A stretch of DNA of 64,000 nt, taken from the NCBI GenBank assembly GCA_029448655.1, contig JACCLO010000002.1:3906001-3970000 (forward strand), written 5' to 3'. Each line of letters starts with the position of its first letter. Within the stretch, counting starts at the first letter, position 1. Shown here in pieces: positions 1 through 64,000 of the stretch. Both the position numbers and the translations under genes were made by a program. The notes below the pieces were generated by a model. That model searched no databases. It saw only the letters and a list, made by a program, of their open reading frames with translations, and was not told the DNA's origin. This DNA comes from Wolfiporia cocos (lineage: Eukaryota; Basidiomycota; Agaricomycetes; Polyporales; Phaeolaceae).

Positions 1-773
1 AAGTATGAACGGATTGTGCATGCACTCTCCTGCTCACTCCCTTCCCTACCCTCAATGGTGAGCTGCAGGCCACCATGCAGCTGCATGCCCTTGATGTTGC
101 CACTCATGGAAATGCAAGCTGAGATCACAGATGCAAACTTCAAGCTGAAGACATCAATATAATCATCTGTGGTAAGCTGTTCAATTTTCCCAGGTTTGAG
201 ACCAATTCATACCTTCAAGGACTCGGTGCACAGATTGTTCACAATGTCGACATCTACATCAAACCACTTCCTTATTTTCTGCAATGGAGGATGTTCATTG
301 CATGCCTCGGGATTGTGATGAACATGAACAACATCCTCGTGCACTTCTGGTGGAGCAGCATGTATGAGACAGTCAACTCCTGTTGCTTTGGACACCTCCT
401 GCACCTTCATAAATGAAAATATGTCTAGTAATTACAGAAAATAGAAGGGGTGCCACAGGCCCATATGACCTTAAGACCGCATTTTTGACTGAGAATCTAC
501 TCTTCGTTGCTGACTTGAAGATTTTGTAGTGGGCCTTGCCAGAACCGGCGCTACCCTTATTTGAGCAGAGTCATTCAAGATCTGATCCAGTATATGCACA
601 CCTATGCTATGATCCATCCACATGCATCTCCAGCCACAAATACCCATCTCTAATATCTAAGGCTCATGGATATACATGAAGAACACCAAGGATCATTACT
701 CCAAGCCCAGCCCCATCTGCATCGTCGTCTATTTTGGTGAGTTTCAGTGGTGCCACATGGTGGTATGCGAGGG
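1..773. other. No recognisable gene
   Basis: I find no convincing gene in this stretch. A 67-codon minus-strand open frame at 207-410 has no family I recognise and no clear splice partners. It could be an exon of a gene running off the left edge. Confidence 0.4.
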
Positions 774-1170
774 GCTGATGCACGCCGCCCGCAGGTCCCG
801 CTACATTTCAGTCCCTCGGGATGCTCAACGACCTTCTCCGGGTGGTCACTTTCGAGCTGTGTTGAGCACCCATAGTGGTTGCCAAGTCAGAATTCAGTGT
901 GTGGTCATCTGCCTACATCCAATGCTGTGATATGTAAGAAAATACCAGCCACGCTATGGCATGGCCCAAATTGCTCTGGAAATTCATCATGAACGTTATA
1001 GATCCTTGTGTCCCGTTTACCCCATATAACCTAAAATCATGGCATCGTCGCGATGCACCGCATGCTGGTGTGGTCTATTATGCCAAAGGTGGCAGACAGT
1101 TATGCCAATCAGTATATGGCACTGATTCCATTGGTTGTCAGTGAACCTTCTATGGGTGTTTATCCCCAGT
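774..1170 (+). repeat. Dispersed ~400-bp repeat, copy 1
   Basis: This stretch aligns end to end with 29449-29850 on the same strand. Shared blocks include the runs beginning GCCGCCCGCAGGTCCCGCTA, TGCCTACATCC, CCAAATTGCTCTGGAAA and CCGCATGCTGGTGTGG, and both copies end near TTGGTTGTCAGTGA. The copies differ by many substitutions and a short indel, so the duplication is old. No LTR-like TG..CA ends, terminal inverted repeats or pol III boxes were seen. The short open frames inside are not conserved between copies, so I do not call a protein. It could be a piece of a larger element. Confidence 0.75.
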
Positions 1171-1530
1171 GAGAATTCCATGTATTTGAATGTATCCAGA
1201 AGTATCAGAAACATTAGGATACAACATGAACCATAGACTACATTAGGATACATAGTAGACGCCCATACAATGTATCTTACCTACACTAAATGTATCTAAA
1301 TGTAACTATGATAAGTTTCGATACATCAAATATATTTCAATGTATCCTCAGGGTTGCATGAGAATGTCTGGCAGTGTATTGCAATAAATCACAGTGTATC
1401 CTATAATGTAGCTGCATATAGCTTGATGTCTCAACATATATCCTGGTACAAGATCATGGTACACGTGAATATATCCGAATGTATTCAGATGTATTGACAC
1501 TGGGTAATTAGATGTATTCTAATGTACTAA
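1171..1530. repeat. TGTATC-rich degenerate tract
   Basis: The stretch is dominated by irregularly spaced copies of AATGTATC and its complement GATACATT. Spacing is not fixed, so it is not a clean tandem repeat or a telomeric array. It adjoins the dispersed repeat on its left. Confidence 0.4.
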
Positions 1531-1861
1531 AAATGTCGACACGGAGCACCCGAATGCACTCCAGAAATATCTGGATGTACTCACAGATATCCATCCATAC
1601 CCATGCTCCTCGTCCCTGCCCCTGCCCCCTGCCCTATCCCGGCTCCTCGCCCTCTGCTCCCTGCTCCTCGCCCCCACTCCCGGAAACTGTCAGTCTGCTT
1701 TCTCTTGTCCAATCCTTTTGCCGCTTGCTTTTCTGCAGTGTGTGTATGAGGTATGGAAAATATATTTGAGTAAAAAAACACGCACCAGTTCGTTCACAGC
1801 AGCGGTATACACCTAAGAGTGTCAAATGAAAGATTTGAATACGATATTACGAGAATCGACA

Positions 1862-2345
1862 TACCTGCAGTTGTTCTTTTGACAAGGTGCTGAAAGCCTT
1901 GTCGAACTCATCTGTTCTTCCATCAGGGTGCGTTGTCTTCCATTCGTGAGCAAATATATTTCTACAAAAAAGATGAGACGACATTTGAAAAAGAGCGAAG
2001 TGTGTACCTAGCATTTGGGACATTTCCAGGACATAAAATGTGTCTGCGCCTTTGTCTTCCAGGTACCTTAGCAGTCTGTGCCTTGTTAGCTCCCTCTGTA
2101 GCTGTGGTCGTGCGCTGCGCCATCCTCTCTCCAGCATGTCCGTGTGATAGGTGGCGTTCAGTTTGCAGCGTAGTGCTTATGTCTAGCATCATGACGTCCC
2201 TGGACGTGTCCTGTGCTGCATTGCATTCATTGTCTACCTGCACTAAATTTTCTCCCACCCCACTCGGTCCATGTACAACGCTTTCTGCGCTCGACATTAA
2301 ATTCTTTAGAGCTGTGTCAGCTGAGGACAATGTGACCAAGGACAA
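1862..2345 (-). CDS. Hypothetical protein, exons only
   Basis: A 127-codon minus-strand frame begins at 2345 (start MSLVTLSSAD) and overlaps a second frame at 1847-2137 that contains KGADTFYVLEMS and, after a probable short intron, HEWKTTHPDGRTDEFDKAF. Such clusters of short frames with GT-AG candidates are how genes appear elsewhere in this window. I recognise no domain. It could equally be a relic of a mobile element, and the exon structure is not resolved. Confidence 0.25.
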
Positions 2346-2409
2346 CGTGGTGATGTGATCCTGTTCAAGCGAGGTGGCATCTGATTGGAACGTGAGGCTG
2401 ATATGTGTA

Positions 2410-2622
2410 GAGTTTCAGTCAATTATCTTAATCTGCCAACTGGTCTTCGCTTAAGAAATCGCAGTTGGGAATTAGGTTTGCATGAGGCACGTGTTGCAAA
2501 TTAATCTGACGCAGCCTGCTGCTGGTGTAGAAATAAAACACAACGCGCGGGATTCGAACCCGCACACTTGAGGAATTGCTCAGTGACTGTACATACATAC
2601 GCATACCACTCCGCCACCAGTA
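2410..2622 (-). mobile_element. tRNA-derived SINE, copy 1
   Basis: On the minus strand there is a tRNA-like head with a pol III A box (TGGCGGAGTGG, 2606-2616) and a perfect B box (GGTTCGAATCC, 2550-2560) inside a good T-arm stem. A TTTTATTT linker and a tail running to about 2410 follow. The tail (GCAAACCTA, then ATTTCTTAAGCGAAG, then GGCAGATTAAGATAATTGAC) is shared with copies at 19.4, 31.1 and 31.7 kb, but the tRNA-like head is different from theirs. That makes it a SINE rather than a tRNA gene. No clear target duplication was found. Confidence 0.8.
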
Positions 2623-2699
2623 CTTGTGAAGATATGTTACAAGTACGAATATCATCTCTCGCATGCGTACCTACCCAGCGCAAATTGCAGATCAAATTG

Positions 2700-2765
2700 C
2701 CAAAGACTACGCATCTTCAGATCAATCTGCTCCAAAGACTACGCATCTTCAGATCAATCTGCTCC
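2700..2765 (+). repeat. Two-copy 34-bp direct repeat
   Basis: The block beginning CAAAGACTACGCATCTTCAG occurs twice in tandem, followed by degenerate AGATCAAGC units. It looks like local slippage next to the SINE. Confidence 0.6.
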
Positions 2766-3154
2766 AGATTAAGTTGCCGTAGATCAAGCCACCACAGATC
2801 AAGCTACCCAACGTTGAGCCCCACAAGATTGGCTACCGCGCTGCATATAACGAAACTGCGTAATCGCTCAACCGATACAGTATCAAGGTACTGGGGTGGA
2901 TCTACTGTGTCATTCGTCATTGGTGCTGTCCGCGACAGATTGTCAGCCAGGGCATGTTCGCGCTCTGCCAAATCCATCAAATGAAGTCTCTAGCGGTCAA
3001 TGCTGTCTGCACTCACCCATCCCGACGACGATGCCTGCCCCCGCTCCCACCCTCCCCCCCTTCACTGCACCCGTTCATCAACCCTCCTGATGACGGTGGT
3101 TTCTTGCTCTCCCCTTGCGTCTCGTCCCTCAGTGTGATCACACTAGCACTACGT

Positions 3155-3275
3155 TGCCCGCTCGCTTTCTTTGTCAATGCATTTATTCGCCTGGTGGTAG
3201 TTCACCTGCTCGCTTTCTTTGTCAATGCATTTCTTCGCCTAGTGTGCATGCCCTGCTCGCTTTCTTTGTCAGTCC
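3155..3275 (+). repeat. Short tandem repeat, ~45-49 bp unit
   Basis: The core CTCGCTTTCTTTGTCA occurs three times with spacing of about 45-49 bp. Open frames across it are repeat-derived. Confidence 0.6.
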
Positions 3276-3439
3276 ATACACCCGCATATTGTATAATAGC
3301 AGTAAAGCTCACTAAGTTGGCCTTGGTTCGCTCCACGCCATTCATGCGATTGCAGTTCACGTGGGGCATTTCGCTCTAGGCTAGGTTAGACAATACTAGT
3401 TCCGCTTATTGTCTAAGACAGTTCACTACAGGCATCAAT

Positions 3440-3990
3440 TCCTCAGAAAGCCAATGAATCACAGTCCTGCGGTCCATCGTCGGCCAGGGTATGTTCGCTC
3501 TACCCGCTCGTTGCACGCACGGACAGATATCTATACCTCGTCAGCAGAATCTGTGGAATGGGACAGGAAGCATGGGTGTCTAAGCTGCAGCGGGCGTGGT
3601 TGTTGTCCAACGTCGGCCGGAGTATGTACGCTCTACTGACTGGTTGCACGCACGGACCGATATCTATACTTCGTCAGCAGAATGCAAGTCATCTGTGACG
3701 ACACCTACTCCAATGAATCGTGGTCCATCGTCGGTCAGGGTATGTTCGCTCTACCCGCTTGTTGCACGCACGGACCGATATCTATACCTCGTCAGCAGAA
3801 TCCCAGTCATCTGCGACGACACCTACTCCAATAAATCGTGGTCCATCGTCGGTCAGGGTATGTTCGCTCTTCCCGCTTGTTGCACGCACGGACCGATATC
3901 TATACCTCGTCAGCAGAATCCCAGTCATCTGCGATGACACCTACTCAAACAAGTCGTAGTCCATCGTCGGCGTTCGCGCTCCTTGAGATC
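3440..3990 (+). repeat. 118-bp tandem repeat array
   Basis: Unit starts at 3602, 3720, 3838 and 3956 are exactly 118 bp apart; a more distant unit begins at 3469. Each unit starts near GTGGTCCATCGTCGGTCAGG and contains TTGCACGCACGGACCGATAT and CTCGTCAGCAGAAT. Because 118 is not a multiple of three, the frame changes in each unit, so the overlapping open frames here are not genes. Single inverted units occur at about 10108-10252 and two at about 15951-16200. Confidence 0.85.
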
Positions 3991-4315
3991 ATCCGGGTAG
4001 ATACCATTCCTACTGATGCCGTTAGTTCTCAGAACCCGCCCGCTCACCCATCGACGATGTCCGTCCTCGTACTATCTCACTGTCCTTGCCCCTGCCCACC
4101 TTGAAGGGTTATCTTTATTCTGTGTCCTATGAAGATTCGTTCGTTTTTTAAATGATCTATATACAGCCTGTACCAAATCTTTTGCTCTTGATGTGTCATT
4201 TTCTGACCTTCGTGACGACGTGACATTTTGCGGCGTTTCACATCGTAATCACGACTTTACCTCCTTCTTGCTTTTCTCGGACGCCCCTCTGACTCCTCAT
4301 CACTATCAAAACCAA

Positions 4316-5967
4316 TTAGCTTGTGTCTTTGTAGCGAGCGGCAGTCCCGCACCGATTTGGATCACGCAGCTTAGCAGAGGCCATCTTTTTGCGCTTCAAG
4401 CGGGGAGGGCTATTAATTGGGATAGTGCTGCTAGCAACTGCAGAGCGCTCCACGGGTGTGACCAACGACGTCAAGGACGGTGCCGATGCTGGCTCGGGTT
4501 CTACTTGTACGAGTGCGGTGCCTGATGAGGGCTCTGCGTGGGACTGTTGCGCGACCAAGACAAGGGCGGTCGGCAACCGCGAGGGAGCGGGTGACAACAC
4601 CGGCGCCGCCTCGAGTTCTGGTGATGGCACCGGCGAGCTTTCCAACTCCGTTGCACCCTCAGTTTCAAGTGGCGCGAGTGCCACGGTCGGTGAGGGCGCA
4701 GCATGGATCTCTGGCGTCTCCATCCCAAGGGCAGCTGGGGATGGCACAGGCGGACTGGTGGACAACAGCGATCTCCGATCGGCTTCTTCCATAAGTGCAG
4801 TAACTCCCGAGTCCATCAACGGCAAGGACGAAGTTTCTATTCCCGCGGCGGGTACATCTCGCATTGAGGGAGCGGCTAGTATCTGCTTGTTAGCCATCAG
4901 CTAATCCCAGGACGAATCACTTACGATCGAAAATGTCCTGGCCAAAGCGGAACAGGGTACCACGTATACGTCCTAGCGTCAAGCCCGCTTCTTCGCGCAG
5001 TGTCTGTTCAAAATCTTGGTTTGCGTGGTTTGAACCCGTATTGTGACTAGTACGTTGTTAGTAAACTTCCCACCTAGTGTGCGGTGGACTCACGTGTACG
5101 TTGTAACATAGCCATTCTCATCCAGTCCGGTCATCATGATTGTGCCCACCCAGCCCGTTTGCTTCTCCCAATGCTCCGCCGTCAGCCGAATCGCGGTCTC
5201 CATTCCAGCCGCCCTTCTGTGTGGCTATCAACAAGAATATCACAGCGCGCTGGAATCACCACTCACCTTGCGCGTTCATACTCTTCGGTACCTAGCTTTG
5301 CCTCCATCTCTACAGACGTATGCATCATTTCATGATGTCGCTTCCGCGCTAGCTCTTGCAACTCGGCCTTCTCTTCTTCAGTGAGGGTTTCGTATAGTGC
5401 ACTAGCCCATTCAGTCCATGCCTTCCCCCCTGCAGGAGGGGGTGGGGAATCGGGTCGTGTGTACTTCCCCTGTTTCAACAACTCTCTGAATACATCCCAC
5501 GGCCTGCAAGCACGAGGATCATTTCCACTGCAAGCGATTTTCGCGGCGCGAGGCATCGCTACGTTTAGTCGTTTCACAGATCGCGATGTAGCGTGGTTCC
5601 TGCCCCAATCGTAGATTCGCTGCCGTGCACGTCGTGGTCAGTGAGATCTACGAGTGCACAAGTAAATTTTTCGCACCTGATCCAACGATGACAGGCGCTC
5701 CCGGCATTGCTCCTCCGTTTCAGCTTCGAACCGCGGCGTTTTCTTTCGTGAGCGATTGGTCTTGCAGAGGGCAAGACGAGCCTGGTACTCGTCTTCCGTT
5801 TCGGCTGGGTACGGCTGCTCGCCAAATTTTTGGAGGAAGGCTTTGCGAACGTGAGATGCAGCCACGCGGTAGCGGTTGGTACTTCCCAGCAATGTGCGTA
5901 CGGCCTCGCTGGCCCATTGTTCTCGTAGAAAGGCCAGCTCACTGGCGCGCCAGATCGCTACGGACAT
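4316..5967 (-). CDS. Uncharacterised multi-exon gene with HMG-box-like segment
   Basis: Minus-strand exons read in order: 5967-5640 (basic, begins MSVAIWRASELAFLREQW), 5577-5263, about 5240-5100 (contains AEHWEKQTGWVGTIMMTGLD) and 4897-4316 (Pro/Ala/Ser/Glu-rich tail ending with the basic run PPRLKRKKMASAKLRD). The second exon contains PRACRPWDVFRELLKQGKY followed by ALYETLTEEEKAEL, which resembles the fold-forming positions of an HMG box; this is a resemblance only. Exact splice sites are not fixed. It lies just downstream of, and on the same strand as, the next gene, so the two may belong to one multicopy unit. Function unknown. Confidence 0.5.
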
Positions 5968-6334
5968 GAGTGGAAAGGCGACTTGAGCTTGCCAGATTCC
6001 CGCGAGTCACGTCCACTTTGTGGTCGGGACCCCAGAGAGTGCTTGTGGAGCCACCGCCTGCGGTTAGTCCGGAAAAGGGCAGACAAGTACTTACCCGCCT
6101 TCTCGATCACGCCCTGGCTCAAAATATGTCAAAGCAAAATACATAATATTTTACATGCCGATGCCGATGCTCATGACGACAGTCGTCATCTTGTAGGAAG
6201 AGCGCTAGATACGAGCTACCCCGTTTGAAGGTTAAGTGAGCAAGAGACAATCCATTGGTGGCAAAGCTGGTACTTACCAGAGATTACATAGCATGCGGCT
6301 ACATTGTACGAAAAACTATATCGAGCACTTCATA
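5968..6334. other. Intergenic gap
   Basis: This separates the two minus-strand genes. I see no gene in it. It should contain the promoter of the downstream minus-strand gene and the 3' end of the upstream one. Confidence 0.4.
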
Positions 6335-9104
6335 TCAGATCTTGGTTGAGTACAACGATGCTGGACACTGCAATGGGAACGTAGGGAGTCTACCGAATTT
6401 GCGGCGGTATGCGGTAGCGTAGAACCTGATAGCTATTCCTTCCGCGTGTTCGAAATCCGACTGCGTGCAATTTTCCTGCGGCACATAGAGGTGCCCGCTG
6501 TCGGGCCAGCTGGCCAACACCCTCACCATCCCGGTCACGCTATGACGGCGCCGTTGCCAGTCTCGGTGTACCAAACCGTCGCACGGCGTTTGTTCCTCCC
6601 AATTCGGGCGCAGCAACACGGCGTCTTCCTCGTTGTTTAGCCAGATGTCGGTCACCAGCTGCTCGCGCAGGAGTATATCATCTTCCGCAGCGTAATGAGT
6701 CGGCGCTAACGCCCTGTCCGTGTGTAGGAACTCTAGTCGGAACGATACTACCGACAGTTCCCAGACGACTTCCGCCCAGAGGTCCTGCGCACCCTTGACG
6801 ACCTCATGTGTGACATGTCTCGTGCCCCATGATGGGCACACAGCCCTTGCATCGTACGGCGCAAACCCCCCGTGGACGTTGAGCACGACGGCGACATCTA
6901 TGCGGTCGGTAGTGCGCATCCGCGATCGTTGCTTCAAAAGTTTTGCTTTGTGCCCTCTCATCGCTTCGGATTGTGCGCCCGGCTCCTTCTCGTGATGTGG
7001 AAGCGGTGGCAACCTCGCAATTTCGTCGATGCTGCTTTGCGGCGCGGCATGGTCATAGGGGAAGCGGTAGTATCGACCCTCAAGGGCAAGACGCCATTGT
7101 GCAGCAGTCATCTGCACCTTGCTGTGCGCGGGCGGATTGAAGGTGCGGCTGAAGCACCATTGTCGGATGCGCAACCAGTTGTGCATGATAGTGGCATGGA
7201 AGGGTGTCCCGGATTTGCAGAACAGGTGGACGGGGGGGAGATGGTACAGCACAGGACGAGAAGGGTCACCCGTGCGTAAATCGGCGACCTCTTGCTCAAC
7301 CACTGCCCAGGGGGAGCACAGCGTAGGAGCCCACCCTGGACGCTGAACTGGCAAGGTGGACTGAACCTGCCTGCTGGGCCCAGCAACCCCAGGTCTCCCC
7401 GTCTCATCCCTTCGTTTTTTCGCGGGGCGATCTGTAATAACAAATGTCACTTTTGCTCATGCTGAAGTGACCGATTTCGACTTACTGTCGCTGTCTGACG
7501 CGCGCTTTCGAGACGATTGTGCCGTCGCGTTTTCCAGCCTGGGAGCGTCGTCGTCACGCACGTCGTTTGGATATGCGTTGTTGTTGTCGGCCAAGCCGTC
7601 AATCTCGTCGTCGAGATTAGAAGCTGCATTTATAGCGGCGAATGTTGGCCGCAGGGTGGGTTTGTTGACATGAGACAGGATACGATATTGCCTTAAGATG
7701 CTCTCCGACGATAGGTCGAACAGCTGGCCCTCCAACCATGTTGGGGTAGGCACGCTGTTCCACCCCTCCGCCACGAACTGTGTGGTATCGAACGCGATTG
7801 ATGAGGAAATACACGGTCTGATGGCTCCGATGCGCGTGCGCTCGTGTAATGTGCCCTGGTGCCGGACATACCACACTGGGATGCCTACCCGGTGCATTGT
7901 CTGGACCACGCTCGGGTGCGACGTGATTACTCCTCGAACAGGAAGAACATTCATAGCATCCACAAAGTTGGGGTTGTCGATTCTGCCCTTCACGCGATGG
8001 ACGTATATACACCATGCCCGAATTTCTTGGATCATACGCTGCGCTTCGCGGACCCACATGATCGCGTCGAAAGGAGTCATGATAAGTTCCCGCAATTTTG
8101 AGACGGCACGATAAGTGTGATAGCATAATTTCTGCGCAAATACATATTCTTTGAGACGACGATGGTTTTCGTCGTATTTATTTTTGCCCTCCAGGCGTGG
8201 AAAATGTTTCCCCGCCACCTCTGCCGCGACAGTCCGAGCCTCCCTGAGCGCACGCGTCAGGCGCAGATACGTGCCCTGGTTGATTTGCCCGACCTCGCCG
8301 CGCTCGGTCGTGCCCGATACCTGGGGACGGTTTAGTCTAGGGTGTGTAGGAGCATGTAACGTCACTTACCGTGAATTGTTCGTGTGTGACATTCATGAAA
8401 CATACTTCTGCATCTTGCCACGAATACGGAGGCCCGCACATTGCATAATCTTGACGTTGACATTGTAGTAAGACGGGGTTAATCGGGGCAGCGATGGCGT
8501 GTGGAACCGTGTTGTTATAGCTCGCCGGCCATTTGAAGAGCTCAAACACCCCAAGCATGCCGTCAGCGTTGTACGAGAACTCAATGTCTGAGTTGTGAAT
8601 TGGCACTTCGGGGACAAAATCCATATTGGGCGACGAAACCCAGAAGTCGTTTGGCACTCCCCCGACGTGGGGGAGCTTCGCGAGTACTCGACAGTCTGAG
8701 TATTGGCAAGGGGTGTGAGGAGCAAGATAGTCGACCATGTCTTTGAGTTGCTGCAGAGAGTTGACTGGACGAGGTACTCTGTGCGTGATTGGGCGGGGTA
8801 GCTTGTGTATGGAGGGGTCCGGAGTCACCGTCAGATCTGGCTCAGCAACCCAGAGCCGCGGAGGACGGCTCGGAGGGGCAGTCCCCAATGGGACATCTCT
8901 GCGAATGGCAGGAGGCGGGGGAGGAAGCAGCAATGTCGGCACTGGAGTGGGCGCGGGCTCCGATGAGGACGTGGGCGCTGAAGGCACTGAAGACGACGCA
9001 TGAGCCGAGGACGCGTGCGCGGAGGAGGACGCGTGTGCCGAGGAACACGCGGATGCAGATATGGGCGGGGGCTGTGAAATTGGTGTCGGGTCGAGCGTGG
9101 CCAT
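6335..9104 (-). CDS. Uncharacterised three-exon gene, multicopy family
   Basis: Exon 1 starts at 9104 (MATLDPTPISQPPP, then a Ser/Ala/Pro-rich tract and YSDCRVLAKLPHVGG) and runs to about 8380. Exon 2 covers about 8318-7460 and is the conserved core (KEYVFAQKLCYHTYRAVSKL, MNVLPVRGVITSHPS, VGIPVWYVRHQGT). Exon 3 is about 7450-6335. Introns are short. A decayed copy of the exon 2 core lies inverted at 10510-10770, so the family is repeated locally. I do not recognise a catalytic domain. Upstream (9132-9500) is the arm of an inverted duplication that could encode a hydrophobic leader exon. Confidence 0.6.
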
Positions 9105-9131
9105 CGAGAGCGGGGTAGCGCGGGGAAAATC

Positions 9132-9500
9132 CTAGCGGGATCGGATAGCGCCAACGAGCGGCGGACAAGGAGCGTGGTCGGCTTGGGGGCTCCCGGGTTC
9201 AGCGTACGACGAGACGATGACGTTGGTCGGGTTGAGGACACCAGAGGACGAAGGGCGCGCGGACGACTGAGAGTCGTCCAGCAGCGCGAGTATCGGGACG
9301 CCCGATGGGCGTCCGCAGTACTCCTGGTCGAGGGCGGTTCCAGAGAGCAGCCAGTGAGGAGGGAAGCAGAGAGGAGGAGAGAGAGGAGGGGGGGTGAGGA
9401 TGGCGGGGGCGAGGACGACAAGGGCAAGGGCGAGGGTGAGGGCCACAACGCGTCTGTCATGGGAGGGACAACTGGGCCAAACACGGCAGCAAATTCCCAT
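9132..9500 (-). repeat. Inverted duplication, left arm (possible leader exon)
   Basis: The reverse complement of this arm matches 9692-10075 over about 370 bp, including TGGCCCAGTTGTCCCTCCCA and GCCCGATGGGCGTCCGCAG. On the minus strand it encodes a hydrophobic stretch (VVALTLALALVVLAPAI) that would suit a signal peptide or membrane anchor, followed by a Pro/Ser-rich region. It sits directly upstream of the minus-strand gene at 6335-9104. Confidence 0.7.
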
Positions 9501-9691
9501 GTATGACAATTCTGATGACAACACGTGATGTAAACGTTTACTTCCGGTTTATTCTCGTTAAGTGCTGTGTTGCTAGTGACGTGGGAGTTCCTATTATGGG
9601 AATTTGACTCGTTGATGCCTGCTTTCTATTGGATGGCTATTTGGCACGCTAACGATTTTCTCTCACGGAGGCATTCCCCACATTAACAGTA

Positions 9692-10075
9692 ATTTGCCAC
9701 CGTGTTTGGCCCAGTTGTCCCTCCCACGACAGATGCGTCATCGCCCTCATCGCCCCTTCGTCGCCCTCGTCCTCGCTTTCGTCACCCCCCCTCCTCTCTC
9801 TCCTCCTCTCTGCTTCCCTCCTCACTGGCTGCTCTCTGGAACCACCCTTGACCAGAAGTACTGTGGACGCCCATCAGGCATCCCGATACTCGCGCTGCTG
9901 GATGACTCTCAGTCGTCCGCACGCCCTTCATCCTCTGGTGTCTGACCTGACCAACCTCAATGTCGCACGCTGAACCCCGGGAGCCCCCAAGCTGACCACA
10001 CTCCCTGTCCACCATGGAGCCCCCAAGCCGATCATGCTCCCTGTCTGCCGCTCGTTTGCGCTATTTGACCCCGTT
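9692..10075 (+). repeat. Inverted duplication, right arm
   Basis: This is the diverged partner of 9132-9500, separated by about 190 bp of unique sequence (9501-9691). The reading frame of the hydrophobic segment is less well kept than in the left arm. Further right, at 10510-10770, lies a fragment of the gene core from the left side, in matching inverted order. The duplication therefore originally covered more than these arms. Confidence 0.7.
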
Positions 10076-10107
10076 AGGACTTCCACTGCGCCTGCATCCG
10101 TACCACG

Positions 10108-10252
10108 CCCGACGATGGACCACGACTTGTTCGGGTACATGCTGTTGCAGATGACTGACGAAGAGTGAATGGTGCTGATGAGGTTTAGATATCGGTCCGT
10201 GTGTGCAACGGGTCAGTAGAGCGTACATATCCTGGCCGATGATGGACAACAA
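10108..10252 (-). repeat. 118-bp family repeat, inverted single unit
   Basis: Begins with GACGATGGACCACGACTTG and contains AGATATCGGTCCGTGTGTGC, the reverse complement of the unit in the 3.4-4.0 kb array. It interrupts the right side of the inverted duplication. Confidence 0.7.
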
Positions 10253-10509
10253 CCATGCCCGCTGCAGTCCAGACACCCGTGCTTCCTGTTCCATTCCCCA
10301 TCTACCACAGCGTGCCCTCCCCTTGCACAATGAAGTGCCAGTGGTCGATCTCAGCGGCTGCTACTCCCTCTGAAGACGAAAACCAGGAACGCATGCACAA
10401 GCGAGCTCAGGCTGTTGCCAACGAAGATGGTACCGAGGATCCTGTCAACATTGTCGAGCAGCCGATGTCTCCTGGGCACTTCGCTGCCGTGGGTTTTGCA
10501 TATGAAGTG

Positions 10510-10770
10510 GGATGTGTACAGGAAAGAATATGTATTCATGCAGAGGTTATGCTACTACACCTATTGTGTAGTCTCAAAATTGTGTGAACTCATCATGGCC
10601 CCATTTGACACGATCATGTGGGTCCACGAAGAGCAGCGTATGATCCAAGAAATTCAGGCATGGTGTATATACATCCATCATGTGAAGGGCAGAATCGACA
10701 ACCCGACTTTATGGATAATATGAATGTGCTTCCAGTTCGAGGAGTAATCACATCACCCGCGCCCGTTGCT
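10510..10770 (+). pseudogene. Fragment of the 6335-9104 gene family
   Basis: The plus strand here encodes VSKLCELIMAPFDTIMW and MNVLPVRGVITS in two frames, matching exon 2 of the minus-strand gene (VSKLRELIMTPFDAIMW, MNVLPVRGVITSHPS). Frame changes and loss of the flanking exons show it is a relic. Confidence 0.75.
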
Positions 10771-11035
10771 GCCTTTGAACCACAGGTGCATGATTACCCA
10801 TCGGATGTAATGGTCAGCATGCCCTTGTCTGGAGTTCCACCTATTGCTATGGTTGATCCCGGAAAGCCAAACCCCTTTCTTGTCCTGGATGCTTCTCCGG
10901 TTCCTGAAAACCAAGCTGGCCCTCCTATTCTCCAGAGTCCTTCACGTCCAACTGATTTCGAAGATACGCCGCTCGTGGCCCTTGGACTCCACTGAGGTAC
11001 AGGCCGAGCAATTCGCATCAAACGATGTACCGATG

Positions 11036-11545
11036 GAGACAGAGTGGGAGCCCACACCATTGCCTGAATTCATTGTCAATGAAACCATGCTCGAGACTCT
11101 GCATTGTACGCTGCACGACAGCACTGGCTCCCTCAACGTTGAACAGCTGGAGCAGTTGCATGCTACATGCCTGGGTTGCATTTGGAGGCATCGCAGCGAT
11201 GGGAATCGGATCACTCTCATAAAAGAGCCTACTCCAGTCGTGCAGGAATTCACAGAAGAAGTGTCGCTTGATGACATGGATGGTTCCACACCGTGAGCTG
11301 GTTGTACACTACCTCATGAGCCCATGCTGTTGCCTGAATTCATTGTCAATGAAACCATGCTCGAGACTCTGCGCTATATGTCGAACAGCTGGAGCAGTTG
11401 TGTGCTACATGCCTGGGTTGTGTTTGGAGGCATTGCAGCGTTTGGAATCGGACCACTCTCATAAAAGAGCCTACTCAAGTCGTGCAGGAATTCACAAAAG
11501 AAGTGTCACTTGATGACATGGATGGTTCCACACCGTGAGCCAGTT
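11036..11545 (+). repeat. Imperfect tandem duplication of an exon (~270 bp)
   Basis: Two copies, about 11050-11310 and 11323-11545, both begin GCCTGAATTCATTGTCAATG and end ATGGATGGTTCCACACCGTG. The first keeps an open frame with LNVEQLEQLHATCLGCIWRH and VQEFTEEVSLDDMDG; the second has a deletion of about 40 bp and lost frame. The first copy joins the plus-strand frame beginning about 10844. I do not recognise the protein. It may be part of the same decayed gene as 10510-10770. Confidence 0.7.
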
Positions 11546-12025
11546 GCACGCTCCATCATCACCCCTATAAAGGGCAATTGCTGAACTTTGGACATTTCTG
11601 GTAAATCCATGCTGCGTTTGGATGGCCCCTGTCCAGCTTCCACTCCCTATTCCTGTGCCATTGTCCAATTACCTCCACCTCTATCCCATCCTTGTCGATA
11701 TTCACCAGCAGGTTTTTCATGCCGGCACACACAAAGTCTTCCAGTGGATCATTTAACATCTCACGTGGAACCAGCCAAAAACCGGATCACAGTAGACCGT
11801 CCCCTGCCCTCGACGGTTTTGCTGCCTTAAAAAAAACACGTAATGGGGCTGTGCGCAGAGCCCAGTATGATGAGCAGAACAGAGTGCAGAGTCAGGGGAA
11901 GGGGACAAACGAAGAGCAGAGGTCACAGTCTTCAAAGAGAGCTAACGTTAACCAAACTATTGTGAGCGTCATCTCAATATGACGGATGCCATATGCTAAC
12001 ACATTGCACATATTAGCGCCTGTCG

Positions 12026-12637
12026 GTGCAGATGAAACAATTCCTTGACGAATGGGCGACACATGCCCAGCAAGCATTACTGATGCGTGAGGTAGCTCCC
12101 AACTGTGCGCAAGGGTGCAGCCGATGCAATTTTGCCGGACGTCACAGCCCCTGTGCGTCAGCAACCACCCAAGAACTGCATCGATGTATGGATTGCTACC
12201 ACTCGGTACCATCCTGTGCTCGCTGTGTTGTCAACGACCATCTCACAAACCCCCTTCACCGTATCAAGCAATGGGACGATGAGGACCAATTTTGGAAGCG
12301 TGCTGCATTATCAGACCTGGGGTTGGTTGTTCGGTTGAGTCACAATGGCAGACCATGTCCCCAGGCTGGTGATGTTCGTGCCCTCACAGTATTGCACGAG
12401 CATGGCATTGGCTCAGTGGAGGTACAATTTTGCCAATGCAGCCAGTTGAGCACCCCCTATCCTCAAGCAGAACCGCTCCAATTGATTGAATTCGGATTAT
12501 TTCTGGTGACTTGGACCAGGCCGGCAACTGTCTTCACCATTCAAGTCATGCAGGATTTTCATGAACTCACGCTGCAATCCCAAATCAGTGCCCACGATTT
12601 CATCATGTATTTATGGCGAAGTACGGACAATATTGGC
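12026..12637 (+). pseudogene. KDZ transposase exon: CxC2 cysteine cluster
   Basis: The frame from 12026 contains CSRCNFAG, then YRCMDC-like HRCMDCYHSVPSCARC, HRIKQWDDEDQFW, LGLVVRLSHNGRPCP and FTIQVMQDFHELTLQSQISA. These are the successive landmarks of the CxC2-like cluster that precedes KDZ transposases in basidiomycetes. The exon ends at a GT at about 12638, and the next exon begins after GCAG at 12704. It is thought to be a metal-binding region; that role is inferred from the family. Confidence 0.85.
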
Positions 12638-12704
12638 GTTGATAATGTCACAGTACGACTATCTTTTTTTCGGCGTACTGGGAAGCGAGCTGAGTCTCTT
12701 GCAG

Positions 12705-13516
12705 GACAGATATTGCGAGTTTTTGACCGCTCAATGGGAATTTGCCTTTCTGCAAGCAACGAAACGTGCTGGTGTTCGCCCTTCTACCCATCTACCTGCA
12801 AGAAGTCTGGTGGTCTGGTGTCCTGCTTGTCCACAACCGATGATGAACATGGACCCTGGTTGGAAAGAGCGTCCCAAAGAGAAATGGTATGTGAAGTCAT
12901 TAGCCAGCTATGAGTTTTACTCATGCACAACCGGCACGATAGATACCTCGACGTGTTGTTTCACACCGTAGATGGGAATTTTCACCAGAACATGTGCGAG
13001 AAGCCTTCGGACCCTGATGACAGACCTTTGACAAAAGGAGCGGCCTATTTTGCAGATGAGGACGACTGTGCTCAATTTCTAATGCTGGCAGGAAATGTCA
13101 CTAGGGAGGTGCACCTATAAGTGCGTTTCAATTGGGACCCATCTGAGTACGTGGGGGCAGGAATCAACATGCAACAAGTTCAGCACTATGGGATACGGAG
13201 GGCATTGGTCCAAGGTATCTGGGATGGTAGGGCTGATATGCGCAAGGCACATGTTCATATTGCCCGCAGGTGGGGTTGACCTGCAAAAAGGAGAAAGGTA
13301 CGGACATCACGTTGATAGCATATACGGGCACTAACAGGGATTTAGATTCGCGAACATTGATTTCGCCATGCTTTCTGGTTTGCAGCCTTGGATGGATCTC
13401 CTCCTTCATATTTCTGGGTACAACATTAATTGTCAATATTCGATCAATTTCGACAAGCAGATGGTGAAGGCGCGAGACCATTTGGATCAATTTGTTAGCA
13501 TAGGGTCCGCGCACTT
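12705..13516 (+). pseudogene. KDZ transposase core, part 1 (before solo LTR)
   Basis: Exons of about 12705-12885, 12943-13080, 13150-13300 and 13346-13516 give RYCEFLTAQWEF, WCPACPQPMMNMDPGW, LDVLFHTVDGNFHQN, LTKGAAYFADEDD, ARHMFILPAGGVDLQKGER, FANIDFAMLSGLQ and GYNINCQYSINFDKQM. TVDGNF carries the first expected catalytic Asp. The second catalytic Asp of the family (YD.NCQ) is Asn here. The frame runs straight into the solo LTR at 13517 and resumes after it. Confidence 0.85.
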
Positions 13517-13921
13517 TGTCACAGATTTATCTGCAACATAGGTAATAGTACGTTTACATCATGTGATCTGCTTAATTAACATACAGTGAGGGATAGTTAA
13601 CTACTACCTTACCTGCGGTAACATAGGGTCATAACTTAGGTACTTACGTAAGCACAGATCAGACGTTCCGGCGGCGCCAATACAGGCGCCGCTTTAGGAT
13701 AGTCATATGCGCACTGTTGCACCGCACTGGCATGTACTTAAGGCTCAAGAGTCTGAGGTGTACTCCTCAGACTCAACAATGTAACTCTAGGGGCGTGTCC
13801 CTCTCTACTCTCAACCTCTGCTGTTGTGACTACGCGTGCTAGTCTTGGAGATATGATGGTAGTCTCTAGCCATAGCACCGCCTCCAGTGGAACGTTGACA
13901 CAAGACAAGAGTTCTGTGTCA
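13517..13921 (+). mobile_element. Solo LTR (405 bp) in the KDZ gene
   Basis: Starts TGTCACAG, ends CTGTGTCA and is flanked by a perfect 5-bp duplication CACTT (13512-13516 and 13922-13926). Inside is GTACTTAAG followed by a 10-bp hairpin (13749-13774, arms GAGTCTGAGG/CCTCAGACTC). Removing it restores the KDZ reading frame. Middle sequence resembles the solo LTR at 37446-37955. Confidence 0.93.
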
Positions 13922-15845
13922 CACTTTCCGGATACCGAATGTGGTGTAGGAAAGTTACATGAGCAGATGCATCGTGCGCTCTGTTGTTTTTTGTTTTCTT
14001 TTTATCTGCTACCTGGAGTGGGGATGACGGACGGCAAAGCAGCAGAGAGGGTGTGGGCAGTGCTGAATGTGCTGGGAGCCCACACACGGGAGATGTCAGC
14101 GGGGCATCACTGCGATGTCATCAATGATCACCATTCAGATATGAATGTCAGGCGGGTGCACTCCCTAGGTATGTTTGTGTGTTGCTGCTGCCGGCGCCTT
14201 GTGATTCTGACTTTTCACAGCACGCGATCTTGCAACAAAGCACATGAAAGTGGTTGCTCAAAAAGCTGATGCTGTCAATCACCTCAAGAGGCTGGAAGAA
14301 AGTGCGAACAATTCAGGATTTCCTCTCGACGCCTGGCACGAGGAAGAACGTAGTTTCCTCGCCAGGGTGGTGGACATCAAGCAGCATAAAGGGTTGAAAA
14401 ATCCTTACGAATCGTGGAAAGCAAAAGGTGTGACCCCCCCCCCCCTCTGGTGACTGCATGTGTGCTGATTTGGTTATAGTACCCTCCCAGCTTGACCTTG
14501 TGATGGAGCTGAAAACCTGTGCCAAGGACACGAACGAGAGTGGGGTTATATGTACGATAGAAGAAGGAATTGCGCTGCAAGAAATGAGGTATGTGATTCA
14601 TTCCATCGACATGTGGTTGTTCATGCTGTGATACAGTATATCATTGCTACATGAGATTAATAGCAAGTTGGTGAGCGGACAAGATGCAGATATCATACAG
14701 GCCAGAAAGCGGCAGCTATGGGCGCATTTGGAGGAGTGGGAGGCCCTCCACACAAGATTCATCACAGTTGTTGTGGAGTCTGCCTTGGAAACAAGGGCGG
14801 AGCCAAGTGGGATAAACGAAATTGTTGAGTGGGACGTTAAGCTGGAGGTGGATACACAGGGCGATGAAGACGAAGACAGCGATGAGGAGCAAGCTAGTGA
14901 GGCAGAGGGAGAGGGCGAGTGTACGGACATTGGGCTCAAGAGGAAGTCAACAGAATCCCAAGGTACTGAGACACGAGTACATCAAGACCAAGCAGCGGCA
15001 GTGGCGGAGTTGCAGAGTTTTAGTATCAGCTTACCTTCCTCATACAACTCATCACTGTCAACCCACCCTGACTTCGCCAAGATTTGTTCAGTAGAACGAT
15101 CCCTACATGAAGGGCAAGCAAACAATGCACTGAATCAAGTGCGCACCCATCTTATAACTAAATACGCACACCAGAAATGCAAGGAGAAGGTGATGGGGCA
15201 GAAGGCGAATGTGCAAGCTAATAAAAATATTAGAAAGCAGACAGAACTGATTCATAGGGCCGCGTGGGAGTATAGGAGAGCTAGAGATGCCCTCCTAAGG
15301 TTAGGAATGCCTAAGGATGATCCGACATGCCGTGAGGTGCATGAAGGCGATCTCGCATTGTTTGCAATGCAAGCCGATGAGATGCAACTGGGGGATAGTA
15401 GATGCTCGGCATCGTGGTTGTGGGAGGATGTGTCGTTTGTCAAGAATGTAAGTGATGCGGCATTGAAGAGTTACATGGAAGAAGGTGTGATTCAATTATT
15501 TATACAGTGAGCAAGAGCTTATACTTTTGCAGGTGTGCAAGTGCACTGGTTCCGCTCCAGGGCAAGGTGCGCGCGCTTGACTGAAGAGGTGGGATTTTAG
15601 AAGAGGAGATGCAACGGACCGTGCGCTTCTTTCTATTCCAGAGACGGCAATGGCTATGCTGTGCGACAGAGGAGAACCAGGCTGAAGAGCATGGGTATGC
15701 GAACTATGCACGAAAGTACATCATTTGAGGAATAGACTACATTCGGTCTTGAGGAGACATAGACAGGCGTATCGTTACATGTGCTTGCTACGAGGCTGCA
15801 AGATACGATTCGAAGCGGTGATCTCGGTGGTGGGTGCAGTCTAAC
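13922..15845 (+). pseudogene. KDZ transposase core part 2 and C-terminal region
   Basis: After the LTR the gene continues with FLFSFYLLPGVGMTDGKAAE, RVWAVLNVLG and THREMSAGHHCDVINDHHSD, the block around the third acidic catalytic residue (GKAAER; Glu kept). Exons at about 14223-14430, 14480-14590 and 14640-15510 follow with coiled-coil and acidic segments, including SISLPSSYNSSLSTHPDFAK and HRAAWEYRRARDALLRLGM, which match the usual C-terminal KDZ region. Around 15530-15720 the tail (RSRARCARLTEEV, LEEEMQRTVRFFLF) is split by a one-base frame change. Confidence 0.8.
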
Positions 15846-15950
15846 ACTTTATCTCATGTGCTAAAGTGTGTGCAGGGGAGTATCAAATTGGAAAATGTCA
15901 CAGATACAGCCTACCTGGATGATGTCATGGAGGGCGAATATACCCTGCCC

Positions 15951-16200
15951 GACATGGACCACAATTTGTTTGAGTAAGTGTCGTCGCAAATGACTTAAAT
16001 TCTGCTAACGAGGTATAGATATCGGTCCGCGCGTGCAACGAGCGGGTAGAGTGAACATACCCTGACCGACAATGGACCACGATTTATTGGAGTAGGTGTC
16101 GTCGTAGATGATGAGCAAGGAGTCTCATCAGCAGGTGAGGGGTAGATATCAGTCCGTACGTGCAGCGAGTAAGATTATGTGCTGGCTGACGATGGACCAT
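15951..16200 (-). repeat. 118-bp family repeat, two inverted units
   Basis: Two units in tandem, starting near GACATGGACCACAATTTG and AATGGACCACGATTTATTGG, are the reverse complement of the 3.4-4.0 kb array units and more diverged from them. They contain the TAGATATC[AG]GTCCG core. Confidence 0.7.
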
Positions 16201-16670
16201 ACATATGTCAGCCCGCGCCACAATGTGGTGTGTCCGGGGGCCAATATTCCACAATAACAGTTTCATGATAATTACGGTGCCACGTACCAGACGTCACCGC
16301 CGTAATTAAAGAAAACATATACCCAGAGAAAAAAATAACAAGCCACAATTCCTGTTTTGTCCCAATGCCGAGAAATTTTCTTCGCCCTCCTTTCTTCCCT
16401 GCCATGTCCAGCTTCACCGTCCCGTCCTCAATAAGTCCTCATCCTGGCTGGCGCAATGCCCCATGCCGAAATCCAAGTACTCTCCCTGCCTTAAGAGGCT
16501 AGCAGAGAAGGGCTCTCTTGCCCACCGACCACCGATCCCAGCTAGGTGTCCTTGATGCAAGTTGTGTCCAGTAAGGTCCCAGCTTTGCTACAAGGAAGGG
16601 CATGTTGGTGACTGGCTCTTTCTGGTAAGTCCCGCCTGCAGCGATGCTATTCGATGCTGACCGGCGAAGT
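16201..16670. other. No recognisable gene
   Basis: I see no supported feature here. It probably contains the promoter and 5' leader of the following plus-strand gene. Confidence 0.35.
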
Positions 16671-16946
16671 GTGTGGGTCCTGGAAATTGCAGGGAGAGGT
16701 GGTTCCCCCAGCAGGACCTATTACCGGTGGAGATCATTGAGCAAATTGAGGCAATTTGCTTCGAGGATGCCCAGAACGATGCCACCAAGCACACCCAAAA
16801 CATAGCAGCATGGACAGCGGCCGCCACCAACAGAAAGTTACAACAAGACATGGAGAAAGCACATAAACGTGAGGAGCGTGAACATGAAAAGGCACACAGG
16901 TGGGAGCAGCATGACTTTGCAAAAGCCTGCAAGCAGGCACAGTGAG

Positions 16947-17540
16947 TGTCACGGATCACTCCTGGGGGGTATCTGTACATCCCTCGCTATTGGTATTCAC
17001 AGGCGCCGCTAGGTGCGCGCGCGTCTTCCTGATCTTCAGCCACCTCCAGCGTCTCCTCCAGCCATATAGATCATCTGACTTAGTAGTTTAGCGCTGTAGG
17101 GTAGCGCGCGCCTCATCATACGGACACATGATGGTCACATTAGTTACATGTTACGTTACGTTCCCGTGATCCCTTAGTTACGGCGCACAGGCCATTACAT
17201 TAGGGTAGGATTCGTGCTCTCAACGTTCATGCATGTATATATACGACAAGATGGTGGCCTTACAGCCCCATCTTTAGGATTCTCGTCAATGAGCGTAAAG
17301 CTCCTTTCTTACAATCTGTTTGTGTTGCTGCTGGCCCGGGGCCTCATCTTGTCTGCCTAGTCTGAAGGTCGGCGACTGCGACGGCTGCGGGGCCTTAGGT
17401 GGCTGAGCACCCTCGGGATGGACTTATGAGTTCACCTAGGGTTGGCCGTATGAGTTCGTCGTGGCCGCTGGCTCACGTCTACACAGGCTTGTGAGGGTTC
17501 CCCTGAGTCCAGGGTCGCACAGACAGGTAAGTCTGTGACA
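16947..17540 (+). mobile_element. Solo LTR (594 bp)
   Basis: Starts TGTCACGG, ends CTGTGACA, flanked by 5-bp duplications GTGAG (16942-16946 and 17541-17545). It has TATATATA followed by a hairpin at 17249-17273 with loop CTTACA. It belongs with the solo LTR at 40046-40625, sharing TAGGGTAGCGCGCGCCTCA and TTAGTTACATGTTAC. Confidence 0.93.
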
Positions 17541-18012
17541 GTGAGAGGAGGAGAAATGCAAGCGCAACAAAGCCCACGAGAACGTGAGGGCTGTCAAACA
17601 GTTCAAACAGGAGCAAGCAAGGGAGGCCTGCCATCTGAAACAGGAGGCTGCCAAGGCTGCCAGTGATGCAAAAGCCAGGCTTAAGGAAGAGGCAAAAACA
17701 AGGAAGAAATTGTCTGCGGTCAAACAAGATAACAGCAAGAGGGATGACACCGTGAACACCGTTTCATTGTCTCAAGACAGGCCGCTGCTCGATGAGTACT
17801 TTGACGACCTTTTTCGTGAGAGCGTAAGTTCTTTCATGCTCTGTTGGAGGGCAGTACTGGCGTGTGATCAGAAGGATGACGATGACGAGGTCGACGACAA
17901 CATCGTGAAATTACTAGCATCGTTGACCCAAGCAAGCGACACGGGTGGTCCCTCACAGGTAAGTGAATGTTTGACATACAAAGCCTACATTGTGATTCTA
18001 CTTTAATCACAG

Positions 18013-18170
18013 AACGACGGCAACCCCGACGACGGCAACCCTGACGACGGCAACCCCGACGATGGCAACCCCGACGATGGCACCCACAATGATGGCACCC
18101 ATGACGATGGCACCCGCGACGACGGCACCCACGACGATGGCACCCGTGACGACAGCCACGACACCGACCG
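18013..18170 (+). repeat. 15-bp coding minisatellite
   Basis: About ten tandem copies of a GACGACGGCAACCCC-like 15-mer, drifting to GACGATGGCACCCAC. In the host gene frame it encodes DDGNP/DDGTH repeats. The long antisense frame here is a by-product of the repeat. Confidence 0.8.
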
Positions 18171-19289
18171 TGACACACCGAGTCTGCGAGCGACGTGATG
18201 GCCCAGGACAAGATCACCATGGTGCGTGCGGTGTTCTGGAATCAGGTTAGTGACTGAGCTTTCTCCATTGAACATCAATTTACTATTGGTGCTTATAGGA
18301 CAGGTTGATGCCGGCAGCCGCTATCATCCATGCTGTGAATGGATACGTGCAGCTGGCAGACTTTCCCTCAATGCTGAATATGTTTGGCCTGGACGTAGAC
18401 ATGACTAGAGTGGAAATCTGGGATCGAGTTTGGGAGGTGTGGGTGGACATCTGGGGTCTGCGCTCGAGGATCCCCGTGCCAAATGCTAATGCGCTGTTGA
18501 TGCAGCTGCTGGATGTGACACAGTGCGTGCTATGCAACAGTCTGATATTTGTGCCCACCTGACAATTGGATGTTCACCAGATGCCCTGGGCTGGCTTTAG
18601 AGCAGGACGCATTGCACCACCCGGCTATCCCTATATACCTGGCTCATGTAACTGAATTAAGGACCCAAGGTGCGTGACGAAGCTTCACCAGTAGTATCCT
18701 TTTACAACCAATGTGTAGCCTTGGAATGCCCACTGTGGGAGGATTCCCCCATAAACGCGACAATGGCGCATGTGCGCCCACCGGTGCGCCCACCGGTGCG
18801 CCCAAAATGCAAAATACGCAAGGCTGAGGATGGCCAGCCCATGGCATCCATGTCGAGAGCAGCTGCTGTGACCACTTCCCATCGGTCGTGCAAGAGGTGC
18901 AGGTCAACGTCGAGTTCTTCAATCATCGATCTAATGAACAAGCCGAAGGAGGCTAACAAGAAGAGGGCGGAGCTGTCGGTCTACAAGTGGGAGTGGGATG
19001 AGGATATGAAAGTAGAACGGTGTTCGCTAGATTAAGGTGCATAGAACCTGGTGGTTTGCGCACTCATATCTAACCAGAACTATCAGGTAGAATTCTCGCT
19101 GCAACTGAGAGGTACACATCGCGTACACCCCAGAATAGATTCGCATCTTAGATCTGATACAACAGGTACATTGAGCCGACACCGATCAGTACTGGCGTAT
19201 TGAACTGTATTGTTGTACATTTGTAAGCGTACACTAATCTATACTATCACACGTCTATACGCGATTCGATCTACCGCGCGCGGCGACAT

Positions 19290-19480
19290 CAGCATGTGTG
19301 TAGATTAATCTGCGCGATTGTGTAGCTTAATCTGCGCGATTGTGTAGATTAACCTGTGTGCGGAACTAGCTTCATCAGGATTGGTGTAGATTAATCTGCA
19401 TGCAAACCTAGCTGGCAACTGCGATTTCTTAAGTGAAGGGCAGTTGGCAGATTAAGATAATTGACTGAAGTCCCTCGATA
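19290..19480 (+). mobile_element. SINE tail copy 2 (headless)
   Basis: The right part (19385-19480) matches the common SINE tail (GCAAACCTAGCT, ATTTCTTAAG, GGCAGATTAAGATAATTGAC) and ends GAAGTCCCTC like copy 3. There is no tRNA-like head; instead the body motif TGTGTAGATTAATCTGCGCG is repeated about three times. Confidence 0.7.
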
Positions 19481-19527
19481 TGTCAGGGTTAGTGCAACGC
19501 ACAGTGAAACACTAAGAAAAAAAATTA

Positions 19528-20992
19528 CACAGCGCTGTTTATCCTGATTCTACACTCACGGGATCCGGTGCTATCCTGATCCGAAGGGGCAGGCCTCTTG
19601 TCGCCAGTGTTTGGTTCAGTCAGTTGGGTGCATATGGCAGAGTCAGGCACAAGAGGTTCAGCTGAGATTAGTGATGTGCCAGGCCCGGCTTTGGGCCATA
19701 GGCCGGGCCGGGCCAAGCCCTACTTGGGCCGGGCCAGGCCGGGCCCTACACCACGGCTTGAGACGGCCCAGGGCCCGGCTTGTGTCTCAAGCCGGGCCGG
19801 GCCAAGCCGTGAGCCCCGGCCTGAAAGCTCTAACGGATAAAATGTCTAGTAACTATGACATAAGGATATATATAGTAGCAGTATGCCATATTCCAATGCA
19901 GTATGTCTATATTATTAAATTCAAGCAAGAGGATAGTCCCATGGATTGAATATTTGGTGCTGAAGCCTGTCGCTCACTTTTGGGCGCCTATACGATGCCC
20001 CATTTGGAAGGCGCGCCACAGAGCACCGTGCCGGTGAAATGATGATTTCACACTATAATTCACTAATTATTGAAGATACTGGAGCTTGGCTTTGTCAGAA
20101 GATAGTTGGAGAAGGTACGTTATGAGTTTGTGTGGCTACAGTGATGATCATCCTCACAGTGCCAGGCCCCGGGCAAGCCCCAGGCCGGGCCGGGCCAAGC
20201 CCTGGGCCGTCAATGGGGGCCCGGCCTGAGGTTTTGAAAAGCCAAGGCCGTCCAAAGCCGGGCCAAAGCCGGGGCTTTTGAGCCGGGCCGGGCCTGGCAC
20301 ATCACTAGCTGAGATGTCTCGTGAGGACTCAAGAGGAGCAGCGTCACCAGAAGGATCGTCAGAAGCAGTCCCAAGCTCTATGATCCGAGTCGAGGAAGTC
20401 CGATTGCGAGATGATCCCGGCACATCCTGTGCCTGTAAAGACTCGGTGATCTCTGTTTGCGAAGCTGGCACTGACATCGACACTTCCTGTGATTCGCACG
20501 AGGCCGTGGAAGCGCCGATCAAGGTACGCTGCGCACAATCTGAAGCGCTCGAATAAATTCAAGAATGGTACGTAGCAAGGACATCTCACCCGATGCAGCA
20601 AGTAAACGTTCTCCTGGATCCTGGAGTGCTAAGACCCCTGCTCCTGGCTCCTGGTGTGCAGATGTATGAATGGAAGGACATGATTGAGTTGAGACCGGCC
20701 AGGTAGTGGCATGTGGACCTGAATGTGCGAATAACTGAGGCCGTTTCTGCTTCCAACATGGGTAAAGCACAGTGCCTAGCTGGTCAACCTTCCAGTGATT
20801 CTCACAAAGTGTGAGGTCCAGAAATAATTTTTCGAGGTGCGCACAGAATTCTGAGGTAGCCTCGGTGCTAAGCCAACCCCAGCTTTTGGGAACAATACCC
20901 CGCTCTACAACAGACTGAAAAAAACCATGACATGCTCTTCGAACACTCTCGAGTTCTGAATCCGAGAACATCTCTCCATCCGCATGTTCCAT
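19528..20992 (-). pseudogene. Uncharacterised two-exon gene split by a hAT element
   Basis: Exon 1 starts at the ATG at 20992 (MEHADGEMFSDSELESVRRA; an in-frame stop lies just upstream) and contains VVERGIVPKSWGWLS and LTLCENHWKVDQLGTVLYP. A short intron (donor GGTGAG, acceptor CTTCAG) leads to exon 2 with a Ser/Thr/Asp-rich tail. At SSRDISA the frame meets the inserted element at 20315. It resumes after the other copy of the 8-bp duplication and ends with RECRIRINSAV and a stop. Without the insertion the frame is seamless. Function unknown. Confidence 0.55.
19679..20307. mobile_element. Non-autonomous hAT-like element (629 bp)
   Basis: Ends are inverted: TAGTGATGTGCCAGGCCCGG on the left and the complement (CCGGGCCTGGCACATCACTA) on the right. 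It is flanked by a perfect 8-bp duplication GCTGAGAT (19671-19678 and 20308-20315). TAGTGATG-type ends and 8-bp duplications are hAT hallmarks. Both ends are packed with GGCCCGGGCC-like clusters over about 150 bp, with an AT-rich middle. It encodes no transposase, so it must be moved by an element elsewhere. Confidence 0.92.
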
Positions 20993-21540
20993 GAAACCTA
21001 GCTCCTAATCGTTGGATTTAGAAGTATGTTCATCATTACCTGCAGAGTGAGGCCTTCGGCCTCGGCGCAGTCTTTCAGCTAGTGTGTCAGTCCTTTCCTT
21101 CGTCGAGGCTTCTCTCTTGTGATCGTGCCATGTTTTTTCTCGCCAAAATTCAATGCGGGGGTATTGTGACTGCTGAGGTAATCCGGTACTTCAAGTACCG
21201 GATTACCTCCCTATTCCTCGTCTATTGTCACGAAGCTCCAAATTTGCTCTCGTCGATGCTTTCTCTGCTATCGTTTGACCTTGTCGCTGCTATTGTCACT
21301 CCATAAATGTGTATTGCTATAAATTTTCGGATTACATGGTTGTACCAAAGAAATTTCGCTGCTTCCCTTTGCTTCCGTACTTGCATTGCCTCCTCGTGTA
21401 CTGCTGTTGCTCGTATACATATTTATTGTGCGCTATCAATCTCGAATGGTCAGAAGATCGGCTGTCGAATTTGAATGCAAGCTCATTAGCGCGCGCAATT
21501 GAGTCTCGTCTATTTCTCTGATGACAAATATTAGGATGCG
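20993..21540. other. No recognisable gene; contains a strong hairpin
   Basis: No supported gene. At 21175-21209 there is an almost perfect palindrome with 16-bp arms GAGGTAATCCGGTACT/AGTACCGGATTACCTC and a TCA loop. The region is otherwise a pyrimidine-rich tract with short frames. Confidence 0.5.
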
Positions 21541-21544
21541 CAGT

Positions 21545-22690
21545 AAGAAATTACTCACATATATGTTAGAAGCGTGTACAGTATACAACCGAGACTGAAG
21601 GAAGGCTCGATGATGTTAAGCTAAGTACTCACTTCCTCATATTCGATTAGAAGAGTAGAGATGTGCACAGTATCACTTACCTACTGCACCAGGAGCGTGT
21701 ACAGTATACGACCAAGACCGAAGGAAGGCTCGATGACGTCGAGTTAAGCACTCACCTTCCTCATATGCACATAGAAAGGTAGAAGTGCTCACAGAGATGC
21801 TCACCTAATGCACCAGGAGTGTGTACAGTATACGACCGAGACCGAAGGAAGGCTCGATGACGTCGAGTTAAGCACTCACCTTCCTCATATTCGATTAGAA
21901 GAGTAGAGATGTGTGGTAAGAAATTACTCACATATTATGTTAGAAGTGTGTACAATATACGACTGAGACGAAGGAAGGCTCGATGATGTTGGGTGATGTA
22001 CTCACCTTTTGCAAAAAGAGATAGAGCCGCACGAGTAAGTAGCCTAGTTGGATGTTTTACATGTAGATGCGCGCGAGGAATTAGGCTCGACGATCTGGGT
22101 AAGGCACAGATAGGTACACGAGAGTCTGCAATTGCAAATTCTTGTGTTTGTGTCTTCGTTTAATTTATTGGGTGTTCTGTTGGTTTTCGTGTCTTCTTCC
22201 ACTGGGTGTTCCGAGAGATGATTGACTTATTAACCGGTGCTTGCGTCATTCGACAAGTGCAGCACATGTGCTCGACGTGAGATAGATGTAGGTAGGAGAG
22301 TTCAATGGTATTATGTTTTATTGAAAACGTACCTTTACCACACACGCAAAAAGAGGCGAACACAGGCGAGGAAGTTGCACGGTCTTTATGGAGAACATGT
22401 AGATGTGCGCAAAGAAGTGCTCACCTAAAACCTGGAGCATGTACAGTGTACGGCCAAGACCGAAGGAAGGCTCGATGATGTTGGGTAATGAACTCACCTT
22501 GCGCAAAAAGAGATAGAGCCGCGCGAGTAAGTAGCCTAGTTGAGTGTTCTTGATGAGGAACATGTAGATGCATGCGAGGAAGTAGCCTAGCATGATGAGG
22601 AACTTGTAGATACACACGAAAAAATAGCCTGTGAGTCAGATCGTCTTGGTGAGGAACATGTAGATGCGCACGAGGAAGTAAGTAGCAAAG
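21545..22690 (+). repeat. Degenerate repeat array upstream of Plavaka gene
   Basis: The motif GTGTACAGTATACGACCGAG followed by ACCGAAGGAAGGCTCGATGA and then GTTAAGCACTCACCTT recurs at about 21574, 21697, 21821 and 21947 (spacing 123-126 bp) and again near 22438. A second motif, GAGGAACATGTAGATGCGC/GCGAGGAAGTAGCCTAG, recurs four or more times at about 22060, 22390, 22555 and 22650. Repeats of this kind near the end of a transposase gene resemble subterminal transposase-binding repeats of the CMC (CACTA-like) superfamily. That role is inferred. Confidence 0.7.
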
Positions 22691-22772
22691 GTAAGGAACA
22701 GAGCGCTTATTAACTTGGGCTTGCTACGATCCCTCGCTTTTGACTCTTCGGTGTGGACTCACTCGCCACTTA

Positions 22773-24288
22773 TGTCTACCACTCTAAAATGCTGGGCTTT
22801 CGGACACCACGATTTTTCCAGTGAAAATGGTCTCTGCACGCATATGGGACACTGCAAGCAGTGGAAGCCAAAATTTGCGGAAATGATGAAAAAAAGAAAG
22901 GAACACGATGAAGAGGTCGTTCGCGCAGCAAAACTAGTGAGGGTTGAGGTTGACCGGGAAGTTTTTGAGGAGGCAGAAATCACAGAAAACTTGGATGTGG
23001 TACGTATACGCTCTTAGAATCCTTGGGTACTTATTGAGTCTCTACGCAGACTGGGGAAGCCATGCCGGAATTTGTGCAGGGTTCATCATCGGCACCAAAA
23101 CCACCCATTGCTGTGGATCGTGTGTACTCTGTCAGCTGTACAGGGTGCAAGCATTGCAGACCAGCACGTCTATTGGACTGTATACTAACTACCAATGAAG
23201 CTTTTGCCCTTCAAATGCCTGGGTCAGACGTCCTGCCGTGCCTGCCGTCCAATCCGCCCTTGCCTCACTCCATCTCACATGCAGTCGACCCAACGCCTGT
23301 CGGTGATATGTCTGTTCCCATACAAAATCCCCCATCTCCTGCCTTGCTAATTATTCCTGCCTCACCATCGTTTCACGACACAAAACCGGACAGCTTTGGT
23401 ATGTTTCGTCGATATTCTGTCGAACCCAAATCTATCCCACCCGACGCGAATTGTCTTAGTGATCTATGCAACATGCCTACGCTACAGTCCAATCCCATAC
23501 ACGATAACTCCTCTCGACCCTCACACTCTGCACACGCTGTTTCCTATGATAACCCCTACTGGCCATTTCCTAATAGCTCCATATACCGGTTCATGAACTG
23601 GGAGCAGAACGAGGTGAATCGGGTGGGTCACGGTAAATTACAGTCACTCCTCGACGACGTCCTTTTTGCGCCAGACTTCAATCTGTCTGATCTTGAAGGC
23701 TTGAATGTCACACATGAATGGGCACACGCGGATGCTGCTGCTGATGAGCAGATTGATCATTTTCCTGCCACGGAGGGATGGATGAATGATACGGTTACTG
23801 TCCCGCTGCCAAAGGAGGGTGTGAAGTGGGCTAAGGAAAATGATGCACCTGTCCTCGAAGTTCCTAACGTTTGGCACCGCAACTTGCTGCAAATGATTAA
23901 GTCAGTTTGTCGCAGTGAAGAGGCTGTGTATCACCATTGGGTCCCATTCAAGCAATATTGGAGACACCCTGAGGTCGACGATGATAACACCTCCAAGGAG
24001 GAATCCCCTGAGAAAATGGAAGATATTAGAATTTATTCGGAGTTGTACAACTCAGACACACTGCTCGATGAGTATGAAAAACTATGCGCTCAGCCCCGCG
24101 ATTCCGGCGACCCGCCTGACACTGAGGTGTCAATTGTGCCTATAATGTTATGGTCGGACTCCACGCACCTTACGAACTTCGGCAACGCTTCTCTGTGGCC
24201 AATTTACATGTACTTCGGTTCCATGTCAAAGTACATGTGTGGTAAGCCCACCGCTTCTGCGTCTCGTCACCTCACGTACATGCCTTCG
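22773..24288 (+). pseudogene. Plavaka transposase, exons 1-2
   Basis: Exon 1 (22773-22999, ATG at MSTTLKCWAFGHHDF) carries a C2H2-like finger (CWAFGHHDF then LCTHMGHC) and a charged helix. Exon 2 (about 23050-24288) has a Pro-rich stretch, then ENDAPVLEVPNVWHRNLLQ, and the landmark WSDSTHLTNFGNASLWPIY followed by MYFGSMSKYMCGKPTASAS. The latter block is the most conserved signature of the family and contains the first putative catalytic Asp. Neither exon has internal stops. Confidence 0.85.
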
Positions 24289-24345
24289 GTGAGTCTAATT
24301 TAACACATATTTGATTCTTGGCTCTTGGCTGATGATAAGGTCCAG

Positions 24346-26820
24346 CTCCCAGATTTTATACAAGATGTATATAAAGAGCTTTTTGGCTGTGCAGCCATGA
24401 GCGATGTTCTGCGCTTCTGCAAGTGCAAGCTTACAGAAGCGATTTGGAAACTTTTGCTCGATCCTGAATTCATGCACGCCTATGAGCATGGAATCCTTGA
24501 GCATTGCGGCGATGGCATACTTCGGTGACTGTTCCCCAGATTTTTTACATACTCTGCAGATTATCCAGAAAAGTGAATACGCGTATGCATGATAATTCTT
24601 TGGTTGATGGTTTTTTTAGGATCCTCTTAGCTTGCATTCGCTATCTTGCACAATGCCCCTGTCCTCGCTATTTAATCCGAAAATCTGACATCTCTGAGAT
24701 GGGAACCCCGACTGACTCTAGGCGACGTGAAAATGTCCGAGTCGACTCTCCCGCTATCCAAGACATAATCCGGTGTGTGCGTGGTCTGATTTTCAAGAAA
24801 GGGACTTCACTCAATAGCAAGCACCTGGCAAATATTCTCGATACAAAATCTCTGGTAACAACTAGGGTAAGTGTCTTCCTTAGAAATGATTTATTTTTTC
24901 ACTCACGAAGATTAGAGTGCATTTTCCACAAAGCTTTCAAAATTTGGCTTCAACTATTACTCGATGTTCGTGCCCGATTTAATGCATGAGTTCGAGCTTG
25001 GTGTGTGGAAGGCAATATTAACCCACCTCATGCGGATCCTGTACGTGGAGGGCAATGATAGCATCCAAACATTCAATCAACGGTAAGCCTATATCTATTA
25101 TTTGAAGTGATTTTTCACTGAATAGAACAGTTTCCGACGAGTACCTACATTTGGGCGTGACACCATAAGGCGTTTCAGCAGTAACATCTCGGCCATGAAG
25201 CAGTTGGCGGCCCGTGATTTTGAAGACATATTGCAGGTATGTTCTTGCTTAAATTGACATACATTCTGTCCATTCACTGATCAATGTCGCTAGTGTATTA
25301 CGCCAGTAATTGACTTGCTGCTGCCACAAGAACATAATGAGGTCGTACTCGATATGCTATGGAACCTCTGTTCGTGGCATGCCTTGGCGAAGCTACGACT
25401 GCACACGGAGGAGACACTGGTAATTTTCACGCAAGCTACTGAAGCACTCAGCGACTCCAACAGAGTCTTCGTCGTGACCACTTGTGAGGCATATCTCACT
25501 CAGGAGCTCCCAAAGGAGCACATGGCTCGTGGGAGGCGAGCTGCAGCTCTGCGCCAAGGGGCCACTACTGTCGGAACGGGTAAGAAAAAAGCAAAAGGTA
25601 AAGGAAAGGGGAAGGCTGTTGCCATCAGTCGAGAGGAAGACACGGCGGATGTGGAAAAACTTGAGCGGAAAATCAAAAAACTGAATTTGTCGACCTACAA
25701 ATTCCATGCTCTCGGGGACTATGTTCAAGTAATTCGTCAATTTGGCACTACTGACAACTACACTACACAGATTGTGTGTCGTTCCCATAATAATATTATT
25801 GCACACTGCTAACTATTGGCAGGGAGAGCTTGAGCACCGCAGGAGCAAGCGTTGGTATGCCCGCACTAACAAAAATAAATTTGTCGGCCAGATTGCGAAA
25901 CACGAGCAGCGAGTGCGATTGTTGCAGCGTATTGCAAACGAGGAGGAAACATGCAGGCTTGTGCTCCAGTGGCAGCGGTTGCATGGTGACACGGTGAGCA
26001 GCAACAAACAGGGAGAGGCTTCTGCCTCTCCAATCAGTGGCGCTGCGGCTGTCAAGATCACAACAGATGTACTGATCGCATCACGCACATCGCCTTACGA
26101 GCATTACCACATGTCCGACTATACACTGGTATGGAAAGACCTCCACTTGTGGCTAAAAGCGCACAAGGACGATTGCACTTTCGACGTACACAATCTTTTT
26201 TTAAAATCATATAGTATAATGATTTTGCAATCAGAATTTCCTCCCATCCTTGAAAGATCACCTTTTAGTGCGATTGTTAGGGCGATCTTGGGAGGGTGAT
26301 GAACACAATTTCACCAGGGAAGATCAAGATACAGTCAAGATCCTCGAAAACAAAATATATTTCCACAAAATTGTGCACGTCAACTACATGACTTACGACA
26401 TGCATCGTGCCCAGGATTCAATCAATCCGCACACTCATCCCAATGTCATGGTCATTTCACACGAGGACTATGGCCCTGATGTAGATACCCACCCTTATTG
26501 GTATGCGCGTGTCATCGGAATATTTCACGTCAACGTTGTACACACAGGAATCTTTTCGGTCTCACCAAAGCCGCAGCGCATGGATTTTTTGTGGGTGCGA
26601 TGGTTTGGGATGGATCCGGAAGAACCAGGCGGGTTTGATAGGTGCCGTCTCCCTCGTGTTGGATTTGTTCTGTGGGACGAGGAGGACCCGTTCGGTTTCC
26701 TCGACCCGGGCGATGTACTCCGTGCGGCTCATCTGATTCCGGCGTTTGCATACGGGCGCACCGACAGTCTCCTGGGGCGCTCGGACACCCGGCAGATCCA
26801 TGGCGAAGATGATCTGGACT
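24346..26820 (+). pseudogene. Plavaka transposase, middle exons
   Basis: Exons of about 24346-24572, 24619-24863, 24915-25082, 25132-25236, 25294-25770 and 25824-26100, plus a later stretch to 26820, give LPDFIQDVYKELFGC, RFFTYSADYPEK, CPCPRYLIRKSDISEMG, FVPDLMHEFELGVWKAILTH, RRVPTFGRDTIRRF, KYWYAR-like KRWYARTNKNKF and HPYWYARVIGIFHVNV. All are in family order. FVPDLMHEFELGVWK should hold later catalytic acids. An in-frame TGA at 24526-24528 sits where Arg is expected (GILR-R-LFPRFF). The frame reaches GEDDLDYV and then the solo LTR. Confidence 0.8.
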
Positions 26821-26823
26821 ACG

Positions 26824-27614
26824 TGTCACAGATTTATCTGGGGCTTACAGCATTTTTCCTATGATTATAGCAATTTACCTGGGATTTATACGTCTAACTA
26901 CAAGTCGTCTACGCCACTCACGCTTATGCTCACGCTTGGCTAACGCCTCGCTAACGCTAAGTGTAACCCTTGGCTCACGCTAAGCTAACCCTTGGCTCAC
27001 GCCAAACCACATGGTCTCGCCCGTCAGAGCAAGACTAGCCACGTCATAAGATCTTAGATCATAATGATAGGCCGAGCGCGGCACGCTCGCATAATTATGT
27101 CAACACGACCATACAGCATAATATTAGCAACAAGGCAATATCGCTGTTGGTCCGGCCTTTACGGCCATCGATACCCGGGCTGTGCCCGCGTTTATCACAG
27201 ATAATAAATAAACCTCCTCTCTTACTATTGGTGCGGCCATTACCGGCCCACACGGCCATTGTAGATAGGATCTATAAACAGTAGATAAGATAAGCTTCGC
27301 CCATTGGCAAAGCTGCATAACCCGGAAAGGTAGTACTATACAGTAGCACATGACCTCTCCGCATACATGTATTTAAGTAGGAGCCAAGCGCTCCATACTT
27401 CAGTTCTATTCTATCGTCGTTACCACGAATGCCCACCCGCGGAGTACCATAGGTACTCCCAGTGGACTACCATTGGTAGTCCCAAGCTTCGTCTGGTTTG
27501 CGGCTGCGCTACTATTCCACTAGCAACTGCTGCACTGGGTCCATCTTCCTCGTCTAGTCGCCCTAGTACCTCAGGATAGCGACTAGGTGAGTCCCACAGG
27601 ATAGATCTGTGTCA
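26824..27614 (+). mobile_element. Solo LTR (791 bp) in the Plavaka gene
   Basis: Starts TGTCACAG, ends CTGTGTCA, flanked by CTACG (26819-26823 and 27615-27619). TATTTAAG is followed by a small hairpin at 27380-27394 (GGAGC/GCTCC). Removing it restores the expected ...DDLDYVNYYVN... end of the exon. It contains a stretch of GCTAACGC/CTTGGCTCACGC short repeats near 26920-27005. Confidence 0.93.
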
Positions 27615-28037
27615 CTACGTCAATTATTATGTGAATATGTGGGTGGTTTTTTGTTCACTTTTGCCTGTCAAATAAACTGATTTTTGGTTAGCCATGTTGA
27701 CAGGGACATGTTCATGCGGTACCTTGGTGGTGGCATAGGCCACAAGGGCAATATGACAAGTACGCTAGCGGGAACGCTCGATAATATGGAAGATGCAAGT
27801 CCCGAAGATGTGGATGACGGGGGGTCCGACCGTCAACAGCCCGTCGGCGATGACCTCGACGATGAAGAAGTCGACTACGGGTATGTGGCCGAACAGGATG
27901 ACGCCGGGGCCGATCGCGATCCACACGAAAGCGGAGCAGACCTCGAGGAGGAGGAAGACGGTGATTTGGGTCCAGAAGAGGGGCACGAAATCGATGCGGG
28001 GCTGTCCTACGACGACTACAAATTCTCGCCCTTATAA
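27615..28037 (+). pseudogene. Plavaka gene, last exon
   Basis: After the LTR a few codons and a short intron ending TTGGTTAG lead to DVDRDMFMRYLGGGIGHKG, the standard end of this protein family. A very acidic tail (ASPEDVDDGGSD ... LEEEEDGDLGPEEGHE) and a TAA at 28035 follow. Confidence 0.8.
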
Positions 28038-28168
28038 TCCACTTCAACTCCCTTCGTATGTATTTGTGTCACTTTCCTTCGCGATTTTCCTAATTTTTCG
28101 TGCCCAGACGCCTCCCACATAATGCGCACACAAGATTGTGCGCTTTAGCGGAGAGTAGCTAATCCTTA

Positions 28169-28857
28169 AGGCTCCAACCATATAATATACATGTACAGGA
28201 AATCAGTAAATATATGGTATATGGTATATACATGGTATATACATAGTATATACATGGTTTACATGGTTTTCAGATGGTAGATTTTTCAGACGTCTTGACA
28301 TAGCCGTTGCCTTGCCCATATGGCTATGGAGATTGTCTCCTCCTTCAACAACATGTCACAGGTATCAGCACTTGGCTGACGCAAGGAAACAAATTGGTGT
28401 TCAGTATTCACCAGCCACACTAGTAGCTGGAATGGCTTAGGAATTGTGCACAATGTGTGAGATGATGGGAAACTTTTACACATGAGTCTAATGCATGATG
28501 CAATCACTATGTGGGATAATATATAGCATAAACATAAATCTGATCTTACCTTCTGCCAAATGAGAGGGTAAGCAGAGTGTGTGAATTATGACTTAACATC
28601 TTTGCATTTGTGCAGTGGCCACCAGATTGTCCAAATCTCATATTGCCACTGCACCATACAATCTGTAAGACACATAACTGGCTCAAGTACATATTCAAAA
28701 CAACAATTTGAGGGTCTAATATGAATGCATTCACAACAACCATATACCATATAATATACCATGTATAAACCATGTACTCGGCCATGTGTAAATACATGTA
28801 TATAGTATATATATAAAACCATGTATACATGGTATATACATTATATGGTTGGAGCCT
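28169..28857. mobile_element. TA-flanked inverted-repeat element (689 bp)
   Basis: Ends AGGCTCCAACCATATAAT and its complement at 28840-28857, with a TA dinucleotide on both sides (28167-28168 and 28858-28859). The ends continue into TATAC/GTATA-rich sequence. Short minus-strand frames inside contain no transposase I recognise. The TA duplication suggests a Tc1/mariner-type mover; that is inference. Confidence 0.75.
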
Positions 28858-29064
28858 TACTAATCCTGTACCGGCACTGTACTCGACGGGGTGCCGCCAC
28901 CGTTTTTTTTCCCCTTGAACTCATTGTATCATTACTGTGGTTGTAACCTGTAGTACATGTATCCATAAGTTTCTGTTTCGCGTGCTCTCTGAGGATCTGT
29001 GTTTAGACTGTGCCTCCTGTTACTGCCACTGGTACTGCTGTGCTCGTTAGTCCTTCCATGACTA

Positions 29065-29335
29065 TGTCCATCCTCTTTGATTCTGCAAATAATAGATCCG
29101 TCCTCTTTGGTCCTGCAATCCACATGCCCGTCCTCTTGGGTCCTGCAAATATTATTTCGGTCCTCTTTGATCCTGCAACAAACATGGTGGTCCTCATTTA
29201 TCCTGCAAATAACATGTCGGTCCTCTTTGATCCTGCAATTAGTATTTCGGTCCTCGTTGATCCTACAAAATATATTGCGGTCCTCGCTGATCCTACAAAA
29301 TATATTTCGATCCTCGTTGATCCTGCAAGTACCCC
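29065..29335 (+). repeat. 30-bp minisatellite (~9 copies)
   Basis: The 30-mer beginning TCCTCTTTGATCCTGCAAAT repeats head to tail about nine times. Because 30 is divisible by three, long frames appear on both strands encoding 10-residue repeats (VLFDPANNMS-like on plus, KRTEIIFAGP-like on minus). No start context, introns or homology support a gene. Confidence 0.8.
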
Positions 29336-29448
29336 GCGCATAGTATCTGCTCGTATCTACGTATATCTACCGAGCTGCTATTTACAATAGTTAGCGGACT
29401 AGATATGAGAGCTCGCGTTTTGCCGATGACGGTGATACGCAAGGTACG

Positions 29449-29850
29449 GCTGACGCGCGCCGCCCGCAGGTCCCGCTACATATCAGTCCTCCGGAGCGCT
29501 CGATGACCTCCTCCGGGAGATCATCTTCGAGCTGTGTTGAGCTCCTGTAGCGGTTGCCAAGTCAGAATACAGTGTGCGGCCATCTGCCTACATCCGATGC
29601 TGTCATATGCAGGGAAATGCCGAACGCGCTATGGCGCGGTCCAAATTGCTCTGGAAAGTAATGTGATACTCAACGAACATTACAGATCATCATGTCCTGT
29701 TCACCCCATATAACCTCAAAGCATGGCATTGTGGCGGTGTACCGCATGCTGGTGTGGCCTATAATACTCCGAAGGCGGCAGACAGTGATGTCAATCATGC
29801 TGATTTCGTTGGTTGTCAGTGAGCTTTCTATGGCTGCTTATCACCATGTG
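29449..29850 (+). repeat. Dispersed ~400-bp repeat, copy 2
   Basis: Matches 774-1170 throughout, same strand, with scattered substitutions and an insertion of about 8 bp near 29661. No terminal features found. Confidence 0.75.
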
Positions 29851-30108
29851 TGTGGCGATCAATCATAGTACATGCCGACCCGGTATCTCACCTCCAGGCA
29901 AAGGGTGACCGCCTGGGGTTGAGCCAAGTTCTCAGATGTGTCCCAACTGTTCGTACGTCTTCAGCGCTTAGGGCTTGAGCCAAACAAATTGAATCATGCG
30001 TCTGTGTTCCAGAGGTGTGCAACAGACGCTTGCGGGATATAAGGACGTGTGAGGGCTTGGCTCAGTAAAGAGGTGCTCCCTCCCAGCACACGGGCTCGAG
30101 AATTCGAC
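29851..30108. other. Presumed promoter region of the DUF6533 gene
   Basis: Unique sequence upstream of the ATG at 30109. No strong TATA box or other motif stands out. Confidence 0.3.
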
Positions 30109-32534
30109 ATGGCAGCATCTTCGAATGAAAATATTGCTGAGCTGATCACCACGTTGGACCAGGGGTATGTTGTACCTTCACTTTGCTCTCTGGTGACTCA
30201 GATCGTGGACAGGGCTGTTACGATATACGTTCAACAAGCTGCTAACTGTGCGTTCGCGTATTCTCCTTGTTTTTTGGTGCATCATGCAATCTGATTAACG
30301 TATTCCGGATGTTTGGCAGGTCTTATCTCTTACGAATACGCTATCACTTTATCAGACGAGGTTGCGCTTGTATGGGGAAGTGGCGGGTTGGTTTCTAAAT
30401 GGCTGTTCTTAGTGAACAGATATAGTACCCTGGTGTACACGTTACTTGTGATCTTGGGTGTTCTGCCTTTTGACACAATTCCTGTGAGTCCCAATTGTTT
30501 GTGGTCTTCCTTGCAAAATCTGATCGATGTTCGCCGTAATAGAGGTTCGCGCATCAGTAGCATGTCTGTTCACGCGCTTATTGTCCTCCAAATTGTAGCT
30601 GTGTGACATATAATGTTGTGAACACACTTTTTGAGCTGATTCCACTTCTCCTCTGGGCAGGTAAGAACCGCGCTTCATGGGAGAGGAATGGCTGACTTCA
30701 TCATCGAATGGCAGTATTCTCAGGCATCCGCGTGTATGCCATCTCCAGTCCGGGGTATAGGTGGTATCTCGTCTGTTTAGCGGTGACACTGGGACTGGTA
30801 CCTGTCGTAAGCAATGCGGTAAGCCATCGAGCTACGGCTCCTCCACAGCTACCTCACATCACGTACAGTATAACCTTGTGGAAACAGGGTATACGATCAG
30901 CAAATCAGGACAGAGCGGCGATACAGCTGTTTGTTACAGCATCAGTTTGGTCTCCGCTACCACAAACAACTTGTGAGTGGGTTCAAATTGGATCCCTGGA
31001 GCAATGCTGAGAATATGACCTGTGTTCGTAGATGTTTGTATTTGATATCATGGTGGCTGTGCAAATATCCGGCTGATTGTCCGAGTAGTGGCTGTGGAGG
31101 GACTTCAGTCAATTGTCTTAATCTGCCAACTGCCCTTCGCTTAAGAAATTGCAGTTGCGAGCTAGGTTTGCACGCAGATTAATCTGCTAACTGCGGCAGA
31201 TTAATCTACTGTGACAATAAAATGGCACATCCCGGATTCGAACCAAGGACCTTAGCGCAGATGAGAATAACAGCATCACAGTGTAAATAGCCAACTGAGC
31301 CATTGTGGCAACAATTACCATTGACCAATTAAAATATATATAATGCAAATTTTACACACAATTTTTGCAAATCATCAAGGCAACTAACTGCTCCAACAAG
31401 CATACAGAAATCAATGATAGTGGTAGCTTGATTTACCATGCTTGACCTGGAGCAACTCACCATGGGAAAGCTGAATACACTGGAATCACAGGTCTTGAGA
31501 GGCAGATTCATTTATATTTGTGTTATGGAAGATGTTAAACTGCAAAAATGAAGTTTACAAAATACTCTATATATTGCTTAAAATGGAGGTGACAACAATT
31601 GCACTGTAGCTCAGTTGGCTAGTTATGCTGCGATGCTGTTATTCTCATCTGTGCTAAGGTCCTTGGTTCGAATCCGGGATGTGCCATTTTATTGTCACAG
31701 TAGATTAATCTGCCACAGTTAGCAGATTAATCTGCGTGCAAACCTAGCTCGCAACTGTGATTTCTTAAGCGAAGGGCAGTTGGCAGATTAAGATAATTGA
31801 CTGAAACTCTACGGCTGTGATCACCCGCTCATGTTCTATCGCATCTGATGTACTCGTCCTTGCCATAACGTGGATTGCCTTGGAGCCTGCGCGGCTAGGC
31901 AGGCTCATCGGCACGCATGCCCTCGTGGGAATACTATTACGGGATGGTGGGTCTTTCCCAGTGGTTGTCGATTGCTGCTACATTGCTTACAGAATCTCGA
32001 TATTAGGCATCGTATGTTTTACGTATGCATCTGGACATAGCTAGATGGTGCAAACTAACGAGTCCTCTTCTCATTCCAGGTTTCTGCTACTTCTGAACAT
32101 AGCGCAAGTCGGCCTGTATATGACAGATGTAAGCTCATCACAGATGCTGGTTTGCGCATCTCGTTGACCTGCAGGTTATCACTAGAGAACATACAGCGGA
32201 GTGTGCGGGGCTCTTCTTTCGCCGTATGTCTGGGCGCCTGGTCCTATACTAATATTTGACTAACAAACGCTGTTGCAGGATGACGTCGATCGTAATTTCC
32301 CGCATGCTGCTCAACATGCGTGGCACTCAGCGAGATGCTGATACGGAGGGTCGCAGTTCGGAGCATGCTACTGCTAGCAGCACACAGACACAAATCACCG
32401 AGTGGAGCATTTCGGTGGTCGTGAACATCTCGGGGTGGCGGACGGATGCCTCTACAGGCTCGTCGCCAGAACACGGGGACATGGGACAGCCTCAAACTGC
32501 GGAACGTGTGTCCGCTGATGGCATACCAGACTAA
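30109..32534 (+). CDS. DUF6533-domain multi-pass membrane protein
   Basis: Exons read MAASSNENIAELITTLDQG; then DRAVTIYVQQAANC joined to LISYEYAITLSDEVALVWGS and WLFLVNRYSTLVYTLLVIL (the DUF6533 signature); FELIPLLLWA; SGIRVYAISSPGYRWYLVCL; VCYSISLVSATTNN; then beyond a large intron ITRSCSIASDVLVLAITWI and LVGILLRDG; FLLLLNIAQVGLYM; and TSIVISRMLLNMRG with a hydrophilic tail to the stop at 32532. The order matches the usual seven-helix Agaricomycete family of unknown function. The intron from about 30975 to 31815 contains two inverted SINEs. No clear AG acceptor lies next to the exon after it, so the gene may no longer splice correctly. Confidence 0.7.
31098..31310 (-). mobile_element. tRNA-derived SINE, copy 3
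   Basis: Minus-strand SINE with the head at the right: B box complement GGATTCGAACC near 31240-31250 and A box complement CCAACTGAGCCA near 31290-31301. The tail runs leftward to GACTTCAGTCAATT at 31098. It is nearly identical to the complement of copy 4 over the whole head. Confidence 0.85.
31600..31812 (+). mobile_element. tRNA-derived SINE, copy 4
   Basis: Head with A box TAGCTCAGTTGG and B box GGTTCGAATCC, a TTTTATT linker, twin GCAGATTAATCTGC motifs and the family tail ending ATTGACTGAAACTCT. Head to head with copy 3 across about 290 bp of AT-rich DNA, and bordered on the inside by CAACAATT on both sides. The pair could fold into a hairpin of over 200 bp in the host intron. Confidence 0.85.
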
Positions 32535-33289
32535 ACGGCTACAGTCATTTATCGGTCCTTGAGACACCATCACTCCTTGAGACGCTGAGGTACTTTTTCA
32601 ATTCTCTGCAATGTTCCTGTCAAAAATCGGCCTCGGACTTCATTCACGTACAATTATATACATGAGCACAGATCTATTCATGCACATTCACGAACTAGAT
32701 CTTCGCTGAGAGAGCAAGCATTTTTGTGGTGTTCGCAAAACCGAAATTTAATTGCAAGATCGCAGTCCATGTGAATAATTTATGTGCCATTGTAGGATCT
32801 CAGAGTGAAACTATATACTGAGACACTTCCCTGCTGCTGTTTTTGGAGCAGACGGGTGTGGCTTTGATGAATAAATAACGAAACTGTATATGCAGCACTT
32901 GTCTAATCAGGCACATAGTGTCACATCACACTTTCCTAAATAGTGTGAGCTCCTGGATCAGCTACTCTACATTCAGTACAGCATCACGTTTTTTGCATAG
33001 TCCACACTCCTAGTATCATGGTAACAAAACTTATTACATGAACATGTGCCCATGATATTTTACAACATTTTTGAACAGCCCAGTTCATGCTAGGGTGAGG
33101 TTAAATACAAGTCCGAGGCTCCATAAGATTGTGCTGTCTCAAACACCAATAAATGACTGTATGTAGAAATTGCACTCAAGGCCAGCAAACATTCACTATC
33201 AACCACCACCAGTGACACAGCAAGTATCTCCCACATAGTCTATAGACAAACACACAATCTCCTCAATCTGTCACAGGTATTACTATGAT
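32535..33289. other. No recognisable gene
   Basis: AT-rich sequence between the DUF6533 gene and the first LTR of element A. Nothing supported was seen. Confidence 0.4.
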
Positions 33290-33667
33290 TGTCACAAGCC
33301 AATTTTCTCCAACTAGCTAACGACTAGTGACGGACTCCAAACCCTTATCTTATCTAAGGGCCTGCCTATCAATCACGTGCAAGGACCCTAAACACCCCAC
33401 ATGTGAGACCTAACCTCTGGACACTCTGTGCCGTGTACTATACCCCATTATAGGGTTACCTACGATATAATGAACTATCAGCTTATGTAATACTATACAA
33501 CAGCCAAACATGTACAAACAGTAGAATAGCATATATACTGGCCAGCAAGCTGGGTAGCACCCCAGACTCATCTTGGCCTTATACACCTTGAGTAGCCTCA
33601 GATCAGGAATATGCCTTTGTGTGAGTTCTATTCCCCTGAGTCATTGCTTGAGATTGTGCTTGTGTCA
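33290..33667 (+). repeat. 5' LTR of element A (378 bp)
   Basis: Starts TGTCACAAGCC and ends GCTTGTGTCA. Followed by TAAGACAAGTCTCCCCC, almost the same as the sequence after the 5' LTR of element B, which supports its being a 5' LTR rather than a solo one. ATATATAC is followed by a small hairpin (33550-33565, CTGGG/CCCAG). Confidence 0.75.
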
Positions 33668-34431
33668 TAAGACAAGTCTCCCCCATACAGTGGTCTTACC
33701 CTGTACAACCCCAGCACACTAGGGGCAAAGTGCATCATTTCTTTTGCTCTTGCTTGACTTTGGTCATCCGAGCACGTGATTTGATTATCATACCTGCTAC
33801 ATCCCAGGGTTAAGGGATTTGGGTTCTGGGGAATCACTGCATCGAACAGCATGTAGGGGACCTCTCCTACCATTGTGTTGAAGCTACTGGATCACCATCG
33901 TGCAATGCAGCATAAAGATCTTGGGTTACACCCCCACCATGGTAACTGTGCACCTGATGCGTAATAGTCAAAGGTGTTAAGGGGTCCCATGGCAGTTTAC
34001 CAGCACACTGGGTGATTATATACGGCCATTACTGGCCCGACTATATGCGCATTACTGCGCCCCCATTACCTACACAACCCAGCACCTTACCAGCGGCCAA
34101 AGGGGCTAGACAATGCCCATACTGTATGCCACTTGGCTATACGGTAGAGTTTTACATGCCCCATCACATAGGCAGATAGTTCCCGTACCCCCAGTATCCT
34201 GAATTAGCTTTGGGGCTGGACGGGGTTTCAGAGGCTGAGATTACTTGCCGGCCTTGGGCAGAAAACCCCTCGGCATTTCTTGGCACACCTCCAAAAAGAG
34301 GTGGTCTCAGTTTAGAGTGGATTTGAAGTTTCTAACTATCACCCCGATAGCCTCTAGCAGGTCCCACAGTGGGTGGGTAGCGCTTTGAATTGCAACTCTA
34401 CCTTTTTACATACAAACCTTCTCTACATACA

Positions 34432-34956
34432 ATGGCCCACAACCTTGACTTCATCCTCAACCTGGGCCAACCCCCGGCCGAAGCCCCAGCCAACATTCTC
34501 ATATACGACCCCATTAATGCACTCACCAATGACTTTGGAAGGTTCTCCGTCCATTCCACAGCACCCCCCATCCGAATCCCAACCAAGGCCCATGCCACCA
34601 AGGGGACATTCCAAAACGAAGACCCACGATTGGTGCACACATACAGCCCACCGGTCGCACCTGACCCCACCAACATCAACGTGGCATTCCACCTCACCCA
34701 GAGCCAGAGCAACATGGTTTGAGGCAGCAGTCAGCTCGGTCACATCAACTCCCCCCTTGTGGTCCAATGGGCTTTCCTGCCCAACCCCACATCTAATGGT
34801 CTTGGGCTGGCTTGCCAGCAGGTGGCAGCAACCATGGTTCAAACTGGAGTATGGTCACGAGAAATGGCAGGACGGTACCTCCACGAGGTGCAGCAAGTAC
34901 AGGCAGACACTCTCCAAGCCGGAGATCTGGCATCTGTCTACAGCCAACACCCAGCA
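34432..34956 (+). pseudogene. Element A gag, N-terminal part
   Basis: Begins MAHNLDFILNLGQPPAEAP. A TGA at 34720-34722 interrupts the frame, which continues (GLACQQVAATMVQTGVWS) until the solo LTR at 34957. Frame and sense resume after the LTR. Confidence 0.75.
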
Positions 34957-35492
34957 TGTTACGGATCGAATATCCGTTCAGCTGAAATAACTAAGTCAAG
35001 TTACTCAGCGTATCAAGTAGCACGCTACTCGCTGGACTCAGCGGAGTTGAGCATCGATATACTAGCTGCAGGCTTAATTGCTCAAGCCTTTGAGAACGAG
35101 TATAAGATCCTTGTAATTCAACAAGGTCGAGCTGAGGAACTCGACCAGTATTTACAGCAGGGTTTTTATACTATGATTCTGTAATCGGGGTCATAGTGTC
35201 CTTGGTACTGCTACCACTAAGTCTGTAAGGTTAGTACACTACGATAACTAAGCTGAAACGTTGCAGTTGAGCGCAACAGTGGCTGAAATGCGGAAGTTCT
35301 GTGGTTAGACACTAGATATCAGCTAGAACCTGATACGGTGCGAGACTATGGGCATAGGGCTGTTGTACATGAAACGAGAGTTGCTGGTTGAGCAGGGAAC
35401 CCTGGAAATAAACACGCGGTAATGCGGCTGAAAGCTAAGTCCTCCTCTCCAGTGAGGCGTCAGAAGTATACGAATTCATACGGACTGTAACA
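34957..35492 (-). mobile_element. Solo LTR of the element C family (536 bp)
   Basis: Closely matches the LTRs of element C and is flanked by CAGCA (34952-34956, 35493-35497). Read on the minus strand, which is the transcription sense judged from element C, it has TATAAAAA followed by a hairpin with arms GGTCGAG/CTCGACC. The plus-strand ends read TGTTACGG...CTGTAACA. Confidence 0.93.
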
Positions 35493-35497
35493 CAGCA

Positions 35498-37279
35498 CCA
35501 GTAAGGTCCCATGTCAGTCAGGAAAGCCGGTTCCACCCCATCAAAAATTGGGTACGATTGGTGCATATGCACTCTCCCCAAGGATCGGTCAGGGGCCCGC
35601 AACCTCTCCCAACCCCACCTTAGTCCTGGCAAACAAACCCATTCCTGCCCAGTTATATGCTGCCTGTGATCCTGGCAGCACCAATGGTACCGGTCCCTCT
35701 GTTGGTAGCACCACAGACCATGCCTGTGAACACATGGAGAGCTGTGCCTCTCCAGGGAATGTGTGTGTCTATGTGGCGGCCCGAGAAACCAGAAACCTTG
35801 CAATGGGATGCCTATTCAATGCTTCCAGCACCAGCCCCCGACCCTAGGTACAAGTCTAATGTCAGGGAACCCAGAGACTTCACCGGCGACGGCTTCAAAG
35901 ATTGGTACATGTGGCTCAAACTATACATTGATGACAATGCCCCCCTCCTCTACACAGACTCCAAAAAGGTAGGGGTGGCCATCTTGATGATCTGCGGGCC
36001 AAAAGTAGACACATGGGTAATGGCGTTCACATGGGAGCACTACCTCAGTGGGCAATGGCACATCAGCTGGCCCCAGTTTGTCTGGGAACTACATCAGAAG
36101 TTCGACAACCTGGATTTGGAGAAAAAGGCGGTGGTGGCAGCTGAAAAGCTGACAATGCAGGCTGGGAAAGGAGAAGAGTACTTCCAGGAGCTGGAATGAC
36201 TTCTTGCTGATGCAAAGTATGACCAGGAAAACCAGGTGGTCCATTGCTGGGTCACTACGGCCATTCCCAAGGAAAACTACACATTGGTACACCAGGCATT
36301 TGTTGCGGCCACCATCAACAATAAGACGCAGCAGGGATACAATGTTCAAATTCCAGAAGATTACAAATCCTGGAAACAGGCTATCCTATGGATGGACAAC
36401 GCCATGTGTCGACTCTGAGATGAAGAAAAACTGAGGAACCATGGGAAGGAAAAGGGCTTGGACAAGGGCAAGGAGCGCACCCAGCAAGAGTGCCCCAAAA
36501 TGGAGCCAATGGAAGAGCAATGTGCCAACTTGCTCAAACAGAAGTGCAACAGCTGTGGAAAGATGCAAGCAGAGCACCCAGACAAGAAGTGCATGAAGAC
36601 CCTCTGGCACCAACTGAACTGGCGGCCCAGACAAGCGAACAACACCCCCGCTGCCGGTGGAACCCAGTGAACTCGGCAGCTCACTGATGGGTCAGAAGAG
36701 CCAAACATCCTGAGCGAGATTCCCCAGGAGGACTTCATCCGAATGGTCTCCACCTGGGCCAAGGCTAACCCTGAGGCAGCCAAAGAAGCCGGGTTCACAC
36801 CCACTCAGGTAAGTCATTCCCCCTCGAACAATAAATTTTCGGTTCTTGATGTGGAAGAAGTAAATATTCTTGAACCTGCCATGGAGAACAATGAACTGGT
36901 GGATGGACTATATGGGCTAGAGACTGGGGCCCTGATATTATCTGACATATCTGTAAATTCTGTGTACCCTGTACCATCTGACATAGACGACGACAACGGA
37001 GCTTCAACATGCTCCAACAATTCATTTGTAACAGCCTTGGAGGGGCCCCCTACCGGAGCTTGGTGGGAGGCAAATACTGTACTTAATTCCTCCAATATAA
37101 ATGTCACATATGTACCCATGGATGTAGACCTGGTAGTGACATCAGATGTGGAAATGGCAGATGCATCTGATGCCACTAAGAAAAAATCAGAAAAGAAAAT
37201 GCAGCACAGACGAACCAAGAAGAAGGTTGTCACGCTCGACATATATCTAGATCACCCACGGGCCATACCACCTGAGTGA
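35498..37279 (+). pseudogene. Element A gag, central and C-terminal part
   Basis: One frame (from about 35657) carries the Gag core (FTGDGFKDWYMWLKLYID, WPQFVWELHQKFDNLDLE) and a zinc-knuckle-like CNSCGKMQAEHPDKKC with wider spacing than a usual CCHC. An acidic region ending in the basic run KKKSEKKMQHRRTKKK follows. In-frame TGA codons lie at 36197, 36416, 36668 and 37277. There are no TAA or TAG codons in this frame. Confidence 0.8.
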
Positions 37280-37445
37280 AAAAGCGAAGGTGCCACGGGC
37301 TACAATCTCTATTCTGCTGAGGAGGTACTAGTACCTCATGGAAAGCACATCACCATGGATACAGGCATAATGATATGAATGCCACCTGGTGTATATGGGC
37401 ACATTGCTCCATGATCCAGACTAGCCCTGAAGGGAGTCGACGTGG

Positions 37446-37955
37446 TGACGCGGTTTTCCGTGTCATGGACCCAACCCGTCTCTAACCACCGTAATTATGC
37501 TACAAGAATCACCTGATTACTTAGGAGTTGACGCGTTACCACTATGCCACCCGTTATACAGAAGGGTCACGTGATGTATTATGTAAGCATTTAGAGTTAG
37601 TACTTAGCGCTTTAGTAGGTGCATGCGCACAGGCCATGCGCTTTAGGGCAGCCTCGATAGTCAATGCTCGCTTGCATGTATATATACCACAGAGTCTGAG
37701 GCTTACACCTCAGACTTGTCAATTTGACTCTGGGGTGTTCATCCCCCTTACTTGCCATTCCTCTCTGCTTGTGTGTTGCCTGCCTGCTAGTCTGGGAGAA
37801 CCTCGACGCTGCTGTAGCACCTTAGGATTACCCTCTGACCTCGATACCTCAACGGTGTTGGGCCCTCTGGTGATCTGAAAGGCGGCTGTAGGGGAGTTGG
37901 GACTAGTGGTGGTGGGGTGTTAGGTGTTGAGGGTGTGGGTCACAAGTTTGTGACA
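37446..37955 (+). mobile_element. Solo LTR (510 bp) inside the dUTPase
   Basis: Starts TGACGCGG, ends TTTGTGACA, flanked by CGTGG (37441-37445, 37956-37960). TATATATA is followed by a 9-bp hairpin with loop CTTACA (37693-37716). Related in its middle to 13517-13921. Confidence 0.92.
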
Positions 37956-38092
37956 CGTGGAAGGTGGGATAGTAGACAAAGACTACACCAGCTGCCTCAA
38001 AGTCATACTGAATAATCAAACCGGAGCAGATTATCAGGTCGAGTATGGGGACAGGATCACCCGGTTCATACTCAAATGCAACATGACACCAG

Positions 38093-38632
38093 TGACACAA
38101 TACTCACTTGTTATGCTTGAGTTTGTTGAGGTGAAAGGTGGTGAAGCGAGTTTAGAGTGCAGCAGAGCAGATAAGGCTTAGATGCGTAGTCAAATAGATG
38201 AACTAGTCTGAGTCCTAAGCGACTCAGAGTACTCGTATATATACATGTAGGGTAAGACCCTAGTTACCGTAGGTAAGACTCATGGTACCGCTACACGGGC
38301 ATGTGATAAGTACGACCGAGCATGAGTCATATGCCGGTCAGGAATTGTAATCGTGCTGACTGTGGATCAGTAAGTGGCAGGTGATATAGCGACGTCATGG
38401 TCTAGACATGGAATGTCGGGGAAACTGGCAGAAGCTGATGGAAATGTATGGAACGTTCTTGTTATCTATGAGATAAGATATGTGTGCGTGTTCTGAGATA
38501 AGATAAGGGTCACGTGATATAAAGGACTTAGTTATGAGATTGTGGTTTAGTTAACTGGGGCTTGGCTGAAATAATGTGCTAGTAATTTCGGAAAAACGGG
38601 AGAAAATGCGGAAAAATGAGAAAACTATGACA
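38093..38632 (+). mobile_element. Solo LTR (540 bp) inside the dUTPase
   Basis: Starts TGACACAATAC, ends ACTATGACA, flanked by ACCAG (38088-38092, 38633-38637). TATATATACATG is followed by a hairpin TAGGGT-AAG-ACCCTA (38248-38262). I see no other copy of this LTR type in the window. Confidence 0.9.
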
Positions 38633-38642
38633 ACCAGACACC

Positions 38643-40045
38643 ATGATTGTCAAGTCAATCTGCAAAACCTGGCATGGGACACATGGATTTGGCTCGACCA
38701 GTGAAAAGCTTAGAGGAAGTGTGGTAGTAATCCAGACAGGAAACTGGGGATGGCAGATCAATGTACTGATTACCCTCCACTGCTCTGATGGACGAAGCCT
38801 CTTCACAAAGGCCCTTATCAATTCTGGGTCCACCGGATCAGTAATTAGTAAGTCCTACGTGGAGGAACACAGACTCAAGCAGATCCCACTCAACCGACCC
38901 ATCAAATTGTTCAACACTGATGGGTTGGCCAACACCATGGGGCTCATGATGCACTATGTCAAGCTCCAAATGCAGATCGACACACACTTGGAAACATGGA
39001 AGTTCCACATCATGGAACTTAGCTCCGTGGACATTTTCCTAGGCTTCAACTGGCTCGAAGATCACAACCCCTCTATCGATTGGAAGAAGAGGAAGATCAC
39101 CTTCACTTGCGACTGCAAACATGAGCAGATTGAGGAAGGAGATCATATTTATTATATTTTTGCTGATGCATGGATTCTAAACAGGGAAGAGTGTAGAGTG
39201 GATATCGCCAAACAAGTCCGTGCCACGAAGGCAACAGAAATCACCATCGTGACTGGCAAAACCACAGGAGCCAAGACTTTCAAGGAGATCGTATCCAAGT
39301 ACTTGCACAAATTCAAAGACATGTTTGAGGAAAAGGAATTCGACACACTCCTGGAAAGGCGGCTGTGGGACCATGCCATTGAACTCCCACCCAATTCGGA
39401 ACCATACATGGGCAAAATTTACACCCTTTTGTCATGAGAGCAAGAAGTGCTGGATGACTTCCTAGAAGAACAGTTGTGCACAGGCCACATCCACTCATCG
39501 AAGTCACCATTGGGGGTACCCTTCTTCTTTGTCAAAAAGAAAGACAGGAAACTACACCCTATCCAGGACTATCAAAAGTTGAACCAGATGACCAAAAAGA
39601 ACAAGTACCCACTCCTGCTTATCATGGAGCTGCTCAACAAGTTGAAACACACTAAGTACTTTTCTAAATTGGACATCAGATGGGGATACATGAATGTCCG
39701 AATCAAAGAAGGTGATGAGGAAAAAGCTGCCTTCATCACCAATCGAGGCCTATACGAGCCATTGGTGATGTTCTTCAGAATGTGCAATGCACCGGGCACG
39801 TTCCAGACTTTGATGAATGACATATTTAGAGACATAGTCCTCACAGGGAAGGTCATTGTATACCTAGACGACATACTTATTTTCACGGAGAACCAAAAAG
39901 GAAATCCTGAGATGGGTACTTCAGGTTCTCTGTCAAAATAAGTTGACCTGTAAACCAGAGAAATGTGAGTTCGAGAAACACGAAGTAGAATACCTTGGGC
40001 ACATAATCTCTCATGGGAAGATTTGTATGGACCCCACGAAGGTAG
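38643..40045 (+). pseudogene. Element A protease and reverse transcriptase, first part
   Basis: The protease site reads ALINSGSTGSVI, so the catalytic Asp is Asn. Further on are VDIFLGFNWLEDHNPSIDW and the RT entry [16 protein letters not shown] at 39435 stands for the Arg of the usual LSPREQ. RT then shows FFVKKKDRKLHPIQDYQKLN, FSKLDIRWGYMNVRI, MCNAPGTFQTLMND and the catalytic VYLDDILIF. A frame change after this leads to KPEKCEFEKHEVEYLGHIIS and the solo LTR at 40046. Confidence 0.85.
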
Positions 40046-40625
40046 TGTCACAGATTGCCCAGTGGGGTGATCTACGACGTCCCTTAGGCTGTATTGCAAA
40101 GGTGCCCCTAGGCTGCGGGGCTAACTCCTTACTTACTCCCTTTCCTCCACATTGCGCCTTGTATTTCTTACTAGACCACCTGACCCACTAGATTAGTGCT
40201 ATAGGGTAGCGCGCGCCTCAGGTACCTCACGTCATGGTCACACTAGTTACATGTTACCTTATGGTAGTTACTTGTCATGTGCCCTCTTAGTTACTGTGCA
40301 CAGGCCGTCACTTTAGGGCTAGACGTTTAGGTATCTGCAGCATGTATAAGTACGACGGAATGAGGACTTACTTCCTCATTCTTAAGATTCTCGACATTGG
40401 GGCTTGCCCCCCTTTCTTCTCGTTCTGCGTGATGCTGGCGTGCGACGGCCCCGCCCCTCTCTCTCTCTCGTACATGCTAGTCTGAGTATGTCTACTAGGG
40501 GTAGCCATGTGTTTCCACACGGTTTATGCCCGACGTTCACCGCTGCTGGGCGCGCATGTGTGCTATGGGTGTTATGGGCCCCCCGTCCTTGTAGGCCGGT
40601 CACACAGACCCGTAAGTCTGTGTCA
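40046..40625 (+). mobile_element. Solo LTR (580 bp) in RT
   Basis: Starts TGTCACAG, ends CTGTGTCA, flanked by GGTAG (40041-40045, 40626-40630). Hairpin GAATGAGGA/TCCTCATTC with loop CTTACT at 40358-40381 after GTATAAG. Same family as 16947-17540. Confidence 0.93.
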
Positions 40626-40630
40626 GGTAG

Positions 40631-40967
40631 CTGCAGTTGCCAAATGGCCAGCACCTTGGAACAAGAAAGAAGTGCAGTCCTTCATTGGATTTGCCAACTT
40701 CTACTGGAGATTTATACCCAAGTTCTCAATGGTAGCACACCCACTGATCAATCTGACCAAAGACAGAGATTGGCAGTGGGGTACGGCGAAACAGGAATGC
40801 TTCAAAAAAGATAGTTGTAGAAGCACCTGTACTAGGAATCCTGAATGATGACGACCATTTCTGCATTGAGGCAGACTCATCAGACTTTGCAGCCGGAGCC
40901 TGCCTCATGCAGAAACAGGACAGCATCTGGAAACCCATTGCATACCAGTCTAACATGTTGCTACCGG
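40631..40967 (+). pseudogene. Element A RT thumb and RNase H start
   Basis: Encodes WPAPWNKKEVQSFIGFANFY, then in a shifted frame HFCIEADSSDFAAGACLMQK, the start of the RNase H domain with its first Asp. The domain is cut at LLP by the next insertion and resumes at 42287. Confidence 0.75.
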
Positions 40968-42286
40968 TGTCCAACAAATAAATCGTTTCGCATGGGTATA
41001 GCATCAGAATTAACTACTACAATGCTAGGGGAATCTATACGTACCATAATCATCAAAATCCACCAAGCGGATCTCCCGGGATAGCCTCTGGAAGTTTGGA
41101 GTACCTATCTGGGAAGCTCAGCCACAGCACCGATCAAGTCACGTGACGGCGCTAATCCTTGTCACCTCCCCATTCCGCGACCTCTCTAACCCCCCCCCCC
41201 CAACACGGGCAGCGCGCCCCAGGAAATTTATATTAGATACTAGATACTTCAACGTATATCCAAAAATTTATACAAGATCCGGTGCAACCCTGGTCCCTCT
41301 ATAAAAACGAGTTTAATTACCCGCGGCTTTGCCACGGATGTCAATTGTCACTTAAGTATGATAACTAATAGAATAAGGGAAAAACATATTGTATGGCAAT
41401 GCGAGTCCACCCAACCCCCAGGGTGTGTGATCACCCTGCTGCACCTCGCTCAGCCACTTCCGACACCTTGCTGATGCTCGGTGTCATCGTCACTTCGCTT
41501 GTGGTGCCTCATAAACCTCCCGGTTACTCTTAAATTTTCTAGCAGGTATCTACAGTATAGGCCATTTACGTTACAACATCCCCGTGGTGCAGCACAGGGA
41601 GGATGCGCGAAACATGGTCGAAAGGACTTGACTTGAACGCTGCACACGCGTTGTAGGCGCCGTCCGTGGGAAATGGCACGGGGGTGGTGGCACGCGCCCT
41701 ATGGGCCAATGAACGCATGGTTGCCATGCGAGAACCACATGGTTTTCTTCCACGGCCCTTTAGTACTTAGATGTTTTACGGTATTTTATGCCCTGTTTCA
41801 TTTCTTATACTTTCTCCCACTACAATTGTGTTTCAGAAAACTGCCTATCCGCTCTGGATAAACCATACGATATTTTTTGATTGCTCTACATGACTCAAGA
41901 CCCCATAAATCTGCTCAGGAAAAATACTAGGGTACCTATCCACAGATACTGTAGTCCCCCATTTTTTCCTGTATATATACTGGCCCCAGTGGTCTCAGAA
42001 AAGGGAATCAGAGAACCAAGTTACCCAGCTGAAGTTCAGACGACTGAAGTGTCTCCCTGGAACGCCTACCGGACAGGCAGTGCATGAGGCACAAGTTCTA
42101 CAAGACTAAAGTCAACTTTCTCCTGAAGTAATCTGGTCACTCCTTCCAAATATTCTGCTGCACTCTATAGCCATCCTCCTTGTCTCCCCACTTGTGGAAC
42201 TACCCAAATAGACCCCACAGACAACTCAAATAGCCCAGTGCAATTTCAACACCAGGTGAAACCGAGCAATTTTATTTTGACCGACA
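40968..42286. mobile_element. 1.3-kb insertion of unknown type in RNase H
   Basis: The host frame stops at ...SNMLLP and resumes at AKRNYKIYDRELLAI. The insert has ends TGTCCAACAAATAAA and the near-complement TTTATTTTGACCGACA, with CCGG repeated on both sides (40964-40967, 42287-42290). It could be a short-TIR DNA element or an LTR-like relic. It contains C and G homopolymer runs and no recognisable gene. Left end could be shifted by a few bases. Confidence 0.55.
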
Positions 42287-43293
42287 CCGGCCAAGAGAAA
42301 CTACAAGATCTACGACCGAGAACTCCTAGCTATCATGTGTGCCCTAGATGAATGGCGACACTTTGTAATGGGTGCAAAACACCCTGTAGAAGTACTAATG
42401 GACCATAAGAACCTAGAATATTTTAAAACCCCACAGAAAATTAATCTGCAACAAGCCCGGTGGATGACGGAACTTGCTGAGTACAACCTACAACTCGTGC
42501 ACATCCCCGGAAAACTAATGGAAGGGCGGATGGACTGTCCTGACGAGGTGACCACGATGACAACAAGGATCACCTTGAAGGACAGGTCATCCTGAAGGAA
42601 TACCTCTTTGTCAAAGACAGTGAGGAACAACTACAATCCTCTTTCTACACCCTTCCTCACGGAATCATCCACAAGGAGGTAAAGGAAAGGGTCAAAGCGG
42701 AAGCCGCACTTTACGACAAGGAGGTAGTAGAAGGATCGATGGAAACGGCTGAGGACGGCCTATGCTACAGGAGGGGGAAATTGATCATTCCAAGAGACAA
42801 GGAATTAATCAGAAAAATCATTTCTTCATTCCACAACATGGTTTCAGCAGGGCACCCTGGCACAGAAAACACATACAAGGCCATACACCAATCATATTGG
42901 TGGCCAAAGATGCAAAATGACATCCACCAGTACATCAAAGCCTGTGTTAAGTGCCAATGAGCCAAGCCGGACCGGTTGAAGAGAGCGGCACCATTGAACC
43001 CAAACCCGACACCCGCACACAATTGGGAGAACATTTCCATGGACATGATAATGGGACTCCCCACATCCAATGGTCACAATGCAATCATTGTAGTAGTAGA
43101 CATGAAATCCAAGGACTATATCGTGGTACCAACCACAACTAAGCTAACAGCTGAAGGTTGGGCCAACATATTCGTAGATAAAGTATACGCACAGCATGGA
43201 CTACCAAAGAAAGTATTTAGTGATAGAGGACCACAGTTTGTATTGGACTTCATAAAAAACATTTACTGTAGATTAGGCATTGTCACAAGAAAC
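42287..43293 (+). pseudogene. Element A RNase H end and integrase, first part
   Basis: RNase H continues (KIYDRELLAIMCALDEWRHF, VLMDHKNLEYFKTPQKINLQ). After a frame change integrase follows: a HHCC-type finger (FHNMVSAGHPG ... SYWWPKMQ ... ACVKCQ), a TGA at 42958 where Arg is expected, SMDMIMGLPTSNGHNAIIVV with the first catalytic Asp, and FSDRGPQFV with the second. The frame then meets an LTR. Confidence 0.8.
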
Positions 43294-43890
43294 TGTGGTG
43301 TTATTTTTCCTGGTTTTTATGCTAAAATGCTGGTTAGATAGCCACTCGCTGGACCGCACGTGCATAGGTAGATAAAGATTTATCTTATCTTGCTCTCATC
43401 ACAGTCACTCATTATATCTTAAGTTACAGTGTTACCTAGTTACTGTAGCACATGACTCTTCTGCACACAGACCGTGCCTTTAGGGCAAGGCGGCCTAGTA
43501 GTTAGGGGCTAGCTGCATGTATATATACAGGCAATGTCTGGGGCTACTCCCCAGACTTAAGATTTCGGCCTAGGTGGTATATCCCCTGATCAACCTTTTA
43601 TACCCTCTGCCTGCTTGTCTGTGTGTCACCAGTGAACTGCTTTTGCGACAAGCCTGCTGCATCCTACTTAGGCATGGGGGCCTCTATTCATTGCATTTCA
43701 TACTCTATCTCTATTACTTGCTAGTCTGGGGGCGTTGCGGTACAGTCATGGTTTGTGACCTCAGGCAATATGGCAGTGCACCTCAGTAGGTGTGCCTTCT
43801 TGTTCTCCATCATTAGGAGGGTGGGGGGCTTTTAGGGTGGATATATGGGATATAGGGGTTCCCCGTGTAGGTGGGTCGGCATGGTGGTTA
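43294..43890 (+). mobile_element. Solo LTR in integrase (borders approximate)
   Basis: LTR-like sequence with TATATATA and a perfect 8-bp hairpin GTCTGGGG/CCCCAGAC (43536-43556) interrupts the integrase between the second Asp and the DPQTDRQMEHMNQ block. I could not fix its ends or a target duplication. At its right border is a 15-bp-arm palindrome (43871-43904, GTGGGTCGGCATGGT/ACCATGCCGACCCAC). Confidence 0.7.
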
Positions 43891-45081
43891 CCATGCCGAC
43901 CCACAGACAGACAGGCAAATGGAACATATGAACCAGGAACTAAAGGTTTACCTAAGATTATTTATTAATGACACACATACCAACTGGCTGGACTTACTTC
44001 CACTAGCTAGCTTCGCCTACAAATGTCATGTACATAGTAGCATGGGCTACAGCCCCTTTTACCTTACTCACGGATACCACCCATTTACAGGAGTGGAGGC
44101 ACCAGAGCTGGAAGGGGGGGGGTGGAAACCACCAAGGACTGGGTCAATCACATGCACACCATCAGCCAAACTGCTTCAAAGAACCTTGAATGAGCCAAGC
44201 TTTGTATGAAAGAGTACTATGACTGCAAACAAACCAACCCTCATGAGTACACTGAGGGAGACATGGTTTGGGTTGATGGGTGAAACATTAACATGGGAAA
44301 CCCTACGAAGAAACTTGATTTGAAGTGGTATGGACCGTACAAGATCGTGAAGAAGGTCGGGCATGGCACATACGAATTGGACTTACCCACAGACATGCGT
44401 GGGATATACCCAGTATTTAATGAAGTCCTACTACTGCCCTACGTACCACCCACCTCCCCAATCAGAACCACAATGAAAGGATGGAAAGCAATGACTCTCA
44501 CAGGCCTCTCAGGATCCTTGAATCCAGGGAAGACCGAGGGCAAGTCGAGCTAGAAGTCAAGTGGTCTGATGGGACCACGACATGGGAACGAAAACACGGA
44601 ATGACACCATGGCAAGACATAGTCACCAAGTACTTCAAGGACAGACCTACCGCACCTGGCCACCAGTGGAAAAACTGCAACACTGAGTGGGATCCCAAGT
44701 GGGAAGACCTCAAAAGGAAAAGTCAAGCCATGGGGTTAGCCAAGAACCCAGATTAGTACATAGTTCATGATGACATCAGCATCACGCTGCTGGAACAAGC
44801 CAAAGTTCCATTCTACATATATCCGAAGCAGCTCGTCACCAAGAACTTCTGGTTCTGCAACCCACAAACTCATGTAATTCAGTACAGAGTACGTGTCGGA
44901 AAATGCATAGAATCCACTATACCCAACAACCCGGGTTGGATCCATCCGATTCATTACACACTCCAAATAGCAAATGTGCACACCTGGCAGAAACACGAGC
45001 ATGACCATCCCTGTCATGTTGATCAACAATGGTATAAAGTGATTGCTGGGTGTGGGGACACACAGCTAGAAGAGGGGGTAC
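43891..45081 (+). pseudogene. Element A integrase end, chromodomain and polypurine tract
   Basis: Begins ADPQTDRQMEHMNQELKVYL (third catalytic residue, Glu), then WLDLLPLASFAYKCHVHSS and, in another frame, KLDLKWYGPYKIVKKVGHG. A TGA is at 44281. A chromodomain-like segment follows (ILESREDRGQVELEVKWSDG, TTTWERKHGM). A TAG at 44754 precedes a further open stretch up to the polypurine tract AGAAGAGGGGGTAC ending at 45081. Confidence 0.8.
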
Positions 45082-45620
45082 TGTTACGGATCGAATATCT
45101 GTTCAGCTGAAATAACTAAGTCGAGTTACTCAGCGTATCGAGTAGCACACTACTCGTCGGACTCAATGGAGTCGAGCGTCGATATACTAGCTGCAGGCTT
45201 AATTGCTCAAGCCTTTGAGAATGAGTATAAGATCCTTGTAATTCAACAAGGTCAAGCTGAGGAACTCAACCGGTATTTACCACAGGGTTTTATACTATGA
45301 TTCTGTAATCGGGGTCATAGTGTCCTTGGTACTGCTACCACTAAGTCCATAAGGCTAGTACGTTAGGATAACTAAGCTGAAACGTTGCAGTTGAGCACAA
45401 CAGTGGCTGAAATGCAGAAGTCCTGTGGTTAGACACAAGATATCAACTAGAACCTGATATGCCACAAGACCATGGGCATAGGGCTGTTGTACATGAAACG
45501 AGGGTCACTGGTTGGACAGGGAACCCTAGAAATAAACACGCGATACTACGGTTGAATGCTAAGTCCCCTTCTCCAGCGAGGCGTCAAAGATATTCAGATG
45601 GTTTCATACGGACCATAACA
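45082..45620 (-). repeat. 3' LTR of element C (539 bp)
   Basis: TGTTACGG...CATAACA on the plus strand. Compared with the 5' LTR I count 21 substitutions and one indel; 20 are transitions and 16 are at CpG sites. It abuts the polypurine tract of element A at 45081. Confidence 0.9.
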
Positions 45621-45665
45621 TCACCCCCCCCTCAAGCCTTCATCGCCCTCGATGAAATCCAAGCA

Positions 45666-47836
45666 TCACGGCCACTCAAAGGGCCTTGGGGCCGGGGTTG
45701 TTATACCCTGCATCTCCATCAGGGAGAGGAGGCATGGGCAGAGGGACCCAGAGCTGGTAGGGCACGCATTCCCATCGCCGATGTCCTGGCTGGGATACTC
45801 GACACGTGGGACAGCGATAGTCGGGGCAGTCGAGGATCCAGTGGTAGGGGCTGCCGCATCCTCGACAGGGATCTGCTTCAGATGGTCGGGGCGGTGATCA
45901 GGCTGAGGGGATGTCACGGAGGTAATCCCTGGACTCGTACTGCTGGTGGTGGTGGTGGACCCATATGCGCTCTCGGAGCCACCGGGGTAGGCTGAGGAGG
46001 GAGTCATTCCATGCATCGCGGCCCCGCTCCCACTCCTCTCGGCTGATGATCTCAACTGATGGAGATCGTCGACCAGCTTCGTCATTAGCTGGGGCAGTGG
46101 GTGGCGGGGTGGCAGGCCCAGCACGGCTCAGCCCCGCTCGAACTGGGCGTCATTCACGGCTTCATGAATGAGGAGCAGGGCCCTCTGGTTCTCCAGGTCA
46201 AGCTCCTGTGGCAGCGGTCGCATGGGGAGCGTTGTGAGGTACCAGAGAGCAGTATTCCATAAAATCGTACGGTTCTGCAATTCAAGCCAATCCATCGTCG
46301 TCGAGTAACCAGGAGGGCATTGGAGAGAGGGGGCTTCACTGATGGGGTGGACGACGTGGGCCTTCTTCCTGTTCATTAAACTCCCTCCGGATTCACGAGG
46401 GTTTCGACACCCCGAGGTGGTCGATCCACTGTTTGATATTCCGCCCGAGCCGTTGCCTCTGCCAGAGGACCATTTGTTCGAGTTGGACGATTCGTTCTGT
46501 GACATCCTGATAGTCATCGAAGATGGCAGTGAGCTCCTGTACGAGCTCAAATCTATTGGTCCAGGGGGTCGGATGGCCACCAGGGGGAATGTCGGACCTG
46601 TGCCAGGTGAGCGTGTGTCGGGTGCGGAGGTGGGCTTCATTGGAGCACCCGTAAGACCTGCCTGTCTGGTACCCCATACAGATTGCAAGGGACCGCCGCA
46701 GCGTCGGGGCTGCGGGGTGGTTGAACTGGTTGGAAGTAGGCTGAGGTGACGACATACTGCTTCTTCGACTCGACGGGTCCCAATTTCCCCCTGTCGACTT
46801 TTGTAGTCCCTCAGAAGGTCAGGAGAGTTCTTCAAGTTTGCTTCGTCTTCCCAGGAGTCATCAGCAGATGGGTAGCCTTTCCAATGGACAAGGTACTGCT
46901 TCTTCCCCCAATGTTGCCTTTGGTTCAGGATGGACTCGACCTCATACTCGTCGTGACCTTCGACCAAGTCTGGGGGTGGCTTCGTGTGATTGGGCCCATG
47001 CACCCTTGTCTCGTTGAATGGCTTCAGTAGCGAGGCGTAGAAGACTGGGTGTATTTTCCACCAGGGTGGTAGGGCTAACCTGTATGTCATAGCCCCAAGC
47101 TTCTCGCTGATGGTGAACAGCCCTTCCCTTTTTGGGGCAAGCTTCCGTGATTCGTATGGAAGGTGGAGATTCTTGGCGTTGAGCCAAACCTTGTCCCCCT
47201 TGCTAAATTTGGGTAAGTCATACAAGGACCGTCCTGCCATCCGCTTATGGGTTAATTTGTGCATGGCGATGGCCTTTTCCCTTGCCTCCCTGACACTTTT
47301 CATCCATTCCTTGGCAGCAGGTACCTGCACCAGCCTGTCTTCTTTGTGCAGTCCTCGTGGGATGTATCCCATGATGACCTCTGTGGGGGCCAACCCCCTT
47401 TCGGTCCTTCATGTGTTATGGGTGAACTCTACATCTGGGAGTCTGGTGACCCAGAGCCGTGGGTCGTTCATGCAATAGATGCACAGATAGACTTCTACCT
47501 GCTGGTTCATTCGTTCGGTCTGTCCATCGGTCTGCGGGTGGTATGCCGTGCTCAGGGCGGATTCGATTCCTAGAAGTTTACAGAGAGCTTGGAAAAACTT
47601 TGAGGTGAACTGGGGACCTCGGTCCGATATGATCTTCCGAGGGAGGCCGTATTTTGAGTAGATTTGTCGATGGAATATGTCGGCGGCTCCTTCGCTGGTG
47701 ATGGTTTTGTCACATGGGGTCAGAGATATTGCTTTGGATAGTCCATGATTGACGATGACCATGATTGAGTCGTATTTCCCTACTCGAGGGAGGTCTGTGA
47801 CGAAGTCTACCGAGCATTGGGAGAAGGGAAGCGCGT
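45666..47836 (-). pseudogene. Element C integrase core, chromodomain and C-terminal tail
   Basis: Starts right after the left target copy of element [15 protein letters not shown] (first Asp), [15 protein letters not shown] (second), [20 protein letters not shown] (Glu). A TGA follows NTHNT-like FTHNT near 47410. Then come KFSKGDKVWLNAKNLHLPYE and a chromodomain at about 46940-46790 (YEVESILNQRQHW ... VHWKGYPSADDSWEDEANL). A Pro/Ser/Arg-rich tail runs to 46128, a TGA, and an in-frame continuation to 45666. Confidence 0.85.
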
Positions 47837-47841
47837 CCTTC

Positions 47842-48540
47842 TGTCACAGATTTGGGACATGCCACTATTTTTCCCGTATTTTTACCTATTTATCTGGTAT
47901 TTCTACGACCTTGTAGACATTTACGCTGCTAAGCGCCCGTCTACACGTACACGCAACCAAACAACACGTACACAACGCGGTATACGTCCACTTGTCATAA
48001 CAACACGTACATAACACGTTTGTACGCGTCAATGACTCAGCGGACTAACCTCCGGAGTCACGCGCCTTACTCATATCCCGGTACCGGGCTATGTCAGTAC
48101 AATTGGATAAGCGGCCCGCTCGTTATCACATGCCAATGACCTTACGATTACTCATATCCCGATACCGGTATATAAGAATCACATGCATGGCTTACTAACG
48201 TAGCTACAGCCACTTCCACAACATGGACCTACGGTCCAAACAAACAATCTTACTGGTGCGGCCATTACCGGCGCACATGGTCTATTGTAGTTTACGACTT
48301 AACCATATTAGTTATGTCTGCGCACAGACCACCTTCATGTTTGGCTCCCTTACCGGTAACCAAACAAAGCATGTATATAAGTAGGGCTATCACTGCGGAT
48401 AAGCCTTAGATTTGTTCTCTGCATTCGCACAGTTACATATCATCTCTGCTTGCGCCCACTAGCCTCCTCACCAACCTCCAGCAACTCCTTCAAGTCGCTT
48501 ATTAGGTTATAGTGTGAGTCCCACAGTCTAGTCTGTGTCA
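47842..48540 (+). repeat. 5' LTR of element B (699 bp)
   Basis: TGTCACAG...CTGTGTCA. Promoter candidate ATGTATATAAG at about 48371, followed by a bulged hairpin (AGGGCT ... AGCCTT) at about 48384-48409. Confidence 0.95.
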
Positions 48541-49560
48541 TAAGAACAAATCTCCCCCTACCCCCGCCCTTGCGCTTGCGCTTGGGTCTGGGTTTCTATC
48601 CTACAGGGGCTATTACTTGTTGCTGCGCACATCCCTTTCTGCCTGACAAGGCGATTGGGGTGATAGTTGAGATCTGGGGGATACATCGCCATCCTCGGCA
48701 GAGGATTGGCAACCAGGGAAGCCACACCGCCTTTTTAGGCAGGAGGCCTACCTAACCCGGACTCCAGGGTCAAGGAGACATAGTCCTCGCTGACAAGCTT
48801 GGACTATGCGCGGTTAAGACCCGCCTGTGGAAAAAAGGGGACGGTCTGCCTGTGTGCGCCCAACCCCCTGTCATGGCAAGCGTTGTTCAGCGCCCCATCA
48901 CTATCCATAGGGTCATCATTATGATGGCATGGGAATTTTCCAAAGCCGCCTCCCAGGCGTAAGGGACCTGCTTTGAACCCGTTATGGGAAAAGCAGTGAG
49001 GGGGGTGACGTAAAAAATCACCCTGCCATAGGTCACTCGCGGTAGCCAATAGCATAAGTCCCCCGGGCAGCTCGGCGTGCGAGCATGGGTCAAACGGATT
49101 TGGGGCCCCATTGGAAGAGAAGCGCGTGGCCCACTCCTTCGGGATGTGGAGCGCTGCTGTCTCGCGATCTTAGATCGACAATGGTTTTTTAGCCCTGATG
49201 TGACACCCATGTGGCTACAGACGGCAACCTCATTGTTGAAGCATGGACAGGCTAAGGGATGTAAAATCCCAGCCACTTTCCGGCATCGTCCCTCCGGGGC
49301 AGTGTCGTGTATCCGATTCCCAATCATCTGACCCAGGAACCGGCCTGGCAGTCAGCAACTCTACCCCTGGAGTCGGCGCCTCTGACCGTTAGGGTCATGC
49401 GAATATCCGCGCCGTCTCGGCACAGGGTTTGCGCGCAACATAAGAGTAATTATGCCCCGTAGTACACCTTCTTTGCTCCTGAAAAGGAGTCCACTACCCT
49501 ACCTTACATAATCCCTTCTATTCCTGTTCTTGGACGTATCACTGGGAAACTTCGTTTCTC
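48541..49560 (+). other. Element B leader
   Basis: Begins TAAGAACAAATCTCCCCC, similar to the corresponding site in element A, so probably the primer-binding region; I cannot match it to a tRNA or to a self-priming site. About 1 kb without a convincing gene. Confidence 0.6.
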
Positions 49561-50484
49561 ATGAAGGCTGCACTTTCTAGAATCATGCCCCGCGTTACCC
49601 GTCGCACACGTGGCTCCTCCACTGCCCCTTACGTCAAACCGGCGAAGCGGTCCCTTCTCAGCCGCATCGACACCGCCGACATTCCTCGGGCAGAGGACGT
49701 CACATACACCCTTCCTGTAAAGGAAGATTACACCGGGAAGCTCCATCTTTGGGAGATTCCCGTCCACATGCCAAAGCACATCGCTGAGGCTGGGAAACCC
49801 GCTCCTCGACCTTCCAAGCCAGTTCCACTCGCCAAGCGAATCTGGACAGAGGAAGAGAAGCTAGCCGCTTCCATTACCGCCATGGAGAACTTAATTGAAC
49901 TCCGCGAACTCAACAAGCTCAAGCTCGCCCGCGATAAGCTGAATAAGCGAATCGCCGCCAAACAAGCCGCCAAGGAAGCCAAGCAAACAGCTTCTTCACT
50001 GGCCCTCCGTCTCTCCAGCCCGGTGGCCGGACCATCCGTTCCGGCCAACCACAAGATTCTCGACCCTTCCCTCGTCTTCGGGAAGAAGAAGCCTCTCCAA
50101 GCATGCGACCAAGTTATTCCCATGCTAGAAGGCACTCTCACTCGTCTCACTCCTCTCGCCAACCATCCCCCTAATTACCCAGGCTTCCATATGGAAAACG
50201 ACATGCGTTTCCATACTATGGTAGTAGAATTGGAGGACTTGGTGGATAACGTGAAGGATAGAGCGAGACGGGGGAGGATCACCAATAGAGACTGGAGAAT
50301 TATGAAAAAGTATTGCAAACAGCTCGGCAATATTTCCTTTTTGGATTGGCGTACGGACTTAGCTCGTATCGTAGCAGAATGCGTAGCGCTACAAATTACT
50401 TTTGCCTTCGGTGTAACACCACCTGACAAGGTGGCAGGGCCCTCAACTACTTCGGTAGAAGAGGATATACTCGCGATTGTATAG
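49561..50484 (+). CDS. Element B extra ORF upstream of gag (307 aa)
   Basis: A complete frame from the ATG at 49561 to a TAG at 50482, separated from gag by 148 bp and in a different frame. The protein starts basic (MKAALSRIMPRVTRRTRGSS) and has a Lys/Ala/Glu/Leu-rich probable coiled coil (about residues 100-150: EEKLAASITAMENLIELREL, then ARDKLNKRIAAKQAAKEAKQ). A second helical-looking domain follows at about 210-285 (GRITNRDWRIMKKYCKQLGN, DLARIVAECVALQITFAFG). I recognise no known domain. Being open in a young element it is likely to be translated. It may be an accessory or Gag-like protein. Confidence 0.7.
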   Translation: MKAALSRIMPRVTRRTRGSSTAPYVKPAKRSLLSRIDTADIPRAEDVTYTLPVKEDYTGKLHLWEIPVHMPKHIAEAGKPAPRPSKPVPLAKRIWTEEEKLAASITAMENLIELRELNKLKLARDKLNKRIAAKQAAKEAKQTASSLALRLSSPVAGPSVPANHKILDPSLVFGKKKPLQACDQVIPMLEGTLTRLTPLANHPPNYPGFHMENDMRFHTMVVELEDLVDNVKDRARRGRITNRDWRIMKKYCKQLGNISFLDWRTDLARIVAECVALQITFAFGVTPPDKVAGPSTTSVEEDILAIV

Positions 50485-50632
50485 TAGAAATACTATCATC
50501 TTTTAACTCTGAAATAGAGTGCGAGTGTGATCTATAACGAAAGTCGCAGCTTTCAAAACCCAATCCCTTCTTAAGAATCTAAGACAATGAGTAACCGGAA
50601 ACTAACATTCGTCACAAACAGATTCACAAAAA

Positions 50633-52633
50633 ATGTCTTCCACCTCCTCCGTCAGCACTCCCCTCGCTCCCCGCAAGATGCGCCTCCGCTCAGAAGGCCC
50701 GGTGACACCGGTAGCTGGTCCCTCGGGAACCCAGCAACTGGTGACGCTGGAGCACCTAAGCGAGGGAGAGGAAGAAGAAGAAGAGGAAGGAGAAGAGGAA
50801 ATGCCGGAGTTCGCTCCCCCGCAAAGGGAATCTCCGACCAACCCCATGGGAACACGCCCAGGCTCCCCCATTGCCGGATATCCACCGGCTCGTCGAACTC
50901 GCCCTATCGGGCCCGCCACCACCCTGGAAATGGAATTTTCGGGTCCGACACGACAAACCAATGTCGCTGTCGAGAACAACCTCAAAGCGTACCTCCCTGA
51001 GGAGGAACACCACAAGGTGGATGGGTCCATACATGGGCCAATCATCGATGCCGCCGTACAACGAAGTGCGGCCATAAGCCATGACACCACCGACATCCTA
51101 GGTCGAATGGTGCACGCCCGCCTGGAGCGTATCCATGGAAGAATCGACTCCCTGGTTGGGCAATCCAGGGCAATCGAACAAAAAGCCCAAGACGAGCTAC
51201 ACGAGGCGGTCAATTCGGTCCGCAACGAGGTCTTGTCCACTCTGGTGGACCTCGGCAAGGAACTCCGACAGGAGTACACCGCCAAGTTCACCACGCTGGA
51301 AAAGGAGCTCCGGAAGGACTACCGGTCCCGCCTGGACGACCTCGAGGATGCCTTCGCCGAGCGCATGGAGAAGGTTGACGAGGAACTCCGGAGGATTCGC
51401 AAGAATCCCTCCGTTCCCAACCCTCCCGGTGTCCGCACGCCCCCGGAAGACCCGGCACCGGCCCCCGGTCATGCTCAAGCCAGAGCAGCCGAGGCCGCTG
51501 CCGCCGCACAAGCTGCAGCCGCTGCTGCAGCAGCCGTCGCCCCGCAGATTCCAGGTCTGCCTCAAAACCTGAAAATTCCCCCTCCCCCCGAATTCTCTGG
51601 GTCATCTGGAAAGGTGACTGCACAGGAATGGGTGGAGAAGATGGGCCTGTACTTCGGAACGCTCAGGGTCTACGACGACCATGACCGTATCACCACGGCC
51701 CTCTTCCGCGTCACAGGGGACGCATACAAATTTTTCTCGCCGCTCATCAAGAAGGCAGGAAACGGTGAACCTCTCGGCACCTGGGAGGACTTCACCAAAT
51801 CCGTAATGGTGCAATATGGGAAAATGACGGATAAGGAGATCGCGAAGAAGGAAATTCGCGGCTATTACGGCACGAAGGGCAAGGAACTGGCAGAATCGAA
51901 CTACTTCAATTACTGCGAACGGTTCCGCACCCTCGGCCGTCTCTCTGAAACCGCCAACGAGACTCTGGTGTGGGAATTCACCGAGACTCTCCCCGAAAAG
52001 GTTAAGGACACCTTAAACGTCCTCGGCAAGACTCCGTTCTTCAAGGCCCCGACCGACATCGAACCTCTGATCGACTTCGCCCTGGAAATGTACCAAACGT
52101 CATATCCGGACAAGATCAAGGGCTCGATCTTCGAGAAGGCCAGCAAGAAGGACTCGGCACCTGCCGAAAAGAAGGAGACGTCCTCCGCTTCTGCAAAGAA
52201 GTCGGAGAAGAAAAAGGACAAGGGAAAGGCGCCCGCCAAAGCCCCCGCCGACACCACCAACGCCGTCTGCACTTACTGCAAGCAGACGGGACACTATTTC
52301 AACAAGTGTCCTAAGCTTGCCGCGGACAAGGCTGCGGGAACGTTCGTGCCTGCTGCTCAGCGGGCCGAACAACAAAGGGCGAAGGATGCAGCTGCCGCGT
52401 CTGGAAAGACCACGGCTGCTCCTTCGGGTAGTGGAAAGGGACAGGCTTCTGGCAAGAAGCCGTACTCGGCGCCCCCCGCGGATGGCAAGACGTATCGTGC
52501 CCGAACGATCTGGGAAGAAGTGACAGCTGACTCAAGCTCAGCAGGACCCTCGGCCCCCGCCACCACCGTCGCCAATGTCGGGACCATCTCGGTTCCCCTC
52601 GCCCCAACCACACGTCTCGAAGACGTTCTGTGA
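50633..52633 (+). CDS. gag: Element B Gag (666 aa)
   Basis: Structural protein of the virus-like particle. N-terminus MSSTSSVSTPLAPRKMRLRS, an acidic run (GEEEEEEEGEEEMPE), a coiled-coil region at about residues 150-265, an Ala-rich linker, and a retrotransposon Gag core (GKVTAQEWVEKMGLYFGTLR, WEDFTKSVMVQYGKMTDKEI, YFNYCERFRTLGRLSETANE). A Lys-rich segment and one CCHC zinc knuckle, CTYCKQTGHYFNKC, follow. The knuckle has the standard CX2CX4HX4C spacing and should bind genomic RNA. Ends with TGA at 52631. The downstream pol frame is shifted by +1 and has a stop at 52854-52856, so how pol is expressed is unclear. Confidence 0.92.
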   Translation: MSSTSSVSTPLAPRKMRLRSEGPVTPVAGPSGTQQLVTLEHLSEGEEEEEEEGEEEMPEFAPPQRESPTNPMGTRPGSPIAGYPPARRTRPIGPATTLEMEFSGPTRQTNVAVENNLKAYLPEEEHHKVDGSIHGPIIDAAVQRSAAISHDTTDILGRMVHARLERIHGRIDSLVGQSRAIEQKAQDELHEAVNSVRNEVLSTLVDLGKELRQEYTAKFTTLEKELRKDYRSRLDDLEDAFAERMEKVDEELRRIRKNPSVPNPPGVRTPPEDPAPAPGHAQARAAEAAAAAQAAAAAAAAVAPQIPGLPQNLKIPPPPEFSGSSGKVTAQEWVEKMGLYFGTLRVYDDHDRITTALFRVTGDAYKFFSPLIKKAGNGEPLGTWEDFTKSVMVQYGKMTDKEIAKKEIRGYYGTKGKELAESNYFNYCERFRTLGRLSETANETLVWEFTETLPEKVKDTLNVLGKTPFFKAPTDIEPLIDFALEMYQTSYPDKIKGSIFEKASKKDSAPAEKKETSSASAKKSEKKKDKGKAPAKAPADTTNAVCTYCKQTGHYFNKCPKLAADKAAGTFVPAAQRAEQQRAKDAAAASGKTTAAPSGSGKGQASGKKPYSAPPADGKTYRARTIWEEVTADSSSAGPSAPATTVANVGTISVPLAPTTRLEDVL

Positions 52634-52856
52634 AGAACACACCAGCCCCGCAGCGGCTGGGAGTGTACAGCGCCCCGAAGAAGCGCACCTCTACGAAGAG
52701 GCTTCACAGAGACCCCTTATCTTGTGGGAAGATAAGGCGGTCGTACGTCACCCGGTATCCCATCTCGGTATATTCGGTAACTCGGCAATGGACTTTGCCC
52801 GGAGGACAAGGACACTAGCTACACGTGCCCCTCCTGTACAATACTTCTATCCCTGA

Positions 52857-55800
52857 CCCGCTCGCGCTAAGTTTTTCACTTTGTATAATGTACATGGAAA
52901 CGATTCTCGAGACGACAATAAATCGTTCTCTATCGAAGTGGAACTGTGGGTATATGGAAAGAAAGTCAACGCCATGGCATTAATCGACACCGGTGCATCA
53001 ATAAGCGTCATTGATAAGAAACTCGTACATGAGGAAAAGTTAGTCACTCAAAAACTACCTTCGCCTCTCGAGATTCGCAACGCCGACGGTACCTCTAATA
53101 CCGCCGGTAATATCAATATGGCAGTAAAAGCTTATATGGTGCACGAGGAACACAAGTCCACCGAATTCTTGTACGTAATGGACGTACAGAATGCGGATGT
53201 GATCCTCGGATATGACTGGTTCCTGAAACACAACCCGGACTTCAATTGGCCGGAAGGAACCTTCACATATCGGTGTACGGAAAAATGCAAACATGGCAAA
53301 CGGGTTTCGATTTCTGAGGAAGAGGACGAAATCGAACCCCGCAACATCTATCAGATCATCAACGACTTTCCAATAGATTTTCTCGGCTTAGAGGAGCCTG
53401 AGAATCCCTTTGTCGCTTGGGTGAACACCCTTGACGAAGGAACGGAACTCCTTATCGATGCCATTCAGTCGATAACGGAGAAGTCGGATGATGAATTCCT
53501 GACAGATGCGGATCTCCAGAAATGGAAATCCTTGGTTCCGGAGGAATACCAGGAGTTTGGTCCCACGGTATTTTCTCAACGCGCATCCGAAAGAATGCCC
53601 GAACGGAAACCATACGACCACGCCATCGACTTCCCCGATGACGCGGTACTACCGCCCCCGAGTAAGGCATACAAGATGTCTCCTCAGGAAGCGAACTCGC
53701 TAGATCAGTGGATTCAGGAAGAGTTACGGAAGGGCTACATCCGACACTCGAAATCTCCGATCGCGAGCCCGGTCTTCTTCGTCCCTAAAAAAGACGGCGG
53801 AGCCCGAATGGTAGTCGATTACCGAAAAGTAAACGACTTGACCATTAAAAACAGGTACCCTCTCCCACGCATAGACGAGCTTATCGATAAGCTTAGCCAG
53901 GCTTCGATATTTACGAAGCTCGACTTGCGTTGGGGTTACAACAACGTAAGAATCAAGGAGGGAGATGAATGGAAGACCGCATTCATTACGCCTAACGGCC
54001 TTTACGAAGCTGTAGTCATGTACTTCGGTTTTTGTAATGCACCCAGCACGTTCCAACACATGATGAACGATATCCTAGGTGACCTTATCAGAGAAGGAAA
54101 GGTCATTGTCTACCTAGACGACATCCTTGTGTTCGGAAACGACCTGTTGGAACACCGTCGTATTGTCAAGCAAGTATTACAAATCTTGCAAGACAACGAC
54201 TTGTTCGCGAAGCCTGAAAAGTGCTTCTTCGAACAAAGCAGTATTGAATACCTGGGAATGATCATTTCCAAAGGAAAAGTCGAAATGGACCCTAAGAAGG
54301 TAGCCGGTGTCATGGACTGGCCTACACCTGCCAAGGTGAAGGACGTCCAAGCCTTTGTTGGCTTCGCCAACTACTACCGTCGGTTCATTAAAGACTTCTC
54401 CAAAGTGGTTAAGCCGTTAACCGAACTGTCCAAGAAAAACACGCAGTGGAACTGGGGACCCGAACAAGCGGAAGCCTTCCAAACTCTCAAGGAAGCTTTC
54501 ACATCGGCTCCAATACTCCGGATCCCAGATCAGGAGTCCCCGTTCCGCGTGGAAGCGGATTCTTCCGATTACGCAACTGGTGCAGTGCTATCACAATACT
54601 CTTCGGAGGATAAGCTCTGGCACCCGGTAGCCTTTTACTCGAAATCTCTATCAGCACCCGAAAGGAACTATGAGATTTACGATAAGGAGTTGCTCGCAAT
54701 CATCCGCGCTCTAGAGGAATGGAGACATTACCTCGAGGGACACCCACACAAATTTGAAGTATGGTCGGATCATCTCAATCTGACATATTTCAAATCGGCA
54801 CAACGGCTAACCCGGAGACAGGCACGTTGGAGTCTTTACCTGACAAGGTTCAACTTCACCATGTGTCACAAACCCGGTAAAACAATGCTTACGGCTGATC
54901 CTCTGTCACGGAGGCCAGACCATGAAGAGGGGGTGGAACTCGACAATCGCGATCAAATTTTGCTGAAACCGGAATACTTTACGGTTAGGGCGCTAGAAGC
55001 GTCACAGCAGGAGATACAATCAGGCGACGAGGACCTTCTCCGACAAATCCGACAAGCCCTCATGGACGATCAAATTACCAAGGATTACCAGGAACTACTG
55101 AAAAGTGGTCCCAAGGAATTCGGTAAAGATCTCCAGGAATGGAACATGGAGGCCGGATTACTCCTCAGACGAGGAAAAGTGTACGTTCCAAAAGAGCCTA
55201 AGGAATTGCGCACGAAGATTCTGGAGTTACATCATGACCATGTGACGGCCGGACACTTCGGACGATGGAAGACCTATGAACTTCTATCACGTAATTACTG
55301 GTGGCCTGGAATGACCACGATGGTAAAGCAATACGTGGAAGGTTGTGACACATGTCAACGCATGAAGAACCACAACCAGACCCCGTACGGACCCCTGCAA
55401 CCGCTCCCAGTTCCGGAAGCACCTTGGGACACCGTCACAATTGACCTTATCGTCCACCTACCACCCAGCGGCGAATTGAAACAATTCAATGCTATTATGG
55501 TAATAGTGGACCGGCTTACCAAACGAGCACACTTCATTCCCACGTCAGACAAGATAACGGCAAAAGAATTAGCGAACCTCCTGTACCTTCGGATTTATCC
55601 GAACCACGGACTTCCGAAACAAATCATTTCGGATAGAGGCCCGCAATTCGCAGCCGCCTTATTCAAGGGATGGTGTGAGCAATTGGGAATCCAACGGTCA
55701 ATGACAACCGCCTATCACCCGCAAGCGGATGGCCAGACGGAGAGAGTTAACCAGATCCTGGAACAATATCTTAGATGTTACATCGATGTTATTCAGAAGG

Positions 55801-56363
55801 ATAACTGGTCATGGTTTCTCCCAACGGCTGAATTCGCGTACAACAACGCGGCTAGTGAGACAACAAAGAATAGCCCATTCTTTGTCGAACTAGGAAGGCA
55901 CCCTAATGCAGGACCTACGAATTTACGTCCAACACCATACACGGACCTAAATGTCATTGCTTACGAACGATGGTCAGCACAAGAACAAGCTAAGGCAGCA
56001 ATGAAACTGGCTGCTGAACGCTGGTCTTGGTACTACGATCAACATAAGCGCTCGGTACCGTTTAAAGTCGGCGACAAAGTTCTCGTTGACGCCCGTAGCT
56101 GGCAAGACTCCGAAAGAAGTCTTAGTCCACGCTATTTGGGACCATTTAGGATAATTGAACAATTATCTCCGGTCACCTTTAGGGTACACATGGACGAGCA
56201 ATACAGGGCTTACCACCCAGTATTCCACGCTTCCAAGTTGGTCATGTACAAGGACCCGGTGCATCAGAAAAAACCAGAGCCTCAACCAGAAATGGTCGAC
56301 GGCGAGGAAGTTATGGGAAGTCGAGAAGATCTTAGATCATCGTCTCCGCGCAGGAAGAGTTGA
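52857..56363 (+). CDS. pol: Element B Pol: protease, RT, RNase H, integrase
   Basis: The frame is open from just after a stop at 52854; the first in-frame ATG lies immediately before the protease site, at AMALIDTGASISVI (about 52975). [51 protein letters not shown] and the catalytic VYLDDILVF near 54120. RNase H: FRVEADSSDYATGAVLSQYS, NYEIYDKELLAIIRALEEW, SDHLNLTYFK. Integrase: HHDHVTAGHFG ... CDTCQRMK zinc finger near 55230-55370, then catalytic Asp in VTIDLIVHLP, Asp in ISDRGPQFA and Glu in DGQTERVNQ. Ends at 56363, but the chromodomain continues in the +1 frame. Confidence 0.93.
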   Translation, partial: PARAKFFTLYNVHGNDSRDDNKSFSIEVELWVYGKKVNAMALIDTGASISVIDKKLVHEEKLVTQKLPSPLEIRNADGTSNTAGNINMAVKAYMVHEEHKSTEFLYVMDVQNADVILGYDWFLKHNPDFNWPEGTFTYRCTEKCKHGKRVSISEEEDEIEPRNIYQIINDFPIDFLGLEEPENPFVAWVNTLDEGTELLIDAIQSITEKSDDEFLTDADLQKWKSLVPEEYQEFGPTVFSQRASERMPERKPYDHAIDFPDDAVLPPPSKAYKMSPQEANSLDQWIQEELRKGYIRHSKSPIASPVFFVPKKDGGARMVVDYRKVNDLTIKNRYPLPRIDELIDKLSQASIFTKLDLRWGYNNVRIKEGDEWKTAFITPNGLYEAVVMYFGFCNAPSTFQHMMNDILGDLIREGKVIVYLDDILVFGNDLLEHRRIVKQVLQILQDNDLFAKPEKCFFEQSSIEYLGMIISKGKVEMDPKKVAGVMDWPTPAKVKDVQAFVGFANYYRRFIKDFSKVVKPLTELSKKNTQWNWGPEQAEAFQTLKEAFTSAPILRIPDQESPFRVEADSSDYATGAVLSQYSSEDKLWHPVAFYSKSLSAPERNYEIYDKELLAIIRALEEWRHYLEGHPHKFEVWSDHLNLTYFKSAQRLTRRQARWSLYLTRFNFTMCHKPGKTMLTADPLSRRPDHEEGVELDNRDQILLKPEYFTVRALEASQQEIQSGDEDLLRQIRQALMDDQITKDYQELLKSGPKEFGKDLQEWNMEAGLLLRRGKVYVPKEPKELRTKILELHHDHVTAGHFGRWKTYELLSRNYWWPGMTTMVKQYVEGCDTCQRMKNHNQTPYGPLQPLPVPEAPWDTVTIDLIVHLPPSGELKQFNAIMVIVDRLTKRAHFIPTSDKITAKELANLLYLRIYPNHGLPKQIISDRGPQFAAALFKGWCEQLGIQRSMTTAYHPQADGQTERVNQILEQYLRCYIDVIQKDNWSWFLPTAEFAYNNAASETTKNSPFFVELGRHPNAGPTNLRPTPYTDLNVIAYERWSAQEQAKAAMKLAAERWSWYYDQHKRSVPFKVGDKVLVDARSWQDSERSLSPRYLGPFRIIEQLSPVTFRVHMDEQYRAYHPVFHASKLVMYKDPVHQKKPEPQPEMVDGEEVMGSREDLRSSSPRRKS

Positions 56364-56757
56364 ATACAGAATCCGATGGAAGGGATTCGGTATCAATGAC
56401 GACTCCTGGGTACGCGAAGCGGATCTCGACTCGGCATACGACATTCTGCAGGAATACAAGGCTTCACACCCTATTCCAATGCAGGATGTCCCCCTCAGGC
56501 GATCAGCTAGAAGGAAAGAAGCAGTTCATGTCTTCGACCCTGACAGCGACGACTGGGAAGCCGACGAATGCACGTGGCCAGACGACTGGCCGCAGTATCG
56601 CGAAGAATTTGCGAAGGATCCTAAGCAACGCATGGTTAGACACCCCGACGGGGGATGGATGTCAGCGGACATTAACCAAAACGCGGACTTGAAAATCGTA
56701 GTCGGTGAAGGCGGCCGAATGCCGGAAAAAGGGAACCAAGGACTCGGTTGGGTTTGA
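56300..56757 (+). CDS. Element B chromodomain (shifted +1 from Pol)
   Basis: WEVEKILDHRLRAGRVEYRI, RWKGFGINDDSWVREADL and DSAYDILQEYKASHP form a complete chromodomain, which in chromoviruses directs integration to marked chromatin. Pol reads ...VDGEEV at the join. A single extra base in GTTATGGGA separates it from WEVEK, so the join looks like one inserted nucleotide or a +1 shift. An acidic linker (DPDSDDWEADECTWPDDWPQ) follows and leads to the dUTPase, which begins in yet another frame. Confidence 0.9.
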
Positions 56758-57112
56758 CCTGTACACTGCAACAGGCGACGTTCTGCCAGCTCACGGGCAG
56801 ACAGAATACAACACCAAACTGAAGATCCAGGTACCTTTCGGCACTTACGGACGTATCGCCCCCCGCTCTAGTCTCGCACGCAAAGGCATAGACGTAATGG
56901 GTGGCGTTATCGACCACGATTATCAAGGCGAAGTAATCATCATTCTCCGGAATCACTCCGACATATCTATCGATATTCGGGCCGGTGATAAGATTGCCCA
57001 GCTCATCTGCGAAGTTGCTAAGGACCCGCACATTACGCTACACGGAAAATCTTACTTTGAAAAGATTAAATCCGAGCGCGGTACTGGTGGATTCGGCTCC
57101 ACAGGAAAGTAA
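56690..57112 (+). CDS. Element B dUTPase (C-terminal to chromodomain)
   Basis: All five trimeric dUTPase motifs are present with key residues: motif 1 GTKDSVGFDLYTATG, motif 2 FGTYGRIAPRSSLARKG, motif 3 GGVIDHDYQGEVIIILRN, motif 4 RAGDKIAQLIC, motif 5 RGTGGFGSTGK. The catalytic Asp of motif 3 (IDHDY) and the Phe-bearing flexible motif 5 are intact, so the enzyme should be functional. It is joined to the chromodomain by another single-base +1 shift in GAAAAAGGGAACC (EKG then TKDSV). Its place after integrase and chromodomain is unlike the other two elements here. It ends at TAA 57110-57112, 39 bp before the 3' LTR. Confidence 0.92.
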
Positions 57113-57151
57113 TCGTTCCATTAGGGACAATGAAACCTGAAGAGGGGGTAA

Positions 57152-57850
57152 TGTCACAGATTTGGGACATGCCACTATTTTTCCCGTATTTTTACCTATT
57201 TATCTGGTATTTCTACGACCTTGTAGACATTTACGCTGCTAAGCGCCCGTCTACACGTACACGCAACCAAACAACACGTACACAACGCGGTATACGTCCA
57301 CTTGTCATAACAACACGTACATAACACGTTTGTACGCGTCAATGACTCAGCGGACTAACCTCCGGTGTCACGCGCCTTACTCATATCCCGGTACCGGGCT
57401 ATGTCAGTACAATTGGATAAGCGGCCCGCTCGTTATCACATGCCAATGCCCTTACGATTACTCATATCCCGATACCGGTATATAAGAATCACATGCATGG
57501 CTTACTAACGTAGCTACAGCCACTTCCACAACATGGACCTACGGTCCAAACAAACGATCTTACTGGTGCGGCCATTACCGGCGCACATGGTCTATTGTAG
57601 TTTACGACTTAACCATATTAGTTATGTCTGCGCACAGACCACCTTCATGTTTGGCTCCCTTACCGGTAACCAAACAAAGCATGTATATAAGTAGGGCTAT
57701 CACTGCGGATAAGCCTTAGATTTGTTCTCTGCATTCGCACAGTTACATATCATCTCTGCTTGCGCCCACTAGCCTCCTCACCAACCTCCAGCAACTCCTT
57801 CAAGTCGCTTATTAGGTTATAGTGTGAGTCCCACAGTCTAGTCTGTGTCA
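57152..57850 (+). repeat. 3' LTR of element B (699 bp)
   Basis: Differs from the 5' LTR at three sites: TCCGGTGTC versus TCCGGAGTC, ATGCCCTT versus ATGACCTT, and CAAACGATC versus CAAACAATC. Preceded by the polypurine tract GAAGAGGGGGTAA. Confidence 0.95.
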
Positions 57851-57855
57851 CCTTC

Positions 57856-58570
57856 TGGGTCGGGATCAGCTGCAATGGCGCCTTTGTCAGGCTTCGGTCA
57901 GGTTTCATCTGCTGACAGACTGCGCAGCCTTTGACGTACTCCACCACACTCTTTTGCAAGTCAGGCCACCAGAAGTGTTCTTGCACTTTCAGGGTCGTCC
58001 CCCAGATCCCGGGGTGGCCTGCCACAATTGGGTCATGATATCTAGAGATGATGTCCTTTCTCAGGCTAGAGTCCCTTGGCACGTACATCCGTCCCATATA
58101 CAAGAGGACCCCTTCGCTGTACTGCCAGTCTTCCATTACTGTCCTTAAAGGGGGCGGCTTCCCCTGTTCAAGGGCATGGAGTCCCTGTTCCGCAATCGGG
58201 TAGAAGGGCTTCACAATCTTGATCCGATCAATGATCAGGACTTTGATCGCGTGAACGAATAGGGTATCGGGCAGCATTTGGATGTCTTTGTTGTCATGTT
58301 CAGAGCTGTCTAGATTCATGAGGCGTGAGAGGGTGTCTGCCATTACCAGTTTCTTTCCCAGGACGTGCTGCAGCCGGATGTCAAATTGGGATAGTAGCAG
58401 ATGCCATCTTGCTTGTCTCCGATTCAATCTCTGGGTGCTCCACCAATACGTAAGGTTCTGGTGATCACTCCTGATCAGGATCTGATGTGTACCCCCTTCT
58501 AGAAGGTGGCGCCATTCTTCCAGCGCACGAACCACTCCTAGGAGTTCTCGATCATAGATTTCGTAGTTTC
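57856..58570 (-). pseudogene. Element C RNase H and integrase zinc finger
   Basis: NYEIYDRELLGVVRALEEW, RSDHQNLTYWWSTQRLNRRQ and LSQFDIRLQHVLGKKLVMAD are RNase H. YHDPIVAGHPG ... HFWWPDLQ ... CAVCQQMKPDRS is the integrase zinc finger. The frame reaches LQLIPTQKV at the target site of element B and resumes at 47836. The codon just upstream (58569-58571) is TGA, where the family has Arg (PAE-R-NYEIYD). Confidence 0.85.
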
Positions 58571-59890
58571 ATTCTGCTGGGGTGAGGGACTGTGACAGGT
58601 ACCCTACCAGTCACTCATTTCCATTATCGTCTTTTTGTTTGAGCACTGCTCCAAGGGCGAACTGTGAGGCGTCAGTTTCCAGAACAAAGGGTTTCTCCTT
58701 GTCGGGGAGGAGTAGCGCAGGGGCTGTTATGAATTTGTCTTTTAGGAATTCAAATGCCTCATTCTCTCGATTCGTCCACTTGAACCCCGTGCCTGTGGCG
58801 GTTTTTGTGAGAGCGATGATTGGTCACACATGTATGGAATAGTGGTCGATGAATTTTCTGTAGAAGTTCACAAACCCTAAGAAAGAGCGGACCCCCTTGA
58901 CATTCCGTGGGGCCGGCCAGTCGTGGATCCCCTTGAGCTTGGCAGGGTCCATCTGGACCTGACCGGGGGTGATTACGAGCCCAAGGAATTCGACCCTTTC
59001 CACTCCGAATGCGCATTTTTTGGGTTTCACGAACAACTTTTCTTCAGCCAGTTTGCACAGGACCTGTCACTCCCACTCGTTATGGGTTGTCTGATCTGGG
59101 GAAAAGATGAGGATATCGTCCATGTAGACTAGCACCCATCCTTCAGCAATTTCGTCTTTCAGTATTTCATTCATCATAGCTTGAAATGTTGCCGGTGAGT
59201 TGCACATTCCAAAGAACATTACTGTCGGTTCGTAGAGGCCGGCATTAGTCTTGAATGCGCCCTTTCATTGGTCACCTTCTCGGATTCACACATTGTTGTA
59301 TCCTGCCCGTAGGTCCATTTTGGTGAATATCTTCACCCCCTTTAGCTTCTCGATGAGTTCCAATATCAAGGGCAGAGGGTAGGCATTCTTAACCGTTCCC
59401 TCATTCAGGTACCAATAGTCTTGGCAAGGCCTCAGTCCTCCATCTTTCTTTGGGACGAAGAAGGTGGGGGAAGCCATGGGGGATTTCGATGGTCGAATGA
59501 ATCCTTTGGCAAGGTTTTCTGCCAGGAATTCGTCCATGGCCTTCTGTTCCCTGGGGGACAGCGAGTACACCTTGCAGTCTCGGGGCACGAAATCGGGCTT
59601 CAGTTCGATGGCGTGATCCCACAGTCTTGATAGGGGGAATGTGGCTGCAGCTTTCTTGCTGAAGACGTGTGCATAGTCTTTCAGGTGTTCAGGGATGGTG
59701 TCTTCCATGGGTCCCTCTTTTGCCACTTCAGAGAGCTCTTGGGATTTTGTCATCACCTTGTGTATGTGGGAGAGGCCGGCGACACTTCGCCGGAATTGTT
59801 TCTGGGTCTTGGTCTGGGAGGCGATCAGCTTCTTGGTTTGGACAAATCTCCTTAGTAGCTGGTATTCTCCATCTGAGATGGGGTTTTCGG
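58571..59890 (-). pseudogene. Element C reverse transcriptase
   Basis: From 59680 leftward: [72 protein letters not shown], then a TGA (59286-59288), MFFGMCNSPATFQAMMNEIL, the catalytic VYMDDILIF, KPKKCAFGVERVEFLGLVIT and FLGFVNFYRKFIDHYS. Several further TGA codons interrupt the frame. The linker between dUTPase and RT (59890-59690) is charged and helical. Confidence 0.85.
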
Positions 59891-60290
59891 CTGGTCGCTG
59901 AGTGTCGGTAGAACCGAAACCCTTTTCCCCTCTCTTTGTTTCATCAAGTTCCTCTACCTGGACCACTTCGGGGGTGAGGGCCAGCTCGAATATTATTTGC
60001 GCAATACGCATTCTGGGAACGATGCGGTTGGGTGTTGTCGACTGGTTGAATAGGATGACTTGGACTTCTCCGTGGTAGTCGGGGTCGATTACCCCCACTC
60101 CGACCGTGAGCCTGTGTTTGAGTGTGAGGCCCGAGCGCGAGGCTATCCTTCCATAGGATCCTTTTGGAATCTCCATTCAAACTCCAGTGGGGATCAGTTT
60201 CCATGCCCCAGGAGCGATTTCATCATCCTTTGAAGCATATAGGTCATATCCAATGGCACCGTCAGTTCCCCACGTTGGGAGCTTTCCTTC
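59891..60290 (-). pseudogene. Element C dUTPase domain (between protease and RT)
   Basis: Motif 1 GAIGYDLYASKDDE, motif 2 [12 protein letters not shown], motif 3 [18 protein letters not shown], motif 4 RMRIAQIIF (usual GD lost), motif 5 [14 protein letters not shown] at 60177-60179 cuts it between motifs 1 and 2. The frame then runs on into the RT region without a stop, so dUTPase and RT were one polypeptide. Confidence 0.85.
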
Positions 60291-60780
60291 GGGAGTTACT
60301 GTCATTTTGACAGTATTGAGTTGGATTATGGCGTTGGCTGTTCAGGTTTTTTCTGTCAGTTTGGGGCTGATGTCGATTTTCCCTGTTGCCCAATTGATAA
60401 CAGGGCTTTCCCTTTTCAACCAATTGTATCCGAGGATCATTTCTTCCTTTCCGATGTTTCCTACGAGGAAGCGGACTTTGCGCTCCTTTCCCCCATATTC
60501 AATGGGGGGAAGACTTCTCCATCTACCTGCCCATCTTTGTTGGTGGTTCCGTCAATGTTTCGGATGGTGATTGGGTTTTTCAGGGGTTGAGTCACAATTC
60601 GATGCTGGATGACGAGTTTGGAGTGGATCAGGGAGGACATGGATCCTGAGCCGATGAGGGCATTTACTTCCATGGTTTTCTGCAGCTTTAGGGTTATGGG
60701 GATAAACAGCGATCTGTCGCGTTCATACGAGGTAATTACATGGGCTGCACTTTCAGGAGGTAAGACCGTGTGCTTCCTCC
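60291..60780 (-). pseudogene. Element C protease
   Basis: MEVNALIGSGSMSSLIHSKL has the protease site with the catalytic Asp replaced by Gly. After a frame change come RKVRFLVGNIGKEEMILGYN and WLKRESPVINWATGKID, the usual second half. A TGA separates it from the dUTPase region. Confidence 0.8.
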
Positions 60781-62448
60781 CTACTCGAAATCCTGGTCGT
60801 CGAGAATTTGGGCAAGGAATGAGGGGTTCTTAGCTTTGAGAATTTGGATCGTGTTGACTGCTTCTTCTACTGCTGTAGCCCCATCGTCCTCGTCCTTGGT
60901 GTCTTCTTCTTCCATGTGAGCGGTGGAGGTTCCTTCCTCCATTGCTTCTGCCTTTCAAGCTCTTCCCTTGGTGGGGGGCTTCTTCTTCTGGTTTGGGCAG
61001 TTGCTGGAGAGATGGCCCTTCTCTTTGCAGTTGAAGCACCACCCTTTGGTTTGCAGCTTGCATCACTCTTCTGTGGACATTCGATCAATGTCCATTGTGT
61101 TCAGATCTTTCACAGGGGTCAGTGTGGCTGGGGCGCTTGGCCCCTTGGCTCGCCACTGGGGTTTCTTCTTGGGGTCCCCTCGACCTTTAATGAACGTGTT
61201 ATAATTGTTCTCATTGATGGATGCCTGCTTCATCCAGTCAGTGAGGGTTATGACGGGAGGGACGATGTTTATGATGTGCATTACGAGCGTGGGTCTGATG
61301 GCTCTCTTGTACAGGGTGACGAGGAGTGGGTTGCACGTCTGTCGGTCCAGCCCTGTTTTCCCTACGAGGTTATCGAACTTGATGTTGAAGTTGTCAATGT
61401 TCTTCTTCTCTTGTCTGAGATCGAAGAGGTCGTTGTTGGTTTTCTGTTTTTCTTCAATAGGTTTGAACATGGCATCGAATTCTGTGCTAAACTGGAGCAA
61501 CGTGGGGAGGACAAATGCTCCCGTCGTTGGGTCTGTGTGCTTGGCATAGTGATTCTCCTTCCATTGGTCCACTCAGTCACTCCCTTGAATGTAGGACATG
61601 ATGAAGAGGATTTTCTGATTGTTGGTTTGATAGTCTGCTGCAAACATGGTGAACCATGTGTTGCAATCATTCTTGAAGCGCTGTAGCTTCTTTCATTCTC
61701 CCTTGAACGGTTCGGGAGTGGTGAGCTTTATGCAGTTTCCTCAGGCTGGTGGGGCGAACTGCGCGCCCCATCCCACGGGGTTCCCTCTGCCTGGGGGGCC
61801 TCCTCCCCCTGGTGGGCCTCCTCCACCTGGCGGTCCTCCTGCGCCTGGCAGTCCTCCTGGATTGCCTCCTGCGCCACCTGCAGGATTACTACCACCACCC
61901 AGGGGACCTCCACCCCCGGGGGGACCTCCCCCTCCAGGAATTCCTCCTCCTCCATGCGCTCCTTCCCCGGTGGGGTTTGTCCCACCAATATTTCCAGGTA
62001 GCAGATTATTAGTCGCCGGAGGGATATTGGCCATTCCCCCTGTGCCCTGGCTTGCGCTGCTGCTTCCCGAAACAGTATTTCCACCCAGGGTTGTACTTCC
62101 CATACCCACGGCTCCTCCGGGGGTGGGGTTCATCGTCTGTCCTCTGAGTTGTCCATCACCTGTTCGAGATACGATGATGCTTGGTGTCATCAAGTCTGCG
62201 ACCATTCCGAAATGTTTGAAGGTGGTGCGTGTCTGGTCCCAGGGGTCATTCGAGGATGGGGGTAGCTGTACCCATGAGGGAACGAGTCTGTCTGGTGTTG
62301 GGACGGTGAGGTATCCTCCCTTCGTGAAGAATCCTGTGGGGGGGGGTCTCTCCACTCATGCTTTTCTTTGTAGTAGATGCACCTGTATATTTCAGGGAGT
62401 AGCTGGATCAACCGGTTCGGGAGATCCGGGTCAAAGCGTTGCATGGAC
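60781..62448 (-). pseudogene. Element C Gag
   Basis: Starts at MQRFDPDLPNRLIQLLPEIY (62444), shifts frame into FFTKGGYLTVPTPDRLVPSW, then a long Gly/Pro-rich stretch (GGGGPPGGGG-like, 61980-61750). The Gag core follows (DTFTK-like PEPFKGE, CNTWFTMFAADYQ, WKENHYAKHTDPTTGAFVLP, IDNFNIKFDNLVGKTGLD) with a CCHC knuckle CFNCKEKGHLSSNC. In-frame TGA codons occur at 61738-61745, 61574, 61063 and near 60957. Confidence 0.85.
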
Positions 62449-62488
62449 TTGCACTTTGATAAGTGAGCCTGGTAAGAGCTTGACCTTC

Positions 62489-63028
62489 TGTTACGAATCG
62501 AATATCCGTTCAGCTGAAATAACTAAGTCGAGTTACTCAGCGTATTGAGTAGCACACTACTCATCGGACTCAACGGAGTCGAGCATCGATATACTAGCTG
62601 CAGGCTTAATTGCTTAAGCCTTTGAGAACGAGTATAAGATCCTTGTAATTCAACAAGGTCGAGCTGAGGAACTCGACCAGTATTTACAGCAGGGTTTTTA
62701 TACTATGATTCTGTAATCGGGGTCATAGTGTCCTTGGTACTGCTACCACTAAGTCCATAAGGCTAGTACGTTAGGATAACTAAGCTGAAACGTTGCGGTT
62801 GAGCACAACAGTGGCTGAAATGCAGAAGTCCTGTGGTTAGACACAAGATATCAACTAGAACCTGATATGCCACAAGACCATGGGCATAGGGCTGTTGTAC
62901 ATGAAACGAGGGTCACTGGTTGAACAGGGAACCCTAGAAATAAACGCGTGATACTACGGTTGAATGCTAAGTCCCCTTCTCCAGCGAGGTGTCAAAGATA
63001 TTCGGATGGTTTCATACAGACCGTAACA
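62489..63028 (-). repeat. 5' LTR of element C (540 bp)
   Basis: Plus strand TGTTACGA...CCGTAACA. In minus sense TATAAAAA is followed by a perfect hairpin GGTCGAG/CTCGACC (62657-62678). In the 3' LTR both arms carry CpG transitions that still allow wobble pairing. Confidence 0.9.
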
Positions 63029-64000
63029 CAAGTAGAAGGTCACCAGTAAGCACAATAAGTCATATAGTTTGTTTGTTTTATTTCGTCTATCTACGTATAT
63101 CCGTTACGCAATTGCTCACATCGTCGCAGCCATCGTTCTGTTGTGTGGGTTTGTTCACATTCCTGCATATCCCCTCTCTCGGTCTCTAGCACATATAGTC
63201 AGTGACCTGCTTTTCGCTGCATCTCCACCTTTCTCTCCCACATTGTATGCAGCTGTGTCCATTGTGCTCCTCACTTCCCCCCCTCCTGCCCTGCACCAGC
63301 AATGAAAACAATACAGAATACTTGTCTGCTCACACATACTGTAGAATTTCAGGCCATGTCGTACCGCAACTGCGCCTTACTGAAACCAGGGTCTATGCTC
63401 AAGTCTGGTAGGCTCATGGACTCAAATGAGCACCGGTACGTACATTCCCAAATCGCTTATATGCTCACGTGCTCCTCTACATTTCAGATTTGCATTGTGC
63501 GACTTCTGATACATGTGTCCCCTTACTCGACTGTATGTGTACTGTGGCGACAATATAATGCACCCCACTCAATATGTACACTTTTCAGCATGTACTGTAG
63601 AATTTCAGTCACCCAAATTAATTTACCAGAACCACAGCTGTGCCCCGGTATGTTCAAGCCCGAGTGCTACTTCGAGTTCATAAAAGGCGGTAGCATACTG
63701 TAATTTAGGACAAGTATTCAATATATACCATTTTAAGATTTTATCCGCTGGTAATGAATGTGAATATGCATTTCGTCAGTGCCTACACCGGGGGCATTAT
63801 TTAATTACTTTGTCGGAAACATGCTGGTATCATTTGAACAAGTGATCAAATGCAAACATAATGCATTGATTTCTTATATAAAATCTTCATTGGATAATGC
63901 CCCCAGTGTCTGGATCTTTACGCAGCCCATGGCTAGCTGAGGTCCTGTGTTTCTTATGATGTTATCAGCCAATGCATTATGTTTGCATTTGATCACTTAT
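63029..64000. other. Right flank; interleaved inverted repeats at the edge
   Basis: I see no supported gene. TACTGTAGAATTTCAG occurs twice (about 63338 and 63596). At the end are two interleaved inverted repeats: an imperfect 15-bp pair around GGGGGCATTAT (63786-63800 and 63894-63908), and a perfect 29-bp pair (63840-63868 and 63970-63998, AAGTGATCAAATGCAAACAT...). They may be small inverted-repeat elements cut by the window edge. Confidence 0.5.

Follow-up and report, generated by a model that had tools for sequence, protein, structure and literature searches.

Three Ty3/gypsy families of Wolfiporia cocos with a dUTPase domain at three positions of the polyprotein

Three Ty3/gypsy elements, here called A, B, and C, lie in the 64,000-nucleotide stretch of the Wolfiporia cocos genome that we analyzed (the window), and each carries a dUTPase domain in a different slot: before the protease (PR) in A, between protease and reverse transcriptase (RT) in C, and after the chromodomain in B. 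The elements very probably represent chromovirus families with a movable dUTPase module that would lower dUTP during reverse transcription, with enzymatic activity, release by the protease, and benefit to the element as predicted parts of this reading. The three positions are not new, having been published in 2010 for gypsy elements of Postia placenta (PMC2864245). What our sequence comparisons add is three pol lineages that each have dUTPase-less relatives, the non-monophyly of both the C-terminal dUTPases and the PR-RT dUTPases, and putative slot changes. One genome with three placements at high copy, together with relatives whose kindred dUTPases sit in different slots, offers natural experiments on Pol module insertion and makes a general question testable: what leads unrelated retroelements to gain a dUTPase time and again, and why do a few linkers tolerate one?

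Elements and domains in the window

The domains of the three elements were placed by Pfam and tblastn matches (Table 1), in agreement with an earlier sequence-only reading that had proposed three gypsy elements with a dUTPase at three positions. Blastn with A-family copies found no 3' LTR of element A, whose body ends at about 45081-45084, where element C starts. Element C matches its relative L017 at 84-85% identity over nearly its whole length (blastn). Element B inserted inside C and is flanked on both sides by CCTTC, a target duplication. The LTR at 34957-35492 was considered as A's own and ruled out, since A-family LTRs match 33290-33667 and this LTR is of the C type with its own 5-bp flanking repeat.

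Table 1. Positions of the three elements and their parts in the window
Feature	Position	Strand	Remarks
Element A	33290..45084	+	Decayed, with insertions; 5' LTR 33290-33667; matched by blastn to L009 and L011 of the A family
Solo LTR, C type	34957..35492	-	Inside element A; 89-90% to C LTRs; CAGCA on both sides
Element A dUTPase	37253..38705	+	Three pieces (37253-37444, 37957-38100, 38634-38705); stops and intervening DNA
Element A protease ORF	38631..39437	+	PF08284 E 2.7e-10; dUTPase directly upstream or touching
Element A reverse transcriptase (part)	39438..39941	+	PF00078 E 1.7e-19
Element A integrase (H2C2 and core)	42544..43341	+	PF17921 E 1.7e-20; PF00665 E 4.4e-7, under its cut-off
Element C	45081..63030	-	LTRs 62488-63030 and 45081-45620, 95.9% identical; split by element B
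Element C integrase core, SH3, chromodomain	46128..47843	-	PF00665 E 2.7e-10, PF24626 E 5.9e-16, PF00385 E 4.6e-15
Element B	47842..57850	+	LTRs 47842-48540 and 57152-57850, 99.57% identical; nested in C
Element B extra ORF, 333 aa	49483..50484	+	Upstream of gag; no Pfam match
Element B gag	50606..52633	+	PF03732 E 0.004, PF13696 zinc knuckle E 0.009, both under cut-off
Element B pol (protease, RT, RNase H, integrase, SH3)	52857..56363	+	PF08284 E 2.3e-8, PF00078 E 1.6e-34, PF17917 E 3.5e-35, PF17921 E 6.7e-25, PF00665 E 7.7e-11, PF24626 E 2.5e-11
Element B chromodomain	56155..56757	+	PF00385 E 4.8e-12; second frame in window copy
Element B dUTPase, complete, C-terminal	56702..57112	+	PF00692 E 1e-33; third frame in window copy
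Element C RNase H (part) and integrase H2C2	57750..58568	-	PF17917 E 2.5e-15, PF17921 E 8.9e-20
Element C dUTPase	59901..60293	-	Between protease and RT; internal stop
Element C protease region	60464..60829	-	Upstream of dUTPase; named by colinearity with L017
Element C gag (part)	61066..61572	-	PF03732 E 1.4e-4, under its cut-off

The dUTPase profile PF00692 (homotrimeric type) scores 116 bits in B and 82 bits in C against a curated cut-off of 22, and the window copy of A was scored solely through tblastn with its relatives' dUTPases, to which its pieces are 62-80% identical (L009 and L011). The domain had been read as complete in B and broken in A and C, and so it is: in B it follows PR-RT-RH-IN-SH3 and the chromodomain and covers the 129-position profile from 4 to 129; A is reduced to three pieces with stops; and in C the part beyond an internal stop matches at E 4.3e-23 and continues into RT, the C domain being 88% identical to L017 over 131 aa (tblastn). 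The protease region of C has no Pfam match on its own, nor has the 333-aa ORF of B, which is of equal length in L021-L023. Pol, chromodomain, and dUTPase of the window copy of B lie in three different frames; in L021 and L023, two other B copies, a single frame of 1528-1532 aa holds all three. In A-family copies, gag to integrase lie in a single frame; a frame of 2254 aa takes in the domains from dUTPase through integrase, with about 820 residues ahead of the dUTPase.

Family membership and selection

All three families show the PR-RT-RH-IN order and LTRs of Ty3/gypsy chromoviruses. A chromodomain after the integrase matches Pfam in B and C; for A and Y, a further family of this genome, Pfam matches none of the 4 scanned, and a profile built for this analysis matches 6 of 8 A/Y copies. 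Each dUTPase order is repeated in many other genome copies, and 8 of their polyproteins, alike in Pfam domain order, score 112-129 bits with PF00692. The dUTPase frame is open to near full length at 109 of 150 scored places for B, 50 of 143 for A, and 44 of 132 for C, which upholds the earlier view of the arrangement as a lineage trait. Over the 150 B places, the window copy and one other stand at 100% and the rest at 97-98%. Assembly error or chance motifs, looked for as a source of the arrangement, gained no support from the window or from copies elsewhere in the genome and can be dismissed for the window elements, given the Pfam E-values (1e-33 in B, 4e-23 in C), the identical orders in many other copies, and the target duplications flanking B and the solo LTR.

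The five motifs that define dUTPases are full in A, Y, and B in an alignment of the four own-genome families, and C is substituted in motifs 2 (SRSGLT or GRSGNT) and 4 (PGMRIAQ), so that C could be a weak enzyme. Motif 3 (GV-I/V-D-x-DY-x-G), with its catalytic Asp (PMC4531489), is present with the other motifs in all four. Three pairs of A copies give a dUTPase dN/dS of 0.06-0.09, and five pairs of C copies give 0.04-0.17, some pairs having members in common; these values are near that of PR (0.02-0.20) and somewhat higher than that of RT (0.02-0.06 where defined). The dUTPase domains of the A and C families are kept by selection.

Slot changes among related elements

RT and integrase trees resolve three lineages, A+Y, B, and C, each with dUTPase-less relatives. 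Two relatives depart from the slot of their nearest kin. P0247, with its dUTPase in the PR-RT slot, groups with P0249, P0164, and P0198, which have the C-terminal slot, in the RT (support 100), integrase (100/99), and dUTPase trees (99/99, and 99/90 without the mixture model). The integrase tree places P0248 inside the C pol clade (100/99). The sister of its dUTPase (98/93 in one tree, 81/90 in another) is found in P0268, which has the PR-RT slot and falls inside the C clade in the RT tree. The dUTPase of P0248 occupies a fourth slot, between RNase H and integrase (RH-IN), shared with P0264; because the RT tree joins P0264 and P0285 through long branches, these two were given no weight, and P0279, a Symbiodinium protein without copia domains, was not counted as copia.

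A single clade of C-terminal dUTPases is rejected (AU p 0.0007), as is one of PR-RT dUTPases (AU p 0.00015); the three C-terminal rows together without P0247 are not rejected (AU p 0.261). P0247 and P0249 are 73% identical in dUTPase and 59% in RT, a mismatch that suggests exchange. Only a single contig is known for each of P0247 and P0248, so either may be a chimaera. If both contigs are sound, two pol lineages would each have related dUTPases in two different slots, and at least two moves or exchanges of the domain would have taken place among these relatives.

Origin of the dUTPase domains

How often was a dUTPase captured? The eleven groups put to AU tests, which were named after quick trees had been seen, rest on one common alignment, and its 134 columns are too few to separate one capture from several. 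The dUTPases of A, B, and C as one clade are neither established nor rejected (p 0.236), and a clade of all 25 element rows is likewise not rejected (p 0.111). Comparing dUTPase and pol trees points to slot changes among relatives if the P0247 and P0248 contigs are sound; of the repeated capture or domain movement suggested from sequence alone, movement or exchange finds support in the trees of relatives, and neither is shown for A, B, and C themselves.

Independent captures, in which A, B, and C would each have filled its slot with a cellular or viral dUTPase gene taken up on its own, have a little less than an even chance of being correct. Such separate acquisition has been proposed before (PMC2864245), and the dUTPase-less relatives in each pol lineage agree with it. 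The three domains differ in their nearest solved structures, which are 3c2t, 3ca9, and 3c3i for A (143-148 bits, 3c2t at 148), 3so2, 4oop, and 2pc5 for C (131-133 bits), and shrimp 7dlv, 5f9k, and 3ecy for B (104-105 bits); their identity among themselves, 40-46%, also does not exceed that with the host gene (42-53%). The non-rejection of a single A+B+C clade weighs against separate uptake, as does the movement or exchange seen instead in related lineages. Nor does the free tree join any of the three to the host gene L167, whose place is among cellular enzymes of ascomycetes (94/85). A recent host origin is disfavored, although AU does not reject host with A/Y, B, or C (p 0.233, 0.168, and 0.129). 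As to a viral source, the best viral-contig matches reach 47% (A-like) and 51% identity (C-like), with no confirmed match to B among viral contigs.

A single ancient uptake by an early chromovirus, with the domain then inherited vertically, changing slot and being lost many times, would accommodate the unrejected all-element clade, the two pol lineages that each have related dUTPases in two slots, and the common absence of the domain, which was not found in 133 of 187 listed polyproteins. We regard it as rather unlikely, since in the free tree neither the C pol clade nor the B pol clade has dUTPases that form a group (AU p 0.046 and 0.132, the former non-significant once corrected for eleven tests) and the discordant divergence of P0247 and P0249 suggests exchange. 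A further possibility, which we put forward tentatively, is that fungal chromoviruses carry the dUTPase as a transferable cassette, swapped between distinct lineages and re-inserted in any of four linkers (before PR, PR-RT, RH-IN, and after the chromodomain), with slots set by polyprotein-processing tolerance and not by descent.

Entry 2d4l, which we take to be the betaretroviral MPMV enzyme, is absent among the best 60 of 67 solved-structure matches of the A dUTPase, which scores up to 123 bits with entries that we take to be cellular eukaryotic enzymes. With B, 2d4l reaches 47 bits, and 1f7d and 1duc, presumably lentiviral, reach 66 and 62 bits versus 104-105 for eukaryotic cellular entries. 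The trees contained no retroviral sequence.

Proposed function

Removal of dUTP during reverse transcription is the likely function. In each of the three chromovirus-type families, a trimeric-type dUTPase forms one polyprotein module, able to occupy any of several inter-domain linkers. Released by the element's own protease, the freed enzyme would lower dUTP near the reverse transcriptase, which would leave little uracil in the cDNA. The benefit may fall mainly in non-dividing hyphae, where host dUTPase would be low. Over longer time, the module has probably been gained or lost repeatedly and, through moves inside lineages or exchange among elements, has probably come to occupy other slots. 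That the fold is kept for a non-enzymatic role, in Gag-Pol assembly or signalling, seems improbable: the C family departs from the usual letters in motifs 2 and 4, and bovine immunodeficiency virus is described as needing a dUTPase-related gene product without dUTPase activity (PMC4261571), but A, Y, and B keep the catalytic Asp and five motifs.

Comparison with known systems

In Novikova et al. 2010 (PMC2864245), the dUTPases of PosPlaTy3-3, PosPlaTy3-4, and PosPlaTy3-5 of Postia placenta are placed at the Pol N-terminus, the Pol C-terminus, and between PR and RT, the same slots as in A, B, and C; the likeness is one of described slot. That paper, on a different host, argues for independent acquisition, and here movement or exchange among relatives is supported too. 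It also cites other fungal gypsy elements with a dUTPase, namely Metaviridae of Phanerochaete chrysosporium (Novikova and Blinov 2008) and Tmt1 of Tuber (Riccioni et al. 2008). The PR-RT slot of C recurs in a basidiomycete report (reference 30 of PMC5408684, as cited there) and in bdelloid Juno, Vesta, and TelKA, lineages without a chromodomain (PMC5408684).

The order in A equals that of betaretroviruses, with the dUTPase between gag and PR, as had been proposed. The betaretroviral enzyme is described as a trans-frame NC-dUTPase made by frameshifting (PMC4531489), whereas gag to integrase share a single frame in A-family copies. The solved-structure scores, which favor 3c2t and entries taken as cellular, do not support a kinship between A and betaretroviruses. 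The C-terminal slot of B, once thought unusual, is on record for Postia placenta (PMC2864245) and for ERV3 (ERV-L type) retroviruses, whose dUTPase is described downstream of integrase (PMC4299795), and non-primate lentiviruses are reported to use the RH-IN slot of P0248 and P0264 (PMC4531489). Lentiviruses of this kind infect vertebrates, unlike the fungal elements studied here. ERV3 is not known to have a chromodomain, which B does have. Three of the four dUTPase linker slots are also used by retroviruses.

Three nested gypsy elements with dUTPase at different positions of Pol

The assembled genome (64.43 Mb in 76 contigs) contains, within the window, three Ty3/gypsy elements, A, B, and C, which are nested or abutting. 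Judged by position, B is the youngest insertion, and relative to C its LTR identity says the same. No 3' LTR of element A was found at the end where element C starts. Gypsy elements make up 25.49% of the Wolfiporia hoelen SS20 assembly, according to PMC9503964.

Elements and other features in the window and in related regions (L-numbers) of the same genome
Feature	Position	Strand	Remarks
Element A	33290 to ~45084	+	starts with 5' LTR at 33290
Element C	45081-63030	-	LTRs 95.9% identical
Element B	47842-57850	+	LTRs 99.57% identical; CCTTC on both sides; inserted in C
C-type solo LTR	inside element A		CAGCA flanks
Third ORF of B (333 aa)	49483-50484		upstream of gag
Same ORF, B copy	L021:577-1575		upstream of gag
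Inverted repeat (204 nt)	31104-31307, 31602-31805		arms 94% complementary
Similar to inverted repeat	L021:9155-9865		74-81% similar; adjoins B copy
Imperfect local direct and inverted repeats	3471-3970, 15931-16111, 21568-22542, 29040-29328		elsewhere in window
A-family dUTPase	L009:3430-3816		

The dUTPase domain of B is complete (E 1e-33) and lies downstream of the chromodomain; that of C lies between the protease (PR) region and the reverse transcriptase (RT), contains a stop, and shares 88% identity with a relative across 131 aa; that of A is in three pieces upstream of the protease. The sequence-only reading had called the domain complete in B and decayed in A and C, which is borne out. 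Pol, chromodomain, and dUTPase occupy three different frames in the window copy of B and a single frame of 1528 aa in other B copies. Among the separate proteins listed as matches, a partial Wolfiporia cocos sequence comes nearest to the B dUTPase (78%). When 8 polyproteins overall were scanned with Pfam, the order was dUT-PR-RT-RH-IN in A and also in a second family of this genome, Y (L014-L016), PR-dUT-RT-RH-IN-chromo in C, and PR-RT-RH-IN-chromo-dUT in B.

The three positions, which are the main point of the finding, are already published: for Postia placenta, Novikova et al. 2010 (PMC2864245) place dUTPase at the amino terminus of Pol in PosPlaTy3-3, at the carboxyl terminus in PosPlaTy3-4, and between PR and RT in PosPlaTy3-5, and suggest independent acquisition. 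In the open-licence papers surveyed, we found neither a fungal gypsy element with dUTPase in the RNase H-integrase linker nor movement of dUTPase within a lineage.

Abundance and constraint of dUTPase-bearing copies

A first search yielded 1428 dUTPase candidates in the genome, and the 150 of these that were scored all reached E 5e-37 or better. Near-full-length open frames were found at 50 of 143 scored places for A (at least 2190 aa; best 143 of 1821 candidates), 109 of 150 for B (at least 1515 aa; best 150 of 1388), and 44 of 132 for C (at least 1700 aa; best 132 of 2397), a few of the A and C rows so counted containing a stop. Among 16 regions taken for analysis, L024 has its pol frame broken in pieces and L016 has a separate gag frame.

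For dUTPase, three A-family pairs gave dN/dS values of 0.06, 0.09, and 0.09, and five C-family pairs gave 0.04, 0.17, 0.08, 0.13, and 0.07, close to PR (0.02-0.20) and somewhat above RT (0.02-0.06 in pairs with a defined dS). With members in common, the pairs are not independent, and dS is saturated in the two A-Y pairs. For B, only near copies were compared: the window copy and L021 differ at 10 nt in 130 codons, too few for a selection test, with all three amino-acid differences within the first three codons. The third ORF of B-family elements has the same length in L021-L023 and gave no Pfam match.

dUTPase slots among related polyproteins

Profiles made from these families were applied to 187 polyproteins from protein searches (P-numbers) and 15 own-genome frames. 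Among the 187, dUTPase lay between PR and RT in 19, at the C terminus in 9, before PR in 2, in the RNase H-integrase slot in 2, before RT with no PR seen in 3, and after PR in 1 piece lacking RT, counts that mirror the search design (A relatives being the best 120 of 958) and not natural frequencies. The profile search found no dUTPase in 133. Another 18 had dUTPase with no gypsy PR or RT found, namely, the Symbiodinium protein P0279 and 17 (from ena, jgi, and one from ncbi) combining PF00692 with PF07727 or PF13976, which we take to be copia-type domains; these 17 (P0269, P0270, P0282, P0286, P0289, P0290, P0294-P0296, and P0298-P0305) appear to be dUTPases in Ty1/copia-like elements. The RNase H-integrase slot occurs in two gypsy-type polyproteins, P0248 (891 aa, a chromovirus) and P0264 (1609 aa, a distant element), and is the same as that of non-primate lentiviruses, as described in PMC4531489.

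Slot does not follow dUTPase descent

A+Y, B, and C form three pol lineages, both in a tree of RT-RNaseH-integrase made by a quick method (61 rows, 561 columns) and in a tree of integrase made by a careful one (37 rows, 355 columns). Each has dUTPase-less members: P0127, P0131, and P0133 beside A+Y; P0252 (both trees) and P0254, P0260, P0262, and P0263 (integrase tree) around B; and P0266 beside C. In the tree of the dUTPases themselves (42 rows, 134 columns) the deep forks are not settled; A, Y, and P0284, all with an N-terminal slot, form a clade (100/99). In AU tests picked after the quick trees had been seen, single clades of all 9 C-terminal dUTPases (p 0.0007) and of all 11 PR-RT dUTPases (p 0.00015) were rejected, indicating that slot does not follow dUTPase descent. 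There may have been one capture or several: the tests did not reject a single clade for A+Y+B+C joined by P0284 and P0243 (p 0.236), for the full set of 25 element rows (p 0.111), for the C-terminal rows within the B pol clade (p 0.132), or for the four N-terminal rows (p 0.319), and p 0.046 for the PR-RT rows within the C pol clade was nonsignificant after correction.

Slot changes among relatives rest on P0247 and P0248, each known from a single contig. P0247 carries dUTPase between PR and RT, and its pol relatives P0249, P0164, and P0198 carry it at the C terminus; the four form one clade by RT (100), integrase (100/99), and dUTPase (99/99, or 99/90 when model and rows were changed). P0247 and P0249 are 73% identical in dUTPase and 59% in RT, the reverse of close pairs (66 versus 88% for A-Y, 67 versus 87% for P0164-P0198), which hints at exchange. 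This reading is weakened by far pairs, which often have dUTPase more alike than RT, and by the alternative topology, which is not rejected (p 0.261). P0248, with dUTPase between RNase H and integrase, clusters with P0199 and C in the integrase tree (100/99), and its dUTPase is sister to that of P0268 (62% identical; 98/93 and 81/90 in two trees), which has the PR-RT slot and falls within the C clade by RT.

Most likely, judging from retroviruses (PMC4531489) and from what is known of dUTPase biochemistry, the element protease would free the dUTPase, which would then trim dUTP during reverse transcription. In B the domain comes last in the polyprotein, its motif 5 forming the free C terminus as in cellular dUTPases, so that one cleavage or none may be enough for release.

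The best solved structures for the A-family dUTPase were 3c2t, 3ca9, and 3c3i (143-148 bits), presumably chlorella-virus dUTPases, followed by 2okb (130 bits), presumably the vaccinia enzyme, and then cellular enzymes; its best IMG/VR matches reach 46-47% identity. The 204-nt inverted repeat is perhaps a MITE or DNA transposon, as suggested by the similar sequence beside the B copy in L021.
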